Assembly (NCBI RefSeq): GCF_000585395.1
Contig: NZ_KK073875.1
Coordinates: 124,001 to 188,000, forward strand
Direction of reading: 5' to 3'
Source of the DNA: Saccharibacillus sacchari DSM 19268
Lineage (GTDB): Bacteria > Bacillota > Bacilli > Paenibacillales > Paenibacillaceae
DNA length: 64,000 nucleotides
The notes beneath the pieces were generated by a model, which did not search any database, had not been told where the DNA came from, and saw nothing but the letters and a program-made list of their open reading frames with translations. Of the stretch, positions 1 through 64,000 are shown in pieces. The position numbers were made by a program, and so were the translations under genes. Position 1 is the stretch's first letter. Every line of letters begins with the position of its first letter.

Positions 1-310
1 AGATCACAAGTTCAAGTTCGGCGTCGATCGCTTCCATGATGGAATCCGCGGCAAATGCAGGCGGTACATAGATTACGCTAGCCGTCGCACCTGTTTCTTT
101 AACTGCGTCATTTACAGTGTTGAACACCGGAAGCTTCACGGAGCTGCCGTTTTCAAGCGTGATTTCAACGTTAGTGCCGCCTTTGCCCGGGGTTACGCCG
201 CCAACCATCTGCGTGCCGTATTCCAAAGCGCCCTTGGTATGGAAAAGCCCCGTCTCGCCCGTAATCCCCTGCGTAATGACTTTCGTATTTTTATCCACCA
301 GAATGCTCAT
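1..310 (-). CDS. sucD: Succinyl-CoA ligase alpha subunit (partial, cut by window edge)
   Basis: N-terminal ~103 residues of the ADP-forming succinyl-CoA synthetase alpha subunit, which carries the phosphohistidine and CoA-binding domain and makes succinate plus NTP from succinyl-CoA in the TCA cycle. The start [18 protein letters not shown] matches the family N-terminus, and the CoA-binding region ([10 protein letters not shown]) follows. The ATG is preceded by a GGAGGAT-type ribosome site. It lies 96 bp downstream of sucC, so the two form the usual sucCD operon. The gene continues off the left edge; the catalytic histidine is not in the window. Confidence 0.95.
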
Positions 311-350
311 GCCAGTCCACATCCTCCGTTTAAAGTCAGTTTGTGAAATC

Positions 351-385
351 TAGTAGCTTGTCAGCGTTAAAATTCCGACAAGGCA
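351..385 (-). repeat. Short family-1-like hairpin between sucC and sucD
   Basis: CTTGTC (357-362) pairs with GACAAG (377-382). On the minus strand the right part reads TTTTAACGCTGACAAGCTA, very similar to the end of the element near 32.33 kb and to a fragment at 14291-14311. It sits just upstream of the sucD ribosome site. Interpreted as a short or decayed member of repeat family 1. Confidence 0.45.
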
Positions 386-406
386 CTGCTGCGTTGATTC
401 CGTCGA

Positions 407-1564
407 CTATACCAGCTCCACGATTCGTTTCGCGCCATCGGCCATCGAGTCTGCCGACACGATATTAAGTCCCGATTCGTTCAGAATCTTTTTGCCGAGG
501 TCGACGTTCGTGCCTTCGAGACGTACAACGAGTGGTTTTTCCAGCTTGATTTGCTTGGCCGCTTCAACCACACCGTCCGCGATTACATCACAACGCATGA
601 TCCCACCGAAGATGTTGATAAAGATCCCTTTGACTTCCGGGTCGGACAAAATGATCTTGAAGGCTTCAGTTACTTTCTCCTTCGTCGCACCGCCCCCTAC
701 GTCCAGGAAGTTGGCGGGTTCGCCGCCGTAGTATTTGATGATATCCATCGTTGCCATCGCCAAACCCGCACCGTTGACCATGCAACCGATGTTGCCGTCA
801 AGAGCGATGTAGCTCAGGTCGAATTTGGATGCGGCGATTTCCTTCTCGTCCTCTTCATCGAGGTCGCGAAGCGCCAAAATATCTTTATGACGGAATAACG
901 AGTTCGAATCAAAGTTCAGCTTGGCATCGAGCGCAATGACATCGCCGTCGCCTGTGACGACTAGCGGATTAATCTCCGCGATCGAGCAGTCCTTATCCAC
1001 GAACGCTTCATACAGGGCCAACATGAACTTAGCAGCTTTGTTGACCAGCTCTTTCGGAATATTAATCGCGTACGCCAGACGACGAGCCTGGAACGGCTGA
1101 AGTCCTACGGCCGGGTCGACCACTTCGCGGAAAATCTTTTCGGGCGTTGCGGCCGCAACTTCCTCGATTTCCGTTCCGCCTTCTTCAGAAGCCATCAGCA
1201 CGACGCTGCCGGTTCCCCGGTCCACAACGACGCCTACATAATATTCCTTCTTGATATCGCAGCCTTCTTCAATCAGAAGCCGCTTGATTTCTTTGCCTTC
1301 CGGGCCTGTCTGGTGGGTAACGAGCACTTTGCCGATCAATTCTTCGGCATAAGTACGTACTTCATCCAGGCTTTTGGCCACTTTGACCCCTCCGGCCTTA
1401 CCGCGTCCGCCCGCGTGGATCTGCGCTTTTACGACGACGATCGGAGTTCCGAGTTCGCGGGCTGCGTCTACGGCTTCCGCCGCGCTGAACGCTACCTTGC
1501 CGCGAGGCACGGTTACTCCGTACTGCTGCAAAACTTCTTTGCCTTGATATTCATGGATATTCAT
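407..1564 (-). CDS. sucC: Succinyl-CoA ligase [ADP-forming] beta subunit
   Basis: 385 residues, the normal family length. The N-terminal ATP-grasp domain opens with [17 protein letters not shown], followed by [16 protein letters not shown] (nucleotide binding). The C-terminal ligase domain has the [14 protein letters not shown] and FLDVGGGA segments and the [12 protein letters not shown] motif. Partner of SucD in the TCA cycle. The start follows an AGGAGG-type site. Located directly upstream of sucD on the same strand and behind a candidate sigma-A/cre region. Confidence 0.97.
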
Positions 1565-1632
1565 TCGTGAATCCTCCTATCAAATTGGCTCGCACCAGGC
1601 GGGTTGCCAGGCAGAAAAGTACAACCTCAACC

Positions 1633-1671
1633 ATTATAGCACGACTGGCAAACAAAATTGAAACGCTTTCT
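1633..1671 (-). promoter_or_regulatory. Candidate sucCD promoter with possible CcpA (cre) site
   Basis: On the minus strand a perfect TATAAT lies at 1638-1633, about 70 bp before sucC; no good -35 is visible. Upstream, 1658-1671 reads TTGAAACGCTTTCT, matching 12 of 14 positions of the cre consensus TGWAARCGYTTWCW. Carbon-catabolite control of TCA genes is known in Bacillus; its use here is inferred. Confidence 0.4.
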
Positions 1672-1753
1672 TAAAATTCGAACTATTCCGCTTTTTTCGA
1701 CATTTTTCAAACGGGCGCAAAGCATGCAGGATACAGAGTTCATGTATTTCCGA

Positions 1754-1787
1754 CAAAAAAACCGAAAGCCTCGAAGGCTTTCGGTTT
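1754..1787 (-). terminator. Intrinsic terminator after ohrR
   Basis: ACCGAAAGCC (1761-1770) pairs with GGCTTTCGGT (1776-1785) around a short loop; on the minus strand it is followed by a run of seven T. It lies downstream of the MarR/OhrR gene. Confidence 0.85.
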
Positions 1788-1823
1788 TCGGAAATTTAGG
1801 GCGTGTCTTCAAGTATGCGTTGC

Positions 1824-2300
1824 TTATTTGCCCGAAGAAGAAACGTTCACGTCATGCGCTCGCGCCAGCAAATTTTGGAATCTGCCGAGCAGTTCCACAA
1901 ATTCCGGCACGTCCATACGCAGATCACGCGCCATGCATTCCGGAATATGCGCGGCCTGATCTTGCAACGCGCGGCCTTTTTTCGTCAGCGAAATAAAAAC
2001 TTTGCGCTCGTCCTCGGTTGAACGGTTACGTTCCACAAGCCCTGCGGCTTCCAATCTTTTGAGCAGCGGCGTCAGCGTCCCCGAATCCAGGAACAATTCT
2101 TCGCCAAGCTCCTTCACCGTCCGTTCATCCTGCTCCCATAATACGATCAACACGAGATACTGCGAGTAGGTCACGCCCAATTGTTCCAAATAGGGCTGGT
2201 ACATCTTCGTGATCTCGCGCGAGCTGGCATAAATCGAGAAGCACAGCATATTGTCCAACTGAAGCTGCGGATATTCATTGACTTTGCCCATTCTGCGCAC
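1824..2300 (-). CDS. ohrR: MarR-family organic-peroxide sensor OhrR
   Basis: 158 residues (155 if the internal ATG is used). Winged-helix repressor that in Bacillus controls the peroxiredoxin ohrA by oxidation of a single N-terminal cysteine. The diagnostic segment [16 protein letters not shown] carries that cysteine (Cys20), and the tyrosines at +4, +14 and +25 from it that hold the thiolate in B. subtilis OhrR are all present. The recognition helix region [16 protein letters not shown] and the wing [10 protein letters not shown] also match. No ohr gene lies next to it, so the target must be elsewhere or outside the window. Confidence 0.88.
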
Positions 2301-2543
2301 TCCTCCCGTTAACTACTGGTTTTTTTCCGAAAATCGCTTACAAACATAATCGCATTAAATTTGATTGTTGTAAATACGTTTGGGTCGAATTCATGAAAAA
2401 ACTTGCATACGGCATATCTTGACTTTCAAAACGTTGCGCTTAGAATAAAACTATGCGTTATTAAACGATTCGGAAAAAGAGGAAGCACCCTTTTTCGGTC
2501 TGGCGGATTGTCCGCTATTTCAGAAAATGAGGTGTGTTTTGTT

Positions 2544-4118
2544 ATGTACGGAAAAAGTTATAGCGCTTGCTTGTACGGCGTCGACGGCGTCATTGTAGAA
2601 GTTGAAGTCGATATTACGAACGGGCTGCCGCAGACGACGATCATCGGATTGCCGGACTCCGCGATTCGCGAATCGACGGACCGGGTCAAGGCGGCGCTCA
2701 AAAATTGCGGCTTTCGGTTTCCGAGTCGACGCGTCACCATCAATCTGGCTCCTGCGGATTTGCGCAAGGAAGGCTCTTCGCTTGATTTGGCGATTGCGCT
2801 CGGCATTTTACTGACGGATGAACAGCTTGCTTTGCCGGCAGGCAGTCGATTGATCGCGGTCGGCGAGCTGTCGCTTGACGGCTCCTTGCGTCCGGTGCCG
2901 GGCGTATTGGCTATGGCCGATTGCGCGCGCAGACAAGGGTTCGACGCGATCGTGACTGCTTCTGCCAATGCGGACGAAGCTTCATTGGTAAACGGGTTGA
3001 CGGTCTATTCGCTGCCTCATTTGCGTATGCTGGTACCGGAATCGCAACGCGAAGAGTTATCTGCCGGAAAAGAAAAACGGTACGAATTTGACGCCGACGG
3101 CCTTCGTTACGCGCACATCGCGTCCGAAGAATCAAGTATCTTCCCGGCAACGCATGACGACTATGCCGATGTGCTGGGTCAGGAGCATGCCAAGCGGGCA
3201 CTGACGATCGCCGCGGCCGGTATGCATAATATCTTGCTTTCGGGACCTCCGGGCACCGGAAAAACGATGTTGATCAAACGCCTGCCCGGTATCATGACCG
3301 ATCTTTCCGAGAACGAAGCGCTTGAAGCCACCAAAATTCTTAGTGCCGCCGGGCGGCTGAATCATATTAGGCACGGCCTTGTGCGGCGTCGTCCGTTTCG
3401 TGCGCCGCATCATACGATTTCTCCCTCGGGACTGGCAGGCGGAGGTTCGATCCCGCGACCCGGCGAGGTGAGTCTGGCCCACAGAGGCATATTATTTCTG
3501 GATGAACTGCCGGAATTTTCGCGCGGCGCGCTGGAAGTACTGCGACAGCCGCTTGAAGACCGAACGGTAACGATCAGTCGCGCACGGGCCGCTTTCACTT
3601 TTCCCGCACACTTCATGCTGGCCTGCTCCATGAACCCCTGCCCTTGCGGCGGCGGTCTCGATGAGAACGGTCAATCCGCCTGTTCCTGTTCGCCGTCGAC
3701 GATCCTGCGTTACCGCAGCCGGATTTCAGGTCCGTTGCTCGACCGCATCGATATGCAGGTCGAGGTTCCTCAGCCGCCGCCTAGCGATCTCATCCGTCCA
3801 GGCTCCTCTTCCGTCGAACTTCGTGAACGAGTTTTGTTCGCTTCTGAGCGCCAAAAAACGCGCTATCGTTCGTTAAACGTGGAGTGCAACAGTCAATTAA
3901 GCGGAGCCTTGCTGCGCAAACATGCGAATCCGGGCCGTGAGGCACAAGTTTTACTCGATACCGCCATTAGCGCATTAGGGCTGAGCATGCGCTCGCGCGA
4001 TCGCATCTTGAAGCTGGCTCTAACGATTGCCGACTTGGAAGATTCGAATGAAATTCGTACCGAGCATATTGCGGAGGCGCTTCAATATCGGCAGATGGAT
4101 CGGAGAATGCGGGAATAG
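2544..4118 (+). CDS. comM: ComM/YifB-family Mg-chelatase-like AAA+ ATPase
   Basis: 524 residues from the ATG at 2544, which has a GAGGTG site 9 bp upstream and gives the family N-terminus MYGKSYSACLYGVDG; the reading frame is open further upstream but without support. Domains: an N-terminal Lon-S5-like ChlI fold (about 1-165), then a AAA+ domain with Walker A GPPGTGKTM, Walker B ILFLDELPEF, and a C-terminal Mg-chelatase lid with the CPCGG...CSC cysteine cluster. ComM is a hexameric helicase that promotes branch migration during natural transformation in Gram-negatives; its role in Firmicutes is less clear. The only plus-strand gene in this block. Confidence 0.9.
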   Translation: MYGKSYSACLYGVDGVIVEVEVDITNGLPQTTIIGLPDSAIRESTDRVKAALKNCGFRFPSRRVTINLAPADLRKEGSSLDLAIALGILLTDEQLALPAGSRLIAVGELSLDGSLRPVPGVLAMADCARRQGFDAIVTASANADEASLVNGLTVYSLPHLRMLVPESQREELSAGKEKRYEFDADGLRYAHIASEESSIFPATHDDYADVLGQEHAKRALTIAAAGMHNILLSGPPGTGKTMLIKRLPGIMTDLSENEALEATKILSAAGRLNHIRHGLVRRRPFRAPHHTISPSGLAGGGSIPRPGEVSLAHRGILFLDELPEFSRGALEVLRQPLEDRTVTISRARAAFTFPAHFMLACSMNPCPCGGGLDENGQSACSCSPSTILRYRSRISGPLLDRIDMQVEVPQPPPSDLIRPGSSSVELRERVLFASERQKTRYRSLNVECNSQLSGALLRKHANPGREAQVLLDTAISALGLSMRSRDRILKLALTIADLEDSNEIRTEHIAEALQYRQMDRRMRE

Positions 4119-4130
4119 ACCAATAGAAAT

Positions 4131-4168
4131 AAAAAGGAGTTGTCCTGTGATAAGGACAACTCCTTTTT
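4131..4168. terminator. Bidirectional terminator between comM and yraN
   Basis: AAAAAGGAGTTGTCC (4131-4145) pairs with GGACAACTCCTTTTT (4154-4168). The A- and T-rich ends make it usable on both strands between convergent genes. Confidence 0.88.
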
Positions 4169-4195
4169 ATGCGGCGATCGGCAATCCGCAGTCTG

Positions 4196-4624
4196 TCAAA
4201 ACGCGTCTTCAATATGCTTCAATGATCGAATCTCCAAATCACGCCCCAACATAACCGCAACGGCATCGAAACGAATCGGCCGATCCGAGATTCCAAAGCG
4301 ATGCAGATAAACTTCAGCGGTTCGTCTGACTTGTTGGATTTTGCGTGCGTCGATCGACTCGGCCGGCATTCCGTAGCCTAGCCCGCTCCGACTCCGCACT
4401 TCAACAAACAACAAAATCTCTCCCTGCTCCGCAATCATATCCAGTTCGCCGGAGCGGCAGCTCCAGTTGCGCTCGATAATACGCCAGCCTTGCTGTTGCA
4501 AATAGGAAGCCGCCGCTTCTTCGGCCGCTTTACCTTTGTCTTTGCGCGTGGGAGATACGATCTTCTTATGTATAGCCGAGCCGTCCACGGTTGTGGACGG
4601 CTTTGTTTTTGACGATTCGCTCAT
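4196..4624 (-). CDS. yraN: YraN/UPF0102-family endonuclease-like protein
   Basis: 142 residues. Restriction-endonuclease-like fold of the UPF0102 family: GKAAEEAAASYLQQQGW, then ERNWSCRSGELDMIAEQG and LLFVEVRSRS, giving the E...ELD...EVR acidic/basic active-site pattern. The biological role of the family is unsettled. The start ATG overlaps the stop of the preceding ylqH-like gene by 4 bp (ATGA), so it is the last gene of the ylqG-ylqH-yraN unit. The first ~25 residues are a Ser/Thr/Lys-rich extension. Confidence 0.88.
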   Translation of the reverse strand: MSESSKTKPSTTVDGSAIHKKIVSPTRKDKGKAAEEAAASYLQQQGWRIIERNWSCRSGELDMIAEQGEILLFVEVRSRSGLGYGMPAESIDARKIQQVRRTAEVYLHRFGISDRPIRFDAVAVMLGRDLEIRSLKHIEDAF

Positions 4625-4920
4625 AGTCCTTTTCGCCTCCCGGCTTCGCGATCGCTGCGATATACGAACGAAAGCAACTCGGCGACAAGCCCGTACAACT
4701 CGGCAGGGATTTGTTGATCCAGATCCAACTTGGACAACACTTCGACCAAGGCTGCATCTTCTTGAATCGGAACCCCCGCTTCTTGGGCCCGTGCTAGAAT
4801 GGATTCCGCGATACTGCCGCTGCCTTTTGCCACAACGACCGGAGCGGACATCTGCTCCGGCGCGTATTTGAGTGCGACTGCGCGTTTGCGGGCCGTCTCT
4901 TCGGATTTGGTTTCTTTCAT
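4621..4920 (-). CDS. ylqH: Stand-alone FlhB C-terminal domain protein (YlqH-like)
   Basis: 99 residues matching only the cytoplasmic C-terminal piece of the flagellar export switch protein FlhB (FlhB-CC). It begins where FlhB is normally self-cleaved (NPTH): here RAVALKYAPEQMSAPVVVAKG follows a short leader and the NPTH motif itself is missing. The rest (IPIQEDAALVEVL, IPAELYGLVAELLSFVYR) aligns well. No membrane segments. The start overlaps the end of the FliK-like gene by 4 bp. Function of YlqH is not established; the pairing suggests the two proteins interact. Confidence 0.85.
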   Translation of the reverse strand: MKETKSEETARKRAVALKYAPEQMSAPVVVAKGSGSIAESILARAQEAGVPIQEDAALVEVLSKLDLDQQIPAELYGLVAELLSFVYRSDREAGRRKGL

Positions 4921-7091
4921 ATTTTCACGTCCACTCCCCGATACGCAGGCGGAGCATACGATAGCGACGTTCCGGACTCTCCGTTGCTTTCCATGCTGCG
5001 CTCAGGCAAAGCATCCGTGCGCAGAGCCAACAACTGGTAACCCGCCGCTTCAAATGCCGAAGCGATTTGAGGTTGCCCCGCTTCCAGCAGAGGCCGTGCC
5101 CAGTCTTCGTCATTGCGGAAATTAAGGCTGACTTTACGGTCCGCCACTTGGACGTCGATCAACGTACGCCCTAACGACTTCATATCCAAATCGAACCATA
5201 GACGGCAGTTGGACGCGTCAAGCTCTCCTTTGGGTCCTCGACGAGATTCGATCTGTACAGATGCCGTCTGATTACCATCCGGGCCTACGAACGGGAGAAA
5301 CATCGTGACTTGGGCAAAAGGCGCCGTACGATCGGTGTTCAGCAGCAGCTGTTGTCCCGTCATTTGCTGGACCGCTTGCTGTGCCGCATCCTTTAGGCCA
5401 GCAGGCAGCGAATCGGAAGCAGACAACTGCAACAAGAGAGATTTCAGCGTCTCGCGTACTTCTGCGACGGACTGCTGCGCGGCAGGCGTTTGGGCAGCCG
5501 CTCGGTTATCCGCAGTCGCGGCACCATCCGTACGCATCGCCTCACCTTGTACCGCGCGCAGCGCCTGATCGGCGGCATTTCGGACAGCAGCGGAGTCTTC
5601 GGGGCGAACCTCTGCGTTTGTCGCGGCTGCAGCAGCCGCGGAAGCCGCATTGGCTGCTGCTCCTTGCTGGGTCTGCGCCGCTGAAGTCTGCGCAAGCTGC
5701 GCTGCCGTTTGAGCGGCAGCCGGAGACGGAGAAGCAGGTGGTGCAGACTGCGGTAATGGAGTACTGTTTGCTGCCGCTTGCGTCGGTATAGAAGTCGGCG
5801 TATTTAACAATGTGGAACGCGCAGTCTGCTGTTCGTGCTCGGCACCCAACATTTTAAGCAGACGCCCCACCCATGGTCCGGCATCCGCCGCGTCTGCCTG
5901 CGCAGTGGTTTGACCATTCCGGGCGGCTGCCGCATTTGCGTTCTCCGTGCTGCCTGCAGCAGCCGTGCGCAGTTCGCCGAGCAGCGTCTGTATTTTACGC
6001 AGCAAAGCGGCATCCGTTTGCGGCAATTCCGATGCTCCGGCATTCCGACCAGTTGCCTCTGCCTGTGCAGCAGTTGAGCCTTGTCCTTGCAAGGCCTGCT
6101 GCGCGGTGTTCCCCGTTGGAGTTTGATTCACGCCTGTGGCAGCGGAAGTCGTGCGCTCCGCCGCTTTAGCTGCACCTGTCGTTTGCGCGGCCTCCGGTGC
6201 AGCGGAATCTCCAGCAGCCGAAGTCGCGCCCGCAGCCGCTTGGGTAGCGTTACGAATCTGCGCCGGGTTCCCGTCTTCCGGCGATGTCGCATTCGTCGTC
6301 AAGCCCGCAGCCGCAGCAGAAATAGGGTTTGCATTGCCGGTTGCCGCATTACCCGAGACATTTTGCCCGTTAGTCGGCAAAGCCCCGGCAGTTCCGGTAG
6401 CGGCCTGTCCCGAAGCGGCTCCCAACTGCGGAGCACTTAATCCGCGACCCGGCAAAGCTGTTCCTTCACCCGCTCCTTCGCCCAACTGCGCCAGTGCCGC
6501 GGCAACCTGCTGTCCAAGATTTTGCAATACGGCGGAAGCCGGAGCGCCGAATACGGCCTGCTGCATTCCCGATACGCTCTGAGGCGTAATCGGCAGTCCT
6601 CTTTGCTGTAAAATCCCGATCGAACGCACCCATTGCTGAGCATCGACAGAAGCCGGCTTCTGCGCAAGCATATTGCGTACTTCAGCAGCATTTTCCTTGG
6701 TCATCGGAATTTCTGCCTGCTGCATCATGCGAACCATCTCGCGGTTTTGCTTATTATCCGGCATTCCCAGTTGTTTCAATGTATCTTCCATCGATTGCGC
6801 ACCCGCGGCTGCACCCGGAGGGGCCGCAACAGGCTTCATCACGATCGAGCCGTCTTCGGCGGCAGGCTGAACTTCCATAAAAGCCGTTTGTCCGGCCTGC
6901 AAAGGCGTCTCCAGCTTCGCATTAACCTTTACGCCCTGGATCTGAACAACCGCCTCCTTGCCGTCTTCCGATACCGATTGGACTACGCCTCTAACCACTT
7001 GCCCGGCACGCAGATCCACTTGCTTGGCTTCACCCGGCTTGGCATCTCCGATCATACTTTTAAACAACGAACCGATGTTCATCTCGCTCAC
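4917..7091 (-). CDS. ylqG: FliK-like / YlqG-like low-complexity protein
   Basis: 724 residues. The N-terminal ~110 residues are ordered (MSEMNIGSLFKSMIGDAKPG; VVRGVVQSVSEDGKEAVVQIQG). Residues ~200-560 are an Ala/Gln/Thr/Asn/Gly-rich low-complexity stretch. The C-terminal ~150 residues resemble the hook-length-control (FliK C-terminal) fold: RRGPKGELDASNCRLWFDLD, LGRTLIDVQVADRKVSLNF, IASAFEAAGYQLLALR. In flagella FliK tells FlhB-C to switch substrate; here the next gene encodes an isolated FlhB-C domain. Position matches ylqG of Bacillus, whose role is unknown. The FliK-like reading rests on architecture and weak similarity. Confidence 0.75.
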   Translation of the reverse strand: MSEMNIGSLFKSMIGDAKPGEAKQVDLRAGQVVRGVVQSVSEDGKEAVVQIQGVKVNAKLETPLQAGQTAFMEVQPAAEDGSIVMKPVAAPPGAAAGAQSMEDTLKQLGMPDNKQNREMVRMMQQAEIPMTKENAAEVRNMLAQKPASVDAQQWVRSIGILQQRGLPITPQSVSGMQQAVFGAPASAVLQNLGQQVAAALAQLGEGAGEGTALPGRGLSAPQLGAASGQAATGTAGALPTNGQNVSGNAATGNANPISAAAAGLTTNATSPEDGNPAQIRNATQAAAGATSAAGDSAAPEAAQTTGAAKAAERTTSAATGVNQTPTGNTAQQALQGQGSTAAQAEATGRNAGASELPQTDAALLRKIQTLLGELRTAAAGSTENANAAAARNGQTTAQADAADAGPWVGRLLKMLGAEHEQQTARSTLLNTPTSIPTQAAANSTPLPQSAPPASPSPAAAQTAAQLAQTSAAQTQQGAAANAASAAAAAATNAEVRPEDSAAVRNAADQALRAVQGEAMRTDGAATADNRAAAQTPAAQQSVAEVRETLKSLLLQLSASDSLPAGLKDAAQQAVQQMTGQQLLLNTDRTAPFAQVTMFLPFVGPDGNQTASVQIESRRGPKGELDASNCRLWFDLDMKSLGRTLIDVQVADRKVSLNFRNDEDWARPLLEAGQPQIASAFEAAGYQLLALRTDALPERSMESNGESGTSLSYAPPAYRGVDVKI

Positions 7092-7143
7092 CTCTCTAAC
7101 TGCTGCTTTGTAGTCGGATTTCTCCCTTATGACTGATATATCG

Positions 7144-7174
7144 GAAAAAACGCCTCTTATAATAAGAAGCGTTT
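7144..7174 (-). terminator. Intrinsic terminator after rnhB
   Basis: AAACGC-TTCTTAT pairs with ATAAGA-GGCGTTT on the minus strand and is followed by six T. It separates rnhB from the ylqG-ylqH-yraN group. Confidence 0.8.
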
Positions 7175-7196
7175 ATGCTCGTTTGCAAAAGTCCGA

Positions 7197-7883
7197 TCAG
7201 CGCAGCTGCTCATACTCCGCCTTCATTTTAACCAAAAAACTATGACGGTGCAGATCGCTGATCCCCAGCTCCAAAATTTTCTCGCGGTGCACGGCCGTTC
7301 CGTAGCCTTTATGTACCGCAATGCCATACCCCGGGTAATCCTGTTCCCATTCGCCTGCGCAAAGCCGATCCCGCGTGACCTTCGCGATGATCGAAGCGGC
7401 TCCGATACTCTGGCTGAGCGAGTCCCCTTTGATAATCGCCCGCTGCGGAAGATCCGCTTGAATGCTCTCCGCATCCACCAACAGCGCATCCGGCTGCTGC
7501 GTCAAGGCTTCTACAGCCATCTTCATGGCCAAACGAGACGCCTGCTTAATATTGATCTGATCAATGGTCTTCGGGTCGACACGCCCCACGCCAACGGCAA
7601 CCGCTTCGCGCAAGATGATCTCATAAAGTTCATCCCGCTTTTTCTCCGATAATTTCTTCGAATCATCGATTCCCTCAATTTTAAGCCCGGTAGGCAAAAT
7701 GACCGCCGCAGCCACGACATCGCCAAACATACAACCGCGACCGACTTCGTCCACCCCTGCAATATGTTCAAAACCTTCCGCCCACAGTTCTTTTTCTAAA
7801 AGCAGACGATCGACTTCAATCTTGATCTTTTTGGGCTTACTGGGTGCCTTCGTCGTTTCTTCACTCTTTTTGGCTCTTGGCAT
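7197..7883 (-). CDS. rnhB: Ribonuclease HII
   Basis: 228 residues from ATG 7883, which has a GGAGG site 6 bp before it; a longer open frame upstream lacks one. RNase HII cleaves RNA in RNA/DNA hybrids and single misincorporated ribonucleotides. Visible catalytic set: IAGVDEVGRGCMFGDVVAA (DEVGRG), the SKKLSEKKR motif, DALLVDAE and the late Asp region. The N-terminal 30 residues are a Lys-rich tail ahead of the catalytic domain. Follows rbgA as in Bacillus. Confidence 0.95.
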   Translation of the reverse strand: MPRAKKSEETTKAPSKPKKIKIEVDRLLLEKELWAEGFEHIAGVDEVGRGCMFGDVVAAAVILPTGLKIEGIDDSKKLSEKKRDELYEIILREAVAVGVGRVDPKTIDQINIKQASRLAMKMAVEALTQQPDALLVDAESIQADLPQRAIIKGDSLSQSIGAASIIAKVTRDRLCAGEWEQDYPGYGIAVHKGYGTAVHREKILELGISDLHRHSFLVKMKAEYEQLR

Positions 7884-7983
7884 AATGTTTTCCTCCGTTC
7901 CCGTTATGCAAAAAGGATCGCCGAACTGCTCGGCGATCCAATCCCGCGCTGCCTGCACGGCTCATGTTTCCTGTATCCAATGC

Positions 7984-8847
7984 TTAGAAAGGCTCTTCCA
8001 AAGAGAAGCGGCCCAATTTGCCCGAACGAAGATCGCGCAAGAATAATACCGATGCCTTGGTCAGATCGACCCGGCCGCCGCTCATGATACAGCCGCGTTT
8101 ACGTCCGATTTCTTCCATAATGTGTACAATTTCGTCCGGATCGTCAAAAACGGTCGGACGTTCGCCAAGCGCGTAACGCTCGGACAAGCGGTCCCAATAA
8201 TGCTCCGCGCAATACTTGATCGCAAAGAACGTCACTTCCTCCACGTTCAGTACGTCTTCTTTAATCGCTCCGGTCACTGCGAGCTTCATACCCACGTTTT
8301 GGTCATCGAACTTCGGCCACAAAATCCCCGGCGTATCGAGAAGTTCCATTTCCTTGCCGATTTTGATCCACTGTTGGCCTTTCGTTACGCCTGGACGATC
8401 TCCCGTCTCCGCGATGCTTTTGCCGGCCAGTTTGTTGATCAAGGTCGACTTGCCCACGTTCGGGATACCGACGATCAGTCCACGAATCGCACGAGGATTC
8501 ATGCCTTTCGCAATCTGACGATCGATCTTTTCCTTGAGCAGCTGTTTCGCATACACCGAGATGTCTTTGACGCCGCGACCTCCGGGCGTATCCGTCTCGA
8601 TGGCCAAGTGGCCTTCCTCGCGGAAGTATTCGATCCATCTTTTCGTAACTTCGGGATCAGCCAAGTCGGACTTGTTCAACAAAATCAGCCTGGGCTTGTC
8701 CTTGAGAATGTCTCCGATCATCGGGTTGCGGCTGGACAGCGGCAAGCGGGCGTCAAGCAATTCGATCGCAAGATCGATCAAACCCAGCTTCGCTTCGATC
8801 TGTCTCCGTGCACGAGTCATGTGACCGGGGAACCATTGAATGGTCAT
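7984..8847 (-). CDS. rbgA: Ribosome biogenesis GTPase RbgA
   Basis: 287 residues. Circularly permuted GTPase needed for late assembly of the 50S subunit. The G motifs are in permuted order: G4 LLNKSDLAD, then G1 GIPNVGKSTLINKLAG, G2 GVTKGQQWI, and G3 DTPGILWPK. The N-terminus MTIQWFPGHMTRARRQI is the RbgA signature and carries the conserved His of the family. The C-terminal domain (ANTAR-like RNA-binding) ends in GRFSLEEPF. Lies between lepB and rnhB, the Bacillus order. Confidence 0.96.
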   Translation of the reverse strand: MTIQWFPGHMTRARRQIEAKLGLIDLAIELLDARLPLSSRNPMIGDILKDKPRLILLNKSDLADPEVTKRWIEYFREEGHLAIETDTPGGRGVKDISVYAKQLLKEKIDRQIAKGMNPRAIRGLIVGIPNVGKSTLINKLAGKSIAETGDRPGVTKGQQWIKIGKEMELLDTPGILWPKFDDQNVGMKLAVTGAIKEDVLNVEEVTFFAIKYCAEHYWDRLSERYALGERPTVFDDPDEIVHIMEEIGRKRGCIMSGGRVDLTKASVLFLRDLRSGKLGRFSLEEPF

Positions 8848-8905
8848 AACGGTATTTCACCTCTCCTAACGGCCGGAAAACGGAACGGATTCCGGCACGG
8901 TCATG

Positions 8906-9526
8906 CTAATGATTGACGATATGCATTTCGCTGAACGGCCAGAAGACCAGGTCGGCCCGGCCGGTAATGTCGCTGTAAGGGACGTAACCGATCATTCGGC
9001 TGTCTTTGCTATTTGGACGATTGTCGCCCATCACGAATACGTGACCTTCAGGCACGGTGCCGTCAGGGAATGTCGCATTCGGGAAATTCGTATTGTTGTT
9101 ATACGTCTCGCCGTTGGCGTGCGCCTGATCAAGAACACCCTGGATGTACGGTTCTTCGATCACTTCACCGTTGACCGTAACCTCGTCGCCTTCGACCTTA
9201 ACGGTATCGCCCGGCAAAGCAATAACACGTTTGATAAACTCTTTGTTATCTTCGGAAGGAACTTTGAATACGATAACCTCGTCTTTTTTCGGAGCACGGA
9301 TGTCGTACAAAATCTTGTTGACGATGACGCGTTCGCCATCATGGAAATTCGGTTGCATCGAGGAACCATCAACCATATAAGGCGCGAACAGCAGCCAGCG
9401 GATGACAAACACCAACACTAATGCAATGGCGATGGCTTTTACCCATTCGAGCGTCTCGCTTTTCACTTTGTTTTTCGGATTGTTAGGCGCTTCTTCCGCT
9501 GCAGGGCGGTTTACGTTTTCTTCCAT
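8906..9526 (-). CDS. lepB: Type I signal peptidase
   Basis: 206 residues from ATG 9526, with GGAGAGG 7 bp upstream; the frame remains open further upstream but lacks a ribosome site. One N-terminal membrane anchor (TLEWVKAIAIALVLVFVIRW), then box B with the catalytic Ser (VDGSSMQPNF), box D with the Lys (IKRVIALPGDTV), and box E (VFVMGDNRPNSKDSR). Removes signal peptides from Sec substrates outside the membrane. Located between rplS and rbgA, the conserved order. Confidence 0.95.
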   Translation of the reverse strand: MEENVNRPAAEEAPNNPKNKVKSETLEWVKAIAIALVLVFVIRWLLFAPYMVDGSSMQPNFHDGERVIVNKILYDIRAPKKDEVIVFKVPSEDNKEFIKRVIALPGDTVKVEGDEVTVNGEVIEEPYIQGVLDQAHANGETYNNNTNFPNATFPDGTVPEGHVFVMGDNRPNSKDSRMIGYVPYSDITGRADLVFWPFSEMHIVNH

Positions 9527-9688
9527 GGATAGCCCTCTCCTTACGCTTGATATCCAAACATCAGCATTTTGCAAAACCGCACATCCGTGCCTTGAAAAGG
9601 TACTGGATCCAGCCGGTTTTGAGAAATGCTCATATTTTACGGGGCTAATACGTCCCTTTTTACCTATGAATCGCTTTTGAGAATAAAA

Positions 9689-9722
9689 CGAAAGGAGCTT
9701 GTTTCCAAGCTCCCCATTTTTC
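9689..9722 (-). terminator. Intrinsic terminator after rplS
   Basis: On the minus strand GGAGCTTG pairs with CAAGCTCC (9694-9701 with 9706-9713) around GAAA, followed by TTTCGTTTTATT. Confidence 0.82.
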
Positions 9723-9749
9723 GTTCGCTTAGACTTCCGCGAGGGAAGA

Positions 9750-10094
9750 TTAACGACGAATTTCTTTAATTCTTGCTGCTTTACCGCGCAGTTCGCGCAG
9801 GTAGTACAGTTTCGCACGACGCACTTTACCGTGGCGCACGACTTCGATTTTGTCGAGTTTTGGCGAGTTGATCGGGAACGTTCTTTCAACGCCTACGCCG
9901 TAAGAGATCTTACGAACGGTGAAAGTTTCAGCGATACCGCCGCCTTTACGTTTGATGACTACGCCTTCGAACAACTGGATACGCTCGCGAGTTCCCTCGA
10001 TAACCTTAACGTGCACTTTCAAAGTGTCGCCAGGACGGAAGCTCGGGATATCTTTGCGAAGTTGTTCTTGAGTCAGAGCTTGAATCAGATTCAT
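9750..10094 (-). CDS. rplS: 50S ribosomal protein L19
   Basis: 114 residues from ATG 10094 (AAGGAGG site 7 bp before). [19 protein letters not shown] and the [21 protein letters not shown]-terminus are characteristic. L19 sits at the subunit interface. It normally follows trmD, but here a 2.4 kb gene for a secreted coiled-coil protein is interposed, and rplS appears to have its own promoter and leader. Confidence 0.97.
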
Positions 10095-10187
10095 AATTTG
10101 TTTCCTCCTTCCACTCATGCGTTCGTACGTCTTCTTCGGAAAATAATTCCGCCTCATCATTCGCAGAGGACCGCAAGATTACACAAC
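10095..10187 (-). ncRNA. Candidate rplS mRNA leader (L19-leader-like)
   Basis: About 95 nt between a predicted promoter and the rplS start. On the minus strand it contains GCGGTCCTC...GATGAGGCGG, where CCTC can pair with GAGG, and a second possible stem TTCC...GGAA overlapping the ribosome site region. Bacillus rplS mRNAs carry a structured L19 leader (Rfam L19_leader). The assignment rests on position and pairing, not on a covariance match. Confidence 0.4.
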
Positions 10188-10193
10188 GGATTG

Positions 10194-10223
10194 ATTTTAT
10201 CATGAAGTCATGTAAAAAGGCAA
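10194..10223 (-). promoter_or_regulatory. Putative sigma-A promoter of rplS
   Basis: Minus strand: -35 TTGCCT (10223-10218), 18 bp spacer, -10 TAAAAT (10199-10194). It lies just after the stop of the upstream coiled-coil gene and about 100 bp before rplS. Confidence 0.5.
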
Positions 10224-10257
10224 TACGTTATCTAAAAATAAATCAAAAGAAAAAGTC

Positions 10258-12675
10258 TTACCATTTCGAAGAACCCGAAGAGCGGCCTCCGCCCCCTCCT
10301 TTGCCCCACGAAGAAGACCCGCCGGACCGTCCCCCGCCGCCCCAGCTGGAGCCGCCGGATGAACGTCCTCCTCCGGGACGGCTTCCGCCGCCAGGCCCGC
10401 CGAATCCGCCTCCGAAGCCTCCGCCTCCGCGGTTGTTATTGTTGGCCCGTTGAACGGCACGCCGATAATCGCGCTCCATCTCTTCAAGCACCTGACGCCC
10501 GAAAGCGGCTTGCGCCAGTGCATCTTCGAAGCGTCCTGCCGCAATCAGACGGCGTGCTTCGGTTTCGAACCCGCCGTAACGGCCTGCATAAGAATTCGTG
10601 CGCAGGTAACGTCGATACGTCTGCTCACGCCCCGTAAAGTCGCCGCTTAGCTGCTCCAACTGCCGCATTGCCTGATCGCGGCGTTCCTGCAAATCCCGTA
10701 TATGCTGCGCAAAATCGGAAGCATTCCGTTCGTACGCCGCCAGCAGCGGTTCTGCGCGAAGCAAATCGATCGGCTCGCTTTTCAACGCTCCGGCCACAGT
10801 CTCTCCTTCGCTTTCTGCCGCTTGAAGCGCCCGGTCGTACTCCGGCATATGCACGCCCATGGCCCGGTAAGTCGATCCGGCTTGACGGAAAATGCTGCGA
10901 GCCCCTTCGAAACGCTGCTGCGAAGCGCGCTGCTGCGCATCCAGCTCGTCCGCATATCCCAAAGCTTCGCGCATCCGTTCGCGCGACCGGGCTGCCAGCT
11001 CGTCCACGCGATCGCTTTTTTCCCGGGCGGCTTTGTAATACTGCACTTGCGGATTGAGAGCCGAACGAATCTCCGGCAGCAAACGGCGAATTTCCTCTTC
11101 CGCCCGATCGATTTCCTCGCGACGTCCCCGCTGGGTGCCTAAATGAGACTCGGCGTAACGACCTCTCAACTCATTTAACTCCTGCTCGTAACGAGGCGCA
11201 AACCCTTCGATTTCACGCAGCAGGCTTTGCGCGTCCTCGAGCGACTCGGCCGACGTGCTTCGACTCTCCAAACGACGTTTCACGATGTCCTTTGCCTCCG
11301 CAATATGGGAAGCGATTCGTTCGGCCGATTGCTTGGCTGCCGGAACATCTCCTGCCTGAATCAACTCGTTCAAGCGCTGCGTCTCCGCTCCCGCTTCGCT
11401 AAGAACGCGGAATGGATCTTCCTCGGTCAGCAGTAGCCCTTCACGCTCCGTGACGGGGCGCAGCTCCCGTTCCGTCTGAACGATCTTTCCGGGCCATTGC
11501 GCGGCCTCCGAAGCCAAACTGCTCAGCGATTCCACATAGCCCGAGATTTCATTGAGACGCGACAACGACTGTTCAGCCGGCGCAGATGCCTGCATCACAT
11601 CGAATTCATCCAAACTGTCTGCTTTCGCGAGCAGCGCCGCCGCCTCATCCAGTTCCCTTTGCAGAGTCGTCAAGGGATACCCGGTATCCGCCTTCAGTTT
11701 TTCCAGCGCTTCCCGCGTTTCCCGCTCCACTTCTTTGCCTTCCTTGACTCTGCGGCGAACTTCAGCGAAGCTGGCGGATACTTGCTCGAAGCGTTCGTTC
11801 AAAGCCGTCACCCGATTTTCCCAACCCTGAACCTCGCCGGTTAACGTATCCAGTTCTTTTCTTTGGGCGCGCGAGGCAAAGGTTCCCGGACGGAATGCGG
11901 CAAGGCGCGTAGACAGCGACTCCGCGCTCTGATGCAGCTCTACCGCTTCGCGGCTGATTCCCTCCGCTTCTTTTAACGTCTCTCCCTGAACAAAGCCCAT
12001 TTCTACTTCGCGGAAAAGTTCGGATACCATAATGCCGTCCACCACGGCAGATGTCGCCTTCTGCCGATCGCGAAGCTCTCCTGCACGCTTTTTCACCTTG
12101 GAGCCCGACTGGAACATGCTGAACAGCACGTAAGCACCGATGCCAAGCACGGCGAGCGCCAGAATCGCATACAGCCAAGTCCCTCCGGCCAACAGTCCCC
12201 CCGGACCGCCGGAGCCCGAGGAAGCGCCTCCCGCACCGTTGACGTACTCGCCGACGGCCAAAGCGCCCGCTGCCGGTCCGTCGTCTTGCGCCGCGGGAAC
12301 GAACGCACGGTCGATAATACGTTGAGCGTTGCCCAAAGCGGAATTTTTCAACTCTAAATAAACCAAGTTCGGGTCCGTCACGATCAAGAGCAGCAGCTCA
12401 TTCGACCCCAATCCCCAGGCATCGTAGGTCTGTGCGGACAAACGCGCTGCTTCACTCTCGCTCATCCCGCTCTCCGTCAGCACGTAGACCGTATATTTTC
12501 CGCCGGACAGCTCGTTTTCCAATTGCCTGATCTGACTGTCCGTAAACAACCCTGCTTCATCCGTGACGATGCCGCTTCGCTGCGGGCTTGAAGCGGATAC
12601 CGACAAGATCGGCGTCAACATCAACAATAAGACCGCCAATACGGGCAGTACCTTTCTCCAATCGATTCTGCGCAT
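10258..12675 (-). CDS. Secreted TPM-domain membrane protein with long coiled coil and Gly/Ser-rich tail
   Basis: 805 residues. Signal/anchor at 8-30 (KVLPVLAVLLLMLTPILSVSA), then a TPM (YgcG/Psb32-like) domain, about 35-145 (GIVTDEAGLFTDSQIRQLENEL; LLLIVTDPNLVYLEL). A Gly/Ser linker, a transmembrane helix near 167-187 (WLYAILALAVLGIGAYVLF), about 530 residues of Glu/Arg/Ala-rich coiled coil reminiscent of EzrA-type spectrin repeats, and a Gly/Ser/Trp-rich C-terminus (GGGGFGGGFGG; SSWGGGGRSGGSSS) as in many YgcG proteins. ATG follows AGGAGG by 8 bp. Function unknown; an envelope-associated role is inferred. It interrupts the usual trmD-rplS neighbourhood. Confidence 0.7.
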   Translation of the reverse strand: MRRIDWRKVLPVLAVLLLMLTPILSVSASSPQRSGIVTDEAGLFTDSQIRQLENELSGGKYTVYVLTESGMSESEAARLSAQTYDAWGLGSNELLLLIVTDPNLVYLELKNSALGNAQRIIDRAFVPAAQDDGPAAGALAVGEYVNGAGGASSGSGGPGGLLAGGTWLYAILALAVLGIGAYVLFSMFQSGSKVKKRAGELRDRQKATSAVVDGIMVSELFREVEMGFVQGETLKEAEGISREAVELHQSAESLSTRLAAFRPGTFASRAQRKELDTLTGEVQGWENRVTALNERFEQVSASFAEVRRRVKEGKEVERETREALEKLKADTGYPLTTLQRELDEAAALLAKADSLDEFDVMQASAPAEQSLSRLNEISGYVESLSSLASEAAQWPGKIVQTERELRPVTEREGLLLTEEDPFRVLSEAGAETQRLNELIQAGDVPAAKQSAERIASHIAEAKDIVKRRLESRSTSAESLEDAQSLLREIEGFAPRYEQELNELRGRYAESHLGTQRGRREEIDRAEEEIRRLLPEIRSALNPQVQYYKAAREKSDRVDELAARSRERMREALGYADELDAQQRASQQRFEGARSIFRQAGSTYRAMGVHMPEYDRALQAAESEGETVAGALKSEPIDLLRAEPLLAAYERNASDFAQHIRDLQERRDQAMRQLEQLSGDFTGREQTYRRYLRTNSYAGRYGGFETEARRLIAAGRFEDALAQAAFGRQVLEEMERDYRRAVQRANNNNRGGGGFGGGFGGPGGGSRPGGGRSSGGSSWGGGGRSGGSSSWGKGGGGGRSSGSSKW

Positions 12676-12922
12676 CCTTTAATCCTCCTGTTTCCTTAAC
12701 CTAATGTCATTTAATCATCCAGCTCCATCTACTTTCCAGTTTACCATCTTCGGCCAAAAAACGATAAGAACATCTGCAATCTCTATCTTCTTGCACGATT
12801 CGATGCTTGGTGAAGCGATGATTCCAAAGCAAATACCCCTACGATGATCCGTCTTTTTGGACGATTCCGTAGGGGGTATATTCATTTATCTTCATCTAGA
12901 ACTTTTAAAAGTAGGCGATCTG

Positions 12923-13732
12923 CTACTCGTGCAGAGCTGACTCTTCCCGCTTCAATTCTTCGAGCCACTTCAACTCTTGTTTGGTCAGCGTTATTCGCTC
13001 CAGAAGCTCCGGACGGCGCTGAAGCGTACGGCGAAGCGACTCCCTTCTACGCCAAGCTTCGATGTTCGCATGATGGCCCGACAACAGAATATCCGGCACT
13101 TTCATCCCCCGAAACTCCGTTGGACGGGTATAGTGAGGATACTCCAGCAGTCCTGTACTGAACGAATCCGTCACGGCGCTATTTTCATTGCCCAACACGC
13201 CCGGAAGCAAACGAACGGTACTGTCGATCATCACCATGGCAGGCAGCTCGCCGCCGGTCAATACATAATCGCCGATCGAGATCTCGTCGGTTACCAGACC
13301 GTCGCGAATCCGTTCATCATAACCTTCATAATGTCCGCAGATGAAGATCAGATGGTCCTCTTTGGCAAACTCCTCCGCTTTTTTCTGCGTGAACGTCTCG
13401 CCTTGCGGACACAGCAAAACGATGCGCGGACGCGAAAGTGATTCGTTTGCAGGAAGTTCGGCCGCGACAATCCCGCCTTCGATCTCGCGTTTGCGCAGCA
13501 GGTCCTCTACAGCGGCAAAAATCGGTTCCGGCTTGAGCACCATGCCTCCCCCTCCGCCGTACGGCGTATCGTCAACCTGCCCGTGTTTGCTGGTCGAGTA
13601 CTGACGAAAGTTTACGGCAGACAACTCCACGATGCCTTTATCCCTTGCTTTTCCCAAAATACTCGTACCGAATACGCCATCGAACATTTCCGGAAATAAA
13701 GTGAGCACATCAATCCGCATCCGTGCACTCAT
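12923..13732 (-). CDS. trmD: tRNA (guanine-N1)-methyltransferase
   Basis: 269 residues. SAM-dependent enzyme that makes m1G37 in tRNAs, preventing frameshifts. [21 protein letters not shown] at the N-terminus, the trefoil-knot SAM site ([37 protein letters not shown]) and the flexible-linker [16 protein letters not shown] are all present. Start codon overlaps the rimM stop (TAATG), so the two are translationally coupled. An internal ATG four codons in is an alternative start. Confidence 0.96.
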
Positions 13733-14268
13733 TAGTCCAGCAGTCCTTCCATAACCTCGATACGTACTTTTTTCTCTGCAACATTTACTTCTTTCACAAC
13801 CGATTCGATAAACGGAATCAGCAGCTCCTTGCCGCCTTTACGCTTCACGACCCAGACATCGTTGGCACCCGGCGTCAGGATATCGGTAATGATTCCTAGT
13901 TCTTCGCCTTCTTCGCTTAGTACGGTGCAACCGATGATTTCGTGGAAGTAGTAAGCGTTATCCTCTGCTGCTACGGCTTCTTCTTTCGGCACCTTAATTT
14001 CCCAGCCTTTATACTTCTCGACCTGATTGATGTTGTCGTAGCCTTCCAGCTTCACGATATAAACGGTCTTTTGCTCGCGCGCGGAAACGACTTTGACTTT
14101 CAAAGCTTTGCCGTCCTCCGGCGAGATCAGCAGCAATTCTTTCCCTTGCGCAAAACGAAGCTCGGGAAAATCGGTAAACGGAAAAACTTTCAGCTCGCCG
14201 CGTACTCCATGGGTGTTTGCTACTTTACCTACACTTAGGAAATCCTGTTGAGTATTTGAATTTGTCAT
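13732..14268 (-). CDS. rimM: Ribosome maturation factor RimM
   Basis: 178 residues. Two domains: N-terminal RimM barrel ([24 protein letters not shown]) and C-terminal PRC barrel ([43 protein letters not shown]). Assists maturation of the 30S head. Overlaps trmD by one base. A family-1-like sequence fragment (14291-14311) lies immediately before its ribosome site. Confidence 0.95.
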
Positions 14269-14290
14269 TTGTATTCGATCCTTTCGATTC

Positions 14291-14311
14291 TAGTAACTTG
14301 TCAGCGCTAAA
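14291..14311 (-). repeat. Family-1 repeat remnant upstream of rimM
   Basis: The plus-strand text TAGTAACTTGTCAGCGCTAA matches the sucD-upstream fragment TAGTAGCTTGTCAGCGTTAA with two changes. No matching opposite arm is seen, so this is probably a remnant or half element. Confidence 0.4.
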
Positions 14312-14358
14312 GGTGCTATTTCTTCATCTATAGATATACGATAACAGTCTTGATAATG

Positions 14359-14402
14359 TACGAAAAGGGGCTAGGAAGATAACCTCCTAACCCCTTTTCG
14401 TA
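14359..14402. terminator. Hairpin/terminator after khpA
   Basis: TACGAAAAGGGG (14359-14370) pairs with CCCCTTTTCGTA (14391-14402), with TAGGA/TCCTA continuing the stem. It separates rpsP-khpA from rimM-trmD on the minus strand. There is no long T run outside the stem, so it may be partial. Confidence 0.65.
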
Positions 14403-14435
14403 TATCTTTAAGACCGGAAAGCCAAGCTTTCCCTT

Positions 14436-14666
14436 TTAAGACTGGATATCCACGGTAACCCGCTTGTCCAGTTTGACTGCTGCCGACGTTACGACCGTAC
14501 GCAGCGCCTTGGCGATACGTCCCTGCTTTCCGATGATCTTACCGATATCATCCGGATGCACAGAGAGCTCGTAAACTACCAAGGACTCTTTCTCTATCGT
14601 ACGGACCTTAACGTCTTCCGGGTGATCGACCAGAGCTTTTGCGATAACCGCTACTAACTGTTCCAT
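14436..14666 (-). CDS. khpA: KH-domain RNA-binding protein KhpA
   Basis: 76 residues, a single KH domain with the signature IGKQGRIAKALRTVV (GxxG = GKQG). Partner of KhpB/Jag in binding small RNAs and coordinating cell elongation in Firmicutes. Corresponds to ylqC, directly after rpsP. Confidence 0.93.
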   Translation of the reverse strand: MEQLVAVIAKALVDHPEDVKVRTIEKESLVVYELSVHPDDIGKIIGKQGRIAKALRTVVTSAAVKLDKRVTVDIQS

Positions 14667-14689
14667 GTCAACCCCTCCGAGTCACTGTC

Positions 14690-14962
14690 TTATTTTTGCA
14701 GTTTGGATTCATGGAATTTCTTCATGATTCCGGCTTTGCTCAGCAGGTTGCGAACAGTATCGGACGCTTGCGCGCCTGTTTGCAGCCAAGCCAAAGCTTT
14801 TTCTTCGTTAATGCTCACTACTTGCGGTTCAGCGACCGGATTGTAGTAACCAATTTCTTCGATGAAGCGTCCATCACGCGGGGAACGGGAGTCCGATACC
14901 ACGATACGATAGAAAGGTGCTTTATGCGCACCCATGCGCTTAAGACGAATACGAGTTGCCAA
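14690..14962 (-). CDS. rpsP: 30S ribosomal protein S16
   Basis: 90 residues from a TTG at 14962, giving (M)[20 protein letters not shown], the family N-terminus. The TTG is preceded by AAGGAGGTGATTTTC; the upstream in-frame ATG precedes this ribosome site and is unlikely to be used. Short C-terminus typical of Firmicutes. First gene of the rpsP-khpA pair. Confidence 0.95.
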
Positions 14963-15041
14963 GAAAATCACCTCCTTCAAGAAATAAACGGCTTCGAAAA
15001 ACCGCGGCGGCTGTTCAGCCTATATAATGCTCCTTTTCCGT

Positions 15042-16418
15042 TTAACGGAACGGGAACCTCATGCCTTTGCTCATTTTTTGCATTTGCTTCATCGCTTTGT
15101 TTTTGCCGCCCTTCGGATCCATCATGCCCGAAAGCTGCTTCATCATCTTTTTCATCTCGTCGAACTGCTTGATCAAACGGTTGACTTCGGCCAGCGACGT
15201 ACCGCTGCCTGTCGCGATCCGCTTGCGACGACTGTAATTGATGATGTCCGGCGACTGCTTCTCCGCACTCGTCATGGAATGCACGATTGCTTCGATTCGA
15301 CCGACCTGTTTGTCATCGACCTTCAGGTCACTCTTTTGCTTCATTTTGTTCATGCCCGGGATCATATCCATGATCTGATCAAGCGGTCCAAGTTGCTTGA
15401 CCTGCTCCATCTGCTCCAGAAAATCGTCGAAAGTGAATTCCGCGTTGCGCATTTTGCGCTCCATTTCCTTCGCCTTCTTCTCGTCGATGCCGGACTGCGC
15501 TTTCTCGATCAGCGACAGCATGTCACCCATGCCGAGAATCCGCGAAGCCATGCGTTCCGGGTGGAACGGCTCCAGCGCGTCCAATTTCTCGCCAAGTGAG
15601 ATAAACTTGATCGGACAGCCTGTTACCGCCTTGACGGATAACGCAGCACCGCCGCGAGTATCGCCGTCAAGCTTGGTCAGCACCACGCCGGTCAACGACA
15701 ACTGCTCGTTGAAGCTCGCCGCAACGTTTACCGCGTCCTGACCTGTCATCGCATCGACGACCAGCAGCACTTCATCCGGCTTGGTTTCCGTATGAATCTG
15801 CTTCAATTCTTCCATCAACTGTTCGTCGATGTGCAGTCGGCCGGCGGTGTCGATGATCACGTAATCGTGACCCTTATCCTTGGCTTCTTGCAAGCCTTGG
15901 CGGGCAATCTCTACCGGACTCACTTGATCGCCAAGCGAGAAGACCGGCACGCTCAGTTGCTCGCCAAGCACTTGAAGCTGCTTGATCGCCGCCGGACGAT
16001 AAATATCGCCTGCGACGAGCAACGGACGGCTTCCTTGCTTTTGAAGCATTTTCGCCAACTTGCCGGTTGTAGTTGTTTTACCCGCACCTTGCAAGCCCGC
16101 CATCATAATCACGGTCGGCGGCCGATTGTTTTTATTGAGCTTCGACTGCGTACCGCCCATCAGCTCCGTTAATTCTTTATTTACGATGTCGATGATCACC
16201 ATGCCCGGCGTGAAGCTCTCCGTCACTTCTTTTCCAAGTGCCTTTTCCTTCACCTTAGCGATGAAGTCTTTGACAACTTTAAAGTTGACGTCGGCTTCCA
16301 ACAGGGCCAGTCGCACTTCGCGCATCGCGTCGTTAACGTCGTCCTCGGAAATCTTTCCTTTACCGCGAAGCTTGCCGAAGACGTTCTGCAATCTCGTTGT
16401 TAATCCTTCGAATGCCAT
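15042..16418 (-). CDS. ffh: Signal recognition particle protein Ffh
   Basis: 458 residues. NG domain: helical N, then G1 AGLQGAGKTTTTGKLA, DTAGRLHIDE (G3), TKLDGDTRGGAAL (G4), and SLGEKLDALEPF. The C-terminal M domain is Met-rich (MMKQLSGMMDPKGGKNKAM; MQKMSKGMRFPFR) and binds signal peptides and the SRP RNA. Delivers nascent membrane and secreted proteins to FtsY. Follows ylxM as in Bacillus. Confidence 0.97.
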   Translation of the reverse strand: MAFEGLTTRLQNVFGKLRGKGKISEDDVNDAMREVRLALLEADVNFKVVKDFIAKVKEKALGKEVTESFTPGMVIIDIVNKELTELMGGTQSKLNKNNRPPTVIMMAGLQGAGKTTTTGKLAKMLQKQGSRPLLVAGDIYRPAAIKQLQVLGEQLSVPVFSLGDQVSPVEIARQGLQEAKDKGHDYVIIDTAGRLHIDEQLMEELKQIHTETKPDEVLLVVDAMTGQDAVNVAASFNEQLSLTGVVLTKLDGDTRGGAALSVKAVTGCPIKFISLGEKLDALEPFHPERMASRILGMGDMLSLIEKAQSGIDEKKAKEMERKMRNAEFTFDDFLEQMEQVKQLGPLDQIMDMIPGMNKMKQKSDLKVDDKQVGRIEAIVHSMTSAEKQSPDIINYSRRKRIATGSGTSLAEVNRLIKQFDEMKKMMKQLSGMMDPKGGKNKAMKQMQKMSKGMRFPFR

Positions 16419-16501
16419 ATGTTCACCCCGCTTCCGTATCTATTCTCTCTATTATATACCGAAAGCCGATCCATTATCGAATTCGTAAAACGGCGTAACC
16501 G

Positions 16502-16858
16502 CTACTCCAGAGCCTGAAGCTTTTGCGCAATAATTTCGAGTTGGCTTCGCACTTGCTCCGGCAACTTTTCGTCATTAGCCAAGGTCCCCAGTTCGCGAAT
16601 CTCCTGCATGCGACGATCATGTCGCTGCAACAGTTCGAGCTTCGCTTCATAATTCTCCAGCGTCTGCTCGGCACGCTTGATATGTTCATACACCGCCTGG
16701 CGGCTGATTTCGAATTCCGCGGCAATCTCGCCCAGCGAGAAATCATCGTGGAAGTAATACTTGAGGAAAGTTTGCTGTTTCTCTGTCAGCAACTGCTCGT
16801 AAAAAGCGAACAGCAGGTTGATTCGATTCGTCTTCTCCAGACGATTTTCTTGACTCAT
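16502..16858 (-). CDS. ylxM: YlxM-family helix-turn-helix SRP-associated protein
   Basis: 118 residues from ATG 16858 (GAGGAG site upstream); a longer open frame upstream lacks support. Sigma-70 region-4-like helix-turn-helix: [43 protein letters not shown], split across two helices. YlxM proteins are encoded with ffh and associate with SRP components; the DNA-binding role is unproven. Confidence 0.9.
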
Positions 16859-16922
16859 CCGGAACACTCCTCTCGTCAAGGGAAAACACTTTACACACCA
16901 ATCAACGTTCCCTATCATACCG

Positions 16923-16966
16923 AAAAGAAAAGAAGATGTCAAGCGCTTTTGCTTAACATCTTCTTT
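16923..16966 (-). terminator. Intrinsic terminator after the DUF1593 gene
   Basis: On the minus strand AAAGAAGATGT pairs with ACATCTTCTTT (16956-16966 with 16929-16939), an AGC/GCT extension lies inside, and TTTTCTTTTCGG follows. Confidence 0.82.
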
Positions 16967-17003
16967 CATGAATCAAAATTTGTTTTCCTCCTGATCCAGC
17001 CTG

Positions 17004-18629
17004 TTATTTCACGGTAATAATGACTCGTTGGTAGTGCTTCAGATTATGCGTTCCATCGTCCGTGACCTCTGCAATTATGTGAATAGTATCCCCGGATTTA
17101 GCATCGGTCGGAACACGGAACTTAACCGTATCGGTATCCGCGCCGCGCATCCCGATCGTATTGCGATGTTCACCCTCCGCTTTCTCGCGATGCAAGCCAA
17201 GCTGCAAGTCGCCGGCCATCTCTTTGACCGCTTCTAACGGCTCGACCGGAGAATCGTTGTACGTATCGGCTTCATGGTAACGCCACCACCGATAAGTCAA
17301 TTTGTCGCCATCCGGATCGCTGCCGACGGCATGCAGAATCAGGTATTGGCCCGGAGAAGCACTAATATCCAGTCCTTCTTTGACGCTCAGTACGGGATTA
17401 TGGTTCGCCTGCGAATAATCCGTTGCGACCGCCCAATCCGCTCTTGCCGCAAAATCGCTCTGAATATCGTCAAACCAGCGCATCAACGTAAACTCGGCTT
17501 CATAACGTTGCGTGTATACATCATAGTCAAGCACATTGTTGCGATACAGCTGGTCGCCCGCTTTACCGAAACGCCCTCCCCAACCTCCGTAGCTCGGATC
17601 TTCCATGCTGCGCAGTCCGTTATCGATCAGATAGAAGAAAGATGGCGAATCGCCTTCGGAAATGAAATCATATCGATCGTACTGAGGGTTTGCAGCCAGA
17701 TATTCCTCGCTCCCGCGCTGTTCTTCCGCCAACTCGCCGTCGATCATTTTCCCATCGCCCATCAGCGCGTACAGCTCAAGCAGCGGGCCGTGGTCTTTTT
17801 GGATATTTTCGAGATTCCACATGCCGTGAAGTTTGTCGTTCACCGCTTCAGTATGATACTTCCAAGCGTAAGCGAAGTGCCAGAAGTTAAATTGATCGTT
17901 GACGATGCGAATATTCGGCCAACTCTTGGCAATATAGTCGTTATAACTGTCATCCTGATCCAAAATGATGTAGAGGACGAGTTTGTCGTTGATTTTCTTT
18001 TGGATGTCTGCCCATTCCGCCGTGCCTTTGTATTGTTCTTCAATAGACTTCAGTGCACGTGCCGTAGTATTCGTACCGCCCCATGTCTGTACATACAGGT
18101 CGCGCGAATCATTGTCCAGGAAAAGTTCTTTCAGGAATTCGGAACCTTCCGTAACCTGTTCCATCTCGCCTTTGTCCGTGATATTGCCGATTTTGGTTAC
18201 GCTGCGCACATACTCCGGCGTCGGATATCCGTTCGCCTGCTTGATCAGATTCGGATACGCCTGCTCGTAAGCATTGATCATATCCGTCAGCCATTTTGTT
18301 CCCGTCCAGCGGTAAGGCTCAATGTTTTTGGCCGGATCGCCTGAATAATGATAGACCGAGCTGGTTAGTACAATCCCCGCCAAGTCCATCTCGTTCGAAT
18401 ATAAAAGAAAACGCAGCATGGAGTTCATATCATCCACTTCGCCGTCGTTTGTGATGACCGTTCTGGCTTGACTTTGTTTCAATTGAGTTTGCTGCTGCGG
18501 CGTGAGCGTCTTTAGCCCCGCCGAAGTTACTCCTGCATCTGCCGCAAATGCTTGCACGCAGCCACCGGCTACCAGCATTGCACTCAGATTCAACGCTAAC
18601 AATGTTTTTACCCATTTCCCTCTGTTCAT
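17004..18629 (-). CDS. Secreted DUF1593 protein (nucleoside-hydrolase-like)
   Basis: 541 residues from ATG 18629 (GAGGGTG site). Sec signal peptide (VKTLLALNLSAMLVAGGCVQAFA, cleavage near AFA/AD). The N-terminal half has the nucleoside-hydrolase-like metal site ARTVITNDGEVDDMNSMLR and GIVLTSSVYH; later segments include YVQTWGGTNTTARAL and LYALMGDG. The C-terminal ~110 residues are a beta-rich domain (GSDPDGDKLTYRWWRYHEAD; IHIIAEVTDDGTHNLKHYQRV). Family DUF1593 proteins are secreted and often sit in plant-polysaccharide loci; the substrate is unknown. Not part of the ffh operon; it has its own terminator. Confidence 0.82.
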   Translation of the reverse strand: MNRGKWVKTLLALNLSAMLVAGGCVQAFAADAGVTSAGLKTLTPQQQTQLKQSQARTVITNDGEVDDMNSMLRFLLYSNEMDLAGIVLTSSVYHYSGDPAKNIEPYRWTGTKWLTDMINAYEQAYPNLIKQANGYPTPEYVRSVTKIGNITDKGEMEQVTEGSEFLKELFLDNDSRDLYVQTWGGTNTTARALKSIEEQYKGTAEWADIQKKINDKLVLYIILDQDDSYNDYIAKSWPNIRIVNDQFNFWHFAYAWKYHTEAVNDKLHGMWNLENIQKDHGPLLELYALMGDGKMIDGELAEEQRGSEEYLAANPQYDRYDFISEGDSPSFFYLIDNGLRSMEDPSYGGWGGRFGKAGDQLYRNNVLDYDVYTQRYEAEFTLMRWFDDIQSDFAARADWAVATDYSQANHNPVLSVKEGLDISASPGQYLILHAVGSDPDGDKLTYRWWRYHEADTYNDSPVEPLEAVKEMAGDLQLGLHREKAEGEHRNTIGMRGADTDTVKFRVPTDAKSGDTIHIIAEVTDDGTHNLKHYQRVIITVK

Positions 18630-18699
18630 TACGTCAGCACCCTCTCTGATTGATCTTTCGACCGCTCGGAATCGCATTTTCTCGTAAGGGCCCTTTACG

Positions 18700-18757
18700 A
18701 AAAAAACCTGATTACCGCCGCATCCCCCAAAAGGGCACGCGGTAGCAATCAGGTTTT
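18700..18757 (-). terminator. Intrinsic terminator upstream of the DUF1593 gene
   Basis: Minus strand: CCTGATT-CTACCGCG pairs with CGGCGGT-AATCAGG and is followed by seven T. It faces leftward, between the hlyIII side and the DUF1593 gene. Confidence 0.8.
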
Positions 18758-18856
18758 GCCTGCACGACCAGTCACAATCCTAATACTCAGCATAGCGCAG
18801 AGACGGATATTTGTAAACGGTAACAATTCTAAGGCGTGCACACGGTGGATGTTTGT

Positions 18857-19028
18857 GCGTGGGGCTGCGGGGGAATTCGTTTCGGTCGCGTGTTGTTTTT
18901 GAGAAATTTTATTATAGGTTATAAGGTGATTTCTCAAAACAAAGGCGAGCGCTTCACAGCATATGCTCCCGAAGTGCCTTTTCTTCGAAAAGCCTGTACT
19001 ACACGAACTCCCCCTCCGCCCAGCCACC
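18857..19028 (-). repeat. Repeat family 2, copy 1
   Basis: Inverted with respect to copies 2, 4 and 5. Outer stem: the GGGGCTGCGGGGGAATTCG region (18860-18880) with CGAACTCCCCC...CAGCC (19003-19025). Constant motif GGTCGCGTGTTG (18884-18895) and CAAAGGCGAGC (18940-18950) flank a perfect stem TTTTGAGAAAT / ATTTCTCAAAA (18897-18907 with 18929-18939). It also carries AGCATATGCTCCCGAAGTG and a CTTTTC-GAA-GAAAAG sub-hairpin. The whole segment lies between two terminators. Confidence 0.7.
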
Positions 19029-19049
19029 ATTTGCAAATGGGAGGAAGGT

Positions 19050-19083
19050 AAAAAAAAGAAGCCGGGGAATTGTCCCGGCTTCT
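19050..19083 (-). terminator. Intrinsic terminator downstream of hlyIII
   Basis: AGAAGCCGGG / CCCGGCTTCT (19057-19066 with 19074-19083), followed on the minus strand by TTTTTTTTACC. It lies between copies 1 and 2 of repeat family 2. Confidence 0.85.
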
Positions 19084-19102
19084 GAACTTGCAAAGAAGTC
19101 TA

Positions 19103-19316
19103 GCGTAACTGGAAGAAAGAAGGCGGAGAGAGAAATTCAGTGAAGGAATGGAATGTTCGCCTTTGAAATCGGGAAAATACAAATAAAATTTTCAATCCAT
19201 TTTCCCGATTTCAACACGCGACCTGAAGCATTTCGAAGAAATGCACTTCGGAAGCCTATGCTGGCAATTTCTCTCGCAGTCTTCTGTCTTCCCGCGTACA
19301 CGTAACTTTTTAGAGA
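19103..19316 (+). repeat. Repeat family 2, copy 2
   Basis: Constant motif TTCGCCTTTG (19156-19165), then a perfect 13-bp stem AAATCGGGAAAAT / ATTTTCCCGATTT (19166-19178 with 19199-19211), then CAACACGCGACC (19212-19223). The outer palindrome pairs the GGAGAGAGAAATT side with AATTTCTCTC. A sub-hairpin GCATTTC-GAA-GAAATGC followed by ACTTCGGAAGCCTATGCT lies on the right side here, while the equivalent is on the left in copy 5. Confidence 0.75.
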
Positions 19317-19324
19317 ATTAAGCT

Positions 19325-19966
19325 TCAAGGCAGCAAATACATCAGGATGCAGAAGAAATGAAGGATGCTGCCTGCAAGGACGAACAGATGCCAGACGGCG
19401 TGATGGTGAGGGAAACCTCGCCAGACGTAGAAGATCGTTCCTACGGTGTACATGAGGCCGCCCGCGACGAGCAGGTGGATGCCTTCGGCCGGGATGGCTT
19501 GAGTCAGCGCGCCCCACGCGAGTACGATCAGCCAGCCCATCAGGATATAGAATAGAGTCGACATGAACAGAAACTTTTTGACGAAAAAGGCTTTGAACGC
19601 GACGCCTCCGATTGCGATCGCCCAGACGATTCCGAACAAGGTCCAGCCGAGCGGTCCGCGGATCGCCGTCAGCATGAACGGCGTGTACGTGCCTGCAATA
19701 TACAAATAAATCGAGGAATGGTCCATGAACTCGAAGAAATCTTTCACTTTGCCTTCCCTGAAGCTGTGCACCAACGTTGAACTCATATATAGAAGAAGCA
19801 TCGTTACGCCGTACACGGTGAAGCTGACGACATGCCAGGCATTTCCTTTCAAGCTGGCAAAAACGATCAGCAGCACAAGTGCAGCAACGCTCAGTGCGGC
19901 TCCGATTCCGTGCGTGACCGCGTTGGCAACCTCTTCCCGACGGGAATACGTATGCGTGTTAGCCAT
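19325..19966 (-). CDS. Hemolysin III / TrhA family membrane protein
   Basis: 213 residues from ATG 19966, which follows GAGAGGG. Seven predicted membrane helices of the PAQR/hemolysin III family. Family motifs: YSRREEVANAVTHGIGAALSV, SSTLVHSF, FEFMDHSSIYLYIAGTYTPF and, near the end, FPHHHAVWHLFVLAGSILHFF (His cluster typical of the metal site). Related Bacillus protein YplQ; bacterial members (TrhA) influence membrane fluidity. The hemolysin name is historical. Confidence 0.9.
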   Translation of the reverse strand: MANTHTYSRREEVANAVTHGIGAALSVAALVLLIVFASLKGNAWHVVSFTVYGVTMLLLYMSSTLVHSFREGKVKDFFEFMDHSSIYLYIAGTYTPFMLTAIRGPLGWTLFGIVWAIAIGGVAFKAFFVKKFLFMSTLFYILMGWLIVLAWGALTQAIPAEGIHLLVAGGLMYTVGTIFYVWRGFPHHHAVWHLFVLAGSILHFFCILMYLLP

Positions 19967-20130
19967 ATGGCCATCCCTCTCTTTCTTCATTCAGATCTGT
20001 TTTCCAATTGTTTCTGCAAAACCTGTCCGTTTTCACAACAATTGATTTCATTATAAACGTTCGGACGGCGCTTTACCAATTACAAACGTCATCTTTTCAG
20101 GAGGAATTTCGGACATTTTTTTGTTTACAT

Positions 20131-20187
20131 AAAAAAAACAGGCAAACTGCGCGATCGGAATAAAGCTCCGCCGTCAGGTCGCCTGTC
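20131..20187 (-). terminator. Putative long-stem terminator after ftsY
   Basis: ACAGGC (20138-20143) pairs with GCCTGT (20181-20186); the minus strand continues with eight T. The ~37-nt interior can form an inner CGGA/TCCG stem. Confidence 0.6.
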
Positions 20188-20247
20188 TTGCTGCATAGGC
20201 CGCGTTCGAAATCAGGTTCGCGCGGCCCGTATCAGGATTATCTTTTT

Positions 20248-21267
20248 TTATTGCTCGGACGAATCAGATTCGCCTTCTTCGCCCTCAATCAGTTCCTCCT
20301 CGATCAGACCAGCGAACAAGGCATGTACGAACTGCTCCGAATCGAATTCTTGCAGGTCTTCCATTTTCTCGCCCAAACCGACCAGTTTAACGGGAATGTT
20401 CAGCTCTTGGCGGATCGCCACGACGATACCGCCTTTAGCCGTACCGTCGAGCTTGGTCAGCACGAGGCCGGTTACGCCGCTTTTCTCGCCGAATAGTTTG
20501 GCTTGGCTGAGCGCGTTCTGTCCGGTCGTCGCATCCAGCACCATCAATACTTCGTGCGGCGCGCCCGGAATTTCACGCTGGATAACCCGGAAGATTTTGT
20601 TCAGCTCGTCCATCAGATTACTCTTATTTTGCAGACGGCCTGCCGTATCGCAGATCAGGATATCCGCATTGCGCTGCTTGGCAGCCTGTACCGCATCGTA
20701 CATCACGGCTGCCGGGTCGGAACCCGGGCTTTGCTTGATGACTTCGACGCCTGTCCGCGTGCCCCATACTTCGAGCTGCTCAATCGCGCCCGCACGGAAC
20801 GTATCGCCTGCGGCAAGCAGTACCTTTTTGCCTTCGCTTTTAAACTTGTGCGCCAACTTGCCGATCGTTGTCGTCTTGCCTACGCCGTTGACGCCAACGA
20901 ACAAGATAACCGTCGGTCCTTCCTGGCTCATATTAAGCGAGTTGTCCTGTTCGCCGCGCAGCAATTCAACCAGCTTCTCGGACAGAACCGGACGCAGTTC
21001 GCTGGCATCGCTCAAGCGGCGCTTTTTCACTTCCGCACGCAGTTCGTCGATCAATCCCATTACGGTATTGACGCCGACGTCCGCACCGATCAGAATCTCT
21101 TCCAACTCTTCGTAAAACTCTTCGTCGATCTTGCGTCTGCGAACCATAAGGTTGGATACGTGCTCGACGAAGCCTTTGCGCGTTTTTTCCAGACCGTCTT
21201 TAAACTGCTTGGTCACCGCGTCCGTTTTGCCTGCGATGCTTTCTTTTAATTTACGAAAAAAACTCAT
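20248..21267 (-). CDS. ftsY: SRP receptor GTPase FtsY
   Basis: 339 residues, short acidic-free N-terminus typical of Gram-positives. N domain (MSFFRKLKESIAGKTDAV), G1 FVGVNGVGKTTTIGKLA, AAGDTFRAGAIEQLE (I-box), DTAGRLQNKSNLM, TKLDGTAKGGIV, VGLGEKMEDLQEF. Docks SRP-ribosome complexes at the membrane. Immediately downstream of smc, as in Bacillus. Confidence 0.97.
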   Translation of the reverse strand: MSFFRKLKESIAGKTDAVTKQFKDGLEKTRKGFVEHVSNLMVRRRKIDEEFYEELEEILIGADVGVNTVMGLIDELRAEVKKRRLSDASELRPVLSEKLVELLRGEQDNSLNMSQEGPTVILFVGVNGVGKTTTIGKLAHKFKSEGKKVLLAAGDTFRAGAIEQLEVWGTRTGVEVIKQSPGSDPAAVMYDAVQAAKQRNADILICDTAGRLQNKSNLMDELNKIFRVIQREIPGAPHEVLMVLDATTGQNALSQAKLFGEKSGVTGLVLTKLDGTAKGGIVVAIRQELNIPVKLVGLGEKMEDLQEFDSEQFVHALFAGLIEEELIEGEEGESDSSEQ

Positions 21268-21297
21268 GCTTCCCGTCCTCCAATCGTATATGAAACG

Positions 21298-24200
21298 TCA
21301 GGCAATCCCGACTTCCTCATCTTCCAAACGCACGGATACCAGTTTGGATACGCCGCCTTCTTCCATGGTCACGCCATACAGGACGTCGGCTTCTTCCATC
21401 GTGCCTTTGCGGTGCGTTACAACGATAAACTGTGTCTGCTCTGCAAATTCCCGCAAATATTGGGCGAAGCGCACCACGTTGGCCTCATCCAGCGCCGCTT
21501 CCACTTCGTCGAGCACGCAGAACGGAACAGGCTTCACGTGCAGAATCGCGAACAACAAAGCCATTGCCGTCAATGCGCGTTCGCCGCCGGAGAGCAGTTG
21601 CAGATTTTGCAGCTTTTTACCCGGAGGCTGGGCCACGATATCGATTCCGGTCTCCAGCAGGTTTTCCGGATCGATCAGTACCAGATCTGCGCGTCCGCCG
21701 CCGAACAGCTTGGAAAAGACCGTGCCAAACTGTCTGCGAATCGCATCAAACGTCGTTTTGAAGCGCTTGGACATCTCCTCGTCCATCTCGCGGATGACCA
21801 GATACAGCTTGGCCTTCGCTTCCATCAGATCATTTTTCTGCTCGTCCAGGAAGGTGTAACGCTCGCTGACGCGATCGTATTCTTCGATGGCGCCCAGATT
21901 CACTTCGCCGAGCAAGGTAATCTTGCGTTTGATTTCGCGAACATCAAGACGCGCCGATTCCGGATCTTCCGGCAACTCGTAACGCTGCCTCGCCAATTCG
22001 TAGCCGATTCCATATTCCTCGGTGAGCTTTTGCAGCGTATTCTCCAACTCCACGTCCAGACGGGTCGCCTGGATTTCGGTATGCCGGATATTTTCCTCGG
22101 CCGCCTTCAACTCGCTGCGCTGCTTGTGCGTCTCGCCTTCGCGTTCTTCCAGCTTGCGCTGGCGTTCCGCACGTTCGCCTCGCTTTTCCTCGAGACGTTC
22201 CTGCGTCACGCTTTTCAGGTCCTTGGCTTCTTGAAGTTCGCGCACGTGATTTTCCGCGTCCTTCCGGTTCGCCGCCAATTCCGCTTCCGCTCCGCGCAGC
22301 ATCTTCCGTCGGTCGGCTAGTTGGTTGGACACCGTTCCCGTTTCTTCACCCAGACGACTTAAGCGCTCTTCAAGCGAAGCCGTCTCCTGAACAAGACGGC
22401 TTTCGCGCACGCGAAGTTCAGTCAGATGGTCCTGAAGCTCCTCTTTGGCGGATTCGCTTGCTTTGCGCGCAAATTCGGCTGCTCCGATAGCTTGTCTTGT
22501 CGCGGCTTCTTCCGCTTCCAGCTCTTTAAGCTTTTCTTCCGCTTTTTTCCGACTTTCTCCGGCACTTTCCAGCTCTTCGTGATAACCCGAGCGTTCTTCG
22601 CCGTGCAGCGCGAATTGCTCGTTGACATGACGCAGGCCGTGTTCCGTCTGTTTCAATTCGCCGTCCAGCTGCTGTTGCTGCGCACGCAAGGAATCGCCGC
22701 GCTCGCGAAGCTCCGTCAAACGCTGCTCGCTGGCAACGGCCAGTTCGCCATTTTCACGTTCTTCGCGCGAAAGACGCGCAATCTCGCGTTCGCTTTCCTT
22801 GATCTCTCGCTCCAACTGTTCCAAAGCGCGCTTGCGCCCCAGCAAACTGCCGCCGCGTCGATTCTGGCTGCCGCCGGTCATCGAACCGCCGGCATTGACC
22901 ACGTCGCCCTCCAGCGTCACCACGCGGTAGCGATAGTTCAAACGCGAAGCGATACCGTTCGCATCTTCCAACGTTTCGGCAACGACCAGGCCGCCGAGCA
23001 GGCTCCCTACGATATCGGCATAACGCGCGTCGGCTTCCACCAGTTCGGCGCCGATCCCGACAAAGCCTTGCGCACCGGATGCGGCACGTTTGTCGCTCTC
23101 GGACATATGCCGAGGCCGAATCACGTCCAAGGGCAGGAAGGTCGCGCGACCGAGCTGCCGCTGTTTCAGATAGCCGATCGCCTTGCGCGATACGGCTTCA
23201 TTTTCCATGACAACATGTTGAAGCGAAGCACCCAGCGCCGTTTCGATCGCCGTCTCTACCTTTTGCGGCACCGTGATTAATTCCGCGACCGCGCCGTGCA
23301 CGCCTTCGAGTTGGTGATTTCTTGATGCCTTCAATACTTCTTTGACGCCGACCATAAAGCCTTCGAAGTCTTCCTGCATTTCTTGCATCGTATCGCGTCT
23401 GGAAACGAGCGCTTCGCGCTTTTGTTCCCACTTCCGGGCCGAAGCCGAGCTGTCGGACGCCGTTTTTTGCAGCGTATGCAGCTTCTCGCTTTCTTCGATA
23501 TACGAGCGGCGCAGTGCAGTAATATCCTCGGAAGCCTGATCCAATGCAGCTTTACGCTCCGCATGCTCCTGTTCAAGGCGTTTCTTCTCGGCTTCCCAAC
23601 GTCCGGATTCTTCGTCCACGCGGTTCATTCGCCGCATGACGCCTTCCTTTTGCTGATCGGCATATCGGATTTCGTTGCGAGTCTGCGCCATTTTGTTCAT
23701 CAGCTCAAGCAGTTCGCCTTTTAGCGTCTCTTCTTGTTCATGGCTGATGCCTTCCGTCACCCCCGTCAACTTGGCTTGTTCAGCCGACAGTTCGGTCTGC
23801 AAATGGGTCAGTTCCAATCGCGCCGCATCCAGCTTGTTTTGGACAAACAAGCTTTCCTGCTTGCGCTGATCGAAACGTTCGCCTTCATTCTCGATCGCTT
23901 CTTTCAACTGCTCGCGCGATTGCTCCAGATTGCGGCGGCGCTCTTCCAGCAGTTGAGCGTAGCCCTCCGACTTTTCGGACAGTTCGCTGTAACGAAGCAG
24001 ACGTCCCTGAAGCTCTTCGATTTCATTCTCTACCGCCCGAAGGGCCTGACGGTCGCTTTCAAGCGTCCGATCATGCTCGTCTACAATAGCGGCTAGCCGT
24101 TCACGCTGCCGTTCAAGCGCCGCCAGCTTTTCCGACGCAGCTGTCCAAGCCTCGTGAATCTCGCCGATTTGGTACACGAACAAAGAAATTTCCTTGTCTT

Positions 24201-24867
24201 TCAGTTCTTCCTTCAATTCCTTATAACGACGCGCTTTCTCGGCTTGCGCTTTCAGCGGGCCGATCTGATCTTCCAGCTCCGTGACCAGATCATGAATACG
24301 CAGCAAATTCTGCTCCGTATCGGCCAGCTTGCGGTTCGCTTCCTTTTTACGCGATTTATATTTAACGATGCCTGACGCTTCTTCGAAAATACCGCGGCGA
24401 TCTTCCGAACGGGTACTCAGAATTTCCTCGATCCGACCTTGCCCGATGATCGAGTAGGCCTCTTTACCGATGCCCGTATCCATGAATAACTCCGTGATAT
24501 CCTTCAAACGGCAAGGCTGACGGTTGATCAGATACTCGCTGTCTCCGCTGCGATGAACGCGTCTGGTAACCGTTACTTCGGAAAAATCCAGCGCCAACAC
24601 GTGGTCCGTATTATCGAGCGTCAGCGACACTTCGCCATAGTTGACGGCTTTGCGCGCATCGCTTCCGGCAAAAATGATATCTTCCATCTTTCCGCCGCGC
24701 AGGCTTTTCGCGCTTTGTTCACCCAATACCCAGCGAATACCGTCAGAGATATTACTCTTCCCGCTTCCGTTAGGGCCGACGACCGCGGTGATGCCGCGGA
24801 CGAATTCCATTTCGGTTTTGTCGGCGAAAGATTTGAATCCGGCGAGTTCGATCCTTTTCAGATACAT
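21298..24867 (-). CDS. smc: Chromosome segregation ATPase Smc
   Basis: 1189 residues, the expected length. Head N part with Walker A VGPNGSGKSNISDGIRWVLG; two long coiled coils (about 170-500 and 670-1010); hinge near 500-670 (EGVHGAVAELITV; GDVVNAGGSMTGGSQNRRGG); head C part with the ABC signature LQLLSGGERALTAMALLFAI and Walker B FCVLDEVEAALDEANV. Works with ScpA/ScpB, not encoded here, to compact and segregate the chromosome. Between rnc and ftsY, as usual. Confidence 0.98.
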   Translation of the reverse strand: MYLKRIELAGFKSFADKTEMEFVRGITAVVGPNGSGKSNISDGIRWVLGEQSAKSLRGGKMEDIIFAGSDARKAVNYGEVSLTLDNTDHVLALDFSEVTVTRRVHRSGDSEYLINRQPCRLKDITELFMDTGIGKEAYSIIGQGRIEEILSTRSEDRRGIFEEASGIVKYKSRKKEANRKLADTEQNLLRIHDLVTELEDQIGPLKAQAEKARRYKELKEELKDKEISLFVYQIGEIHEAWTAASEKLAALERQRERLAAIVDEHDRTLESDRQALRAVENEIEELQGRLLRYSELSEKSEGYAQLLEERRRNLEQSREQLKEAIENEGERFDQRKQESLFVQNKLDAARLELTHLQTELSAEQAKLTGVTEGISHEQEETLKGELLELMNKMAQTRNEIRYADQQKEGVMRRMNRVDEESGRWEAEKKRLEQEHAERKAALDQASEDITALRRSYIEESEKLHTLQKTASDSSASARKWEQKREALVSRRDTMQEMQEDFEGFMVGVKEVLKASRNHQLEGVHGAVAELITVPQKVETAIETALGASLQHVVMENEAVSRKAIGYLKQRQLGRATFLPLDVIRPRHMSESDKRAASGAQGFVGIGAELVEADARYADIVGSLLGGLVVAETLEDANGIASRLNYRYRVVTLEGDVVNAGGSMTGGSQNRRGGSLLGRKRALEQLEREIKESEREIARLSREERENGELAVASEQRLTELRERGDSLRAQQQQLDGELKQTEHGLRHVNEQFALHGEERSGYHEELESAGESRKKAEEKLKELEAEEAATRQAIGAAEFARKASESAKEELQDHLTELRVRESRLVQETASLEERLSRLGEETGTVSNQLADRRKMLRGAEAELAANRKDAENHVRELQEAKDLKSVTQERLEEKRGERAERQRKLEEREGETHKQRSELKAAEENIRHTEIQATRLDVELENTLQKLTEEYGIGYELARQRYELPEDPESARLDVREIKRKITLLGEVNLGAIEEYDRVSERYTFLDEQKNDLMEAKAKLYLVIREMDEEMSKRFKTTFDAIRRQFGTVFSKLFGGGRADLVLIDPENLLETGIDIVAQPPGKKLQNLQLLSGGERALTAMALLFAILHVKPVPFCVLDEVEAALDEANVVRFAQYLREFAEQTQFIVVTHRKGTMEEADVLYGVTMEEGGVSKLVSVRLEDEEVGIA

Positions 24868-24940
24868 GACCGGCGCTCACCTCCCTTTCTAGTGTTGATG
24901 CTTAGCTGGCTATAATTTTGATGCTTGGCTGGCTTGCTTA

Positions 24941-25035
24941 CTTGCTTCGATTAGATGTAAGTTTATGCCTGTCTGAATCGCACTTGAAACATGTGCGTTT
25001 CAGACAGGCATAAACCATGATTTAGGCGAAGCAAG
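24941..25035 (-). repeat. Repeat family 1, copy a (smc-rnc intergenic)
   Basis: Nested hairpin. Outer stem CTTGCTTCG / CGAAGCAAG (24941-24949 with 25027-25035); middle stem of 17 perfect bp (GTTTATGCCTGTCTGAA 24961-24977 with 24999-25015); inner stem CGCAC / GTGCG (24979-24983 with 24993-24997). Read on the minus strand, it shares ATCATGGTTTATG, TGAAACG and the TTACATCTAAT side with copies b and c. Possibly a structured RNA element in the rnc-smc transcript. Confidence 0.7.
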
Positions 25036-25049
25036 CTTCTACAACGCAA

Positions 25050-25118
25050 AAGAGCAAAAAGCGGCATAGGCTGATTCGGACGATTCCGACATAAAGCTTG
25101 CGGCCGCTCTTTGCTCTT
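25050..25118 (-). terminator. Long inverted repeat after rnc (possible terminator)
   Basis: AAGAGCAAAAAGCGGC (25050-25065) pairs with GCCGCTCTTTGCTCTT (25103-25118) with one mismatch; an inner TCGGA/TCCGA hairpin sits in the loop. It lies directly after the rnc stop. The T tract is short, so termination would be partial. Confidence 0.5.
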
Positions 25119-25135
25119 CACTTGTATGGCATGCT

Positions 25136-25825
25136 CTACAGTTTAAGCGTCTCCAGCGCCGCGGCCGCAGCTTGCTGCTCGGCTTCCTTCTTGGAACGTC
25201 CCGTTCCGCGGCCCAGGCTGCGTTCGCCCATATAGACTTCGGACACGAATTCCCGTTCATGCGCCGGACCGCGTTCTTCCACGATCCGATATTCCAGCAC
25301 GCCGAGATTATGGTGTTGGGTCAATTCCTGAAGTTCGGTCTTAAAGTCGCTCATTTGCAGTTTGCCGTCCCAGGCAACCTGCGGGAATACATAACGGTCC
25401 AGAAACCCCCGAACCGCTTCAAGCCCCTGGTCGAGATACAATGCCCCCACGAACGATTCAAATACGTCCGCAAGCAACGCAGGACGACTGCGTCCGCCTG
25501 TCAGCTCCTCGCCTTTGCCAAGCAATACGTAAGCACCGAAATTCAGCACCTCCGCGAACTTGACCAGCGAAGGCTCACACACGATAGCGGCGCGCAGCTT
25601 GGTCAACTCCCCTTCGGGACGGCCAGGGAAACGATTGTAGAGAAATTCCGACACCGTCAGCTCTAGTACCGCGTCGCCCAAAAATTCGAGCCGCTCATTA
25701 TCATGATGCTGACTGAACCGGTGTTCGTTGACATACGACGCATGCGTAAAAGCTTGTTTAAGCAGAGGCTTATCCGCAAACTGGATTCCTAGTTTGTGCT
25801 GCAGTTGTTTCAGATCTCCGCTCAA
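25136..25825 (-). CDS. rnc: Ribonuclease III
   Basis: 229 residues. Catalytic domain with the signature [21 protein letters not shown] and the second acidic cluster [17 protein letters not shown]-terminal double-stranded RNA-binding domain ([53 protein letters not shown]). Processes rRNA precursors and structured RNAs. Encoded between fabF and smc. Confidence 0.97.
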
Positions 25826-25837
25826 CGTTCCGGCTCC

Positions 25838-27082
25838 TTACGCTTCGAATTTTTTAAGAATGACGGAAGCGTTATGTCCGCCGAATCCGAACGAGTTGGA
25901 CATCACTACGTTCAAGTTCGCTTTGCGAGCCACGTTAGGTACGTAGTCGAGGTCGCACGCTTCATCCTGATTGTCGATATTGATTGTCGGTGCCATGATC
26001 TGGTGTTCCAGAGAAAGGGCACAAATTACGGCTTCCACCCCGCCGGCTGCGCCGAGCAAGTGCCCGGTCATGGATTTGGTAGAACTGACGGCAACTTTGC
26101 TTGCATGTTCGCCGAGCGCTTTTTTGACCGCAGTCGTTTCCGACTTGTCGCCCGCCGGAGTCGATGTGCCGTGAGCGTTGATGTAATCCAGATCTTCCGG
26201 TTGAAGACTCGCGCTTTTCAAAGCCATGGTCATGCAGCGAGCAGCGCCGTCCGGATCGGGATCGGTCATATGGTGCGCATCCGCGCTAAGGCCGTAACCG
26301 ACTACCTCCGCATAGATATGCGCGCCGCGAGCTTGGGCATGTTCCAGCGATTCCAATACGAATACGCCGGCGCCTTCGCCCATTACGAATCCGTCGCGAT
26401 CCTTGTCGAACGGACGGCTTGCCTGGGTCGGATCGTCATTGCGCGTGGACATCGCCCGCATTGCGCAGAATCCGGCCAGTCCCGTCGGACGAATCGTCGC
26501 TTCCGCGCCGCCGCAGATCATCGCATCGGCATCGCCGCGCGCGATCAGCTTGAACGAATCGCCGATCGAGTGCGTACCCGTGGCGCAAGCGGTCACAACC
26601 GATGTGTTCGGGCCTTTGGCACCCAGTTTGATCGATACGTCGCCGGAGCCCATGTTCGCGATCATCATCGGGATAAAGAACGGGCTGACCCGCTTCGGTC
26701 CCTTTTGCATCAAGATCGTGAACTGGTCTTCCCAAGTGCCCAGGCCGCCGATACCCGAACCGACGATGACGCCAATTCGTTCCGCTTCGATCGAATCGCC
26801 GATCTTCAATCCGCTGTCTTGCAGGGCTTGCGTAGAGGCTGCGTAAGCGAACTGCACATAGCGGTCCATCTTGCGCGCTTCCTTGCGTTCTACATAGTCT
26901 TCGGGATTGAAGTCGTGAATCTCCGCGGCAATCTGCGTCGGATACTCGCTGACGTCGAAGCTCTCGATTTTCGAGATCCCCGATTTGCCTGCGAGCAAAC
27001 TGTTCCAAAACGTTTCCACGTCCTTGCCGAGGGAAGTCACGACTCCCATACCGGTAACGACTACTCTATGTTGCTGCTCCAT
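25838..27082 (-). CDS. fabF: 3-oxoacyl-ACP synthase II
   Basis: 414 residues from ATG 27082, preceded by GAGGTGG; a GTG three codons earlier lies inside that site. Condensing enzyme that elongates acyl-ACP with malonyl-ACP. Active site Cys in [16 protein letters not shown], His in [12 protein letters not shown] and His in [16 protein letters not shown]-terminus [18 protein letters not shown]. Part of the fap regulon operon, though a hairpin separates it from acpP. Confidence 0.97.
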
Positions 27083-27152
27083 ATGGGCCACCTCTATATT
27101 TGCGAGTTCCCATTTAAAGGGAAGTCTTATTATTGTTCCATAATGTAGGAGA

Positions 27153-27190
27153 AGTCCCGAGCCGGCTTCGTAAAAGCACGGTGCGGGACC
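27153..27190 (-). other. Stable hairpin between acpP and fabF
   Basis: GTCCCG...GCCGGCTT pairs with AAGC...CGG...GCGGGAC within 27153-27190. No T run follows on the minus strand, so it looks like an mRNA-processing or stabilising hairpin rather than a terminator. It may adjust the high acpP output relative to fabF. Confidence 0.45.
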
Positions 27191-27201
27191 CTTAAACGTC
27201 C

Positions 27202-27435
27202 TTAGGTATGCGATTGTATGTAGCTTACAACGTCACCTACGGTCGTGATTTTCTCTGCGTCTTCGTCAGAGATCTCCAAGTCGAACTCGTCTTCGAGCTC
27301 CATTACCAATTCGACCACGTCGAGCGAGTCCGCTCCGAGATCTTCCTTGAAAGAAGCTGTAGGCGTAACTTCCGCTTCGTCGGCACCCAGGCGGTCCACG
27401 ACGATGCGAGTTACGCGCTCCATCACATCAGACAT
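27202..27435 (-). CDS. acpP: Acyl carrier protein
   Basis: 77 residues from ATG 27435 (AGGAGGTG site). Ser in [20 protein letters not shown] is the phosphopantetheine attachment site. Strongly acidic, as expected. Carries growing fatty acyl chains between the Fab enzymes encoded around it. Confidence 0.97.
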
Positions 27436-27540
27436 CCGATTCACCTCCTCTTCAAATGGTATTATACGAGAAGCTCCGCCAAAATGCCACTGTTTACGGA
27501 TCGGGTTTGCAAACAAACGTTTGTAACCCGATTTCCATCC

Positions 27541-27648
27541 AGTAGCTCGACCAAATTAAACGTAGGGTTGCGTCCGGCTGAAGCGTACCTAAAGCGTGCA
27601 CGTTTCAAACGAACACAAACCTCTGATTAAGATTGGTCAAGTTACTAG
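27541..27648 (-). repeat. Repeat family 1, copy b (fabG-acpP intergenic)
   Basis: Outer stem AGTAGCTCGACCAA (27541-27554) with TTGGTCAAGTTACT (27633-27646), 12 Watson-Crick pairs plus one GU. A middle stem pairs the AGGGTTGCGTCCG side (27563-27575) with CGAACACAAACCT, and an inner hairpin pairs GAAGCGTAC with GTGCACGTTTC. On the minus strand, mismatches become GU pairs, favouring an RNA read with the genes. It almost fills the gap between the fabG stop and the acpP upstream region. Confidence 0.7.
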
Positions 27649-27651
27649 GGT

Positions 27652-28407
27652 TTACATATACATGCCGCCGTCGACATGCAGGACTTGTCCTGTCATGTAC
27701 GAAGCGTCGGGCGAAACAAGGAAAGCAACGGCCGTCGCGACTTCCTCCGGACGGCCGAGACGATTCAGCGGAATTCCCGCGAGCAGTCCCGTCTTGATTT
27801 CTTCGGATAAAACATCCGTCATGTCGGTATCGATAAAGCCCGGCGCCACGCAGTTCACGGTGATGCCGCGGCTGCTGAACTCTCTAGCGCAGGACTTGGT
27901 CATGCCGATTACGCCCGCTTTTGCCGCCGTATAATTGACTTGACCGGCATTGCCGATCGCGCCGACGACCGAAGAAATATTGACAATCTTGCCGGAGCGC
28001 TGCTTCATCATCGGCCGCGTTACCGCCTTGATGCAGTTGAACACGCCTTTGAGATTCGTCTCGATCACATCGTCGAATTCTTCTTCCTTCATGCGCATCA
28101 CCAGATTATCGCGAGTGATTCCCGCATTATTAATCAGGATATCCACGCTTCCGAACTCGGCGGCTACCGATTTGACCAGTTCTTCTGCCTCTGCGCTTTT
28201 GCCTACGTTCGCTTTGAACGCCGCGGCTTTTACGCCGAGTGCTTCCAGCTCGCGCACCACTTCCAGCGCGGAAGCTTCGTTGCCTGCATAATTGACCGCC
28301 ACGTTCGCCCCGCGACGCCCCAGTTCGAGCGCAATGGCCCGACCGATTCCGCGCGAAGCGCCTGTAACCAATGCATTTTGTCCTTTGATCGGCTGTTCCA
28401 TATTCAA
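27652..28407 (-). CDS. fabG: 3-oxoacyl-ACP reductase
   Basis: 251 residues from a TTG at 28407 that lies 6 bp after GGGAGG; the ATG two codons later is an alternative. SDR fold with NADPH motif [21 protein letters not shown], catalytic Ser in [13 protein letters not shown] and [10 protein letters not shown] (YxxxK). Reduces beta-ketoacyl-ACP in the elongation cycle. Operon position between fabD and acpP. Confidence 0.96.
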
Positions 28408-28440
28408 TGCTAACCTCCCGTTTGGTCGTTGTCGCGCCGC

Positions 28441-29376
28441 TTAAGCCAGCGCTTCGGCCAAGCTATCCGCAGCTTCCAAGCTGTTCACGCTGAACACCTG
28501 TACGGATTTGTCGATTTTCTTGATCAGTCCCGCCAATACGCTGCCCGGTCCGATCTCGACGAAAGTATCCACGCCTTCGCCGATCAACCATTGTACGCTA
28601 TCTTCCCACAGAACAGGAGAATAAACCTGGCTGATCAACGACTCGCGTACCGCTTCTGCTCCGCTAACCGGACGCGCGGTAACATTCGCGACAACCGGAA
28701 TGCGCCCTTCGCCCAAGGTCACATCCGCCAGCTTCTCTCCAAGCTTTTCTGCCGCTTCCTTCATCAAGGACGAATGGAAAGGACCGCTGACTTCCAAAGC
28801 GATCGCGCGCTTGGCGCCGATTTCTTTGACGCGGGCGCTGAGCGCTTCCACGCCTTCTGCCGAACCCGACACCACAATCTGCCCCGGGCAGTTGAGGTTC
28901 GCGGGTTCAACAACCGTGCCTGCCGCCGAAATCTCGGCACAAAGCTCTGCGAGCTTGCCGCGATCCGCGCCGAGAACGGCCGCCATTGCGCCTTGTCCGC
29001 CCGGAACGGCAGCTTCCATGAATAGGCCGCGCGCACGCACAATAGTTACCGCATCTTCGAAAGAAAGCACGCCGGCCGCTGCCAGGGCGCTGTATTCGCC
29101 CAAGCTGTGCCCCGCCGCATAGTCGGCTTCGATTCCCTTGGCCTGAACAGCTTGCAGCAAGGCAAGACTTGCCGTCAACAACGCAGGCTGCGTGTTGGCG
29201 GTTTGCTTCAGATCGTCAACCGGTCCATCGAAGACCAGTTTGGTCAAACCGAAGCCGAGTGTGCGGTCCGCCGTATCGAACAGCGTTTTGGCATCCGGAA
29301 GCGCATCGTAGGCGTCGCGGGCCATTCCCACGCTCTGCGCGCCCTGTCCGGGGAAAACAAATGCTATTTTGCCCAT
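28441..29376 (-). CDS. fabD: Malonyl-CoA:ACP transacylase
   Basis: 311 residues from ATG 29376 (GAGGAAT site). FVFPGQGAQSVGMARD, nucleophile elbow GHSLGEYSALAAAG, the RARGLFME motif, and SGPFHSSLM with the catalytic His. Loads malonyl groups on ACP. Confidence 0.96.
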   Translation of the reverse strand: MGKIAFVFPGQGAQSVGMARDAYDALPDAKTLFDTADRTLGFGLTKLVFDGPVDDLKQTANTQPALLTASLALLQAVQAKGIEADYAAGHSLGEYSALAAAGVLSFEDAVTIVRARGLFMEAAVPGGQGAMAAVLGADRGKLAELCAEISAAGTVVEPANLNCPGQIVVSGSAEGVEALSARVKEIGAKRAIALEVSGPFHSSLMKEAAEKLGEKLADVTLGEGRIPVVANVTARPVSGAEAVRESLISQVYSPVLWEDSVQWLIGEGVDTFVEIGPGSVLAGLIKKIDKSVQVFSVNSLEAADSLAEALA

Positions 29377-29463
29377 CGTGAATATTCCTCGTTTCTGTTG
29401 GAGTCGCATACGGTTCTCCGGGAATCCCGAATTGCCGCATGCCGATCAAGTTCTTTTACCCCA

Positions 29464-30453
29464 TTACCAGATCAATGCCGCTCCGCCCCAAGTCAGTCCG
29501 CCGCCGAAACCGACCATCACCACGCGGTCGCCTTCTTTGATGCGTCCTTGTTCGTAAGCCTCGACCAGCGCCAGCGGAATGGAAGCCGCCGACGTATTCG
29601 CATATTTATCGACGTTGATCATGACCCGATCTTCGGACAGGTTCAGACGCTGCATCGCCGATTGAATAATGCGAATGTTGGCTTGGTGCGGAATGAACAG
29701 ATCGATATCGTCTTTGGTCATTTCCGCTTTGCGAAGCACTTCTTCCGTTGCCGTGCCCATCACGCGCACGGCAAACTTGAATACGTCGCGGCCGTTCATG
29801 TAAATAAAGTGCTGCTTGGCATCGACCGTCTCCGCGGAAGCAGGCAGGCGCGAACCTCCGGCAGGCAGTTTGAGCTGATCGCCCCCTGCGCCTTCCGCGC
29901 CCAGATCGAACGATTGGAAACCGCGACCTTGAGGAACTTCGCCCAGCACGACTGCACCGGCTCCGTCGCCGAAAAGGACGCAAGTGTTGCGGTCCGTATA
30001 GTCGGTAATACGAGACAACGTATCCGCGCCGATGACCAGCGCGTTATTGTACATGCCGTTTTGGATGAATCCGGTTGCCGCGGCCAGGCTGTATACAAAG
30101 CCCGAGCATGCCGCGCTCAGATCGAACGCCGCCGCTTTTTTAGCGCCTAACTTATCTTGTAAAATGCAGGCTGTCGAAGGGAACGAAGTATCCGGCGTGA
30201 TCGTAGCTACAATGATCAAGTCCAGCTCTTCAGGCTTGATGCCCGCCGAAGCCAGCGCTTTGATCGAAGCTTCGTAAGCCAAGTCCGATGTCGCCTGTTC
30301 CGGCGCCGCGATATGGCGCTCGCGAATTCCGGTACGGCTGACGATCCATTCGTCGTTCGTTTCGACCATTTTTTCAAGCTCTGCATTATCCAAAATCCGC
30401 TCCGGCACGTACTTGCCCGCTCCGATCACGCCGACCGGCCGTAAGTTCTTCAT
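29464..30453 (-). CDS. fabH: 3-oxoacyl-ACP synthase III
   Basis: 329 residues. Initiates fatty-acid synthesis from acyl-CoA primers. Cys in FDLSAACSGFVYSLA, His in LFIPHQANIRIIQS, Asn in KYANTSAASIPLAL, and ending GGGLTWGGAAL. Start overlaps the plsX stop by one base (TAATG). In Bacillus fabH genes lie elsewhere; within plsX-fabH-fabD order is common in Paenibacillaceae and Clostridia. Confidence 0.96.
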   Translation of the reverse strand: MKNLRPVGVIGAGKYVPERILDNAELEKMVETNDEWIVSRTGIRERHIAAPEQATSDLAYEASIKALASAGIKPEELDLIIVATITPDTSFPSTACILQDKLGAKKAAAFDLSAACSGFVYSLAAATGFIQNGMYNNALVIGADTLSRITDYTDRNTCVLFGDGAGAVVLGEVPQGRGFQSFDLGAEGAGGDQLKLPAGGSRLPASAETVDAKQHFIYMNGRDVFKFAVRVMGTATEEVLRKAEMTKDDIDLFIPHQANIRIIQSAMQRLNLSEDRVMINVDKYANTSAASIPLALVEAYEQGRIKEGDRVVMVGFGGGLTWGGAALIW

Positions 30454-31529
30454 TAATCCGTCACTCGCTTCCCGCTGATTTGCTCGTTTTCTTGTTCGTA
30501 TGCCGCGTCTTGTTCATCTGTCTGTTTTTGCTCGCGCACCATGATTTGCATACTGCTGGAAATACTTGAAACCAGTTGGCTTTCCAATGCGATCTTGGCT
30601 TGACGCACAGCGTTTTTGATGGCTTCGGCGTCAGAAGACCCATGCGCCTTGATGACCAACCCGTTCAGGCCGAGCAAGGGCGCGCCGCCATGCTCTTTAT
30701 AATCCATCTTCGATCTGAGGCCGCGAAGCTGAGGCATGACAAGCGCCGCGCCGATCTTGGCTTTGAATGAAGAAGTTAACTCCTGTTTCAATAATTTGAA
30801 TACGGCTCCTGCCGTGCCTTCGAGTGCTTTGAGCAGGATATTTCCCGCAAAACCGTCACACACAAGCACGTCGCAAACCCCATCCAAAATGTCACGAGCT
30901 TCAACGTTGCCCACAAAGTTGACAGGCAGTTCGGAAATAAGCGGGAATGCGGCTTTCGTCAGCTCATTGCCTTTTCCCGGTTCCGTTCCCACGTTGAGCA
31001 AGCCTACACGAGGATTGGTGATGCCGTGTACTTTTTCGCGGTATAGGCTCCCCATCAGCGCATATTGCGCCAAATGTTCCGGCTTGGCATCCATGTTGGC
31101 TCCAAGATCAAGTGCCAATGTACCTTGCCCGCTTTCGTCAAGCGTCGGGATCATCGGTGCCAGCGCCGGGCGCTCCACGCCGTTCATTCGTCCGACGACG
31201 AGAAGTCCCGTTGTCATCAGGGCGCCGGTGTTGCCTGCCGAGATCATGGCGTCGGCTTCGCCTTCCTTGACCATGCGTCCCGCCACGACCATCGAAGCAT
31301 CTTTTTTGCGGCGAACGGCCCGAACCGGTTCATCGTCGCCGGAGATGACTTCTCCCGCATGAACGATTTGCAGATTGGGCTTGCCCTCGCCGATCAGCGG
31401 CGCAAGCTTCGCTTCATCGCCGACCAGCTTGATCGTGATATCGCTCCACTCGGCCGCCGCTTGCAATGCACCGGCAGCCGCGCTATCCGGTGCATGGTCG
31501 CCGCCCATCGCGTCTATTGCAATAATCAT
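30453..31529 (-). CDS. plsX: Phosphate acyltransferase PlsX
   Basis: 358 residues. Converts acyl-ACP to acyl-phosphate for phosphatidic acid synthesis. [18 protein letters not shown] at the N-terminus, [18 protein letters not shown], and [15 protein letters not shown]. The last ~30 residues are a Glu/Gln/Asp-rich tail longer than usual. Second gene of the FapR operon. Confidence 0.96.
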
Positions 31530-31553
31530 TTCCGCGTCCTCCTTTTGACCGTA

Positions 31554-32126
31554 TTACCGGTTCTTGTCGTCGGACCGGTAGATGATGAAGTTCCCCTGAA
31601 ACACCATTTCTTCGCCGACATAAGACAGCACTTCGACCTTGGCTCTTCCCGCCTTGCCCGGACTGCTTCGAACATAGGCTTTGGCTATGCACTTCTCGCC
31701 GAGATGAATCGGCCTTACGAAGCGCAAGTCCGCAGATGCCGTCAGTGCGATCTCGTCGTTAATCACCGCAACGGCAAGCGAGTTGGCCTGGGCAAAAATA
31801 TGGTGTCCGCGCGCAATCTGCGTGCGGCTGAATACATGCTCGTCGCGAATTTCAAAGATCGAAATCCCGCTTCGATCAAGCTGAAGATCAATGATGTCGC
31901 CGATGACTTCTTCCGCAGCCAGCGACCGTACTTGATCGTAAGACCGTTCCGCCATCAGCTTCATTCGCTCGCGAAGCTCGGGAATCCCAAGCTCCATCCG
32001 GTCGAGGCGAATCGTTTGGATGCTGACTTTAAGGCGGCGTGTCAGTTCCCGGTCAGTCACGAACGGATTCTCGTCGATCAACTCGACAAGTCTCTGTTGA
32101 CGCTGACGCTTTGGTAAACGTTCGAT
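31554..32126 (-). CDS. fapR: Fatty-acid biosynthesis repressor FapR (probable AUC start)
   Basis: 190 codons from ATC at 32126. Malonyl-CoA-sensing repressor with an N-terminal helix-turn-helix (SIQTIRLDRMELGIPELRER) and a C-terminal hot-dog domain (GHHIFAQANSLAVAVI; VRPIHLGEKCIAKAYV). No ATG, GTG or TTG gives a full N-terminus: the first canonical start (TTG 32081) deletes the first helix and has no ribosome site. The ATC lies 8 bp after AAGGAGG and yields xERLPKRQRQQRLVELIDENPFVTD, aligning with the B. subtilis start and length (188 aa). Regulates its own operon. Confidence 0.9.
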   Translation of the reverse strand: MERLPKRQRQQRLVELIDENPFVTDRELTRRLKVSIQTIRLDRMELGIPELRERMKLMAERSYDQVRSLAAEEVIGDIIDLQLDRSGISIFEIRDEHVFSRTQIARGHHIFAQANSLAVAVINDEIALTASADLRFVRPIHLGEKCIAKAYVRSSPGKAGRAKVEVLSYVGEEMVFQGNFIIYRSDDKNR

Positions 32127-32192
32127 GCCGGTCTCCTCCTTTGCCGGACGCCCGGGGCGTCCCAGATCCGCAAAGCGCCTAATGATAATATG

Positions 32193-32322
32193 AGTAGCTT
32201 GACCAAATTAAATGCAAGGTTACGCCCGTCCGAGATTTCGTACCTAAAGCTTGTACGAAGTCTTCAACGGAATCACAGTTTCATCCGAACGTAAACCTAT
32301 GATTGAGAGTGGTCGAGCTACT
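32193..32322 (-). repeat. Repeat family 1, copy c (fapR leader)
   Basis: Outer stem AGTAGCTTGACCA (32193-32205) with TGGTCGAGCTACT (32310-32322). Middle stem AGGTTACG...CCG (from 32217) with CGAACGTAAACCT (to 32298), one bulge. Inner perfect stem TTCGTAC / GTACGAA (32237-32243 with 32253-32259) closed by the loop shared with copy b (GCTTTAG on the minus strand). Lies between the FapR operator and the fapR start, hence in the 5' leader of the operon. Confidence 0.72.
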
Positions 32323-32323
32323 T

Positions 32324-32379
32324 ATACCTTGTCAACGTTAGAAGTAAGGTTATGTTTGGATTAAAAGTTGACAAGGTAT
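32324..32379 (-). repeat. Repeat family 1, copy d (short form, fapR leader)
   Basis: A perfect 13-bp stem ATACCTTGTCAAC (32324-32336) with GTTGACAAGGTAT (32367-32379). The interior AGGTTATGTTTGGATT resembles one side of the middle stem of copies b and c, but its partner strand is missing. Directly abuts copy c. Confidence 0.65.
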
Positions 32380-32488
32380 TTAGTCCGATTATATGCGCCC
32401 GTTACCGGGCCGCTTCCCCTTTGAATCAGAGCTTCGCGAAGGCCGCGCAATCTTGTGCGCTTCTTATGTAGGTCCGCCGCAAAGACTT

Positions 32489-32516
32489 TTAGAACCTGGT
32501 ACTAACCGCTAGTATA
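32489..32516 (-). promoter_or_regulatory. FapR operator and promoter of the fapR operon
   Basis: TTAGAACCTGGTACTAA at 32489-32505 matches the FapR box TTAGTACCTGGTACTAA at 16 of 17 positions. Just upstream on the minus strand is a -10 TATACT (32516-32511); the -35 is weak (TTTCCT). The operator would cover the start site. It predicts autorepression and malonyl-CoA control of fapR-plsX-fabH-fabD-fabG-acpP. The mRNA leader would be about 370 nt. Confidence 0.85.
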
Positions 32517-32530
32517 AATCATTCCGCCGA

Positions 32531-32578
32531 AAAAGGAAAGAGGGAACGAAAGCCGAAGCGTTCGTCCCCTCTTTTTCC
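32531..32578 (-). terminator. Second terminator downstream of rpmF
   Basis: GGAAAGAGGG-ACGAA (32535-32550) pairs with TTCGT-CCCCTCTTT (32561-32575); the minus strand continues CCTTTTT. Together with the terminator at 32594 it insulates the fapR promoter. Confidence 0.7.
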
Positions 32579-32593
32579 GAGGTAAAAAGCAAT

Positions 32594-32622
32594 AAAAAAA
32601 GCCCCGCCGAATGGCGAGGCTT
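32594..32622 (-). terminator. Intrinsic terminator after rpmF
   Basis: GCCCCGCC / GGCGAGGC (32601-32608 with 32613-32620), followed on the minus strand by seven T. Confidence 0.88.
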
Positions 32623-32655
32623 TCTCAAGATCGGCAAGCGATCATCGTTCGAGAA

Positions 32656-32829
32656 TTATTGGGAAATAACTTCTCTGGACTTGTAAGTTCCGCAAACTTT
32701 GCATACGTGGTGAGCCAGTTTGAGCTCTCCGCATTGTTCGCACTTCACCATGCCCGGCACCGCCAGCTTGAAATGCGTACGACGTTTGTCGCGGCGCGTT
32801 TTGGACGTTCTCCGTTGAGGTACTGCCAT
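32656..32829 (-). CDS. rpmF: 50S ribosomal protein L32
   Basis: 57 residues from ATG 32829 (AAGGAGGTG site). [20 protein letters not shown] is the L32 N-terminus. Zinc-ribbon form with CEQC...CKVC, so a zinc-binding paralog type. Cotranscribed with the upstream DUF177 gene. Confidence 0.97.
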
Positions 32830-32897
32830 GTTTAACACCTCCTTATTCAAGTCAACCGGCCCGAAGGCCGGGTGCTGCTGCCCGATCACTTACGAGC

Positions 32898-33407
32898 TTA
32901 CTTAAAGAAATCTTTGAGCCCGGCAAGCCGGGGGTCGATTACCGTATTGTCGCAGCCGCAGGCCGTCTCGTTCAGATTACTTCCGCACGTCTGGCAGAGT
33001 CCTTTGCAGTCCTCTTTGCACAGCGGCGCGCTAGGCATGCCCAGCGTCAAGTATTCTTCCAGATAAGGCGACAGCTCGATCACGTCGTCGTCCGCGAGGA
33101 TCATGTCCTCGTCGTCTTCAAGGTCCGCTTCGTCTTCTTCACGCTGCTTGAATCGTTCTTCGAACGGAATATCCAATTCGATACGAGCAGTCTCCAGACA
33201 ACGTGAGCAAACCATATCCAAATGTCCCGTAAGCGTTCCGCTCACGCCTACCGTTCCGTCGAGCGACGGCGAAGCCGTCAGTTCGACCAAAACAGGAGAA
33301 GCGGAAATCACGTCCGTACGACCTTCGATCGTTCGTTCAATCGGCACATTGCCGCTCAACTGAACCGGTTCGCCGTTTTGAATCGTTCTGCGCAAGTGCA
33401 GACGCAT
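32898..33407 (-). CDS. ylbN: DUF177/YceD-family protein (YlbN)
   Basis: 169 residues from ATG 33407, 8 bp after GGAG; other in-frame starts are closer to that site. Family implicated in 23S rRNA accumulation and found next to rpmF in most bacteria. Visible features: CSRCLETARIELDIPFEERF, an acidic stretch (EEDEADLEDDEDMILADDD), and a C-terminal cysteine set CKGLCQTCGS...CGC. The usual motif ending DPRLAGLKDFF is present. Confidence 0.92.
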   Translation of the reverse strand: MRLHLRRTIQNGEPVQLSGNVPIERTIEGRTDVISASPVLVELTASPSLDGTVGVSGTLTGHLDMVCSRCLETARIELDIPFEERFKQREEDEADLEDDEDMILADDDVIELSPYLEEYLTLGMPSAPLCKEDCKGLCQTCGSNLNETACGCDNTVIDPRLAGLKDFFK

Positions 33408-33433
33408 ATTCATCACTCCAAACAAACAAAGTT

Positions 33434-33463
33434 ATTATATCGACTTAACTTCTGTTTTGTCAA
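33434..33463 (-). promoter_or_regulatory. Strong sigma-A promoter of ylbN-rpmF
   Basis: Minus strand: perfect TTGACA (33463-33458), 18 bp spacer, perfect TATAAT (33439-33434). The -10 is about 27 bp before the ylbN start. Confidence 0.88.
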
Positions 33464-33746
33464 CAGTCAGTCAAGTATTTTTCATTTACGCCCTTTTCGG
33501 CGCGCGGCGCGGCTTGAAGAGTCATTTCACCCTTTCGCCGAAGCTTTTGCGCGTGTAAGCTAGGAGAAGCGCATGCTGATTGCGGCTTTCCACTTAGCTC
33601 GCATCAACGGACAAACTGTGTCACCCGAAACCACAATGTTTAGCACTTTCGTTCGCAGCGTAAAAAAATATTCCGGGAAGTCCCGGACGAAGGTTTATTC
33701 TACCACATAAATTCCATCTTGTTAAGAGAAAAGAGTTGATCTTTCT

Positions 33747-35027
33747 ATGAAAACGGTCGGATTGATCGTAGAATACAATCCGTTCCATAACGGACACCGG
33801 CTGCATTTGCAGCGATCGCTTCAAACGGCAGGCGCAGAAGCTTCGATCGCCGTGATGAGCGGTCCTTTTACCCAGCGCGGCGAACCGGCGCTGCTCTCCA
33901 AGCGCGCCCGCACGGAGATGGCTTTGGCGGCAGGCGTCGACCTGGTGATCGAGTTGCCGGTTCTTTACGCGCTTCAGCCCGCGGAGTGGTTCGCTTTCGG
34001 CGCCGTATCGCTGCTGGACGCCACGGGCGTCGCGGACAGCATCTGCTTCGGCAGCGAGAGCGGCGAAGTCGCGCCGCTCGAAGAGCTTGCTGCGCGCATG
34101 CAGGGCGGCGAGTCGCCCGTCATGCAAGCGGCGCTGAAGCAGGCCCTGGCCGAGGGCCTGAGCTTTCCGGCCGCCTACGCGAAGGCGGCCTCGGAGCAGG
34201 GAGGCGGCGGATCGCAAGCCGCCTCCCTGCTGGGCAATCCGAACGATACGCTCGGATTGCATTACGTGCTGGCGCTGCGCCGCCTTGCCAGCACCATGGC
34301 GCCGCTCGCCGTGCGGCGCGAGCAGGCCGGCTATCACGATGCCGGCTTGCCCGCCGGCGGGCAGATCGCCAGCGCTACCGCCGTGCGCGCAGCGCTCGCG
34401 CGCGGAACCGGCGGCCTGGACGAAGCCGCCCCGTACCTCCCTGCGGGATCGCTGCGCGTGCTGCGCCGCGAAGCGGAGGCCGGCCGCATCCTGACGGCCG
34501 GCTGGGAGGCGCTGGCGCAGCCTCTGCTGGCTGCGCTCATCACGCGCGCGCCGGAAGAGCTCGCCCTCGTCCCCGAAGTGTCCGAGGGCCTGGAACACCG
34601 CATCGCCGCCGCGCTGCCGCGCCTGCCCGTGCCGGGCGTGGAGGCGCTGCTCGCCGCGATCAAGACCAAGCGCTACACGCGCACCCGTCTTCAGCGGCTG
34701 CTGGCGCACGCGCTGCTGAACCACGGCGGTCCCTTGTTCGGCCGCGACAGCCTCGCCCAGGGCCCGCAGTACATCCGCGTGCTCGGCTTCTCGCCGAAAG
34801 GCCGCGCCCTGCTCAAAACCATGAAAAAAACGGCCAAGCTTCCGATCGTCGTGCGGGCCGCGGATTTCGATCATCCGCAGCTTCAGCTCGATATTCGGGC
34901 TTCTGCCGTTCATGCTTCGGCTTTTCCTTCTCCGCAGATCAAAGAGATGTATGCCGATTATTACGCGCCGCCGATCATTTTGGGCGATTCGGACAGCGAC
35001 GAGCCGCCAAAAGGCGACTTGAAATGA
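33747..35027 (+). CDS. tmcAL: tRNA(Met) cytidine acetate ligase (YlbM)
   Basis: 426 residues. Nucleotidyltransferase-fold enzyme that makes ac4C34 in elongator tRNA-Met with acetate and ATP. MKTVGLIVEYNPFHNGHRLHLQRS carries the HxGH-like motif; VMSGPFTQRGEPALLSK and PVLYALQPAEWFAFGAV are family blocks. Codons 90-350 are visibly richer in G+C than the neighbouring genes. Transcribed away from ylbN; convergent with ylbL. Confidence 0.92.
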   Translation: MKTVGLIVEYNPFHNGHRLHLQRSLQTAGAEASIAVMSGPFTQRGEPALLSKRARTEMALAAGVDLVIELPVLYALQPAEWFAFGAVSLLDATGVADSICFGSESGEVAPLEELAARMQGGESPVMQAALKQALAEGLSFPAAYAKAASEQGGGGSQAASLLGNPNDTLGLHYVLALRRLASTMAPLAVRREQAGYHDAGLPAGGQIASATAVRAALARGTGGLDEAAPYLPAGSLRVLRREAEAGRILTAGWEALAQPLLAALITRAPEELALVPEVSEGLEHRIAAALPRLPVPGVEALLAAIKTKRYTRTRLQRLLAHALLNHGGPLFGRDSLAQGPQYIRVLGFSPKGRALLKTMKKTAKLPIVVRAADFDHPQLQLDIRASAVHASAFPSPQIKEMYADYYAPPIILGDSDSDEPPKGDLK

Positions 35028-35148
35028 TCGACTGTGCGCTCCGCGCCGGATCAGACCGTCGTTTTTAACCCGGTCCATGCGCCAGCCCCCACTCAACCTG
35101 CATGCGTCAGACCCGATCGGGCAAGCTTGATCAAGAGGCGATCACCTA

Positions 35149-35343
35149 TAACGGATCGAAATGACGCTTAGCGACCCGAATAGGGGGATTGGGATTTTTA
35201 AAGGATCGAGACAACGCTTAGCGGTAAAGAAAGCCGATTTTTGTGCAGATTCGTCCGCTTTGCAGATCTAAGCGTCCGCACGATCCGTTACGAATCGAAA
35301 GTTGCGAAAATGAGCGTTCTAACGGACATGCGATCCTTTAGCG
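35149..35343. repeat. Four-unit inverted/direct repeat cluster
   Basis: A ~25-nt unit (TAACGGATCG...ACGCTTAGCG) occurs at 35149-35173 and 35199-35223 (TAAAGGATCG variant) in one orientation, and at 35266-35290 and about 35313-35343 in the other. The two direct and two inverted units can fold over one another. No coding frame spans it. Origin unknown. The rest of 35028-35402 shows nothing else recognisable. Confidence 0.6.
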
Positions 35344-35402
35344 TAGGGTGTGTCTTCAAACCTCGATGGCAGCAGATTTTGCGTACACGCCTTAGAAACC
35401 CG

Positions 35403-35471
35403 GTAGCTTGACCGCTTAAGATGTTAGGTTACGCCCCCCCGAAAACCTTAAATTGAATGCGGTCAAGCTAC
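35403..35471 (-). repeat. Repeat family 1, copy e (short form)
   Basis: Perfect 13-bp outer stem GTAGCTTGACCGC / GCGGTCAAGCTAC (35403-35415 with 35459-35471). Inner AGGTT / AACCT with the shared GGTTACGCCC text. The inner hairpin of copies b and c is missing. Lies downstream of ylbL in the convergent gap. Confidence 0.68.
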
Positions 35472-35624
35472 TAAACAAAACGATTCGCGGAGCAGCGTTT
35501 GAGGCTGCGAATCGTCGGCTTGCTTCGAATGCAAATCCAAATTGGATTCGACCGAAGTACGGGTACCCTGACCAATAATGCGGACAATAAACGCATGCCC
35601 GCCTTTATTCTTCATATTCAACTT

Positions 35625-36650
35625 CTAACGTTTATCCGGCAGCGTTTGAATATCATTCAACGCGTCTTCCAACGTTTTCACAGGGACGAGCCGCATCTGG
35701 CCGCCGGTCTCGTCCAGTTTCTTTTTCGCCGCGTCATAATTGCCTTCCGGCACGAAAAAGACCTCTGCGCCTTTTCGCTCTGCCGCTACGATCTTATGCT
35801 GGACGCCGCCGATCTCTCCCACGGTGCCGTCTGATTTGATCGTGCCCGTACCCGCGATCCGGTAGCCCCGCGTCAAATCTCCCGGCGTCAGCTGATTGTA
35901 AATCTCCAACGTAAACATCAAGCCCGCCGACGGCCCGCCTACCCGGGTCTGCGTGAACTCCACTTCGTCGGCCGGATTATCCGGGTCGATGCGCAGCACT
36001 TCCCCCGTCGACACGCCGAACCCCGAACGGGTCGTCCCGTCGCCGTTCGGAATATCCACAAGCTTCACGCGCTGTTCAACCGTCTTACCGCCGCGTTCCA
36101 GCGATACGTCGACGGCATCGCCGGCGGAACGGCCTTCCAGCAGCTTGCGCAGATCCTCCAGCGTAGCGACGGCTTGACCGTCGACTTCCGTAATCTTATC
36201 CCCCGCCACGAATTCTTTCTGCTGCGGGTCTTGATCGGGCACAGTGGTGATAAACACGTATTCCGTCTCCACGTCGAAAGCAACGCCCGCTTCCCGGTAC
36301 GCTGCCGCAATCGCCGAAGATTGGGAAGAATTCATATAATATTGTTGCGTAATGCGGTATTCGTCGTCGTCCTGATCTTTGTTGCGTTCGCCGATATCCG
36401 CATTGTCGTCGAATAACGACATTCCGAGCAAAGCCAGGTTCGCATAGGTCACGGATACGGTCGTCATCATGAACGTTCCCAGTTCGTCCGTGTCAGCACC
36501 CGCTACGCGAACCATAGGCTTGACATCGTCCGCGCTGCCGGGTCGTTCGATCGTATACGACGTCGGCATGTAGACCACGACATAGACCAGCAAGGCAAGA
36601 CACAGCAAATAAGCCAGAGTCCGAATCCGCGGCAGTCTGGAACGCAGCAT
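35625..36650 (-). CDS. ylbL: PDZ-Lon membrane protease (YlbL/SepM-like)
   Basis: 341 residues. One N-terminal membrane helix (LAYLLCLALLVYVVVYM), PDZ domain about 125-205 (VAGDKITEVDGQAVATLEDLRKLLEG), then a Lon S16 domain with catalytic Ser in TRVGGPSAGLMFTLEIYNQL and Lys in GEIGGVQHKIVAAERKGAEVF. Cleaves extracytoplasmic substrates. Follows coaD in order, as in Bacillus minus ylbJ/ylbK. Confidence 0.94.
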   Translation of the reverse strand: MLRSRLPRIRTLAYLLCLALLVYVVVYMPTSYTIERPGSADDVKPMVRVAGADTDELGTFMMTTVSVTYANLALLGMSLFDDNADIGERNKDQDDDEYRITQQYYMNSSQSSAIAAAYREAGVAFDVETEYVFITTVPDQDPQQKEFVAGDKITEVDGQAVATLEDLRKLLEGRSAGDAVDVSLERGGKTVEQRVKLVDIPNGDGTTRSGFGVSTGEVLRIDPDNPADEVEFTQTRVGGPSAGLMFTLEIYNQLTPGDLTRGYRIAGTGTIKSDGTVGEIGGVQHKIVAAERKGAEVFFVPEGNYDAAKKKLDETGGQMRLVPVKTLEDALNDIQTLPDKR

Positions 36651-36682
36651 AACGGTCGTTCATCTCCTTTACGTGAAGGCGG

Positions 36683-37186
36683 TCATTCCCCGTGCAATTT
36701 GGCTTTCAGGGCCGCGCGAACCTCAGGCGTAACCAATTCGCTCACATCGCCGTCGAATTGGGCGATTTCCTTGACCACGCTGGAACTGAGATACGAATAG
36801 ATCGGATTGGTCATCATGAAAATGGTCTCCACGTTCTCGTTCAGCTTCCGGTTCGTAGTCGCAATCTGAAGCTCGTATTCGAAGTCCGTTACCGAACGCA
36901 CGCCGCGTACCACGACCTGCGCCTTTTTCTGATCCACGTAGTTGACGAGCAAATCGCGGAATACGTCCACTTCGACATTCGGCAGATCCGCCGTCGCCTG
37001 ACGCAGCAGCTCCGCCCGTTCTTCGACGCTGAATAACGGCTTTTTGCTCAAATTGTTGAGGACCGCCACAATCAGTCGGTCATACTGTTTGGCTGCCCGG
37101 TGGATAATGTCCATATGCCCGAGCGTCACCGGATCAAAGCTGCCCGGATAGACCGCGATGCGTTCGATTTTCTTCTCTTGTTCCAT
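36683..37186 (-). CDS. coaD: Phosphopantetheine adenylyltransferase
   Basis: 167 residues. Penultimate step of CoA synthesis. [22 protein letters not shown] includes the TxGH motif, and [21 protein letters not shown] the ISSTxVR-type segment. Start overlaps the rsmD stop by one base. Confidence 0.97.
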
Positions 37187-37791
37187 CAGGCTTCCGAATC
37201 CTCCTCTGCGGAATCTTCCTGCTCCTCCGCATCATTTTGCGGTTCCCAATCATAGATGGAAACGGCCGTTTCTCCATATACGGCTTTGCGTCTCAAGCTG
37301 AACGAACCGAAGGCTTCCGGATATTCATACGACGATTCGTACTCCAACACGATCACTGCCCCCGGCTGAAGCAGACCGGATTCCTCCATCCGAAGCAGGA
37401 GTTCATCGCCGTTTTTCATCCGGTAAGGCGGATCAAGGAACACCAGGTCGAACGCGGTATCCCGTTTGGCCAACACTTTTAGCGCACGCTCCGCGTCGTT
37501 TCGATAGACCTCGGACTGTTTTTCGAATCCGGTTGCTTTCAAGTTCGCGCGTACCACTTCGATGCTTTTTGCGTCTGCGTCAACGAAAATCGCTCGTTCC
37601 GCTCCCCGGCTCAGCGACTCGATCGCCAACCCTCCGGTTCCCGCGAACAAATCAAGCGCAACTCCTCCATCGAAAAAGGGACCGATCATGCTGAAAATGG
37701 CTTCTTTGACTTTATCCGTGGTCGGACGCGTTCCATTGCCCGGTACGGCTTTAAGCGGTCTTCCTTTGGCTTCTCCCGCTACAACTCTCAC
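37186..37791 (-). CDS. rsmD: 16S rRNA (guanine966-N2)-methyltransferase
   Basis: 201 residues. Rossmann methyltransferase: [36 protein letters not shown] loop [20 protein letters not shown], catalytic [10 protein letters not shown] (DPPY). The last ~15 residues are an acidic Glu/Asp tail. First gene of rsmD-coaD-ylbL. Confidence 0.96.
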
Positions 37792-37957
37792 TCGTTAAAT
37801 CCTCCCGTTTCAGAAGCAGTCTTCAACATTCGTCGTTTCGATGTTTAAAGGCTTCTCCTACTCATGCTTTGCCTAAGTATCGGCTTGTCTTATCGTAACA
37901 CAACGAGGCGGCGAGGAAAACGATACGAATAGGCTGTGAAAGCCTATCAACAAGACC

Positions 37958-38003
37958 CAAAAAAAGCTGCACAGCCTCCCGCAGGAGCCGTACAGCCTTC
38001 TTT
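37958..38003 (-). terminator. Terminator after the SMP-30 gene
   Basis: GCTG...CTCC pairs with GGAG...CAGC (37966-37980 with 37984-37996), followed on the minus strand by TTTTTTTGGG. A second small hairpin (ATAGGCT/AGCCTAT) lies near 37929-37947. Confidence 0.75.
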
Positions 38004-38008
38004 TTCGC

Positions 38009-38911
38009 TCATTCTTGGTTCGATTGCGGTCTGAACACATGCATCGGTTGACCCTGCGCTCCCGGGCGGCACACGAACAAAGCGCCGGTCAGCGGCAGCT
38101 TGGCCCGATCTTCGTCCGAGACTCCGTCGGCAGCCGTCGTGATATAAAGCTCCCTGTAATCCGTTCCGCCGAAAGCGCAGCTTGTCACGTTCTGAGCCGG
38201 AAGCATGATCTCTTCGAGCTTCAAGCCCGCTACGGGGTCCCACTTGCTGACGCGGCTGCCGCCGTAATGAGCGATCCACAGGTTGCCGTCGGCATCCACC
38301 GTCATGCCGTCCGGCCAACCTTCTTCATGTTCAAACGAGACGACCGTGCGCTCCGCTCCGAGCGTTCCCGCGTCCACATCGAATTCGAAGGCTTGTACTT
38401 TTCTTGTGCCTGTATCGATATAGTACATGACCGTGCCATCCGGGCTCCAGCCCAATCCATTGGACGTCGAGACATCGCCGAAAATATGCCGGACGGACAA
38501 ATCCCTGTCCAAACAATAGAATCCGCCCTGCTTATCCTTGCCGACCAAGCTCATCGTGCCCGCCCAGAAACGCCCGGCAGCGTCGCATTTTCCGTCGTTG
38601 AAGCGATTGTCTTCCCGATTTTCGGGATCATGGATCGGCGTCGTTTCGCGCGTATCCAGATCATAGTAGGCAAAGCCGCTCTCCAGCGCCAGCACAACCT
38701 TGCGATCGGAAAAGCCGACTGCGGCTCCCGCGCGTTCCGGCAGCTCGTAGACCTCTTCGCGCCCGTCGCCCGGATAATAAAAACGCAGCTGTTTTCCTTC
38801 GATATCCACCCACATCAAAGCTTGTTTGTCTTCCAGCCAACACGGCCCTTCGCCGAGCGTTGCGCGATAATCGGATGCCGGTTGTAGCTGGATGTCCTTC
38901 AATTCATGCAT
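38009..38911 (-). CDS. SMP-30/gluconolactonase family sugar lactonase
   Basis: 300 residues from ATG 38911 (GGAAGG site); the frame is open further upstream across the end of the SGNH gene. Six-bladed beta-propeller: ATLGEGPCWLEDKQALMWVDIEGKQL (metal Glu), NDGKCDAAGRFWAGTM, NGLGWSPDGTVMYYIDT, and EGWPDGMTVDADGNLWIAHYGGSRV (metal Asp). Probably hydrolyses an aldonolactone. Last gene of a two-gene unit with the SGNH hydrolase, so likely linked to sugar breakdown. Confidence 0.9.
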   Translation of the reverse strand: MHELKDIQLQPASDYRATLGEGPCWLEDKQALMWVDIEGKQLRFYYPGDGREEVYELPERAGAAVGFSDRKVVLALESGFAYYDLDTRETTPIHDPENREDNRFNDGKCDAAGRFWAGTMSLVGKDKQGGFYCLDRDLSVRHIFGDVSTSNGLGWSPDGTVMYYIDTGTRKVQAFEFDVDAGTLGAERTVVSFEHEEGWPDGMTVDADGNLWIAHYGGSRVSKWDPVAGLKLEEIMLPAQNVTSCAFGGTDYRELYITTAADGVSDEDRAKLPLTGALFVCRPGAQGQPMHVFRPQSNQE

Positions 38912-38957
38912 AAGAATGCCCCTTCCTTGCCGGAAATTTGGTTTGCGTTCGACGTCG

Positions 38958-39611
38958 TTATTTTCGTTCCCATTCAAAATCCAGCGCATGCAGCAGCGCG
39001 CGCGCCAATACCATGCTGCCCGCCGTGTTCGGATGCACATGATCCCACCCGTTCGACAACGAAGATTGGATCACATGATGTCCCATCCGATCAAATGCGG
39101 CTTGGGTATCGACCAACTCCGCGCCGTAATCGCCGGCCAGACGCTTGATCACGGCCCCGTACCGATCCATCATTGAACGCATGGGATCTTCCTGCCCGGT
39201 CATGTAGTACGGCGTCATCAGGATCAAGCCTTTGAGTCCGGGTTGCACGGCATCGAGCAGTTCCCGCAGCGTCGCCTCGTACTCTTCCAGCGTAATGAAA
39301 GAATGCACCGCTTCCGGCGTATCGAACTGCCGCCAGACGTCGTTGATTCCGATCATGATCGACAGCCAATCCGGCTTCAGATCAAGTACGTCCGTTTGCC
39401 AACGGCTTTTCAAGTCACGTACGGTATTACCCCCAACGCCCGTATTTAGCACAAGCGTGTTCAATTCCGGGTAACCGGTACGCAGCAGCGCGTCCACTAA
39501 TGCGGCGTAACCGTTTCCGAGGCCGTTTCCGTAACCAACTGGATAAGCGCGTCCTGCATCAGTGACCGAATCTCCGATCAGCAGCAGTTTGTCATGGGTA
39601 TTCAATTTCAT
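38958..39611 (-). CDS. SGNH/GDSL-type hydrolase
   Basis: 217 residues from ATG 39611 (an upstream ATG overlaps the AGGAG site). Block I LLLIGDSVTDAGRAYP (Ser), block II GVGGNTVRDL (Gly), block III IMIGINDVWRQFD (Asn), block V NGWDHVHPNTAGSMVLA (Asp/His). Intracellular, no signal peptide; family members deacetylate plant-derived sugars such as acetylated xylo- or rhamno-oligosaccharides. Substrate here unknown. Adjacent to AraC regulator and beta-galactosidase. Confidence 0.88.
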   Translation of the reverse strand: MKLNTHDKLLLIGDSVTDAGRAYPVGYGNGLGNGYAALVDALLRTGYPELNTLVLNTGVGGNTVRDLKSRWQTDVLDLKPDWLSIMIGINDVWRQFDTPEAVHSFITLEEYEATLRELLDAVQPGLKGLILMTPYYMTGQEDPMRSMMDRYGAVIKRLAGDYGAELVDTQAAFDRMGHHVIQSSLSNGWDHVHPNTAGSMVLARALLHALDFEWERK

Positions 39612-39728
39612 CAAAAAGTTCATCTCCTGATTCGCGAACTTCGCGTGTAATGAAACAGGAATTCGCGGTTCACTCTGTCTATTCCTGTTGCTTTGTATGT
39701 TTTATTGAAGAATTTTCCGCTACAGCAC

Positions 39729-40556
39729 TCAATGCAGCAGTCGAAACTGTTCAGGTGTTACGCCTTCCTGTTTACGGAATGTAGCGACAAAGTGGCTGGC
39801 ATCGCGAAAGCCGACCAGACCCGATACTTCTTTGACCGTCATGCGCGGATGCAGCGTCATCATTTCCTTCGCTTTGCGCAGACGCAGCAGAATCAGGTAC
39901 GCATAAGCGGTCATGCCGAAGGCCTGCTTGAACAACGTATTGAGATGGCGCGGCGTGATATCGGCCCGATGCGCCATGTCTTCGAGTCCAATGTCCGCGT
40001 CCGCGTAATAGCGATCCAGAAATTCCAGCACGGGCGTTAAACGACGGACGGAATTCGAGAGCGAAGGAAGGCGATTGACCCGGCCGTCTTTTTTTAGCAA
40101 AGTCAAAAATCGATAAACCTCCACGGAGACGCTAAGACCCGAAATGTCGCGTTCATTGCTCATTCGATTCAGCAGCCCGGGCACAAAGCCTCCTAGTTCG
40201 GCCGCTTCGTCCCAACCATAATACGAAGAGACGGGCAAACCCAATGTCCCGAGAATGCCTCCCGCCTGCGCTCCGCCGAATGTCATATAGTACGTCTGCC
40301 ATTTCCCCTCCAACGGTCGGTACTCGTGCGCTTCGCCCGGAAGCAGCAGAATGCCCGATCCGCCTTCCATCACGTACTTCGCTCCGCCCATCGTAAATTC
40401 GCCTTTGCCGCCTACCGTTTGCAGCCAGTGATAACAGTTGTAACCGTTCGGCCGAACAAATGCCTCTTGATCCGGATTGTAGCCGACGCTCTCCATGTAC
40501 AGGGGCAACGGTTGGTCTTTGAACTCCGTAAAATATCGTCTGTGCGCGCTATGCAT
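39729..40556 (-). CDS. AraC-family transcriptional regulator
   Basis: 275 residues from ATG 40556 (AAGGGG site). N-terminal cupin sensor domain (CYHWLQTVGGKGEFTMGGAKYVM; LLLPGEAHEYRPLEGKW) and C-terminal double helix-turn-helix (LEDMAHRADITPRHLNTLFKQAFGMTAYAYL; MTVKEVSGLVGFRDASHFVATFRKQEGVTPEQFR). Divergent from the GH42 gene with ~125 bp between, so probably its sugar-responsive activator. Also upstream of the SGNH/SMP-30 unit. Confidence 0.92.
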   Translation of the reverse strand: MHSAHRRYFTEFKDQPLPLYMESVGYNPDQEAFVRPNGYNCYHWLQTVGGKGEFTMGGAKYVMEGGSGILLLPGEAHEYRPLEGKWQTYYMTFGGAQAGGILGTLGLPVSSYYGWDEAAELGGFVPGLLNRMSNERDISGLSVSVEVYRFLTLLKKDGRVNRLPSLSNSVRRLTPVLEFLDRYYADADIGLEDMAHRADITPRHLNTLFKQAFGMTAYAYLILLRLRKAKEMMTLHPRMTVKEVSGLVGFRDASHFVATFRKQEGVTPEQFRLLH

Positions 40557-40680
40557 CGCCGTATCCCCTTCAGAATCGAATATTTCTTTTTTCTTATACA
40601 CTAATCCCTTTTTATTATATTTTATAATATTAAAGGTTAGATTAATATAGACTTATTCTTATATGTTGAGGTGATTTTTA

Positions 40681-42708
40681 ATGATTAGCAACAAACTTCC
40701 CAAAATCTTTTACGGCGGCGACTACAATCCGGAACAGTGGGATCAGGAGACGCACCAAGAAGACCTTCGCATGTTCAAACTGGCCGGCATCGACATTGCT
40801 ACGGTAAACGTATTTGCTTGGGCTTTGAATCAACCGAATGAGACCACCTACAATTTCGAATGGTTGGACGAACTGATCGACAGCTTGCACGCAAACGGTA
40901 CTTACGTCTGCCTCGCGACCAGCACGGCAGCTCACCCCGCATGGATGGCTAAACGTTACCCGGATATTCTGCGCACCGATGCGGACGGACGCAAACGCAA
41001 ATTCGGAGGCCGTCACAACTCTTGCCCGAACAGCCCCACTTACCGCAAGTTTTCGAAAGCGATTGCAGGGAAATTGGCCGAGCGTTACAAAGACCATCCG
41101 GCGGTATTGGTCTGGCACGTATCCAATGAATACGGCGGCGACTGTTATTGCGAAAACTGCGAAAAGGCTTTCCGTGTCTGGCTGCGCGAACGTTACGTCA
41201 CGATCGAGCAATTGAACCGGGCTTGGAACACGAACTTCTGGGGCCACACGTTCTATGATTGGGATGAAATCGTCGTGCCGAACAATTTAAGCGAGCATTG
41301 GGGCGACAATAATTCGACGTTTCAGGGCATCTCGCTCGACTACTCCCGTTTCAATTCCGACAGCATGCTGGAATGCTACAAACTGGAGCACGCCGAGATC
41401 AAAAAGCATGTCCCGGATTCGGTCGTTACGACCAATCTGATGGGCTTCTTCAAACAATTGGATTACTTCAAATGGGCGAAGGAAATGGATATCGTATCGT
41501 GGGACAATTATCCGGGCCTGCAAACGCCGGTCAGTTATACCGCTATGGCCCATGATCTGATGCGCGGCCTCAAAGACGGCGATCCGTTCATGCTGATGGA
41601 GCAGACGCCGAGCCAACAAAACTGGCAGCCGTACAACTCACTGAAGCGTCCGGGCGTTATGCGCTTGTGGAGCTACCAGGCAGTCGCGCACGGCGCGGAT
41701 ACGGTCATGTTCTTCCAGCTTCGCCGTTCCGTCGGTGCTTGCGAGAAATACCACGGTGCCGTGATCGAACACGTCGGCCACGAAAACACCCGCGTTTTCC
41801 GCGAAGTATCGGAGCTCGGCCGCGAGCTTGGCGAACTGGGCGAGCGTCTGCTCGACTCTCGTCTTCCTTCGCGCGTGGGTATCCTGTTCGATTGGGAAAA
41901 TTGGTGGGCCGTCGAAAAATCCAGCGGGCCGACCGTTGCACTGAACTATGTAGACCAGATCCACAAATACTACAAATCGTTCTATGACCGCAACGTTCAA
42001 GCGGATATCGTCAGCGTCGATTCCGACTTCTCCAACTACGATATCATCGTGGCGCCTGTCCTTTACATGGTGAAGCCGGGACTTACAGATAAGCTGGAAA
42101 GTTTCGTTCAAGACGGCGGCACGTTCCTGACCACGTTCTTCAGCGGAATCGTGGACGAATCCGACCTGGTTAAAACGGGCGGGTATCCGGGCGAGCTGCG
42201 CAAGCTGCTGGGCATCTGGGTGGAAGAAATCGACGCCCTGTTCCCGGATATGCGCAACAAGATCGTGCTAAACGGCGAAATCGGCAATCTTAAAGGCGAA
42301 TACGAATGCGGCATGCTGTGCGATCTGTTGCATACGGAAGGCGCCGAAACGCTGGCCGAATACGGTGACGATTTCTACAAAGGCATGCCGGTGTTGACTC
42401 GCAATTCGTTCGGCAAAGGCCAAGCCTACTATGTCGCTTCCGATCCGGAACAATCTTTCTTGAACGGCCTGCTGGAGCAGTTGTGCGAAGATAAAGGCAT
42501 CCAACCGCTGCTGAACACGCCGCAGGGAGTCGAAGTGACCAAACGCGTAAAAGACGGCGAAGAATTTTTGTTCGTCATGAACCACAACGCCGAAGCGTCG
42601 ACTTATGAACTGGGCGGCAATTACGTCAATCTGCTCAGCGGCGACTCCTTAAAGGGATCGACCGAGATTGCGGGACGCGACGTGCAGATTTTAAGTCCCG
42701 CGAAGTAA
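40681..42708 (+). CDS. GH42 beta-galactosidase
   Basis: 675 residues. TIM barrel starting with IFYGGDYNPEQWDQETHQEDL, acid/base Glu in VWHVSNEYGGDCYCENCEKAF with the adjoining zinc-type Cys pair, and nucleophile Glu in PFMLMEQTPSQQNWQPYN. Then the trimerisation alpha/beta domain (about 395-600) and a small C-terminal beta domain. Cytoplasmic; hydrolyses galactosides from oligosaccharides. GAGGTGATTTTT site before ATG. Regulated by the divergent AraC gene by inference. Confidence 0.94.
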   Translation: MISNKLPKIFYGGDYNPEQWDQETHQEDLRMFKLAGIDIATVNVFAWALNQPNETTYNFEWLDELIDSLHANGTYVCLATSTAAHPAWMAKRYPDILRTDADGRKRKFGGRHNSCPNSPTYRKFSKAIAGKLAERYKDHPAVLVWHVSNEYGGDCYCENCEKAFRVWLRERYVTIEQLNRAWNTNFWGHTFYDWDEIVVPNNLSEHWGDNNSTFQGISLDYSRFNSDSMLECYKLEHAEIKKHVPDSVVTTNLMGFFKQLDYFKWAKEMDIVSWDNYPGLQTPVSYTAMAHDLMRGLKDGDPFMLMEQTPSQQNWQPYNSLKRPGVMRLWSYQAVAHGADTVMFFQLRRSVGACEKYHGAVIEHVGHENTRVFREVSELGRELGELGERLLDSRLPSRVGILFDWENWWAVEKSSGPTVALNYVDQIHKYYKSFYDRNVQADIVSVDSDFSNYDIIVAPVLYMVKPGLTDKLESFVQDGGTFLTTFFSGIVDESDLVKTGGYPGELRKLLGIWVEEIDALFPDMRNKIVLNGEIGNLKGEYECGMLCDLLHTEGAETLAEYGDDFYKGMPVLTRNSFGKGQAYYVASDPEQSFLNGLLEQLCEDKGIQPLLNTPQGVEVTKRVKDGEEFLFVMNHNAEASTYELGGNYVNLLSGDSLKGSTEIAGRDVQILSPAK

Positions 42709-42747
42709 GCCATGAAATAGAATAAACAATATGTATTGAAATCGACA

Positions 42748-42788
42748 CAGCCCGCGTACCTATAATAGGCACGCGGGCTGTTTTTTTT
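42748..42788 (+). terminator. Intrinsic terminator after the GH42 gene
   Basis: CAGCCCGCGT (42748-42757) pairs with ACGCGGGCTG (42771-42780), then eight T. Confidence 0.9.
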
Positions 42789-42791
42789 ACA

Positions 42792-43487
42792 TTATCGATT
42801 CTCGTAGAGCCACCAAAGCGGAGGTCCGGAAACCGAGAAAACGATCGCAATAACGATAATTAACACAACAAACAAGATTAAGCCCAAGATAAACTCCACG
42901 GCGAAAGACTTCCAGGCCGAAAATCCATGGGCTTCCCCGATCGCATGCAACGAAACGATGAATAACCACATTCCTAATGCAAACTCGATCACCGTGATTG
43001 CCGAGAACACGAACGAAAACAGCGAATTGGCGTCCAAATTAGGTGTATCCGAAGCGAACAACTCCGAGCAGGCAATCAACAGCTTCGGAATCAATAAAGC
43101 CCCGATCATTAAGTTTGCCCGACCGGAAATCTGACCGATCACGACTCGCATGTCGTCCGCCGTTCCTTCTCCGCCGAACCAGCCGCCTACCCATTTTAAA
43201 AATTAGGCTCCCAAATAATAACCGAGCAGTCCCCCGATCGATCCGACCACCAGCGCCCTGATGATTAAACCCGGCATTGACAGATCGTCTCCCCAATTGT
43301 CACCCGAAGCGGTACTTAAGCCGCCTAACGCACCGGAGAGAACGGCCAGCAGCAGCGCGTTTTTCCAAGGATCATCCGAGTTCAAAAACCACCTCGTCAC
43401 CTGCCTAGGGTGCAGCCATAATTCCAACCAGGGCGAACGCCCGTCGCGCGCGTTCGGATAATCCGGCTTCGCGCTTTTTTCTTCCAT
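42792..43487 (-). pseudogene. YIP1-family membrane protein interrupted by an in-frame stop
   Basis: Paralogue of the next gene upstream (43540-44439). The frame from ATG 43487 (AAGGAGA site) runs MEEKSAKPDYPNARDGRSPW...GGLLGYYLGA and hits TAA at 43205-43203; the same frame then continues FLKWVGGWFGGEGTADDMR...WWLYENR to 42792. The intact paralogue reads YYIGAWLMKLVGGWLGG, so the stop replaces a Trp codon without any frameshift. Four to five hydrophobic helices. Either a decayed duplicate, a recent nonsense mutation, or two pieces made separately (an ATG at 43151 follows). Confidence 0.8.
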
Positions 43488-43539
43488 GATTACGTTCTCC
43501 TTTCTTCATCGCCTGAATATGCGTTCCAGGTTATCCGGT

Positions 43540-44439
43540 TCAAAGCCCGAACGCGCCGAATGCCGCGCCGAACATTAAAGCGACGACCAAGATGACAATG
43601 AAGGCCAAGAAGAACACGCAGACGCCCAAAATCACGAACATCAGCAATGCTTTCCATGCGGAAAAACGATGGGCTTCTCCCGCAGCGTGCAACACCGCTA
43701 CGAACGACCAAATGCCGAATCCGGATTCCAGCAGGACGAATAGTAGATAGAGCAAGGTACGCAGCATGCTTGCATCCAGATTCGGCGTTGAATACGTAAA
43801 GTTTTCCATGCCGGCGATCAGCAGTTCGGGAATCCAAAACAGCCCCACCATAATGGCCAGCATACCGCTGATCCGGCCGCTTACGATCCGCATGTCCTGC
43901 GTCGACCCTACTCCGCCGAGCCAGCCGCCCACCAGTTTCATCAACCAAGCCCCGATATAGTAAGTCGCCAAGCCGCCGATCACGCCGCCCAACAATACCG
44001 AGACGGCTAAACCGCTGGCCGTCATCGTATCGCCCGAATTCCGGGTAGACGCCGTATTCAAAGCATTGAACACGCCGGCGATCAAAGCCAGCAGCAGAGC
44101 GCCGCGGAGAGGGTCGGACGACCGCATGAAATCGCGCGTCACCTGTCTCGGATGAATCCATACGCGCAGCCAAGGCGACAACCCGCCTAGCGACCGATCT
44201 TCTTCCGGCTGGCCGCCGCGTTGTTCTTGCCGCGAACCGTCATACGAATCATCCGGCTGGCGACCGTAAAGATCCTCTTCGTTCGACTCCTCGTAATAAG
44301 ATCCCTGACCGTAAGCACTTTGCGCGCCCGGCTGCGAATTTCGGTTTTGCGATTCATCGCGCCCGAACAACCCGCCTTCTTTTTGTCCGGCACTGTTTCG
44401 GCTTCCTTCGTTTCCGTCATTGCCACGTCTTCCGTCCAT
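43540..44439 (-). CDS. YIP1-family membrane protein with disordered N-terminus
   Basis: 299 residues. First ~95 residues are Gly/Ser/Gln/Asp/Glu-rich and predicted unstructured; then LSPWLRVWIHPRQVTRDFM and about five membrane helices (ALLLALIAGVFNAL; VLLGGVIGGLATYYIGAWL; ISGMLAIMVGLFWIPELLIAG; LLYLLFVLLESGFGIWSFVAVL; LLMFVILGVCVFFLAFIVILVVALMF is split over two). Bacterial YIP1 proteins have no firm function. The ribosome site (GGTGGGG) is weak. The broken copy follows 50 bp downstream on the same strand. Confidence 0.8.
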   Translation of the reverse strand: MDGRRGNDGNEGSRNSAGQKEGGLFGRDESQNRNSQPGAQSAYGQGSYYEESNEEDLYGRQPDDSYDGSRQEQRGGQPEEDRSLGGLSPWLRVWIHPRQVTRDFMRSSDPLRGALLLALIAGVFNALNTASTRNSGDTMTASGLAVSVLLGGVIGGLATYYIGAWLMKLVGGWLGGVGSTQDMRIVSGRISGMLAIMVGLFWIPELLIAGMENFTYSTPNLDASMLRTLLYLLFVLLESGFGIWSFVAVLHAAGEAHRFSAWKALLMFVILGVCVFFLAFIVILVVALMFGAAFGAFGL

Positions 44440-44588
44440 CTTCCAACCCCACCGTTTCTTTGTCTAATCGGGTACTGGTCACCCGTTTTGCGCGGTTTTC
44501 CGCGATGTTCGAAATCATGCGTGACCTTCGCCTCCAAAGCATGAACGATTCGTTCGAAGCAAAAGTTACGCTTAAAGAGAAAATCTTG

Positions 44589-46280
44589 TCAATTCAGCTT
44601 GTAGACCCTCGCTTCGTAAGGACGCCATTCATTCCGATCCGCATCGCTTTCGCCGTAATTTCCGATCACAAGCGTCGCTTCTCGGCTTCCAAGGTTACCC
44701 GGCCATTCGAACACGCTCGGCTCTGTCGAGAAATTCAGCACGGTCAGCCAGGTTTCATCGCCCAATGTACGCGTATACGCATAGATTGTTTCATGATCCG
44801 GCAGCAGCAGTTCGTAATCGCCGTAAGTCAAGATGGGATGCTTTTTCCGCAGCGCGATCAGCTCTTTATAGTAATGGAACACCGACTCGGGATCTCCCAG
44901 CTGCCGCGCGGCATTAATCGTTTTGTAATTCGGGTTCACTCCGATCCACGGCTTGCCTGTCGTAAATCCGGCATGCTCGCTATCGTCCCACTGTACAGGA
45001 GTCCGGGCGTTATCGCGTCCCCTCGTCTGGATCGCCGCCATAACCGTCCCCGGATCGGCTCCGCCGTGCGTGACCCGTTCGTTGTACATGTTGAGGCTTT
45101 CGATGTCTTTGTACTCGTCGATCATCGGGAACTTCACGTTGGTCATGCCCAGCTCTTCGCCCTGATACACGTACGGCGTGCCTTTCAGCGTATGCAGCAG
45201 CGTCGCGAGCAGCTTGGCCGACTGAACGCGATACTCGCCGTCATTACCGAATCTTGACACCATGCGCGGCTGATCGTGGTTGTTGAGGTACAAGCTGTTC
45301 CAGCCTTTTTCCGCCAAGCCGATCTGCCATTTGTGCATGACGGCTTTGAGTTGGGGCAGCTTCCACGGCACGATATCCCATTTCCCGCCCGGCCCGCCGT
45401 CCAGACGCATATGCTCGAATTGGAAAATCATCTGAAGTTCCTTGCGTTCTTCGGCCGTGTACTTTTTCGCTTCTTCCACCGTAACGCCCGGCATCTCGCC
45501 GACCGTGATGATGTCGTACTTCGATAGCACTTCGGCATTCATTTCCTGTAAAAACTCGTGGATGCGCGGCCCGTCGACGTAATACATGCTGCCGTCCGCG
45601 ATCGGGGCCGTTCCGTTCGAAGGCAGTCCGTCCACTTTGGAGATCAGATTAATGACGTCCATGCGGAATCCGTCCACGCCTTTGTCGAGCCAGAACTTCA
45701 TCATTTTGTAGACGGCATGCCGTACTTTTTCATTTTCCCAATTCAGGTCCGGCTGCTTTTTCGAAAACAAATGCAGATAGTATTGGCCGCGCTCCTCGCT
45801 GTATTCCCATACCGGACCGCTGAAGAACGATTCCCAATTGTTCGGCAGGCCTCCATCCGGAGCCGCGTCGCGCCAGACGTAATAGTCGCCGTACTCGCCG
45901 TCCGGATTATTTTTCGATTCGATAAACCAGGGATGCTCGTCCGAGGTATGGTTGACGACCAAATCCATCATCAGCTTGATTCCGCGTTCGTGCAGGCCTT
46001 TCAACAGCTCTTCCCAATCCGACATCGTCCCGAATTCGTCCATGATGTCCTCGTAGTCGCTGATATCGTAGCCGTTATCGTCGTTGGGAGATTTGTACAC
46101 GGGCGACAGCCAAATGACGTCCACGCCGAGTTCTTTCAAATAATCCAGCTTCAAAATAATGCCCCGCAGATCACCCACGCCGTCTCCGTCGCTGTCCATG
46201 AAGCTGCGCGGATAGATCTGGTACACGACCGCTTCTTTCCAAAATTCCCGGTTCACGTTAGCTTCCGTTCCTGTTCCCAT
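44589..46280 (-). CDS. malL: GH13 alpha-glucosidase / oligo-1,6-glucosidase
   Basis: 563 residues from ATG 46280 (GGAGG 7 bp before). VVYQIYPRSFMDSDGDGVGDLRGI is the GH13 subfamily-31 start. Conserved regions: DLVVNHTSDEHPWF, GFRMDVINLISK (nucleophile Asp), ITVGEMPGV (acid Glu), NNHDQPRMVSRFG. Cytoplasmic hydrolase of isomalto-, malto- or sucrose-type sugars; the exact substrate cannot be read. Divergent from an XRE regulator across an operator-rich gap. Confidence 0.92.
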   Translation of the reverse strand: MGTGTEANVNREFWKEAVVYQIYPRSFMDSDGDGVGDLRGIILKLDYLKELGVDVIWLSPVYKSPNDDNGYDISDYEDIMDEFGTMSDWEELLKGLHERGIKLMMDLVVNHTSDEHPWFIESKNNPDGEYGDYYVWRDAAPDGGLPNNWESFFSGPVWEYSEERGQYYLHLFSKKQPDLNWENEKVRHAVYKMMKFWLDKGVDGFRMDVINLISKVDGLPSNGTAPIADGSMYYVDGPRIHEFLQEMNAEVLSKYDIITVGEMPGVTVEEAKKYTAEERKELQMIFQFEHMRLDGGPGGKWDIVPWKLPQLKAVMHKWQIGLAEKGWNSLYLNNHDQPRMVSRFGNDGEYRVQSAKLLATLLHTLKGTPYVYQGEELGMTNVKFPMIDEYKDIESLNMYNERVTHGGADPGTVMAAIQTRGRDNARTPVQWDDSEHAGFTTGKPWIGVNPNYKTINAARQLGDPESVFHYYKELIALRKKHPILTYGDYELLLPDHETIYAYTRTLGDETWLTVLNFSTEPSVFEWPGNLGSREATLVIGNYGESDADRNEWRPYEARVYKLN

Positions 46281-46417
46281 ATTCATTCCTCCCTGCTAGT
46301 AGTGGTTGTACGATGGCTGCCACGTCGGCGAGCAAGCCCTTTCTCCCCCCATTTACCCAGAAAGCGACAGGTTGAGCAATCGAGCCCTGAAATTCGATTT
46401 TGGATGGTTCGAAAAAA

Positions 46418-46493
46418 GTAAAGTTTATTTTACGTAAAGCCCCCTTTACAAATTAAAAATTGTGAAGTATACTTTACGTAAAGTCAGCTTTAC
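46418..46493 (+). promoter_or_regulatory. XRE-gene promoter embedded in CTTTAC/GTAAAG operator array
   Basis: -35 TTTACA (46445-46450), 17 bp, -10 TATACT (46468-46473). The palindrome ACTTTACGTAAAGT (46471-46484) covers the -10, and CTTTAC covers the -35; further sites GTAAAG (46418-46423), TTTTACGTAAAG (46428-46439) and CTTTAC (46488-46493) follow. Probably autorepression by the XRE protein, possibly with control of the divergent alpha-glucosidase gene. The rest of 46281-46417 shows nothing recognisable. Confidence 0.72.
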
Positions 46494-46513
46494 AAGAAAA
46501 AAGGAGGTGCGAC

Positions 46514-46723
46514 GTGCAAACGCGAATCCGCGAGAAACGTACCGAGAGCGACATGACGCAGGAAGAATTGTCGGAACGACTGAATGTCTCCAGACAAACG
46601 ATCATTTCGCTGGAAAAAGGAAAGTATAAACCGTCGTTGATTTTGGCCCATAAGCTTTCGCAAATCTTTAACTGCTCGATCGAGGAATTATTCATTTTTG
46701 AAGGAGATGAGAATATTGAATGA
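46514..46723 (+). CDS. XRE-family helix-turn-helix regulator
   Basis: 69 residues from GTG 46514, 6 bp after AAGGAGGTG. Single Cro/C1 HTH: TRIREKRTESDMTQEELSERLNVSRQTIISLEKGKYKPSL, of the YgzD/YozG short-regulator type commonly encoded with small membrane proteins. The downstream gene overlaps its end by 8 bp. Confidence 0.92.
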   Translation: MQTRIREKRTESDMTQEELSERLNVSRQTIISLEKGKYKPSLILAHKLSQIFNCSIEELFIFEGDENIE

Positions 46724-47045
46724 ACTGATGATGCAAATGGCGGTACCCATGAATCTCGGAGGAATGATCGGACTATTCGGAGGATTGCTGCTGGGGATGC
46801 TGGGTTGGGGCTTCGGTCGCTACATGCAGCGTAAAAATCGCGGTCTGGATGAGCGCGCGGAAACGATTACGGCGCGCGCCAAAGCATTTTCTTGGAATCT
46901 GCTCATTCCTGCAATTATGTTGAGCTGGGTGCTTGTCACGCTGTTCGAAGGAATCGGATTGTCGTTCTTCGTCATGATGGCCCTGTTCGTGATCAGTCAG
47001 ATTGCTTACATTGCCGCGGCCGTTTACCAGAACGGACGAAATTAA
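46716..47045 (+). CDS. Small membrane protein cotranscribed with the XRE regulator
   Basis: About 109 residues from TTG 46716 (9 bp after GGAG); an ATG at 46707 or 46734 could also serve. Three hydrophobic helices: NLGGMIGLFGGLLLGMLGWGF, SWNLLIPAIMLSWVLVTLF, and FFVMMALFVISQIAYIAAAVY. No family recognised with certainty; XRE-plus-membrane-protein pairs are widespread in Firmicutes and may act as toxin-resistance or signalling modules. Confidence 0.8.
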   Translation: MNELMMQMAVPMNLGGMIGLFGGLLLGMLGWGFGRYMQRKNRGLDERAETITARAKAFSWNLLIPAIMLSWVLVTLFEGIGLSFFVMMALFVISQIAYIAAAVYQNGRN

Positions 47046-47087
47046 TCGATGACCCGAATCCCCCATGTTCCGCAAGCGAACATATTC

Positions 47088-47143
47088 AAGCGCCGTTTCT
47101 TCCGGATCGAGCAATCCGATCGGGAAGAAACGGCGCTTTTTAT
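47088..47143 (+). terminator. Intrinsic terminator after the XRE/membrane-protein operon
   Basis: AGCGCCGTTTCTTCC (47090-47104) pairs with GGAAGAAACGGCGCT (47123-47137) with GATCG/CGATC inside, followed by TTTTTATATTC. Confidence 0.88.
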
Positions 47144-47256
47144 ATTCATCTGCATAAGCGCGAATTTTAGGAACGAAACGGCAATTCCAAAAGAAAGCGT
47201 TATCGTGATACAATAAAGCGTTGAAATTATTCTGCACGGAATCGAGGTCGAGCCTT

Positions 47257-49275
47257 TTGAATATAGATCCAACTGCTCGAAATATCGGCGTTTTTGCTCA
47301 TATCGATGCCGGAAAAACAACGACAACCGAATACATGCTATACCTCAGCGGAAGTATCCGATCTCTCGGAAGCGTCGATGAAGGCACTACATCCACCGAT
47401 TCGTTGGACGTGGAACGCGAACGGGGCATTTCGGTGAAAGCCGCTTCCGCTTCTTTGAATTGGAAAGGTCATAAGATAAATCTGGTCGATACGCCGGGAC
47501 ACGCCGACTTTCTGGCCGAGGTCGAACGTTCGCTCGGCGTGATGGACGGAGCGGTATTGATCGTCTCCGCCGCCGAAGGCGTTCAGGCGCAGACCGAAGT
47601 GCTGTGGCAGGCGTTGAAATTGATGCGCATTCCGACCGTAATCTATATCAACAAACTCGACCGGATCGGGGCCTCGTTCGAACGTACCCTGAATGATATT
47701 CGTCGTCTGTTGTCTCCTTCCGCCCTGCCCATGCAGATGCCGCTGCATGCAGAGGACGAGTCCTTTTACGCGATTCGGGAGTTGTGGAAAACGGATGCCG
47801 GATCGGACGGTCGCCCGGCGAAGGAGCCGTACGACGCTTTTGAAAATAAGGAAAAAGAACAGTTTCGCGGCGCGGCGACCGAAATCATCGCCGAGTTCGA
47901 CGACGAGCTGATGCTTCGTTATATCGAAGGCGATATTCCGGACGAAGACGAGCTGACGCTGCTGCTCGTCAAGCATTCCGCTGCCGCTCAAATCTTCCCG
48001 GTCTGCTGCGGCTGCTCGCAAAAAGGAATCGGCATCACGGAGCTGCTGGACGCGATGCTGGCCTTTTTGCCTGCACCGCCGCCCAAGACGGAGCTGGCAG
48101 GCATCGTGTTCAAAATCGAACGCGAACGTTCCATGGGCCGCGCGGCTTGGGTGCGTCTGTACGGAGGCAATCTGCGCAACCGCGACATCGTCCGGCTGAA
48201 CGGTCATGAAGAAGAGCATAAAATCACGCAAATTCGAGTGCTGGACGGCCTCAAACGCATCGATGCGGGCGAGATCGGGGAAGGCGATATCGCGGCCGTC
48301 TACGGCCTGCCGGATGCTGCGATCGGAGATATCATCGGCGATCCCGTGCTTGTGCCGAAAACACCGGAAATGGCTGTTCCGCTGCTGACCGCACGCGTGC
48401 TGCCGGATAGCGAGGCCGATTATGCACGCACAGCCGAAGCCCTTCGGGAACTGACCGACGAAGATCCCCTGCTCGATCTCGCCTGGCTGCCGGAACTGCG
48501 CGAACTGCATGTCCGCATGATGGGCGCGATTCAGCTCGAAGTCTTATCCAGCATGCTGAAATCCCGCTTTGACCTGAACGTCGGCTTCGGCCCTCCGGCG
48601 GTCATTTATAAAGAGACTCCGGCAAAAGCCTGCGAAGGGCGCGTTGCCTATCTTATGCCGAAGCCCTGCTGGGCGATTCTGCATTTCACGATCGAACCCG
48701 GCGAACGCGGCAGCGGCTTGGTCTACCGCTCGCAAGCGCGCGCCGACGATATCTTGCCTGCTTATCAAAACGAAGTGGAGCGCCGCGTGCCCGAAGCTTT
48801 AAAGCAAGGGCTGCACGGTTGGGAAGTCACCGACCTGATCGTCACCCTGACCTACGGCCAACACCATGTCTGGCATACCCACCCGCTCGACTTCGTGATC
48901 GCCACGCCGATGGGCATCATGAACGGCTTGGCTTCAGGCGGTACCAAGCTGCTCGAACCGATCTTGCGCTTTCGAATCTCCGTTCCCGAAGAACACGCGG
49001 GCCGCGTACTCAGCGATCTCTCTCGCATGAGAGCCGAATTCACCTCCCCTTCAATAGAAGGCGAACGCTTTATCGTCGAGGGCACCGTCCCCGCTTCGAC
49101 TTCCATGGACTATTCGGCCGCGCTGCGCTCGTTCAGCGCCGGGAAAGGCGTAATGACCGCTTCTTTTGAGGGATATCGGGAAGCGCCCGAAGGCACGGAA
49201 GCGTCGAGAACCCGGAACGGAATCAACCCGCTTGATGAGGCGAAGTACATTTTGAGCGCGCGAAGCGCACTGTGA
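47257..49275 (+). CDS. Tet(M)-like ribosomal-protection / EF-G-type translational GTPase
   Basis: 672 residues from TTG 47257 (AGGTCGAG site); a TTG at 47221 would add 12 residues but lacks a site. G1 IGVFAHIDAGKTTTTEYML, G2 region GTTSTDSLDVERERGISVK, G3 DTPGHADF, G4 NKLDR. Then domains II-V as in EF-G, with a Tet(M)-like domain IV (LTYGQHHVWHTHPLDFVIATP). Length (~640 for Tet(M)) and divergence suggest a chromosomal relative, as found in many Bacillales; tetracycline resistance is only inferred. No mobile-element genes nearby, but repeat family 2 copies follow. Confidence 0.82.
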   Translation: MNIDPTARNIGVFAHIDAGKTTTTEYMLYLSGSIRSLGSVDEGTTSTDSLDVERERGISVKAASASLNWKGHKINLVDTPGHADFLAEVERSLGVMDGAVLIVSAAEGVQAQTEVLWQALKLMRIPTVIYINKLDRIGASFERTLNDIRRLLSPSALPMQMPLHAEDESFYAIRELWKTDAGSDGRPAKEPYDAFENKEKEQFRGAATEIIAEFDDELMLRYIEGDIPDEDELTLLLVKHSAAAQIFPVCCGCSQKGIGITELLDAMLAFLPAPPPKTELAGIVFKIERERSMGRAAWVRLYGGNLRNRDIVRLNGHEEEHKITQIRVLDGLKRIDAGEIGEGDIAAVYGLPDAAIGDIIGDPVLVPKTPEMAVPLLTARVLPDSEADYARTAEALRELTDEDPLLDLAWLPELRELHVRMMGAIQLEVLSSMLKSRFDLNVGFGPPAVIYKETPAKACEGRVAYLMPKPCWAILHFTIEPGERGSGLVYRSQARADDILPAYQNEVERRVPEALKQGLHGWEVTDLIVTLTYGQHHVWHTHPLDFVIATPMGIMNGLASGGTKLLEPILRFRISVPEEHAGRVLSDLSRMRAEFTSPSIEGERFIVEGTVPASTSMDYSAALRSFSAGKGVMTASFEGYREAPEGTEASRTRNGINPLDEAKYILSARSAL

Positions 49276-49333
49276 AACATGCGTTGCGCAAAGCGCACGC
49301 CGGCTCTTGATGTGGCGAACTTCGATTCGCCGG

Positions 49334-49476
49334 GAAGAGCGGGCGCTGCGGGAGAAATTCGTTCCGGTCGCGTGTTGAACTTGGGAAGTCGGATTGAATT
49401 TTTTTAAGGTGACTTCCCAAGTTCAAAGGCGAACACTTCGTTCCTTCACTGAATTTCTCCCTCCGCTTGGCGCTTC
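49334..49476 (-). repeat. Repeat family 2, copy 3
   Basis: Inverted orientation. Outer stem GAAGAGCG...CGGGAGAAATTC (49334-49360) with GAATTTCTCCC...GCGCTTC (49451-49476). Constant motif GGTCGCGTGTTG (49366-49377), perfect 13-bp stem AACTTGGGAAGTC / GACTTCCCAAGTT (49378-49390 with 49411-49423), CAAAGGCGAAC (49424-49434). The stem sequence differs from copies 1, 2, 4 and 5 but remains fully paired. Confidence 0.75.
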
Positions 49477-49506
49477 ACGCTGCACATTTTTTTATAATAA
49501 AATAAT

Positions 49507-49550
49507 AAAGAAGAAGCGTTTCCCTATACAGAGGGAAACGCTTCTTCTTT
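49507..49550. terminator. Perfect 19-bp bidirectional terminator
   Basis: AAAGAAGAAGCGTTTCCCT (49507-49525) and its exact reverse complement (49532-49550) around ATACAG. Serves the Tet(M)-like gene and the convergent MMPL gene. Confidence 0.88.
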
Positions 49551-49555
49551 ATGTT

Positions 49556-49585
49556 TTCTCTTCCCTAGTTATTGAGGGAAGAGAA
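49556..49585. terminator. Second hairpin in the same gap
   Basis: TTCTCTTCCCT (49556-49566) pairs with AGGGAAGAGAA (49575-49585). The flank lacks a long T run; it may be an auxiliary terminator. Confidence 0.6.
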
Positions 49586-49611
49586 TGTTACTTGCATGCG
49601 CCGAGCCCAGC

Positions 49612-49731
49612 GGAGGAGTTGCAGGAGCCGAAGAAGCGAAGCGCTCGCCTTTGAAATTGGATTCCCGCAACGCTTTTATCCAATCAGAGGGAATCCAATT
49701 GAAACAGCGATCGCAGGCCCTGCAACTCCGC
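49612..49731 (+). repeat. Repeat family 2, copy 4 (diverged)
   Basis: Constant motif GCTCGCCTTTGA (49642-49653), then a perfect 12-bp stem AATTGGATTCCC / GGGAATCCAATT (49655-49666 with 49689-49700), then TGAAACAGCGATCGC in place of TCAACACGCGACC. Outer perfect stem GGAGTTGCAGG / CCTGCAACTCC (49615-49625 with 49719-49729), unrelated in sequence to the outer stem of the other copies. Confidence 0.62.
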
Positions 49732-49765
49732 AGCGCCTTCGCCTTCGAAGTTACTTTTCAAAATC

Positions 49766-52700
49766 CTACTCCTTGCTGCCGCCCGCTCTTTCGGTGTCCC
49801 TCAAGAACGGCCACCAGTTGGCTTTGCCGAAAGTCTTCACCATAACCGGAACGAAGAACGGAAGCATGAACAGCGCATAAATCACCAGTCCCGCCAAAAC
49901 GACGGTTGCGATTTGCATCATCGAGAGAACGCCTGACGGAATCATCGAAGCGAATGTTCCGCTCAGGATCAGGACAGCCGACAAGATGACGGTGCCCATG
50001 CTGCGCATCGCTTGCACGATTGCTTCTCTCGGATCGAGATCGCGGTTTTCGTTGAAGCGATCCATCAGGAAGATGCTGTAATCGACGCCGAGCGCGATCA
50101 GCATGACGAAGCCGAAGAACGGCGTCGTCCAGGTGATGCCGGAGTATCCCAGCAAGTGCACGAAGATCGCTTCCGTTACCCCGATCGCGGCGTAATACGT
50201 CACGAACAGCGAAAGCATCAGGTAGAGCGGCATAATAATGGAACGAAGCAGCAAGATCAAGATGATCAGAATGCCGCCCATCATCAGATACACGGTTCGG
50301 TTATAGTCCGCATTGGATACGGTTTGCAGATCGGCGAAGGTGCTGGTTACGCCGCTGATCGCCACGTCGGCTTGTTCCAGCGCCGTGTCTTTCGTCCCGC
50401 GATCCACGGCCGCACGGATATTTTCCATGTTTGCCAACGCTTCGGCGCTATACGGGTTATCCGACAACACGACATCAAGCGTCATGATTTTGCGGTCTTT
50501 GGACATGTAGGTATCGAACACCTGTTGGAAGTCCTCATTCTCAAGAGCTTCCTGCGGCATGAACCAACCGCCAAGCTCCGAGTCTGAATTTTCCTGAAGC
50601 TGAGTCAAGTAATCCTGAGCCGATCCCAGACCGTCTCCGACTTGCTTCAGACCGTCCACGCTCTGATCAAGCCCGTCCGTTAATTGCGTTAACTGGCCGG
50701 ACAGATCCCGGAAACCTTGACCGATCTGTTCTTGACCGTCTTGCAGTTGGTCCAGACCATCAGTCAGTTCAGGAACCTGACCCACGATTTGACCTTGACC
50801 GTCTGCCGCTTGATTCAAGCCGCTTTGCAACTGTTCAATGCCCGCAATCAACTGATCGAAGCCTCCGGTCAACTGATTCTGACCGTCGAGCGCCTGAGCA
50901 TAACCTTGGTTGGCTTGTCCTACTCCTCCGGCAACTTGCGAGACCTGTCCTTGAATCTGGCCGAACGCTCCAGCCAATGCAGCCGTGCCTTGACCGGTCT
51001 GCGTCACCGTTCCGCGAATCGTCAGATAATCTTGATCCTGAAGCAGTTCCGGGAATTTTTGTTCCAAGCTGCCGAAGCTGCCTTGAACGCTTGCGAGCGC
51101 GCCGGAAACGGCGTTCAACTGATCCCCGATCTGGGACATGCCGCCGTCCAGCGCCGTCAAGCCCGTGCCGACCTGCTGATACCCTGCCAACAGCTGTGCG
51201 TGCGCGTCGGCAAGCTGCTGCGCGCTGGCTTTCATTTGAGCCAGGCCGGCTTGAAGATCGCCCGCGCCCGTCGCGCCGGAACGAATGCCGTCCTCGATCT
51301 GCGTCAGGCCGTCTCCGAGCTGCGTCACGCCGGCTTTCAGGTCTTCGGTTCCGCTGACGAGTTGATCCGCGCCGGAAGCCGCTTCTTCGATCTGCGGCGC
51401 GTTATCGCTCATTTGCTTGCTGGCGTCAGCCAGACCGTCTTGAATTTTGGTCAGACCGTCATTGGCTTCTCCGAGGCCGTCTTTCAATGTGCCGGCTTGA
51501 TCCGCCACGCTGAAGTCGTCCAGCGCTTCGCCTGTCGGACGGCTGGCACTGCGCACGCTGTCCACGCCGTTAACTTTCAGAACCTCGCGACTGATGCGTT
51601 CGGCAATTGCCACGTACTCCGCATTGTCCATGGCCTGATCGTTTTGGATCACGATCTTGGCCGGCATCGCCTGTCCGGCGCCGAAGCTGTCCGCAATAAT
51701 ATTGAAGCCTTGAACGGATTCGTAGTTCCCCGGAATCTCCTCAAGACTGTTGAACGACAGCTTGCCGCTCGAAGTAAGCAGGAACGGCAGCGATACGGCA
51801 AGCACGATCAGCATAGCCGCCCACGGGCGTTTGATCGAAAACTTGCCGGCCCAGCCCCAGAGGCGATTCTCGCTATGTCCCATCGCTTTTCGCGAAGGCC
51901 AGAACATTTTTTGTCCCAAAACAGCCATAAAGAACGGCACGATGGTCACCATGGCCAGCAGCATGATCGCGATACCGACTGCTACCGCCACCGCCGAACG
52001 ATAAAGCATAAATTGCGACAACCCGATAGCCGCAAAACCTACCAGTACGGCAATACCCGATACGATTACCGTGCGTCCGGCTGTTCGGTACGTTTCGATG
52101 ATCGCATCCCATTTGTTGTCCGTGTGTCCCATCTCTTCCTTGAACCGACTGATCAACAGAATACAATAGTCCGTTCCGATCCCGAACATGACCGCAACCA
52201 TGAAGATCTGCGTAAAGTTCGATAAAGGGAAGTCGAATCGGTCAACCAGGAACGATACGATGCTCTGCGAGACGATATAACTGAGTCCCACTGTAAGCAG
52301 CGGCACGAAAGGCGCTACCACCGAGCGGAACACCAATACCAGAATCAACAGAATGAAGACGACCGTAATATACTCCGACTTCTTCAGCCCTTCTTCCGAG
52401 CTGCGAACCGTGTCTTCGTTAATCAAAGACTGGCCGGTCAGATAATGCCCGACTTCATACGGAGCCAGCGTCGCATCCAGACCGCTTTGGACCTCTGCCG
52501 CTTCGCCTTCCGCGACTTCGGCAGTAAGCGAGACGAGAATCGTCTGTCCGTTTTCCGAAATCATCTGATCTTCCAGCTCCGGCTGGTCGAACGGACTCAA
52601 GATCGCGGTAACATGCAGATTTTCTTTGTCTTTTTCAATCGCGTCCACCGCTTGCTTGGCCTGTTCCTTCTCCTTGGCGGTCAACCCGTCGGGATTATGG

Positions 52701-52918
52701 AAAACGAGCGCTATCGTCGTTCCTTCCGCTCCCCCCTCTTGGGCCGCCAATTCCGACAGAATCGCCGAAGCCTCAGTGGACGTATAGCCTTCCGGAACAG
52801 CGATACCGCCTTTTTCCCGGACCAAATCCGACATGGACGGCGCAGTCACAAATAGTCCGACCGCCGCAACAAGCCAGATGACCAAGACGATCCATCTAGC
52901 TTTCAGTATGGTTCTCAT
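49766..52918 (-). CDS. MMPL/RND-family transporter with coiled-coil extracellular linker
   Basis: 1050 residues, 12 predicted membrane helices in two six-helix halves (about 15-330 and 860-1020) of the MMPL/YdgH type, with GTDYCILLISRFKEEM and GVDYSIFLMDRFNENRDL as RND-like transmembrane motifs. Between them lie ~300 residues of repeated heptad/undecad units (DGLTKIQDGL; QLGDGLTQIEDGI; GLDQLQDGQEQIGQG) like the YhgE/Pip extracellular coiled coil. Exports lipids or drugs. The start overlaps the MarR stop by 4 bp, so they are cotranscribed. Confidence 0.92.
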   Translation of the reverse strand: MRTILKARWIVLVIWLVAAVGLFVTAPSMSDLVREKGGIAVPEGYTSTEASAILSELAAQEGGAEGTTIALVFHNPDGLTAKEKEQAKQAVDAIEKDKENLHVTAILSPFDQPELEDQMISENGQTILVSLTAEVAEGEAAEVQSGLDATLAPYEVGHYLTGQSLINEDTVRSSEEGLKKSEYITVVFILLILVLVFRSVVAPFVPLLTVGLSYIVSQSIVSFLVDRFDFPLSNFTQIFMVAVMFGIGTDYCILLISRFKEEMGHTDNKWDAIIETYRTAGRTVIVSGIAVLVGFAAIGLSQFMLYRSAVAVAVGIAIMLLAMVTIVPFFMAVLGQKMFWPSRKAMGHSENRLWGWAGKFSIKRPWAAMLIVLAVSLPFLLTSSGKLSFNSLEEIPGNYESVQGFNIIADSFGAGQAMPAKIVIQNDQAMDNAEYVAIAERISREVLKVNGVDSVRSASRPTGEALDDFSVADQAGTLKDGLGEANDGLTKIQDGLADASKQMSDNAPQIEEAASGADQLVSGTEDLKAGVTQLGDGLTQIEDGIRSGATGAGDLQAGLAQMKASAQQLADAHAQLLAGYQQVGTGLTALDGGMSQIGDQLNAVSGALASVQGSFGSLEQKFPELLQDQDYLTIRGTVTQTGQGTAALAGAFGQIQGQVSQVAGGVGQANQGYAQALDGQNQLTGGFDQLIAGIEQLQSGLNQAADGQGQIVGQVPELTDGLDQLQDGQEQIGQGFRDLSGQLTQLTDGLDQSVDGLKQVGDGLGSAQDYLTQLQENSDSELGGWFMPQEALENEDFQQVFDTYMSKDRKIMTLDVVLSDNPYSAEALANMENIRAAVDRGTKDTALEQADVAISGVTSTFADLQTVSNADYNRTVYLMMGGILIILILLLRSIIMPLYLMLSLFVTYYAAIGVTEAIFVHLLGYSGITWTTPFFGFVMLIALGVDYSIFLMDRFNENRDLDPREAIVQAMRSMGTVILSAVLILSGTFASMIPSGVLSMMQIATVVLAGLVIYALFMLPFFVPVMVKTFGKANWWPFLRDTERAGGSKE

Positions 52919-53436
52919 TCTTTCTCTCTGCCTCCATCTTCGATGACCAGCTCGGCCAGCTTTTCAAATGCCGCCATGACCATCGAAATTTCTTTTTCTT
53001 CAAAATGGCTCAAATAACTGCCGACCGATTCCGAAATTCGCCGCTCCACCTGCTCGGCGATTTGCTGCCCGCGATCCGTGAGCGATAAATACACGGTTCG
53101 TCGATCTTCCTCGCTGCGCGTTCGTTCGATCAGTCCGCGATCCACCAATCGCGTGACGATCGCCGTAATCGAGCTTTTGACTACTTTGAACGTATCGGCC
53201 AGTTCAGACGATGTTCGCGGCCCGAACTGCATGATGTGCTGAAGCAAATAATACTGATCGTTCGTCAAATCTACCGGCATTTGTCTGCGCACGACCGAAC
53301 CCATCTCCCGTTCGATCGCCATCCACGAACCGAGGAACTGATTAATCAGCTTTTTCGTATCTTCATGCGGAAGCTCTTCGCTTTTGCGAGCCCGTTCGTC
53401 CACTGCATTCCCTCCTATCTTAATTTGGTTCTCCAA
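52915..53436 (-). CDS. MarR-family regulator of the MMPL transporter
   Basis: 173 residues. Winged helix: LTNDQYYLLQHIMQFGPRTSSELADTFKVVKSSITAIVTRLVDRGLIERTRSEEDRRTVYLSLTDRGQQ, split over DNA recognition helix and wing. The first ~25 residues are a charged extension. Probably represses its own operon, as YdgJ does for YdgH in Bacillus. ATGA overlap with the transporter gene. Confidence 0.93.
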   Translation of the reverse strand: MENQIKIGGNAVDERARKSEELPHEDTKKLINQFLGSWMAIEREMGSVVRRQMPVDLTNDQYYLLQHIMQFGPRTSSELADTFKVVKSSITAIVTRLVDRGLIERTRSEEDRRTVYLSLTDRGQQIAEQVERRISESVGSYLSHFEEKEISMVMAAFEKLAELVIEDGGREKE

Positions 53437-53553
53437 TCGAATTGTTCGATAATGAAACTATTCAATAATGAAACTATAAAACGTTTAGATTTCTCTGTCA
53501 ACTTGCTAAAAATTCCGATGTCTTTCATCTATATCAAATATTAAAAAAAGGGC

Positions 53554-53588
53554 GACAAAAAAGCCCTTTCCCCGATAGGAAAAGGACT
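53554..53588 (-). terminator. Terminator downstream of amidohydrolase and repeat copy 5
   Basis: Minus strand: CCTTTTCC pairs with GGAAAGG, then TTTTTT. It resembles the hairpin at 53828-53852 on the other side of repeat copy 5, as though one terminator had been duplicated or split. Confidence 0.72.
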
Positions 53589-53608
53589 TAAGATGCCGAA
53601 AAAACCTG

Positions 53609-53808
53609 ACGTAGCTGGAAACGAGAAGACGGAGAGAGAAATTCAGTGAAAGTGAAGACTTTCGAAGAAAGTCACTTCGGGAGCATATGCTTAGCGTTCG
53701 CCTTTGAAATCGAGAAAAACCCAATCAAAGTTTAAATCCATTTTCTCGATTTCAACACGCGACTGGAACGAATTTCTCTCGGAGTCTTCTCGTTTCCCGC
53801 TCTTACGT
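53609..53808 (+). repeat. Repeat family 2, copy 5
   Basis: Left arm ACGAGAAGAC...AGAGAGAAATTC pairs with GAATTTCTCTC...GTCTTCTCGT over the outer 35 nt. Sub-hairpin GACTTTC-GAA-GAAAGTC, then CACTTCGGGAGCATATGCT (identical to copy 1), then TTCGCCTTTG (53697-53706), perfect stem AAATCGAGAAAA / TTTTCTCGATTT (53707-53718 with 53741-53752), and CAACACGCGAC (53753-53763). The most complete copy. Confidence 0.78.
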
Positions 53809-53827
53809 TATTTTCGAGAGCACCTGT

Positions 53828-53852
53828 GTCCCTTTCCTGATCCGGAAAGGAC
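53828..53852. terminator. Hairpin directly after the amidohydrolase stop
   Basis: GTCCCTTTCC (53828-53837) pairs with GGAAAGGAC (53844-53852). No T run on the minus strand, so termination by this copy is doubtful; see the similar hairpin at 53554-53588. Confidence 0.5.
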
Positions 53853-53857
53853 TTTTA

Positions 53858-55183
53858 TCAGACCCGCTTCACCAACCGCGCAATCGAACGATCCGCTTCG
53901 CGCAGTACGATATCGCGATCGAGCGTGCGCATTAACCGATTTTCCATCACGACTTTACCGTCAATGATAACCGTATCGACATTGCCGCGCGTAGCCGAGT
54001 AGACAATGCGGGAATAAACATCGACCTCATTCGAAGGGAACGTGTGGAAGTCATACAGATCAAGCAGCACCAAATCGGCCTTTTTCCCCACTTCCAAACT
54101 GCCGATCTCCTTTTCCATGCCCAATACTTCTGCACCGCCCATTGTCGCCATCCGCAGCACGGTTCGGGCATCCATGGCGGTCGGCCCGTGGATCGGTTTT
54201 TGGATTAAGGCTGCCAATCGCATCTCCTGGAACATATCGAGATTATTGTTGCACGGCGCGCCGTCCGCTCCCAACCCTACCGGAACATGCCGACTAAGCA
54301 TGTCCGGCACTTCAGCGATGCCGGAAGCCAGTTTCAGATTCGAACCCGGACAATGCGTCATCTTGACGCCGCGCTCGCGGATGATTTCTTTTTCCTGCTC
54401 GTCCAGCCAGACGCAATGCGCCAGAATCAAATTCGGCTTCGCGAGTCCCAGATGATCGAGGTAGACGATATTCCTCATGCCCCGCTCATTTTCCACGACT
54501 TCAATTTCGCCGCGATTCTCGGAAGCATGCGTATGTACCCGAACCCGATAATGCTCGGACAAGTCACGAACGCCGATCAACAAATCCTCCGTACAGGACA
54601 CCACGAATCTCGGGCAAAACGCATACTGAAGGCGATTCCCGTCGTAGCCGTTCCATTTCTCCAAAATTCGAACGCTCTCCTCCAGAGATTGTGCCGTATC
54701 CTCCTGAAGCGCCTTCGGAACCTCGCTGCCGTGATCCATCATTACCTTGCCGGATACGGCGCGAATGCCGGTCTCCGCCATGGCGCGAAATGCGGAATCC
54801 GTATGATGCACGGTCTCCATGTCGAGCAGCGTCGTGGTTCCGCTGGAGATCAATTCGCCGATGCCCAGCATCGCCGAATAGTAGACCGACTCCTCGTCAT
54901 GCGCCGCTTCAAGCGGCCATATCCGCTGTTGGAGCCAGTCGAGCAGCTCCAGGTCGTCGGCCCTGCCGCGGAACAACGTTTGGCATAAATGGACATGGGT
55001 CTGGATGAAGCCCGGTAACAGTACCTTCCCGCGCGCATCGATCACCCGGTCCGCCTGCACCTCGGACAAATCCGTTCCGATTCGGGCGATTACATTGTTT
55101 TCAATCAGCAAATCCCCCGTCAGCACGTCCTGAGCTTCGTTCATCGTTACCAGTTGAGCCCCTTGAATCAGCAGCGTTCCCAT
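53858..55183 (-). CDS. Amidohydrolase, SAH/MTA or 5'-deoxyadenosine deaminase type
   Basis: 441 residues. Metal-dependent amidohydrolase fold: LPGFIQTHVHLCQTLFRGRADDLELLDWL (HxH), HTHASENRGEIEVV, LAHCVWLDEQEKE, LGADGAPCNNNLDMFQEMRLAAL. The HxH...His...His...Asp set and the C-terminal ADLVLLDLYDFHTFPSNEVDV match MtaD/TRZ-type adenosine-derivative deaminases in the ATZ/TRZ subgroup. Substrate is inferred. Monocistronic. Confidence 0.88.
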   Translation of the reverse strand: MGTLLIQGAQLVTMNEAQDVLTGDLLIENNVIARIGTDLSEVQADRVIDARGKVLLPGFIQTHVHLCQTLFRGRADDLELLDWLQQRIWPLEAAHDEESVYYSAMLGIGELISSGTTTLLDMETVHHTDSAFRAMAETGIRAVSGKVMMDHGSEVPKALQEDTAQSLEESVRILEKWNGYDGNRLQYAFCPRFVVSCTEDLLIGVRDLSEHYRVRVHTHASENRGEIEVVENERGMRNIVYLDHLGLAKPNLILAHCVWLDEQEKEIIRERGVKMTHCPGSNLKLASGIAEVPDMLSRHVPVGLGADGAPCNNNLDMFQEMRLAALIQKPIHGPTAMDARTVLRMATMGGAEVLGMEKEIGSLEVGKKADLVLLDLYDFHTFPSNEVDVYSRIVYSATRGNVDTVIIDGKVVMENRLMRTLDRDIVLREADRSIARLVKRV

Positions 55184-55230
55184 ACGTCAGACCCTCCCGG
55201 CATTTTCGATTTTGATCTAACGCGTCCGAT

Positions 55231-55659
55231 TTATTCTTCTTCGTCGGCTTCGTAAACGCATCGGAAACGTTCCAGCCCGGACGGACTTTCGCCGAGTCCC
55301 GTCACGGAAAATCCGACGCTGCGGTAAAAGTCGACCGCTTCCTCGTCCGTTTCGGCGATCACGCGTTCGGGACGTTCTTGAACCATCAGATCAAGCAGCA
55401 TTCCCCGTCCGTAACCGAGTCCCCGGCTGCCCGGATCGACCGCGATATGCGTGACGGTGATTTCTTTGTCGCCGCTGGGTGTAAAGCCTACGACGCCGAG
55501 CATTTCTCCTTGTTCGATATAAGCCAGAAGTTCCGCTTCCGCGTTTTGTTCGTAAAAAGCAATCGCCCGTTCCACCTGTTCGGGATCGGGAAAAACAGCC
55601 AATTCAAGCAAGGCCGCGACTCTGGGATCGCGCACCTGTTCCGTAATGGATTGCAGCAT
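55231..55659 (-). CDS. GNAT-family N-acetyltransferase
   Basis: 142 residues from ATG 55659 (AGGAGG site). GNAT core: EAELLAYIEQGEMLGVVGFTP, HIAVDPGSRGLGYGRGMLLDLM (the CoA-binding R/Q-xxGxG/A as RGLGYG), and ETDEEAVDFYRSVGFSVTGLG. Substrate unknown. Confidence 0.88.
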   Translation of the reverse strand: MLQSITEQVRDPRVAALLELAVFPDPEQVERAIAFYEQNAEAELLAYIEQGEMLGVVGFTPSGDKEITVTHIAVDPGSRGLGYGRGMLLDLMVQERPERVIAETDEEAVDFYRSVGFSVTGLGESPSGLERFRCVYEADEEE

Positions 55660-55743
55660 AAAAATCCTCCTAAAAAGTATGATCAATCGTTGCGGCGGAC
55701 CCGCTTTCCGTCCTTGAAGACGAAACAACCGGTCCGCCCGTTT

Positions 55744-57426
55744 TCAGGCAAACCGGTGCAATTCGGCGCAAGCCGCTTCGTAAGCTCCATTCAGTACCGG
55801 CAGCATGTCCTTCGCCTGCTCCGCCCGACCTGCCTTCAGCCTCTGTTCGATCTGCTCCAGCAGTTCCGAAAAATAATGGACGCCCAGGCTCAGGCTGCCC
55901 GACTTCAGGCTATGCGCGGTTCTCATCGCTTGTTCGAGATTGCCCGAAAGCACCGCCTCTTCCAACTGCAGCAGCTTCGCCGGCGTTTCTTCTTCGTATA
56001 CTTCCAGCAGCGAACGGAAAATTTCGGGATCGTTTCCTTCATCCAGTTCGATCAACTCGCGAACCACGTCGGGATCGAGCGCTTGCCGCGAGTTTTTCGG
56101 CATCCATTTTTGAAGCACGGCTTTCAACGTCTCCACATTGATCGGTTTGGACAAGAAATCGTTCATGCCTGCCGCAAAACAAGCTGCCCGTTCGCTTTCG
56201 GTCGCTTCGCCCGTCAGCGCGACGATCGGCACGGCTCTGCGCATCTCGTCGCGTTCGAACTCGCGGATCGCGCGCGCCGCCTCCGTCCCGTCCATCACGG
56301 GCATTTGCTTGTCCATGAAAACCAATCCGTAAGAACCGCTGCGGAAAGCAGCGACCGCCGCTTCTCCGTTTTCCGCGACATCCACCGATTCCAAGCCCAG
56401 CTTTTTAAGCTGCATGCGGATCACGCGGCCGTTGACGGCATTGTCTTCCGCGACCAATATGTTCATGTTCGCCGCGATCGGCACCTGATCGGATACGGCA
56501 TACAGAACGGTTCCCGATTCTTTCGGTTCGTCCGCCTCGGGAAGATGAAGCTCGAACCAAAAAGTCGAACCTGTATCTTCCCGGCTGAACACCCCGATTT
56601 CGCCTTTCATCGACTTGACCAGCGATTTGCAGATCATCAGGCCGAGCCCGGTTCCTTCTTTGGCTTTGCCCGCTTGAGTCTGCGCATACGGTTTGAACAG
56701 CGTATCGATATTCGCTTGCGAAATGCCGATGCCGCTATCGCGTACTTCGAAACGGACCTTGCCGCGGTATCCCGGCAGCGGGTACACCGCGACTTGAATG
56801 GTTCCGCTTTCCGTGAACGTGTTCGCGTTATTGATCAGATTGATCAAAATTTGGCGAATGCGCGTAGGATCGCCGCTCAGCATACCGGCGATCGACGGAT
56901 CGAATTCGGCTTTGATCGTATTTCGTTTGGACTCGGCTTTCGGCTGCAGCAGCTGCACGACATGCTCGACGACCAGGCGAAGATCGAACGGCTTCTCTTC
57001 GATCGTCAACGCGCCAGCGTCGCTTTTGGACAAATCGAGCAGATCGTTGACCATGCCGAGCAGCTCGGAAGCGGATTCTTCGATCAAGTCCGTCCACCCG
57101 CGCTGCTCGGCGGCAAGCGGACTTTCGCGCAGCAGCTCGGTCATGCCGAGTATTCCGTTCATCGGCGTACGGAATTCATGGCTGATCATCGCCAAAAACC
57201 GGCTTTTCGAATCGTTGGCCCGCTGCGCTTCGCGAACGGCTTTTTCCAATTCGCCGTTGCTTTTGGCCAACTGGCGCTGAAGGGTCACCAATTCGTTATT
57301 CATGGACGAAAATTCGTTCAGAATTTTCTCTTCTTTCATTTGACCGCGCACGATCCGGTCGTTGAGTTTTTCGATGATCGCGTGCAAACGTTGAATTTCA
57401 TTCTTGTCCTCAACTTCCAAGCTCAT
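55744..57426 (-). CDS. Hybrid histidine kinase with REC and HPt domains, no own sensor
   Basis: 560 residues from ATG 57426 (GGAGG 2-3 bp upstream; TTG two codons later is better spaced). Residues 1-70 are a coiled coil; no membrane helix or PAS domain. HisKA with His83 in SRFLAMISHEFRTPMNGILG, HATPase_c with GLGLMICKSL, receiver domain (NILVAEDNAVNGRVI; VFMDKQMPVMDG) and C-terminal HPt (RTAHSLKSGSLSLG). Overlaps the end of the B12-binding gene by 17 bp, so the kinase probably takes its input from that protein. Confidence 0.9.
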   Translation of the reverse strand: MSLEVEDKNEIQRLHAIIEKLNDRIVRGQMKEEKILNEFSSMNNELVTLQRQLAKSNGELEKAVREAQRANDSKSRFLAMISHEFRTPMNGILGMTELLRESPLAAEQRGWTDLIEESASELLGMVNDLLDLSKSDAGALTIEEKPFDLRLVVEHVVQLLQPKAESKRNTIKAEFDPSIAGMLSGDPTRIRQILINLINNANTFTESGTIQVAVYPLPGYRGKVRFEVRDSGIGISQANIDTLFKPYAQTQAGKAKEGTGLGLMICKSLVKSMKGEIGVFSREDTGSTFWFELHLPEADEPKESGTVLYAVSDQVPIAANMNILVAEDNAVNGRVIRMQLKKLGLESVDVAENGEAAVAAFRSGSYGLVFMDKQMPVMDGTEAARAIREFERDEMRRAVPIVALTGEATESERAACFAAGMNDFLSKPINVETLKAVLQKWMPKNSRQALDPDVVRELIELDEGNDPEIFRSLLEVYEEETPAKLLQLEEAVLSGNLEQAMRTAHSLKSGSLSLGVHYFSELLEQIEQRLKAGRAEQAKDMLPVLNGAYEAACAELHRFA

Positions 57427-58537
57427 GCCCTCCTTCCGAAGCAGCCTCCTGCAGGTTCGCTTCGCGCTCCGCGCCCCGAGCGCGAGCGGCCAGCAGGCGG
57501 TCGGCTTCCGCAAGCGCCTTTTCCGCATCGGGAGCGTAACCATCCGCGCCGATTCTTTTCCATAACGAAGGATCGACGTTGAACGGAAGGCCGCCGACCA
57601 GAATCATCGATTTGGCCGATCGTTCGTCGGCGCGCAAAGCGCCGATCAGTTTCTTCATAATATGCACGTGGAAAGTCATGGTCGCCGACAGCGCCACGAT
57701 ATCGGCGCCGCGATGCAGCACTTCGTCGAGAAGTTGGTCTTCATCGGTATTGGCGCCGAGATAATGCGTATCCCAGCCTTCCATTTCGAAAACGTCCGTC
57801 AGCATGCGAAGTCCGATTTCGTGCAGTTCCCCGCCGACGCAGGCCGAGACGAGCACGCCTCCGCGAGACGGACGTTCGTCGCCGATCCAACGCTGATAAA
57901 GCCGCGACATGGCGCTTTGCGTGATCGCGGTGCAGTAATGCTCGTCCGCCACGCTGATCTGCTGCGTTTGCCAAAGCAGTCCGACTTCGTATTGCGAAAC
58001 TTGAAAAACGTATTGATAAACGTCCCGGACGCTCTCGCCGCGTTCGATCAACCGATCGATTAACGCATAAGCTTCGAGCCGATCGCTCCGCAGCAGCGCG
58101 TCGAGATACGTTCTTACTTCGCGTCCGAGACGATGTTTCTCGACAATGAACGAAGGCGTCTCGGCAGGCTCCGACGTGCGCAAAATACCCATCTCCAGAA
58201 TCCTGACCGTTCGATCCGTCCATTCGTCGCGACGAGCCTCGCGGATGCAGCGAAGCACGATTTCAAGCTTGAGCCGGATATCCGCATCGGTAAGACCGTA
58301 ACCGGATAACAGCTGCTTCAGCCATCCGATGTAATGAACGAACAACGACGGACTGTCCATTCGGACGCTTTCCGCCAAATAATGCAGCGTATACACGGTG
58401 TCCCGCCGCGATTTTTCGAAACCGGGCTTTCCGTAACGTTCGAAAAGATCCGGCTGAATGTCGTAATGTTCCTTCGTGACTCGCGCCGCCAGTCCATCGA
58501 TATCCGCCAACAACAGTTGTTCTTCGCGAATCGTCAT
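57410..58537 (-). CDS. B12-binding sensor protein with CarH/LitR-like photoreceptor motif
   Basis: 375 residues from ATG 58537. Residues ~1-135 have no recognised family. Then a B12-type helical bundle with GLLWQTQQISVADEH: Trp189 with Glu199 and His200 at +10 and +11, the spacing that binds the upper face of adenosylcobalamin in CarH. The Rossmann B12-binding domain follows, with His239 in the EL-H-EIG motif (DxHxxG type), DTHYLGANT and VGGLPF. There is no MerR DNA-binding domain. Genes end-to-end overlap with the kinase, so a cobalamin- or light-sensing two-component pair is likely. Confidence 0.88.
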   Translation of the reverse strand: MTIREEQLLLADIDGLAARVTKEHYDIQPDLFERYGKPGFEKSRRDTVYTLHYLAESVRMDSPSLFVHYIGWLKQLLSGYGLTDADIRLKLEIVLRCIREARRDEWTDRTVRILEMGILRTSEPAETPSFIVEKHRLGREVRTYLDALLRSDRLEAYALIDRLIERGESVRDVYQYVFQVSQYEVGLLWQTQQISVADEHYCTAITQSAMSRLYQRWIGDERPSRGGVLVSACVGGELHEIGLRMLTDVFEMEGWDTHYLGANTDEDQLLDEVLHRGADIVALSATMTFHVHIMKKLIGALRADERSAKSMILVGGLPFNVDPSLWKRIGADGYAPDAEKALAEADRLLAARARGAEREANLQEAASEGGHELGS

Positions 58538-58698
58538 ACCGACCACCCGCTTCGCGAAAGCGAAAATCGCGGCCGGCCTATCCTGATCAAGGTACTCATG
58601 AACGCACCCCTCCCCGGTTTTTTTCGCCGATGACCCCTTACCGCCTTGGGTCCATCTTCCCACACCAGGCAGGGATACGCAACTTGACATCGGAAAAA

Positions 58699-59337
58699 TC
58701 AGCGTTCGGACGAGCCGTGCAACTCTTCCCATTCTTCGCGCAGCACGCCCATACGGATCGAATCGTACAACTCTCCGCGCACGATTCGGCATCGACGCAT
58801 CCGGCCTTCGATTCGCATCCCGATCCGGGCAGCCGCACGCATCATCCGCTCATTGCCCGACCAGGTCGTGATCCCCACTCTCGGCACATCCAGACTTGCG
58901 AACAAGTAACCGACGTACAAGCGCAGCGCTTCCGTTCCGCACCCTCGGCTCCATGTATCCGAGCGGTACAGCACGATGCCGGATTCCAGCCAGTTGGACG
59001 GTTTATGTTCCCAGTACGAAGTTACCACGCCAAGCATAACGCCTTCCTTCGTTTCGATCAAAAGGCGAGGTTCCCAATGGAGTTTCGCTTCTTTCATTTT
59101 CTCGTATCCTTGCGCGAACTCTTCGAACGTCTCCTGCTTTTCCTCGTCTTTGTAATACGGCGCATCCCAATCCGTCCATGCCCGATCTTCGCTCCCGTAC
59201 TCCAGATCGTAAAGCTCACGGTAATCGTCCGGCGTCACGCTTCGCAGCGTGACGCGGTCTCCTTCCAGAATGGTCGCCGCTGCCGAATGATCGGCCGAAA
59301 GGTCCGCAAAAAAAGGACCCGCTGTTTTTTTCTCCAT
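58699..59337 (-). CDS. RimJ/RimL-type GNAT acetyltransferase
   Basis: 212 residues. Begins ILEGDRVTLRSVTPDDYRELYDLE, then LLIETKEGVMLGVVTSYW, SGIVLYRSDTWSRGCGTEALRLYVGYLF (CoA-binding) and VPRVGITTWSGNERMMRAAARIGMRIEGRMR. Acetylates protein N-termini or small molecules; the target is not evident. No operon partners. Confidence 0.9.
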   Translation of the reverse strand: MEKKTAGPFFADLSADHSAAATILEGDRVTLRSVTPDDYRELYDLEYGSEDRAWTDWDAPYYKDEEKQETFEEFAQGYEKMKEAKLHWEPRLLIETKEGVMLGVVTSYWEHKPSNWLESGIVLYRSDTWSRGCGTEALRLYVGYLFASLDVPRVGITTWSGNERMMRAAARIGMRIEGRMRRCRIVRGELYDSIRMGVLREEWEELHGSSER

Positions 59338-59421
59338 TATATAAGTTCCCCGTTCCTGTTCAAATGGGTTCGGCTATGCGCCGTTTGCCTATTCGGTCGG
59401 AATCCGAACGGAACCTTTGGC

Positions 59422-60090
59422 TTATTTCGTTATCGTATCGATGCTTCCGTTCTCGCGGCCTACGATGACCGTGTGCGCCATATCGACGAACAACCCGTTT
59501 TCCACGACGCCGGGAATAGCATTCAAGCTCGCATGCAGCGCAGCAGGGTCAGTAATCGACACACCATGGCAGTCCGCTATGTAGTTCCCGTTATCGGTCA
59601 CGTACAAGTCACCGTTGTCCAGCCGCAGCTCGGGATTCAGATGGAGCGCTTTCAGGTTATCCAAAGTCCACTCATGCGCAAAAGGCACGATTTCTACCGG
59701 CAGCGGGAAGGCTCCCAACGTCTCCACCAACTTGTCTTCGCCCACGATGACGAACATTTTATCGCTGCGCGCCGCCACGATCTTCTCGCGAAGCAGTGCA
59801 CCGCCGCCGCCCTTGATCAGCTGCAGATTGCCGTCCACTTCGTCCGCGCCGTCGATCGTAATGTCGATTCGCCCCACTTCCGCAAAAGGCACGATCGGGA
59901 TTCCCAAGCCCAGTGCCTGCTCTTCCGAACGCTTTGAGGTGGCTACCGCGCGAATCGTCAACCCTTCCCGCACGCGCTGTCCCAACTTTTCGATCGCAAA
60001 ATAAGCCGTCGATCCCGTTCCGAGTCCGACCGTCATTCCTTCTTCTATTGACTCTACAGCCCGTTCAGCGGCCAGCTTCTTCGTATTCAT
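59422..60090 (-). CDS. rpiA: Ribose-5-phosphate isomerase A
   Basis: 222 residues from ATG 60090 (GGAG site 8 bp before). MNTKKLAAERAVESIEEGMTVGLGTGSTAYFAIEKLG, then DITIDGADEVDGNLQLIKGGGGALLREKIVA (catalytic Asp/Glu/Lys set). Interconverts ribose-5-P and ribulose-5-P in the pentose phosphate pathway. Firmicutes more often carry RpiB; this is the RpiA type. Confidence 0.95.
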   Translation of the reverse strand: MNTKKLAAERAVESIEEGMTVGLGTGSTAYFAIEKLGQRVREGLTIRAVATSKRSEEQALGLGIPIVPFAEVGRIDITIDGADEVDGNLQLIKGGGGALLREKIVAARSDKMFVIVGEDKLVETLGAFPLPVEIVPFAHEWTLDNLKALHLNPELRLDNGDLYVTDNGNYIADCHGVSITDPAALHASLNAIPGVVENGLFVDMAHTVIVGRENGSIDTITK

Positions 60091-60108
60091 CCCGATCACT
60101 CCGTTCCG

Positions 60109-60391
60109 TTCGACAATTTTTCAAAAAAAGCTTTTAGCGTTGGCATGGTACTCATTCATTTTAGGCAAATGTTTTTCTTAAAACAATCTTTTTTATTGTG
60201 ATCCAAATGCTTGTTGGCTCCGTTATACAGATAGTTGCAATTTTTGTCGAAAATAATCGTTTATTGAAATAAATTTTCTCTTTTTGACAAAATTGCTCTT
60301 CAAACAAATTGAGTGGCATCCGATAATAAATTTAGCGAATAAAGTCGAATAATGTCATAAAAAGGTAGGGGATTCTAGGTGTTTCGACAAA
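60109..60391 (+). promoter_or_regulatory. Cluster of Spo0A-box sequences before the subtilase gene
   Basis: Exact matches to TTTGTCRAA occur at 60243-60251 (plus strand), 60283-60291 (minus) and 60383-60391 (minus, inside codons 2-5 of the subtilase gene); an 8/9 match lies at 60109-60117 (minus). The gap is AT-rich, with TTGACA at 60285-60290 as a possible -35 but no convincing -10. Regulation by Spo0A is inferred from the boxes only. Confidence 0.5.
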
Positions 60392-61755
60392 TTAAAGGTA
60401 AAAAACTTATTTTTTCCACTATTTCCGTCATTTGCTTGCTTTCTGCCTTCGCCGCTTTTCAACTTTCTAACCGTATCGAAAATGTCGAAAATGTCATTGC
60501 ACCAAAGCCGGTTTTCGACATTTTCGTCAAATATTCCGATCAAGACGGCGAACGTCTCGCTTTGAACGTCACGCACGACCTCAAATATCATATCTACTGG
60601 AATACCAACATGATGTCCCTGCGCACGAACGAAGCCGGTCTCGCAAAGCTTCGCGCCAGCGATTCGATCCAATCGATCGAGCTGAGCCAAAACTACAAAG
60701 GCATCGCTCAAAGCCTTGCCTCCCTGTCGGACGACGCCGCTCCCGCTTCTTCGGCTGCATCTTCCGCTTCCAAGATCAAACAAGGCGCATGGGGCTACGA
60801 CGCGATCGATGCTTCCGAAGCGCAAACTGCCGGCTATACGGGCAAAGGCGTTCGGATTGCCATTCTGGATACCGGCATTTCCGATAAATCCGGATTGCAG
60901 ATCAGCGGCGGAACCTCGACCGTAGAAGGCGTAACTTCCTACAACGACGACAATGGACACGGCACTGTCGTCGCCGGCATCATCGGAGCCAAGAGCAAAG
61001 CTTACAAAGGTATTGCTCCCGATGCTTCCCTGTACGCGATCAAGGTGATGGACAAAGACGGCAACGGCTCCACCCAATCGCTAGCCGAAGGATTAGACTG
61101 GGCGATTCGTCAACATATGGATGTCATCAATCTTTCGCTCTCGTTCCCGCAACAGTCGAATGCCGTTCAGGAATTGCTTAAAAAAGCCGCGGATCAAGGC
61201 ATTACCGTTATCGTAGCGGCAGGCAATGCAGGCACTTCCGACGGTACGGGCGATACGCTGGCTTTCCCGGCAAAATCTCCGGAAACAATTACGGTTGCAG
61301 CCGTCGACTCCGGCTTGAAGCGCGCCGATTTCTCCGGCACGGGTTCCGAAGTCGAATTATCGGCTCCCGGCGTAGGCATTGTCAGCACAAGCGTATCCGG
61401 CAAGTACAAAATCAGCGACGGAACATCGATGGCTGCGCCTTTTGTCAGCGGCATGGTAGCGGTCATGAAGCAAGCTTATCCGAACCTAAGCGCGGAGCAA
61501 CTCCGCGCGGCTCTGCAAAACAGCGCGGTTGACCTGGGCGCAAGCGGCCGCGACAATCTGTACGGCTACGGAATGGTTTCATTCGATCGCCTGCTTGGCA
61601 AAAACTCGGTTCTCGCGGATCGTCCGGAGTCTTCGACACCAACGGTACGTGACGCGTCTACTCAAACCATCGCCGCTTCCGACAACTCGATCACTCCAAA
61701 AAGCCAAACCAACACGTCAAACCCGCCATCCGCGGAAAACGGCACATTCCGCTAA
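60379..61755 (+). CDS. S8 subtilisin-like serine protease
   Basis: 458 residues from GTG 60379 (AGGTAGGGG upstream). N-terminal membrane/secretion helix at 9-28 (KLIFSTISVICLLSAFAAF), a ~100-residue propeptide-like region, then the catalytic domain: Asp164 in VRIAILDTGIS, His194 in NDDNGHGTVVAGIIG, oxyanion Asn283 in AAGNAG, Ser350 in DGTSMAAPFVSGM. The last ~50 residues are Ser/Thr/Pro/Asn-rich. Secreted or membrane-anchored protease. Confidence 0.95.
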   Translation: MFRQIKGKKLIFSTISVICLLSAFAAFQLSNRIENVENVIAPKPVFDIFVKYSDQDGERLALNVTHDLKYHIYWNTNMMSLRTNEAGLAKLRASDSIQSIELSQNYKGIAQSLASLSDDAAPASSAASSASKIKQGAWGYDAIDASEAQTAGYTGKGVRIAILDTGISDKSGLQISGGTSTVEGVTSYNDDNGHGTVVAGIIGAKSKAYKGIAPDASLYAIKVMDKDGNGSTQSLAEGLDWAIRQHMDVINLSLSFPQQSNAVQELLKKAADQGITVIVAAGNAGTSDGTGDTLAFPAKSPETITVAAVDSGLKRADFSGTGSEVELSAPGVGIVSTSVSGKYKISDGTSMAAPFVSGMVAVMKQAYPNLSAEQLRAALQNSAVDLGASGRDNLYGYGMVSFDRLLGKNSVLADRPESSTPTVRDASTQTIAASDNSITPKSQTNTSNPPSAENGTFR

Positions 61756-61830
61756 AAGCCGGGTGCGCGGCTCAACCCTACCGGACGCGCATCCAACCTT
61801 TTATTCATATCAAGCAGCAGGCTATAGATA

Positions 61831-61877
61831 GGAAAAGGACTTCATTCCCTAGTTCATAGAGAATGAAGTCCTTTTTG
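61831..61877. terminator. Bidirectional terminator between the subtilase and DinB genes
   Basis: AAAAGGACTTCATTC (61833-61847) pairs with GAATGAAGTCCTTTT (61861-61875), A- and T-rich at each end. Confidence 0.9.
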
Positions 61878-61889
61878 TCGAAAGGTCGG

Positions 61890-62450
61890 TTACTCCCAGC
61901 CCGAACGATCCCGAAGCGCAGTAATTTGCGCAGTATGATGCTGGCCATGCCATGCATAATGCGAAGTCTGCGTATCGAGGCGGCTCCATTCCCGGGATTC
62001 CGGATGATAGAACGTTCTCGCCCATTGCTCGGCCGCCAGCGATTCCAACAGGAATGTCCAGCGAGCATGCAGACCGCGAAGGATCAGCAAGGAAGCGCCG
62101 ACCGCCATGCCCGAAGCATCCGGCTGCTTGGCCCAATCTCCTTCGGCGTAAGGCTTGATCGTAGGGCCTTCTTCGGTCAAAGCCAGCTTAAGCCGGATAT
62201 AAGCATTCATATGGCTGTCCGCCAAATGATGCACGACCTGTCTTACCGTCCATCCGCCATCGCGATACGGGGTGTCCAACTGTTCCTCGTTCAACCCTTC
62301 TATCGCTTCTTCCAGTCGATCAGGCAGACGGCGGATATGTTCGATCCATTCCTCCCGCTGCTGCGGATTCGATTCCGAGGCATCTGCGGAACGCCCGATC
62401 GGATAACGCAAAGGCTCCAATTCGGCTTCGTCATGAATAGGTTCCGTCAT
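61890..62450 (-). CDS. DinB/YfiT-like putative metal-dependent hydrolase
   Basis: 186 residues. Four-helix DinB fold: DRLEEAIEGLNEEQLDTPYRDGGWTVRQVVHHLADSHMNAYIRLKLAL and SHYAWHGQHHTAQITALRDRSGW, giving the three metal-binding histidines (HHLADSH, HGQHH). Called bacillithiol transferase-type in Bacillales, but thiol or substrate use here is unproven. Follows fumC on the same strand, spaced 13 bp, so probably its operon partner. Confidence 0.9.
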   Translation of the reverse strand: MTEPIHDEAELEPLRYPIGRSADASESNPQQREEWIEHIRRLPDRLEEAIEGLNEEQLDTPYRDGGWTVRQVVHHLADSHMNAYIRLKLALTEEGPTIKPYAEGDWAKQPDASGMAVGASLLILRGLHARWTFLLESLAAEQWARTFYHPESREWSRLDTQTSHYAWHGQHHTAQITALRDRSGWE

Positions 62451-62463
62451 CGATTCATCCTCC

Positions 62464-63843
62464 TTAGATCATTTTCTTCGGATCAACGTACCGGTCGAAT
62501 TCTTCTTCCGTCAACAACCCCGTCGCCAAAGCCGCTTCTTTTAGCGAAGTGCCTTCGGCGTGGGCTTTTTTGGCGATCTTCGCCGCGTTTTCGTACCCGA
62601 TATGCGGGTTCAACGAAGTCACGAGCATGAGCGAGTTTTTCAGGTTATGCTCGATTTTGTCCAGATTGGCTTCGATGCCGATCGCGCATTTGTCATTGAA
62701 CGCAATGATCGAATCGGCCAACAGATTAACCGATTGCAGGAAATTATAGATCAGGACCGGCTTGAACACGTTCAGCTCGAAGTTGCCTTGACTTGCCGCA
62801 AAGCCGATTGTCGTATCATTGCCGAATACTTGGGCCACGACCATCGTGATCGCTTCCGGCTGGGTCGGATTGACTTTGCCCGGCATGATCGAGCTGCCCG
62901 GTTCGTTTTCCGGGATCTTGATCTCGCCCAGACCGCTGCGCGGGCCGCTTGCGAGCCAGCGCACGTCGTTGGCGATCTTCATTAGATCCGCTGCCAGACC
63001 TTTGATCGCGCCGTGCGTGTAGACGGTCTCGTCGTGGCTGGTCAGCGCATGGAATTTATTTTTGGCCGACGTGAATTTGGCTTGGGTAAACTGAGAGATA
63101 TACGCAGCCGCGCGATCGCCGAACTCCGGATGCGCGTTGATGCCCGTACCGACGGCAGTGCCGCCGATCGCCAGTTCCTTCATATGCTGCACGCTTTCCT
63201 TGATCATGTTGCCGCTTTTCTCCAGCATCGCGGACCAACCGCTGATCTCTTGGCCCAACGTCAGCGGAGTCGCGTCCATCAAGTGCGTACGGCCGATTTT
63301 GATGACGTCTTTGAACGCTTCGACTTTTTCGTCGAGGGTTGCTTTCAACACCGCGATGGCCGGCAGCAGCTTGTCCTCGACCGCGATCACGCCGGCTACA
63401 TGCAGCGCAGTCGGGAACGTATCGTTCGAACTTTGCGACATGTTGACGTCGTCGTTCGGATGCAGACGCTCGTCCGTGCCGCCTTTGCCTTCAAGCATCT
63501 GGTTGCCGCGATACGCGATGACTTCGTTGACGTTCATGTTGGATTGCGTGCCGCTGCCCGTTTGCCAGACCACCAGCGGGAAATGTTCGTCCAATAATCC
63601 TTCGAGGATTTCGTCGGCCGCACGCGCAATCGCGCCTGCTTTATGTTCCGAAAGTTTGCCGAGATCATGGTTGGCGAGCGCCGCCGATTTTTTCAGAATC
63701 GCAAAAGCGCGAATGACTTCGGAAGGCATCTTCTCCTGGCCGATCGGAAAGTTCTCTTTGCTGCGCTGCGTTTGGGCACCCCACATTTTGTCCGCAGGTA
63801 CCTTCATTTCTCCAAGCGTGTCTTTTTCAATCCGATAATCCAA
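62464..63843 (-). CDS. fumC: Class II fumarate hydratase
   Basis: 459 residues from TTG 63843 (GGAGGAGA site). Iron-independent fumarase: [24 protein letters not shown] N-terminus, [37 protein letters not shown] and the signature [15 protein letters not shown] (catalytic Ser loop). TCA cycle, fumarate to malate; together with sucCD another TCA enzyme in the window. Confidence 0.96.
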
Positions 63844-63941
63844 AATCCGTCTCCTCCTTTATCGCTATCCCAAAATAATTGCGCTGCCTGGATACAAGTC
63901 ACTGTAACATTTGATACAGACAACACATTCTTCTCACTCTG

Positions 63942-63970
63942 ATTGTAATTGTAGCGTTTTCAACAGTCAA
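63942..63970 (-). promoter_or_regulatory. Sigma-A promoter of fumC
   Basis: Minus strand: -35 TTGACT (63970-63965), 17 bp, -10 TACAAT (63947-63942), about 100 bp before the fumC start. Confidence 0.75.
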
Positions 63971-64000
63971 AAAGAAGGCTTTCCGCTCAACATTTTTATC

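Follow-up and report, generated by a model that had tools for sequence, protein, structure and literature searches.

Five palindromic repeats in a 64,000-nucleotide stretch of the Saccharibacillus sacchari DSM 19268 genome (the window) are members of a large, apparently undescribed family of folded DNA or RNA repeats, present in tens to hundreds of copies in many Paenibacillus-related bacteria. Members of this family are probably MITE-like, mobile, structured non-coding elements, which in Saccharibacillus insert at terminators. A sequence-only reading of the window had placed five palindromes here, with constant motifs around an inner stem that varies in sequence and remains paired. This description was confirmed in the sequence, and five matches of the model R3 coincide with the five copies, which are listed here with the hairpins beside or between them.

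18857-19028, minus strand: copy 1, inner module a at 18885-18947 (CGCCTTTG..CAACACGCGAC), outer arms of type II, GAA module on the 5' side; R3 match 18865-18983
19058-19082, no strand assigned: terminator-like hairpin seen in the sequence between copies 1 (minus) and 2 (plus)
19103-19316, plus strand: copy 2, inner module a at 19158-19222, outer arms of type I, GAA module on the 3' side; R3 match 19129-19238; common to the closest relative, G015
49334-49476, minus strand: copy 3, inner module a at 49367-49431, outer arms of type II, GAA module absent; R3 match 49346-49464
49507-49550, no strand assigned: terminator-like hairpin seen in the sequence between copies 3 (minus) and 4 (plus), at convergent genes
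49612-49733, plus strand: copy 4, of the CGCCTTTGA..GAAACAGCGATC type, near the form prevalent outside the Saccharibacillus clade; R3 match 49612-49733; orthologous place also occupied in G015, G007, G012 and G010, at least four genomes besides the host's
53564-53589, no strand assigned: left copy of the duplicated terminator stem-loop beside copy 5, a direct repeat
53590-53829, plus strand: copy 5, complete element bounded by two hairpin repeats, inner module a at 53699-53763, outer arms of type I, GAA module on the 5' side; R3 match 53631-53784; absent in G015
53830-53854, no strand assigned: right copy of the duplicated terminator stem-loop beside copy 5, a direct repeat

R3 detects exactly five copies in the window, with E values from 3e-29 to 4e-12 and the CGCCTTTG strand matched every time; of its five further rows, two are weak (E 0.1 and 0.42) and three repeat copies 4, 2 and 5 as echoes on the reverse strand. 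All 200 dinucleotide shuffles fold worse than each of the five copies (z -4.4 to -7.1), and an outer palindrome, previously credited to four of them, appears in the folds of all five. Both constant motifs had been described for every copy, which holds except in copy 4, where GAAACAGCGATC replaces CAACACGCGAC. The GAA sub-hairpin that had been reported exists as an optional module: copies 1 and 5 have it on the 5' side of the core and copy 2 on the 3' side, and it is missing from copies 3 and 4. Copy 5 had been located correctly and drawn too short; its ends are set by the duplicated terminator hairpin. Paired copies sit in opposite orientation around terminators, and the genes adjoining the window copies are mutually unrelated (Pfam).

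The elements are ~120-280 bp long and non-coding, and measure 175-276 bp between flanking repeats (41 copies). Nested stems of free sequence have constant mismatched motifs between them, which in Saccharibacillus are GGA/GGA or GGA/GCA, GTGAA/GAAC, and CT(TTG)/(CAA)CAC or CTTTGA/GAGACA; inner module a additionally contains a mini-hairpin. Short, non-coding, dispersed in many copies and ending in terminal inverted repeats (GTGTCGAGAAAGTC / GACTTTCTCGACA at type I ends), the family has several features of MITEs, including, in Saccharibacillus only, a target site duplication. Comparison of 30 orthologous pairs, one of them a chance match (244660), revealed shared outer arms and different inner modules. 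Among the changes in orthologous stems with one or two pair differences, 8 were double and Watson-Crick and 1 was double and broken; one-sided changes gave G·U in 2 cases and a broken pair in 4. The whole-fold pair counts of orthologs were too noisy for use.

Covariance-model searches of the genome and its relatives, as the sequence-only reading had proposed, established that the family is widespread rather than limited to the window, and the predicted scattered intergenic copies number in the hundreds. The Saccharibacillus host carries at least 150 copies, and six genomes from other genera carry 10 to 111 each, R1 and R3 counts covering at most 61, 9 or 150 scored matches per genome. The family was matched in 36 of 59 relatives, one strict motif is present in 43 of 59 sampled Paenibacillaceae genomes, and over 398 Bacilli genomes R3 is nearly confined to its own order, with three weak matches elsewhere. 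Genome counts were 491 for CGCCTTTGA vs 44 for its reversed control, and 75 for CGCCTTTG-N28..58-CAACACGCGAC vs 0. Within Saccharibacillus, 10 genomes contain the strict pattern and 6 others do not. Viral contigs contained 71 motif matches, 23 with R3 support on the motif strand, and two contained the strict pattern; plasmids searched with a single copy taken from another genus gave no match. Identity with a catalogued RNA had been raised as an alternative, and Rfam (15) gave no match in the window at gathering score. In E-value mode, 20 loci yielded two rows (E 0.029 and 0.59) and window positions 18800-19400 yielded 13 (best E 0.052), none of which reached its gathering score; the row at E 0.052, ylbH, scored 20.3 vs 50 bits and was taken as chance. 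No Rfam intron was matched in the window or, in E-value mode, on the loci. A description of the family was not found in the literature searched, which took in subscription journals only to a small extent.

The earlier claim that structure is under selection agrees with the covariation, which was assessed by pair counts against shuffles and slides. Among 28 diverse copies (alignment A4), 97.5% of cells are paired and double changes occur at 32 of 36 pairs; the corresponding pairs number 17 of 36 in A1 and 11 of 30 in A2, and in all three alignments none of 500 shuffles reaches the paired cells, double-change pairs or covariation score. R3 is not independent of R1, because it was built from A4, which was fitted to the R1 structure. 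A1 contains 143 double-change cells vs 9 G·U steps, and pair types are no more numerous than in shuffles (93/500 for A1, 476/500 for A2), a combination more in keeping with block replacement than with slow selection on an RNA, one step at a time. After model alignment, G·U to A·C pairs stand at 78:5 outside the clade, where the 61 copies come from a set with five loci labelled as the host's own genus (G001, G004, G005, G006, G011), and at 65:17 in 65 Saccharibacillus copies; both ratios lean to G·U because the models permit it. Counts made as a check on this bias gave 47:8 in 79 motif-selected arm pairs, 12:3 in a set of 26, and 24:11 in Saccharibacillus inner stems, the last with 16 of 101 stretches, from unrelated taxa, and two viral contigs left out as presumed chance. 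Since G·U exceeds A·C, the CGCCTTTG strand is the folding strand, as RNA or as single-stranded DNA. Covariation above the shuffled background and a single folding strand are both features expected of a structured RNA.

Saccharibacillus copies with flanking repeats are inserted at intrinsic-terminator stem-loops, in the order A-run, hairpin, element, hairpin, T-run. In a test anchored on the outer arms, with the 16 unrelated-taxa stretches left out, direct repeats flank 41 of 67 type I copies (vs 17 of 2000 controls) and 11 of 60 type II copies (vs 13 of 2000), while 26 and 49 copies, respectively, have no significant flanking repeat; an earlier wide-flank scan had given a weak signal (5 of 77 at score >=30 vs 2 of 600 controls). 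Type I repeats mostly consist of the complete terminator stem-loop, 36 of 41 folding as hairpins, and 11 of the 41 pairs are identical over 22-29 bases, asymmetric loops included, so the repeats are direct and not inverted. A single stem-loop is present at four empty orthologous sites, that of copy 5 and G015 17814, 615888 and 695159, and such filled and empty sites in comparison with a close relative bear out the suggestion of a mobile, hairpin-like element. Other candidate empty sites were set aside: G015 rather looks deleted at the place of copy 1, because the more distant L150 retains the adjoining sequence, and opposite G015 647826 and 569361 the G000 remnants retain outer ends and are internal deletions. 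Outside the Saccharibacillus clade, 0 of 56 copies have a flanking target repeat, so terminator insertion is established for Saccharibacillus only.

Two explanations would dispense with target duplication or with a strand selected to fold. The flanking hairpins might be independent terminators of convergent genes, and the convergent context is indeed the most frequent for Saccharibacillus copies (34 of 77); this is hardly credible given the hairpin pairs that are identical with their loops, the low frequency of repeats in mismatched controls (17 of 2000 vs 41 of 67 copies) and the single hairpin at the four empty sites. Gene conversion, or template switching during replication, might instead equalise the arms of a DNA palindrome, leaving covariation as a by-product with no strand selected. 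The rarity of one-sided changes in A1 (9 vs 143 double) and the 8 double Watson-Crick changes in orthologous stems, vs 2 + 4 one-sided and 1 double broken, would suit such a process, but strand symmetry predicts G·U equal to A·C where 47:8, 78:5 and 65:17 were observed, and the constant mismatched loops persist in all 28 A4 copies. This account is already disfavoured and very improbable.

Other readings accept the folded strand and differ in what it does. The elements may be domesticated cis-acting RNAs, mainly functional UTR structures that affect mRNA stability, double-strand nuclease processing or protein binding as a platform, with dispersal incidental. Besides the folding-strand bias and conserved unpaired motifs, gene context outside the clade favors this possibility: copies sense to both neighbors outnumber antisense ones 27 to 7 (28 to 8 if a duplicate locus, L272 = L302, and the own-clade L271 are included). 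Copy 4, moreover, is shared at one orthologous position by five genomes or more. The unrelated neighbors in the window, the presence/absence turnover and block replacement among close relatives, and the opposite orientation of pairs around terminators nevertheless make a primarily cis-acting role unlikely, if plausible. A mobile single-stranded-DNA hairpin of the REP/RAYT or integron attC kind, devoid of an RNA role, is doubtful. REP and attC elements likewise have one folding strand and conserved mismatches in otherwise free stems, and the differing inner blocks at occupied orthologous sites are compatible with such an origin. However, the Y1_Tnp domain (PF01797) of RAYT transposases is absent from the host genome, and within the genus 1 of 16 genomes has it vs 5 of 14 control genomes, and RAYT/IS200 mobilization was rejected because the host lacks it; the sense bias outside the clade also argues against this reading, and IS200/IS605 enzymes are not known to yield whole-hairpin target duplications. 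The ends of a known insertion sequence had been another proposed explanation; neither Y1_Tnp nor longer copies with the same ends bore it out, since no long element lay behind 43 left ends (1.6 Mb plus Saccharibacillus contig pieces, the 16 unrelated-taxa stretches left out). Four of the 43 lack known core kinds, two lying inside coding-like sequence and two being variant copies.

Several known systems share individual features with the family. Group IIC introns target intrinsic-terminator hairpins, as do the present elements, which differ in being ~200 bp long, in duplicating the target hairpin and in lacking an Rfam intron match. Integron attC sites keep their structure while their sequence is free, and one strand is recognized through unpaired bases; the present copies share the free sequence and kept structure, but are dispersed singly or in pairs in the stretches seen, rather than in cassette arrays, and have a target duplication. 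The bcr1 repeat produces a short target duplication, and no whole-terminator duplication is known among bcr1-bcr3. These Bacillus cereus group repeats are similarly intergenic and MITE-like and often lie in UTRs; counted over the 18 bcr families, mRNAs contain 84 of 165 and 62 of 155 copies (PMC3446304). They belong to another genus, and in the 398 Bacilli genomes R3 gave only three matches outside its own order, all weak. BOX, RUP and SPRITE of Streptococcus pneumoniae are described as folded and transcribed with MITE features, BOX also as modular and SPRITE as enriched at the 3' ends of convergent genes (PMC3049150). Modularity, folding and MITE features recur here, but those elements are streptococcal, and the present family has freely varying stems, fixed mismatched loops and an entire terminator stem-loop as target duplication. 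REP/REPIN sequences are likewise imperfect intergenic palindromes in many copies (PMC3733652), although REPs are 20-40 bp long with a GTAG or CGTC tag, and the present genome lacks the Y1 transposase.

For the probable MITE-like elements, a mechanism can be outlined. A putative trans-acting enzyme would read the mismatched motifs in a folded single strand of DNA or RNA, cutting the target at both feet of an extruded hairpin. Given the layout, transcripts of flanking genes would traverse the element and stop at the far hairpin; the element would therefore become 3' UTR sequence, with termination not lost. In favor of this reading, 54 of 77 Saccharibacillus copies (a set with at least three chance coding-sequence matches, A 152572, A 244660 and B 248812) and 33 of 43 copies outside the clade (34 of 45 with L302 and L271 included) are sense to the upstream gene; against it, Saccharibacillus copies in co-directional contexts lack a sense bias (20 vs 18). 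Selection on the folded strand could preserve the fold, while gene conversion among copies could replace inner modules and stems as blocks. Tentatively, and at somewhat worse than even chance, the family may represent a new class of mobile element that moves as a folded single strand, its putative enzyme recognizing terminators as extruded hairpins; cutting at the two stem feet would then account for a target duplication that equals the whole stem-loop.

If this new-class reading is true, each insertion keeps termination and leaves the element within transcripts, which would let dispersal and RNA function strengthen each other. A terminator, duplicated as a complete hairpin, would be a natural safe harbor for new insertions. 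Two causes of covariation can also be told apart in one natural system: folded-strand selection, marked by the excess of G·U relative to A·C, and replacement of blocks among copies. The family would add widespread structured repeats with no Rfam 15 match to the Paenibacillaceae, and 3' UTR elements of such density could have consequences for mRNA ends and for the annotation of genomes in this agriculturally used family.

The sequence-only reading had recognized five structured palindromes in the window, and all five are present in the sequence as follows, each with a fold energy below those of 200/200 dinucleotide shuffles.

Copies of the element in the window, with fold z-scores relative to dinucleotide shuffles
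18857-19028, minus strand: copy 1, z -4.4
19103-19316, plus strand: copy 2, z -5.6
49334-49476, minus strand: copy 3, z -4.6
49612-49731, plus strand: copy 4, z -4.8
53609-53808: copy 5, z -7.1

Covariance-model scanning of the window, which had been proposed as a check, recovers every copy, and the other rows consist of three reverse-strand echoes and two weak matches (E 0.1 and 0.42). The expectation that copies lie scattered beyond the window holds both in other genera and in the 6.08-Mb genome, where CGCCTTTGA occurs 491 times versus 44 for a reversed control, and where CGCCTTTG and CAACACGCGAC occur jointly, spaced 28-58 bases apart, 75 times versus 0 for the control. Copies 1/2 and 3/4 form close pairs arranged (-)(+), with 5' ends toward each other. 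Five such pairs, copies 1/2 among them, are found among the genome motif matches, and a terminator-like hairpin lies between the partners in 3/3 pairs read (copies 1/2, copies 3/4, and a pair at 775 kb of the genome). Tandem units like GCGTTGTGCAGAGCACACGCC follow an EF-G-like gene in three relatives (loci L164, L165, and L167, to the left of the MMPL gene), and a single unit resembling GCGTTGTGCAGAGCACACGCC lies at window 49281-49301.

Described on the CGCCTTTG strand, the element consists of nested stems with constant mismatched motifs between them. In Saccharibacillus, the outer-stem arms are of two kinds, type I (GGAAGCGAGAAGAC-GGAG) and type II (GCGGAG-GGAG). Moving inward, a loop (GGA/GGA or GGA/GCA) is followed by a second stem of free sequence and then by a GTGAA/GAAC loop that contains G·A mismatches. 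Next come a small hairpin, present in module a, then TCGC/GCGA and an asymmetric loop; innermost is the variable stem, which most copies close with a ~20-base loop. The inner modules are a (CAACACGCG) and b (GAGACAGCG); beyond the Saccharibacillus clade, AACAGCGA predominates as the inner form, and copy 4 comes close to it. As an optional module, a ~40-base GAA hairpin can lie on one side or the other. One type I copy (locus L094, near 6779) has a different inner form, CGCCTTTG..CCGCTAATCG. Another copy (L114, near 7828, minus strand) has a type I left end and an interior inverted relative to its ends, and its sequence looks as if it arose by recombination between palindromic arms.

The stems change in sequence while preserving pairing, as originally noticed, with double changes exceeding those of 500/500 shuffles. 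Cells are paired at 99.4% among 45 module-a copies (alignment A1; double changes at 17/36 pairs) and at 96.1% among 19 module-b copies (A2; 11/30 pairs). The alignment of 28 diverse copies (A4), which was fitted to the structure of covariance model R1 and thus leans toward it, shows 97.5% of cells paired, double changes at 32/36 pairs, and all four Watson-Crick types at 15/36. In each alignment, 0/500 shuffles reach the observed paired cells, number of double-change pairs, or covariation score; for A1 and A2, the count of pair types by itself does not exceed that of shuffles.

An exact-pattern search of 84,980 species genomes gave at least 101 stretches; among the matches listed, 85 are from Saccharibacillus, and 16 single matches in unrelated taxa were taken as chance. 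The pattern occurs in 10/98 genomes including the own one, all ten of the own genus (10/16 of its genomes). R1, built from 45 Saccharibacillus copies, matches 36/59 genomes and 18/35 genera at E ≤0.001, with no match in the other 23/59 genomes, and the strict motif TCGCCTTTG-N-CAACAGCGA occurs in 43/59 genomes of the family (control total, 1 match). Model R3, built from 28 diverse copies, matches 41/398 Bacilli genomes, 38 within Paenibacillales and 3 weakly outside, with at least 150 copies each in the own genome and the closest relative (G015); six genomes from other genera carry 111, 93, 48, 41, 19, and 10. Rfam 15 gave no match at gathering score, and nothing but weak rows in E-value mode; a literature search likewise gave no description of the element. 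One relative from a different genus has five near-identical tandem copies spaced 223-226 bases (G039:C1:562718-563679) and a cluster of three (G039:C1:817547-818208). Single R3-supported copies occur on 23 viral-collection contigs (L325-L388), many resembling one another in sequence, and in 13/23 the copy lies within ~1 kb of the contig end; such contigs may perhaps mark prophage borders.

Flanking direct repeats above the 99% level of controls, which were mismatched flanks, surround 41/67 type I copies (controls 17/2000) and 11/60 type II copies (controls 13/2000). The type I repeats are 11-47 bases long, mostly 19-29; 36/41 fold as hairpins, with a T-run at right in 20/41 and an A-run at left in 21/41. 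Because 11/41 are identical over 22-29 bases, loops included, they are direct copies. The bases between repeats number 175-209 (31 copies), 233-240 (7), or 255-276 (3). Comparison of occupied and empty sites in close strains, also proposed earlier, revealed a single hairpin at empty sites: copy 5, repeat-flanked with 240 bases between, faces one in G015, G012, and G010, and G015 copies 17814, 615888, and 695159 face one in the own genome. The target in Saccharibacillus is therefore an intrinsic terminator, and the duplicated unit is its stem-loop; to our knowledge, duplication of a whole terminator stem-loop is not known from any described family. Such repeats flank 0/56 copies outside the clade, so this mode of insertion is established for Saccharibacillus only, and the lack of target repeats elsewhere counts against a mobile element.

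A G·U pair corresponds to A·C on the complementary strand, and a strand-symmetric process would yield both equally. On the CGCCTTTG strand, motif-selected arm pairs of the family (79 pairs) have G·U:A·C counts of 47:8 (p 8e-8), an automatic subset (26 pairs) 12:3, viral-collection copies (15 pairs) 16:3, and Saccharibacillus inner stems 24:11 (p 0.04); model-aligned sets give 78:5 (61 copies) and 65:17 (65 copies), although the models allow G·U and lean that way. Thus, the CGCCTTTG strand is the one that folds. The excess fits RNA and single-stranded DNA alike, and copy orientation favours RNA: 33/43 copies outside the clade are sense to the upstream gene (p 0.0006; 27 versus 7 in co-directional contexts), as are 54/77 in Saccharibacillus (p 0.0005). 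Most of the latter bias arises because convergent contexts prevail (34, with 5 divergent), and co-directional contexts there lack it (20 versus 18).

Across 800 kb each of the own genome and G015, inner stems of 30 orthologous pairs, one a chance coding match, are identical in 10, differ at 1-2 pairs in 11 and at ≥3 in 5, and are of opposite module type within common outer arms in 4; for 7 further copies the partner is absent or not clear. Of the changes in the 1-2 pair class, 8 are double and keep Watson-Crick pairing and 1 is double and breaks the pair; of the one-sided changes, 2 give G·U and 4 break the pair. Block replacement from other copies fits these differences better than stepwise change, while selection on the folded strand explains the G·U excess; both seem to be at work, and gene conversion among copies may supply the former. 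G015 lacks copy 1 and its adjoining region upstream of an Sde182-like gene (window 18780-19040 versus L143), probably by deletion, since L150 retains the adjoining sequence. Facing G015:C11 647826 and 569361, the own genome has just the outer ends, a pattern indicative of internal palindrome deletion.

The element works like MITEs such as the bcr1-3 repeats (PMC3446304) and like the modular BOX (PMC3049150), and REPs are likewise palindromic (PMC3733652). REP membership was rejected, as the own genome has no Y1_Tnp (PF01797), the transposase domain of the REP-associated RAYT, which also counts against mobility. The element was filed as MITE-like on three features: short dispersed copies, terminal inverted repeats, and target duplication. 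Ends shared with an autonomous transposon, a fourth feature, were found in none of the stretches examined, nor was an autonomous copy, which again counts against mobility. Most likely, the element is nevertheless mobile, structured, and MITE-like, served by a putative enzyme that would act in trans on the folded strand and hairpin targets, cutting at the feet of the target hairpin. After insertion, the element would be transcribed, with transcripts of both neighbours traversing it up to the far hairpin.
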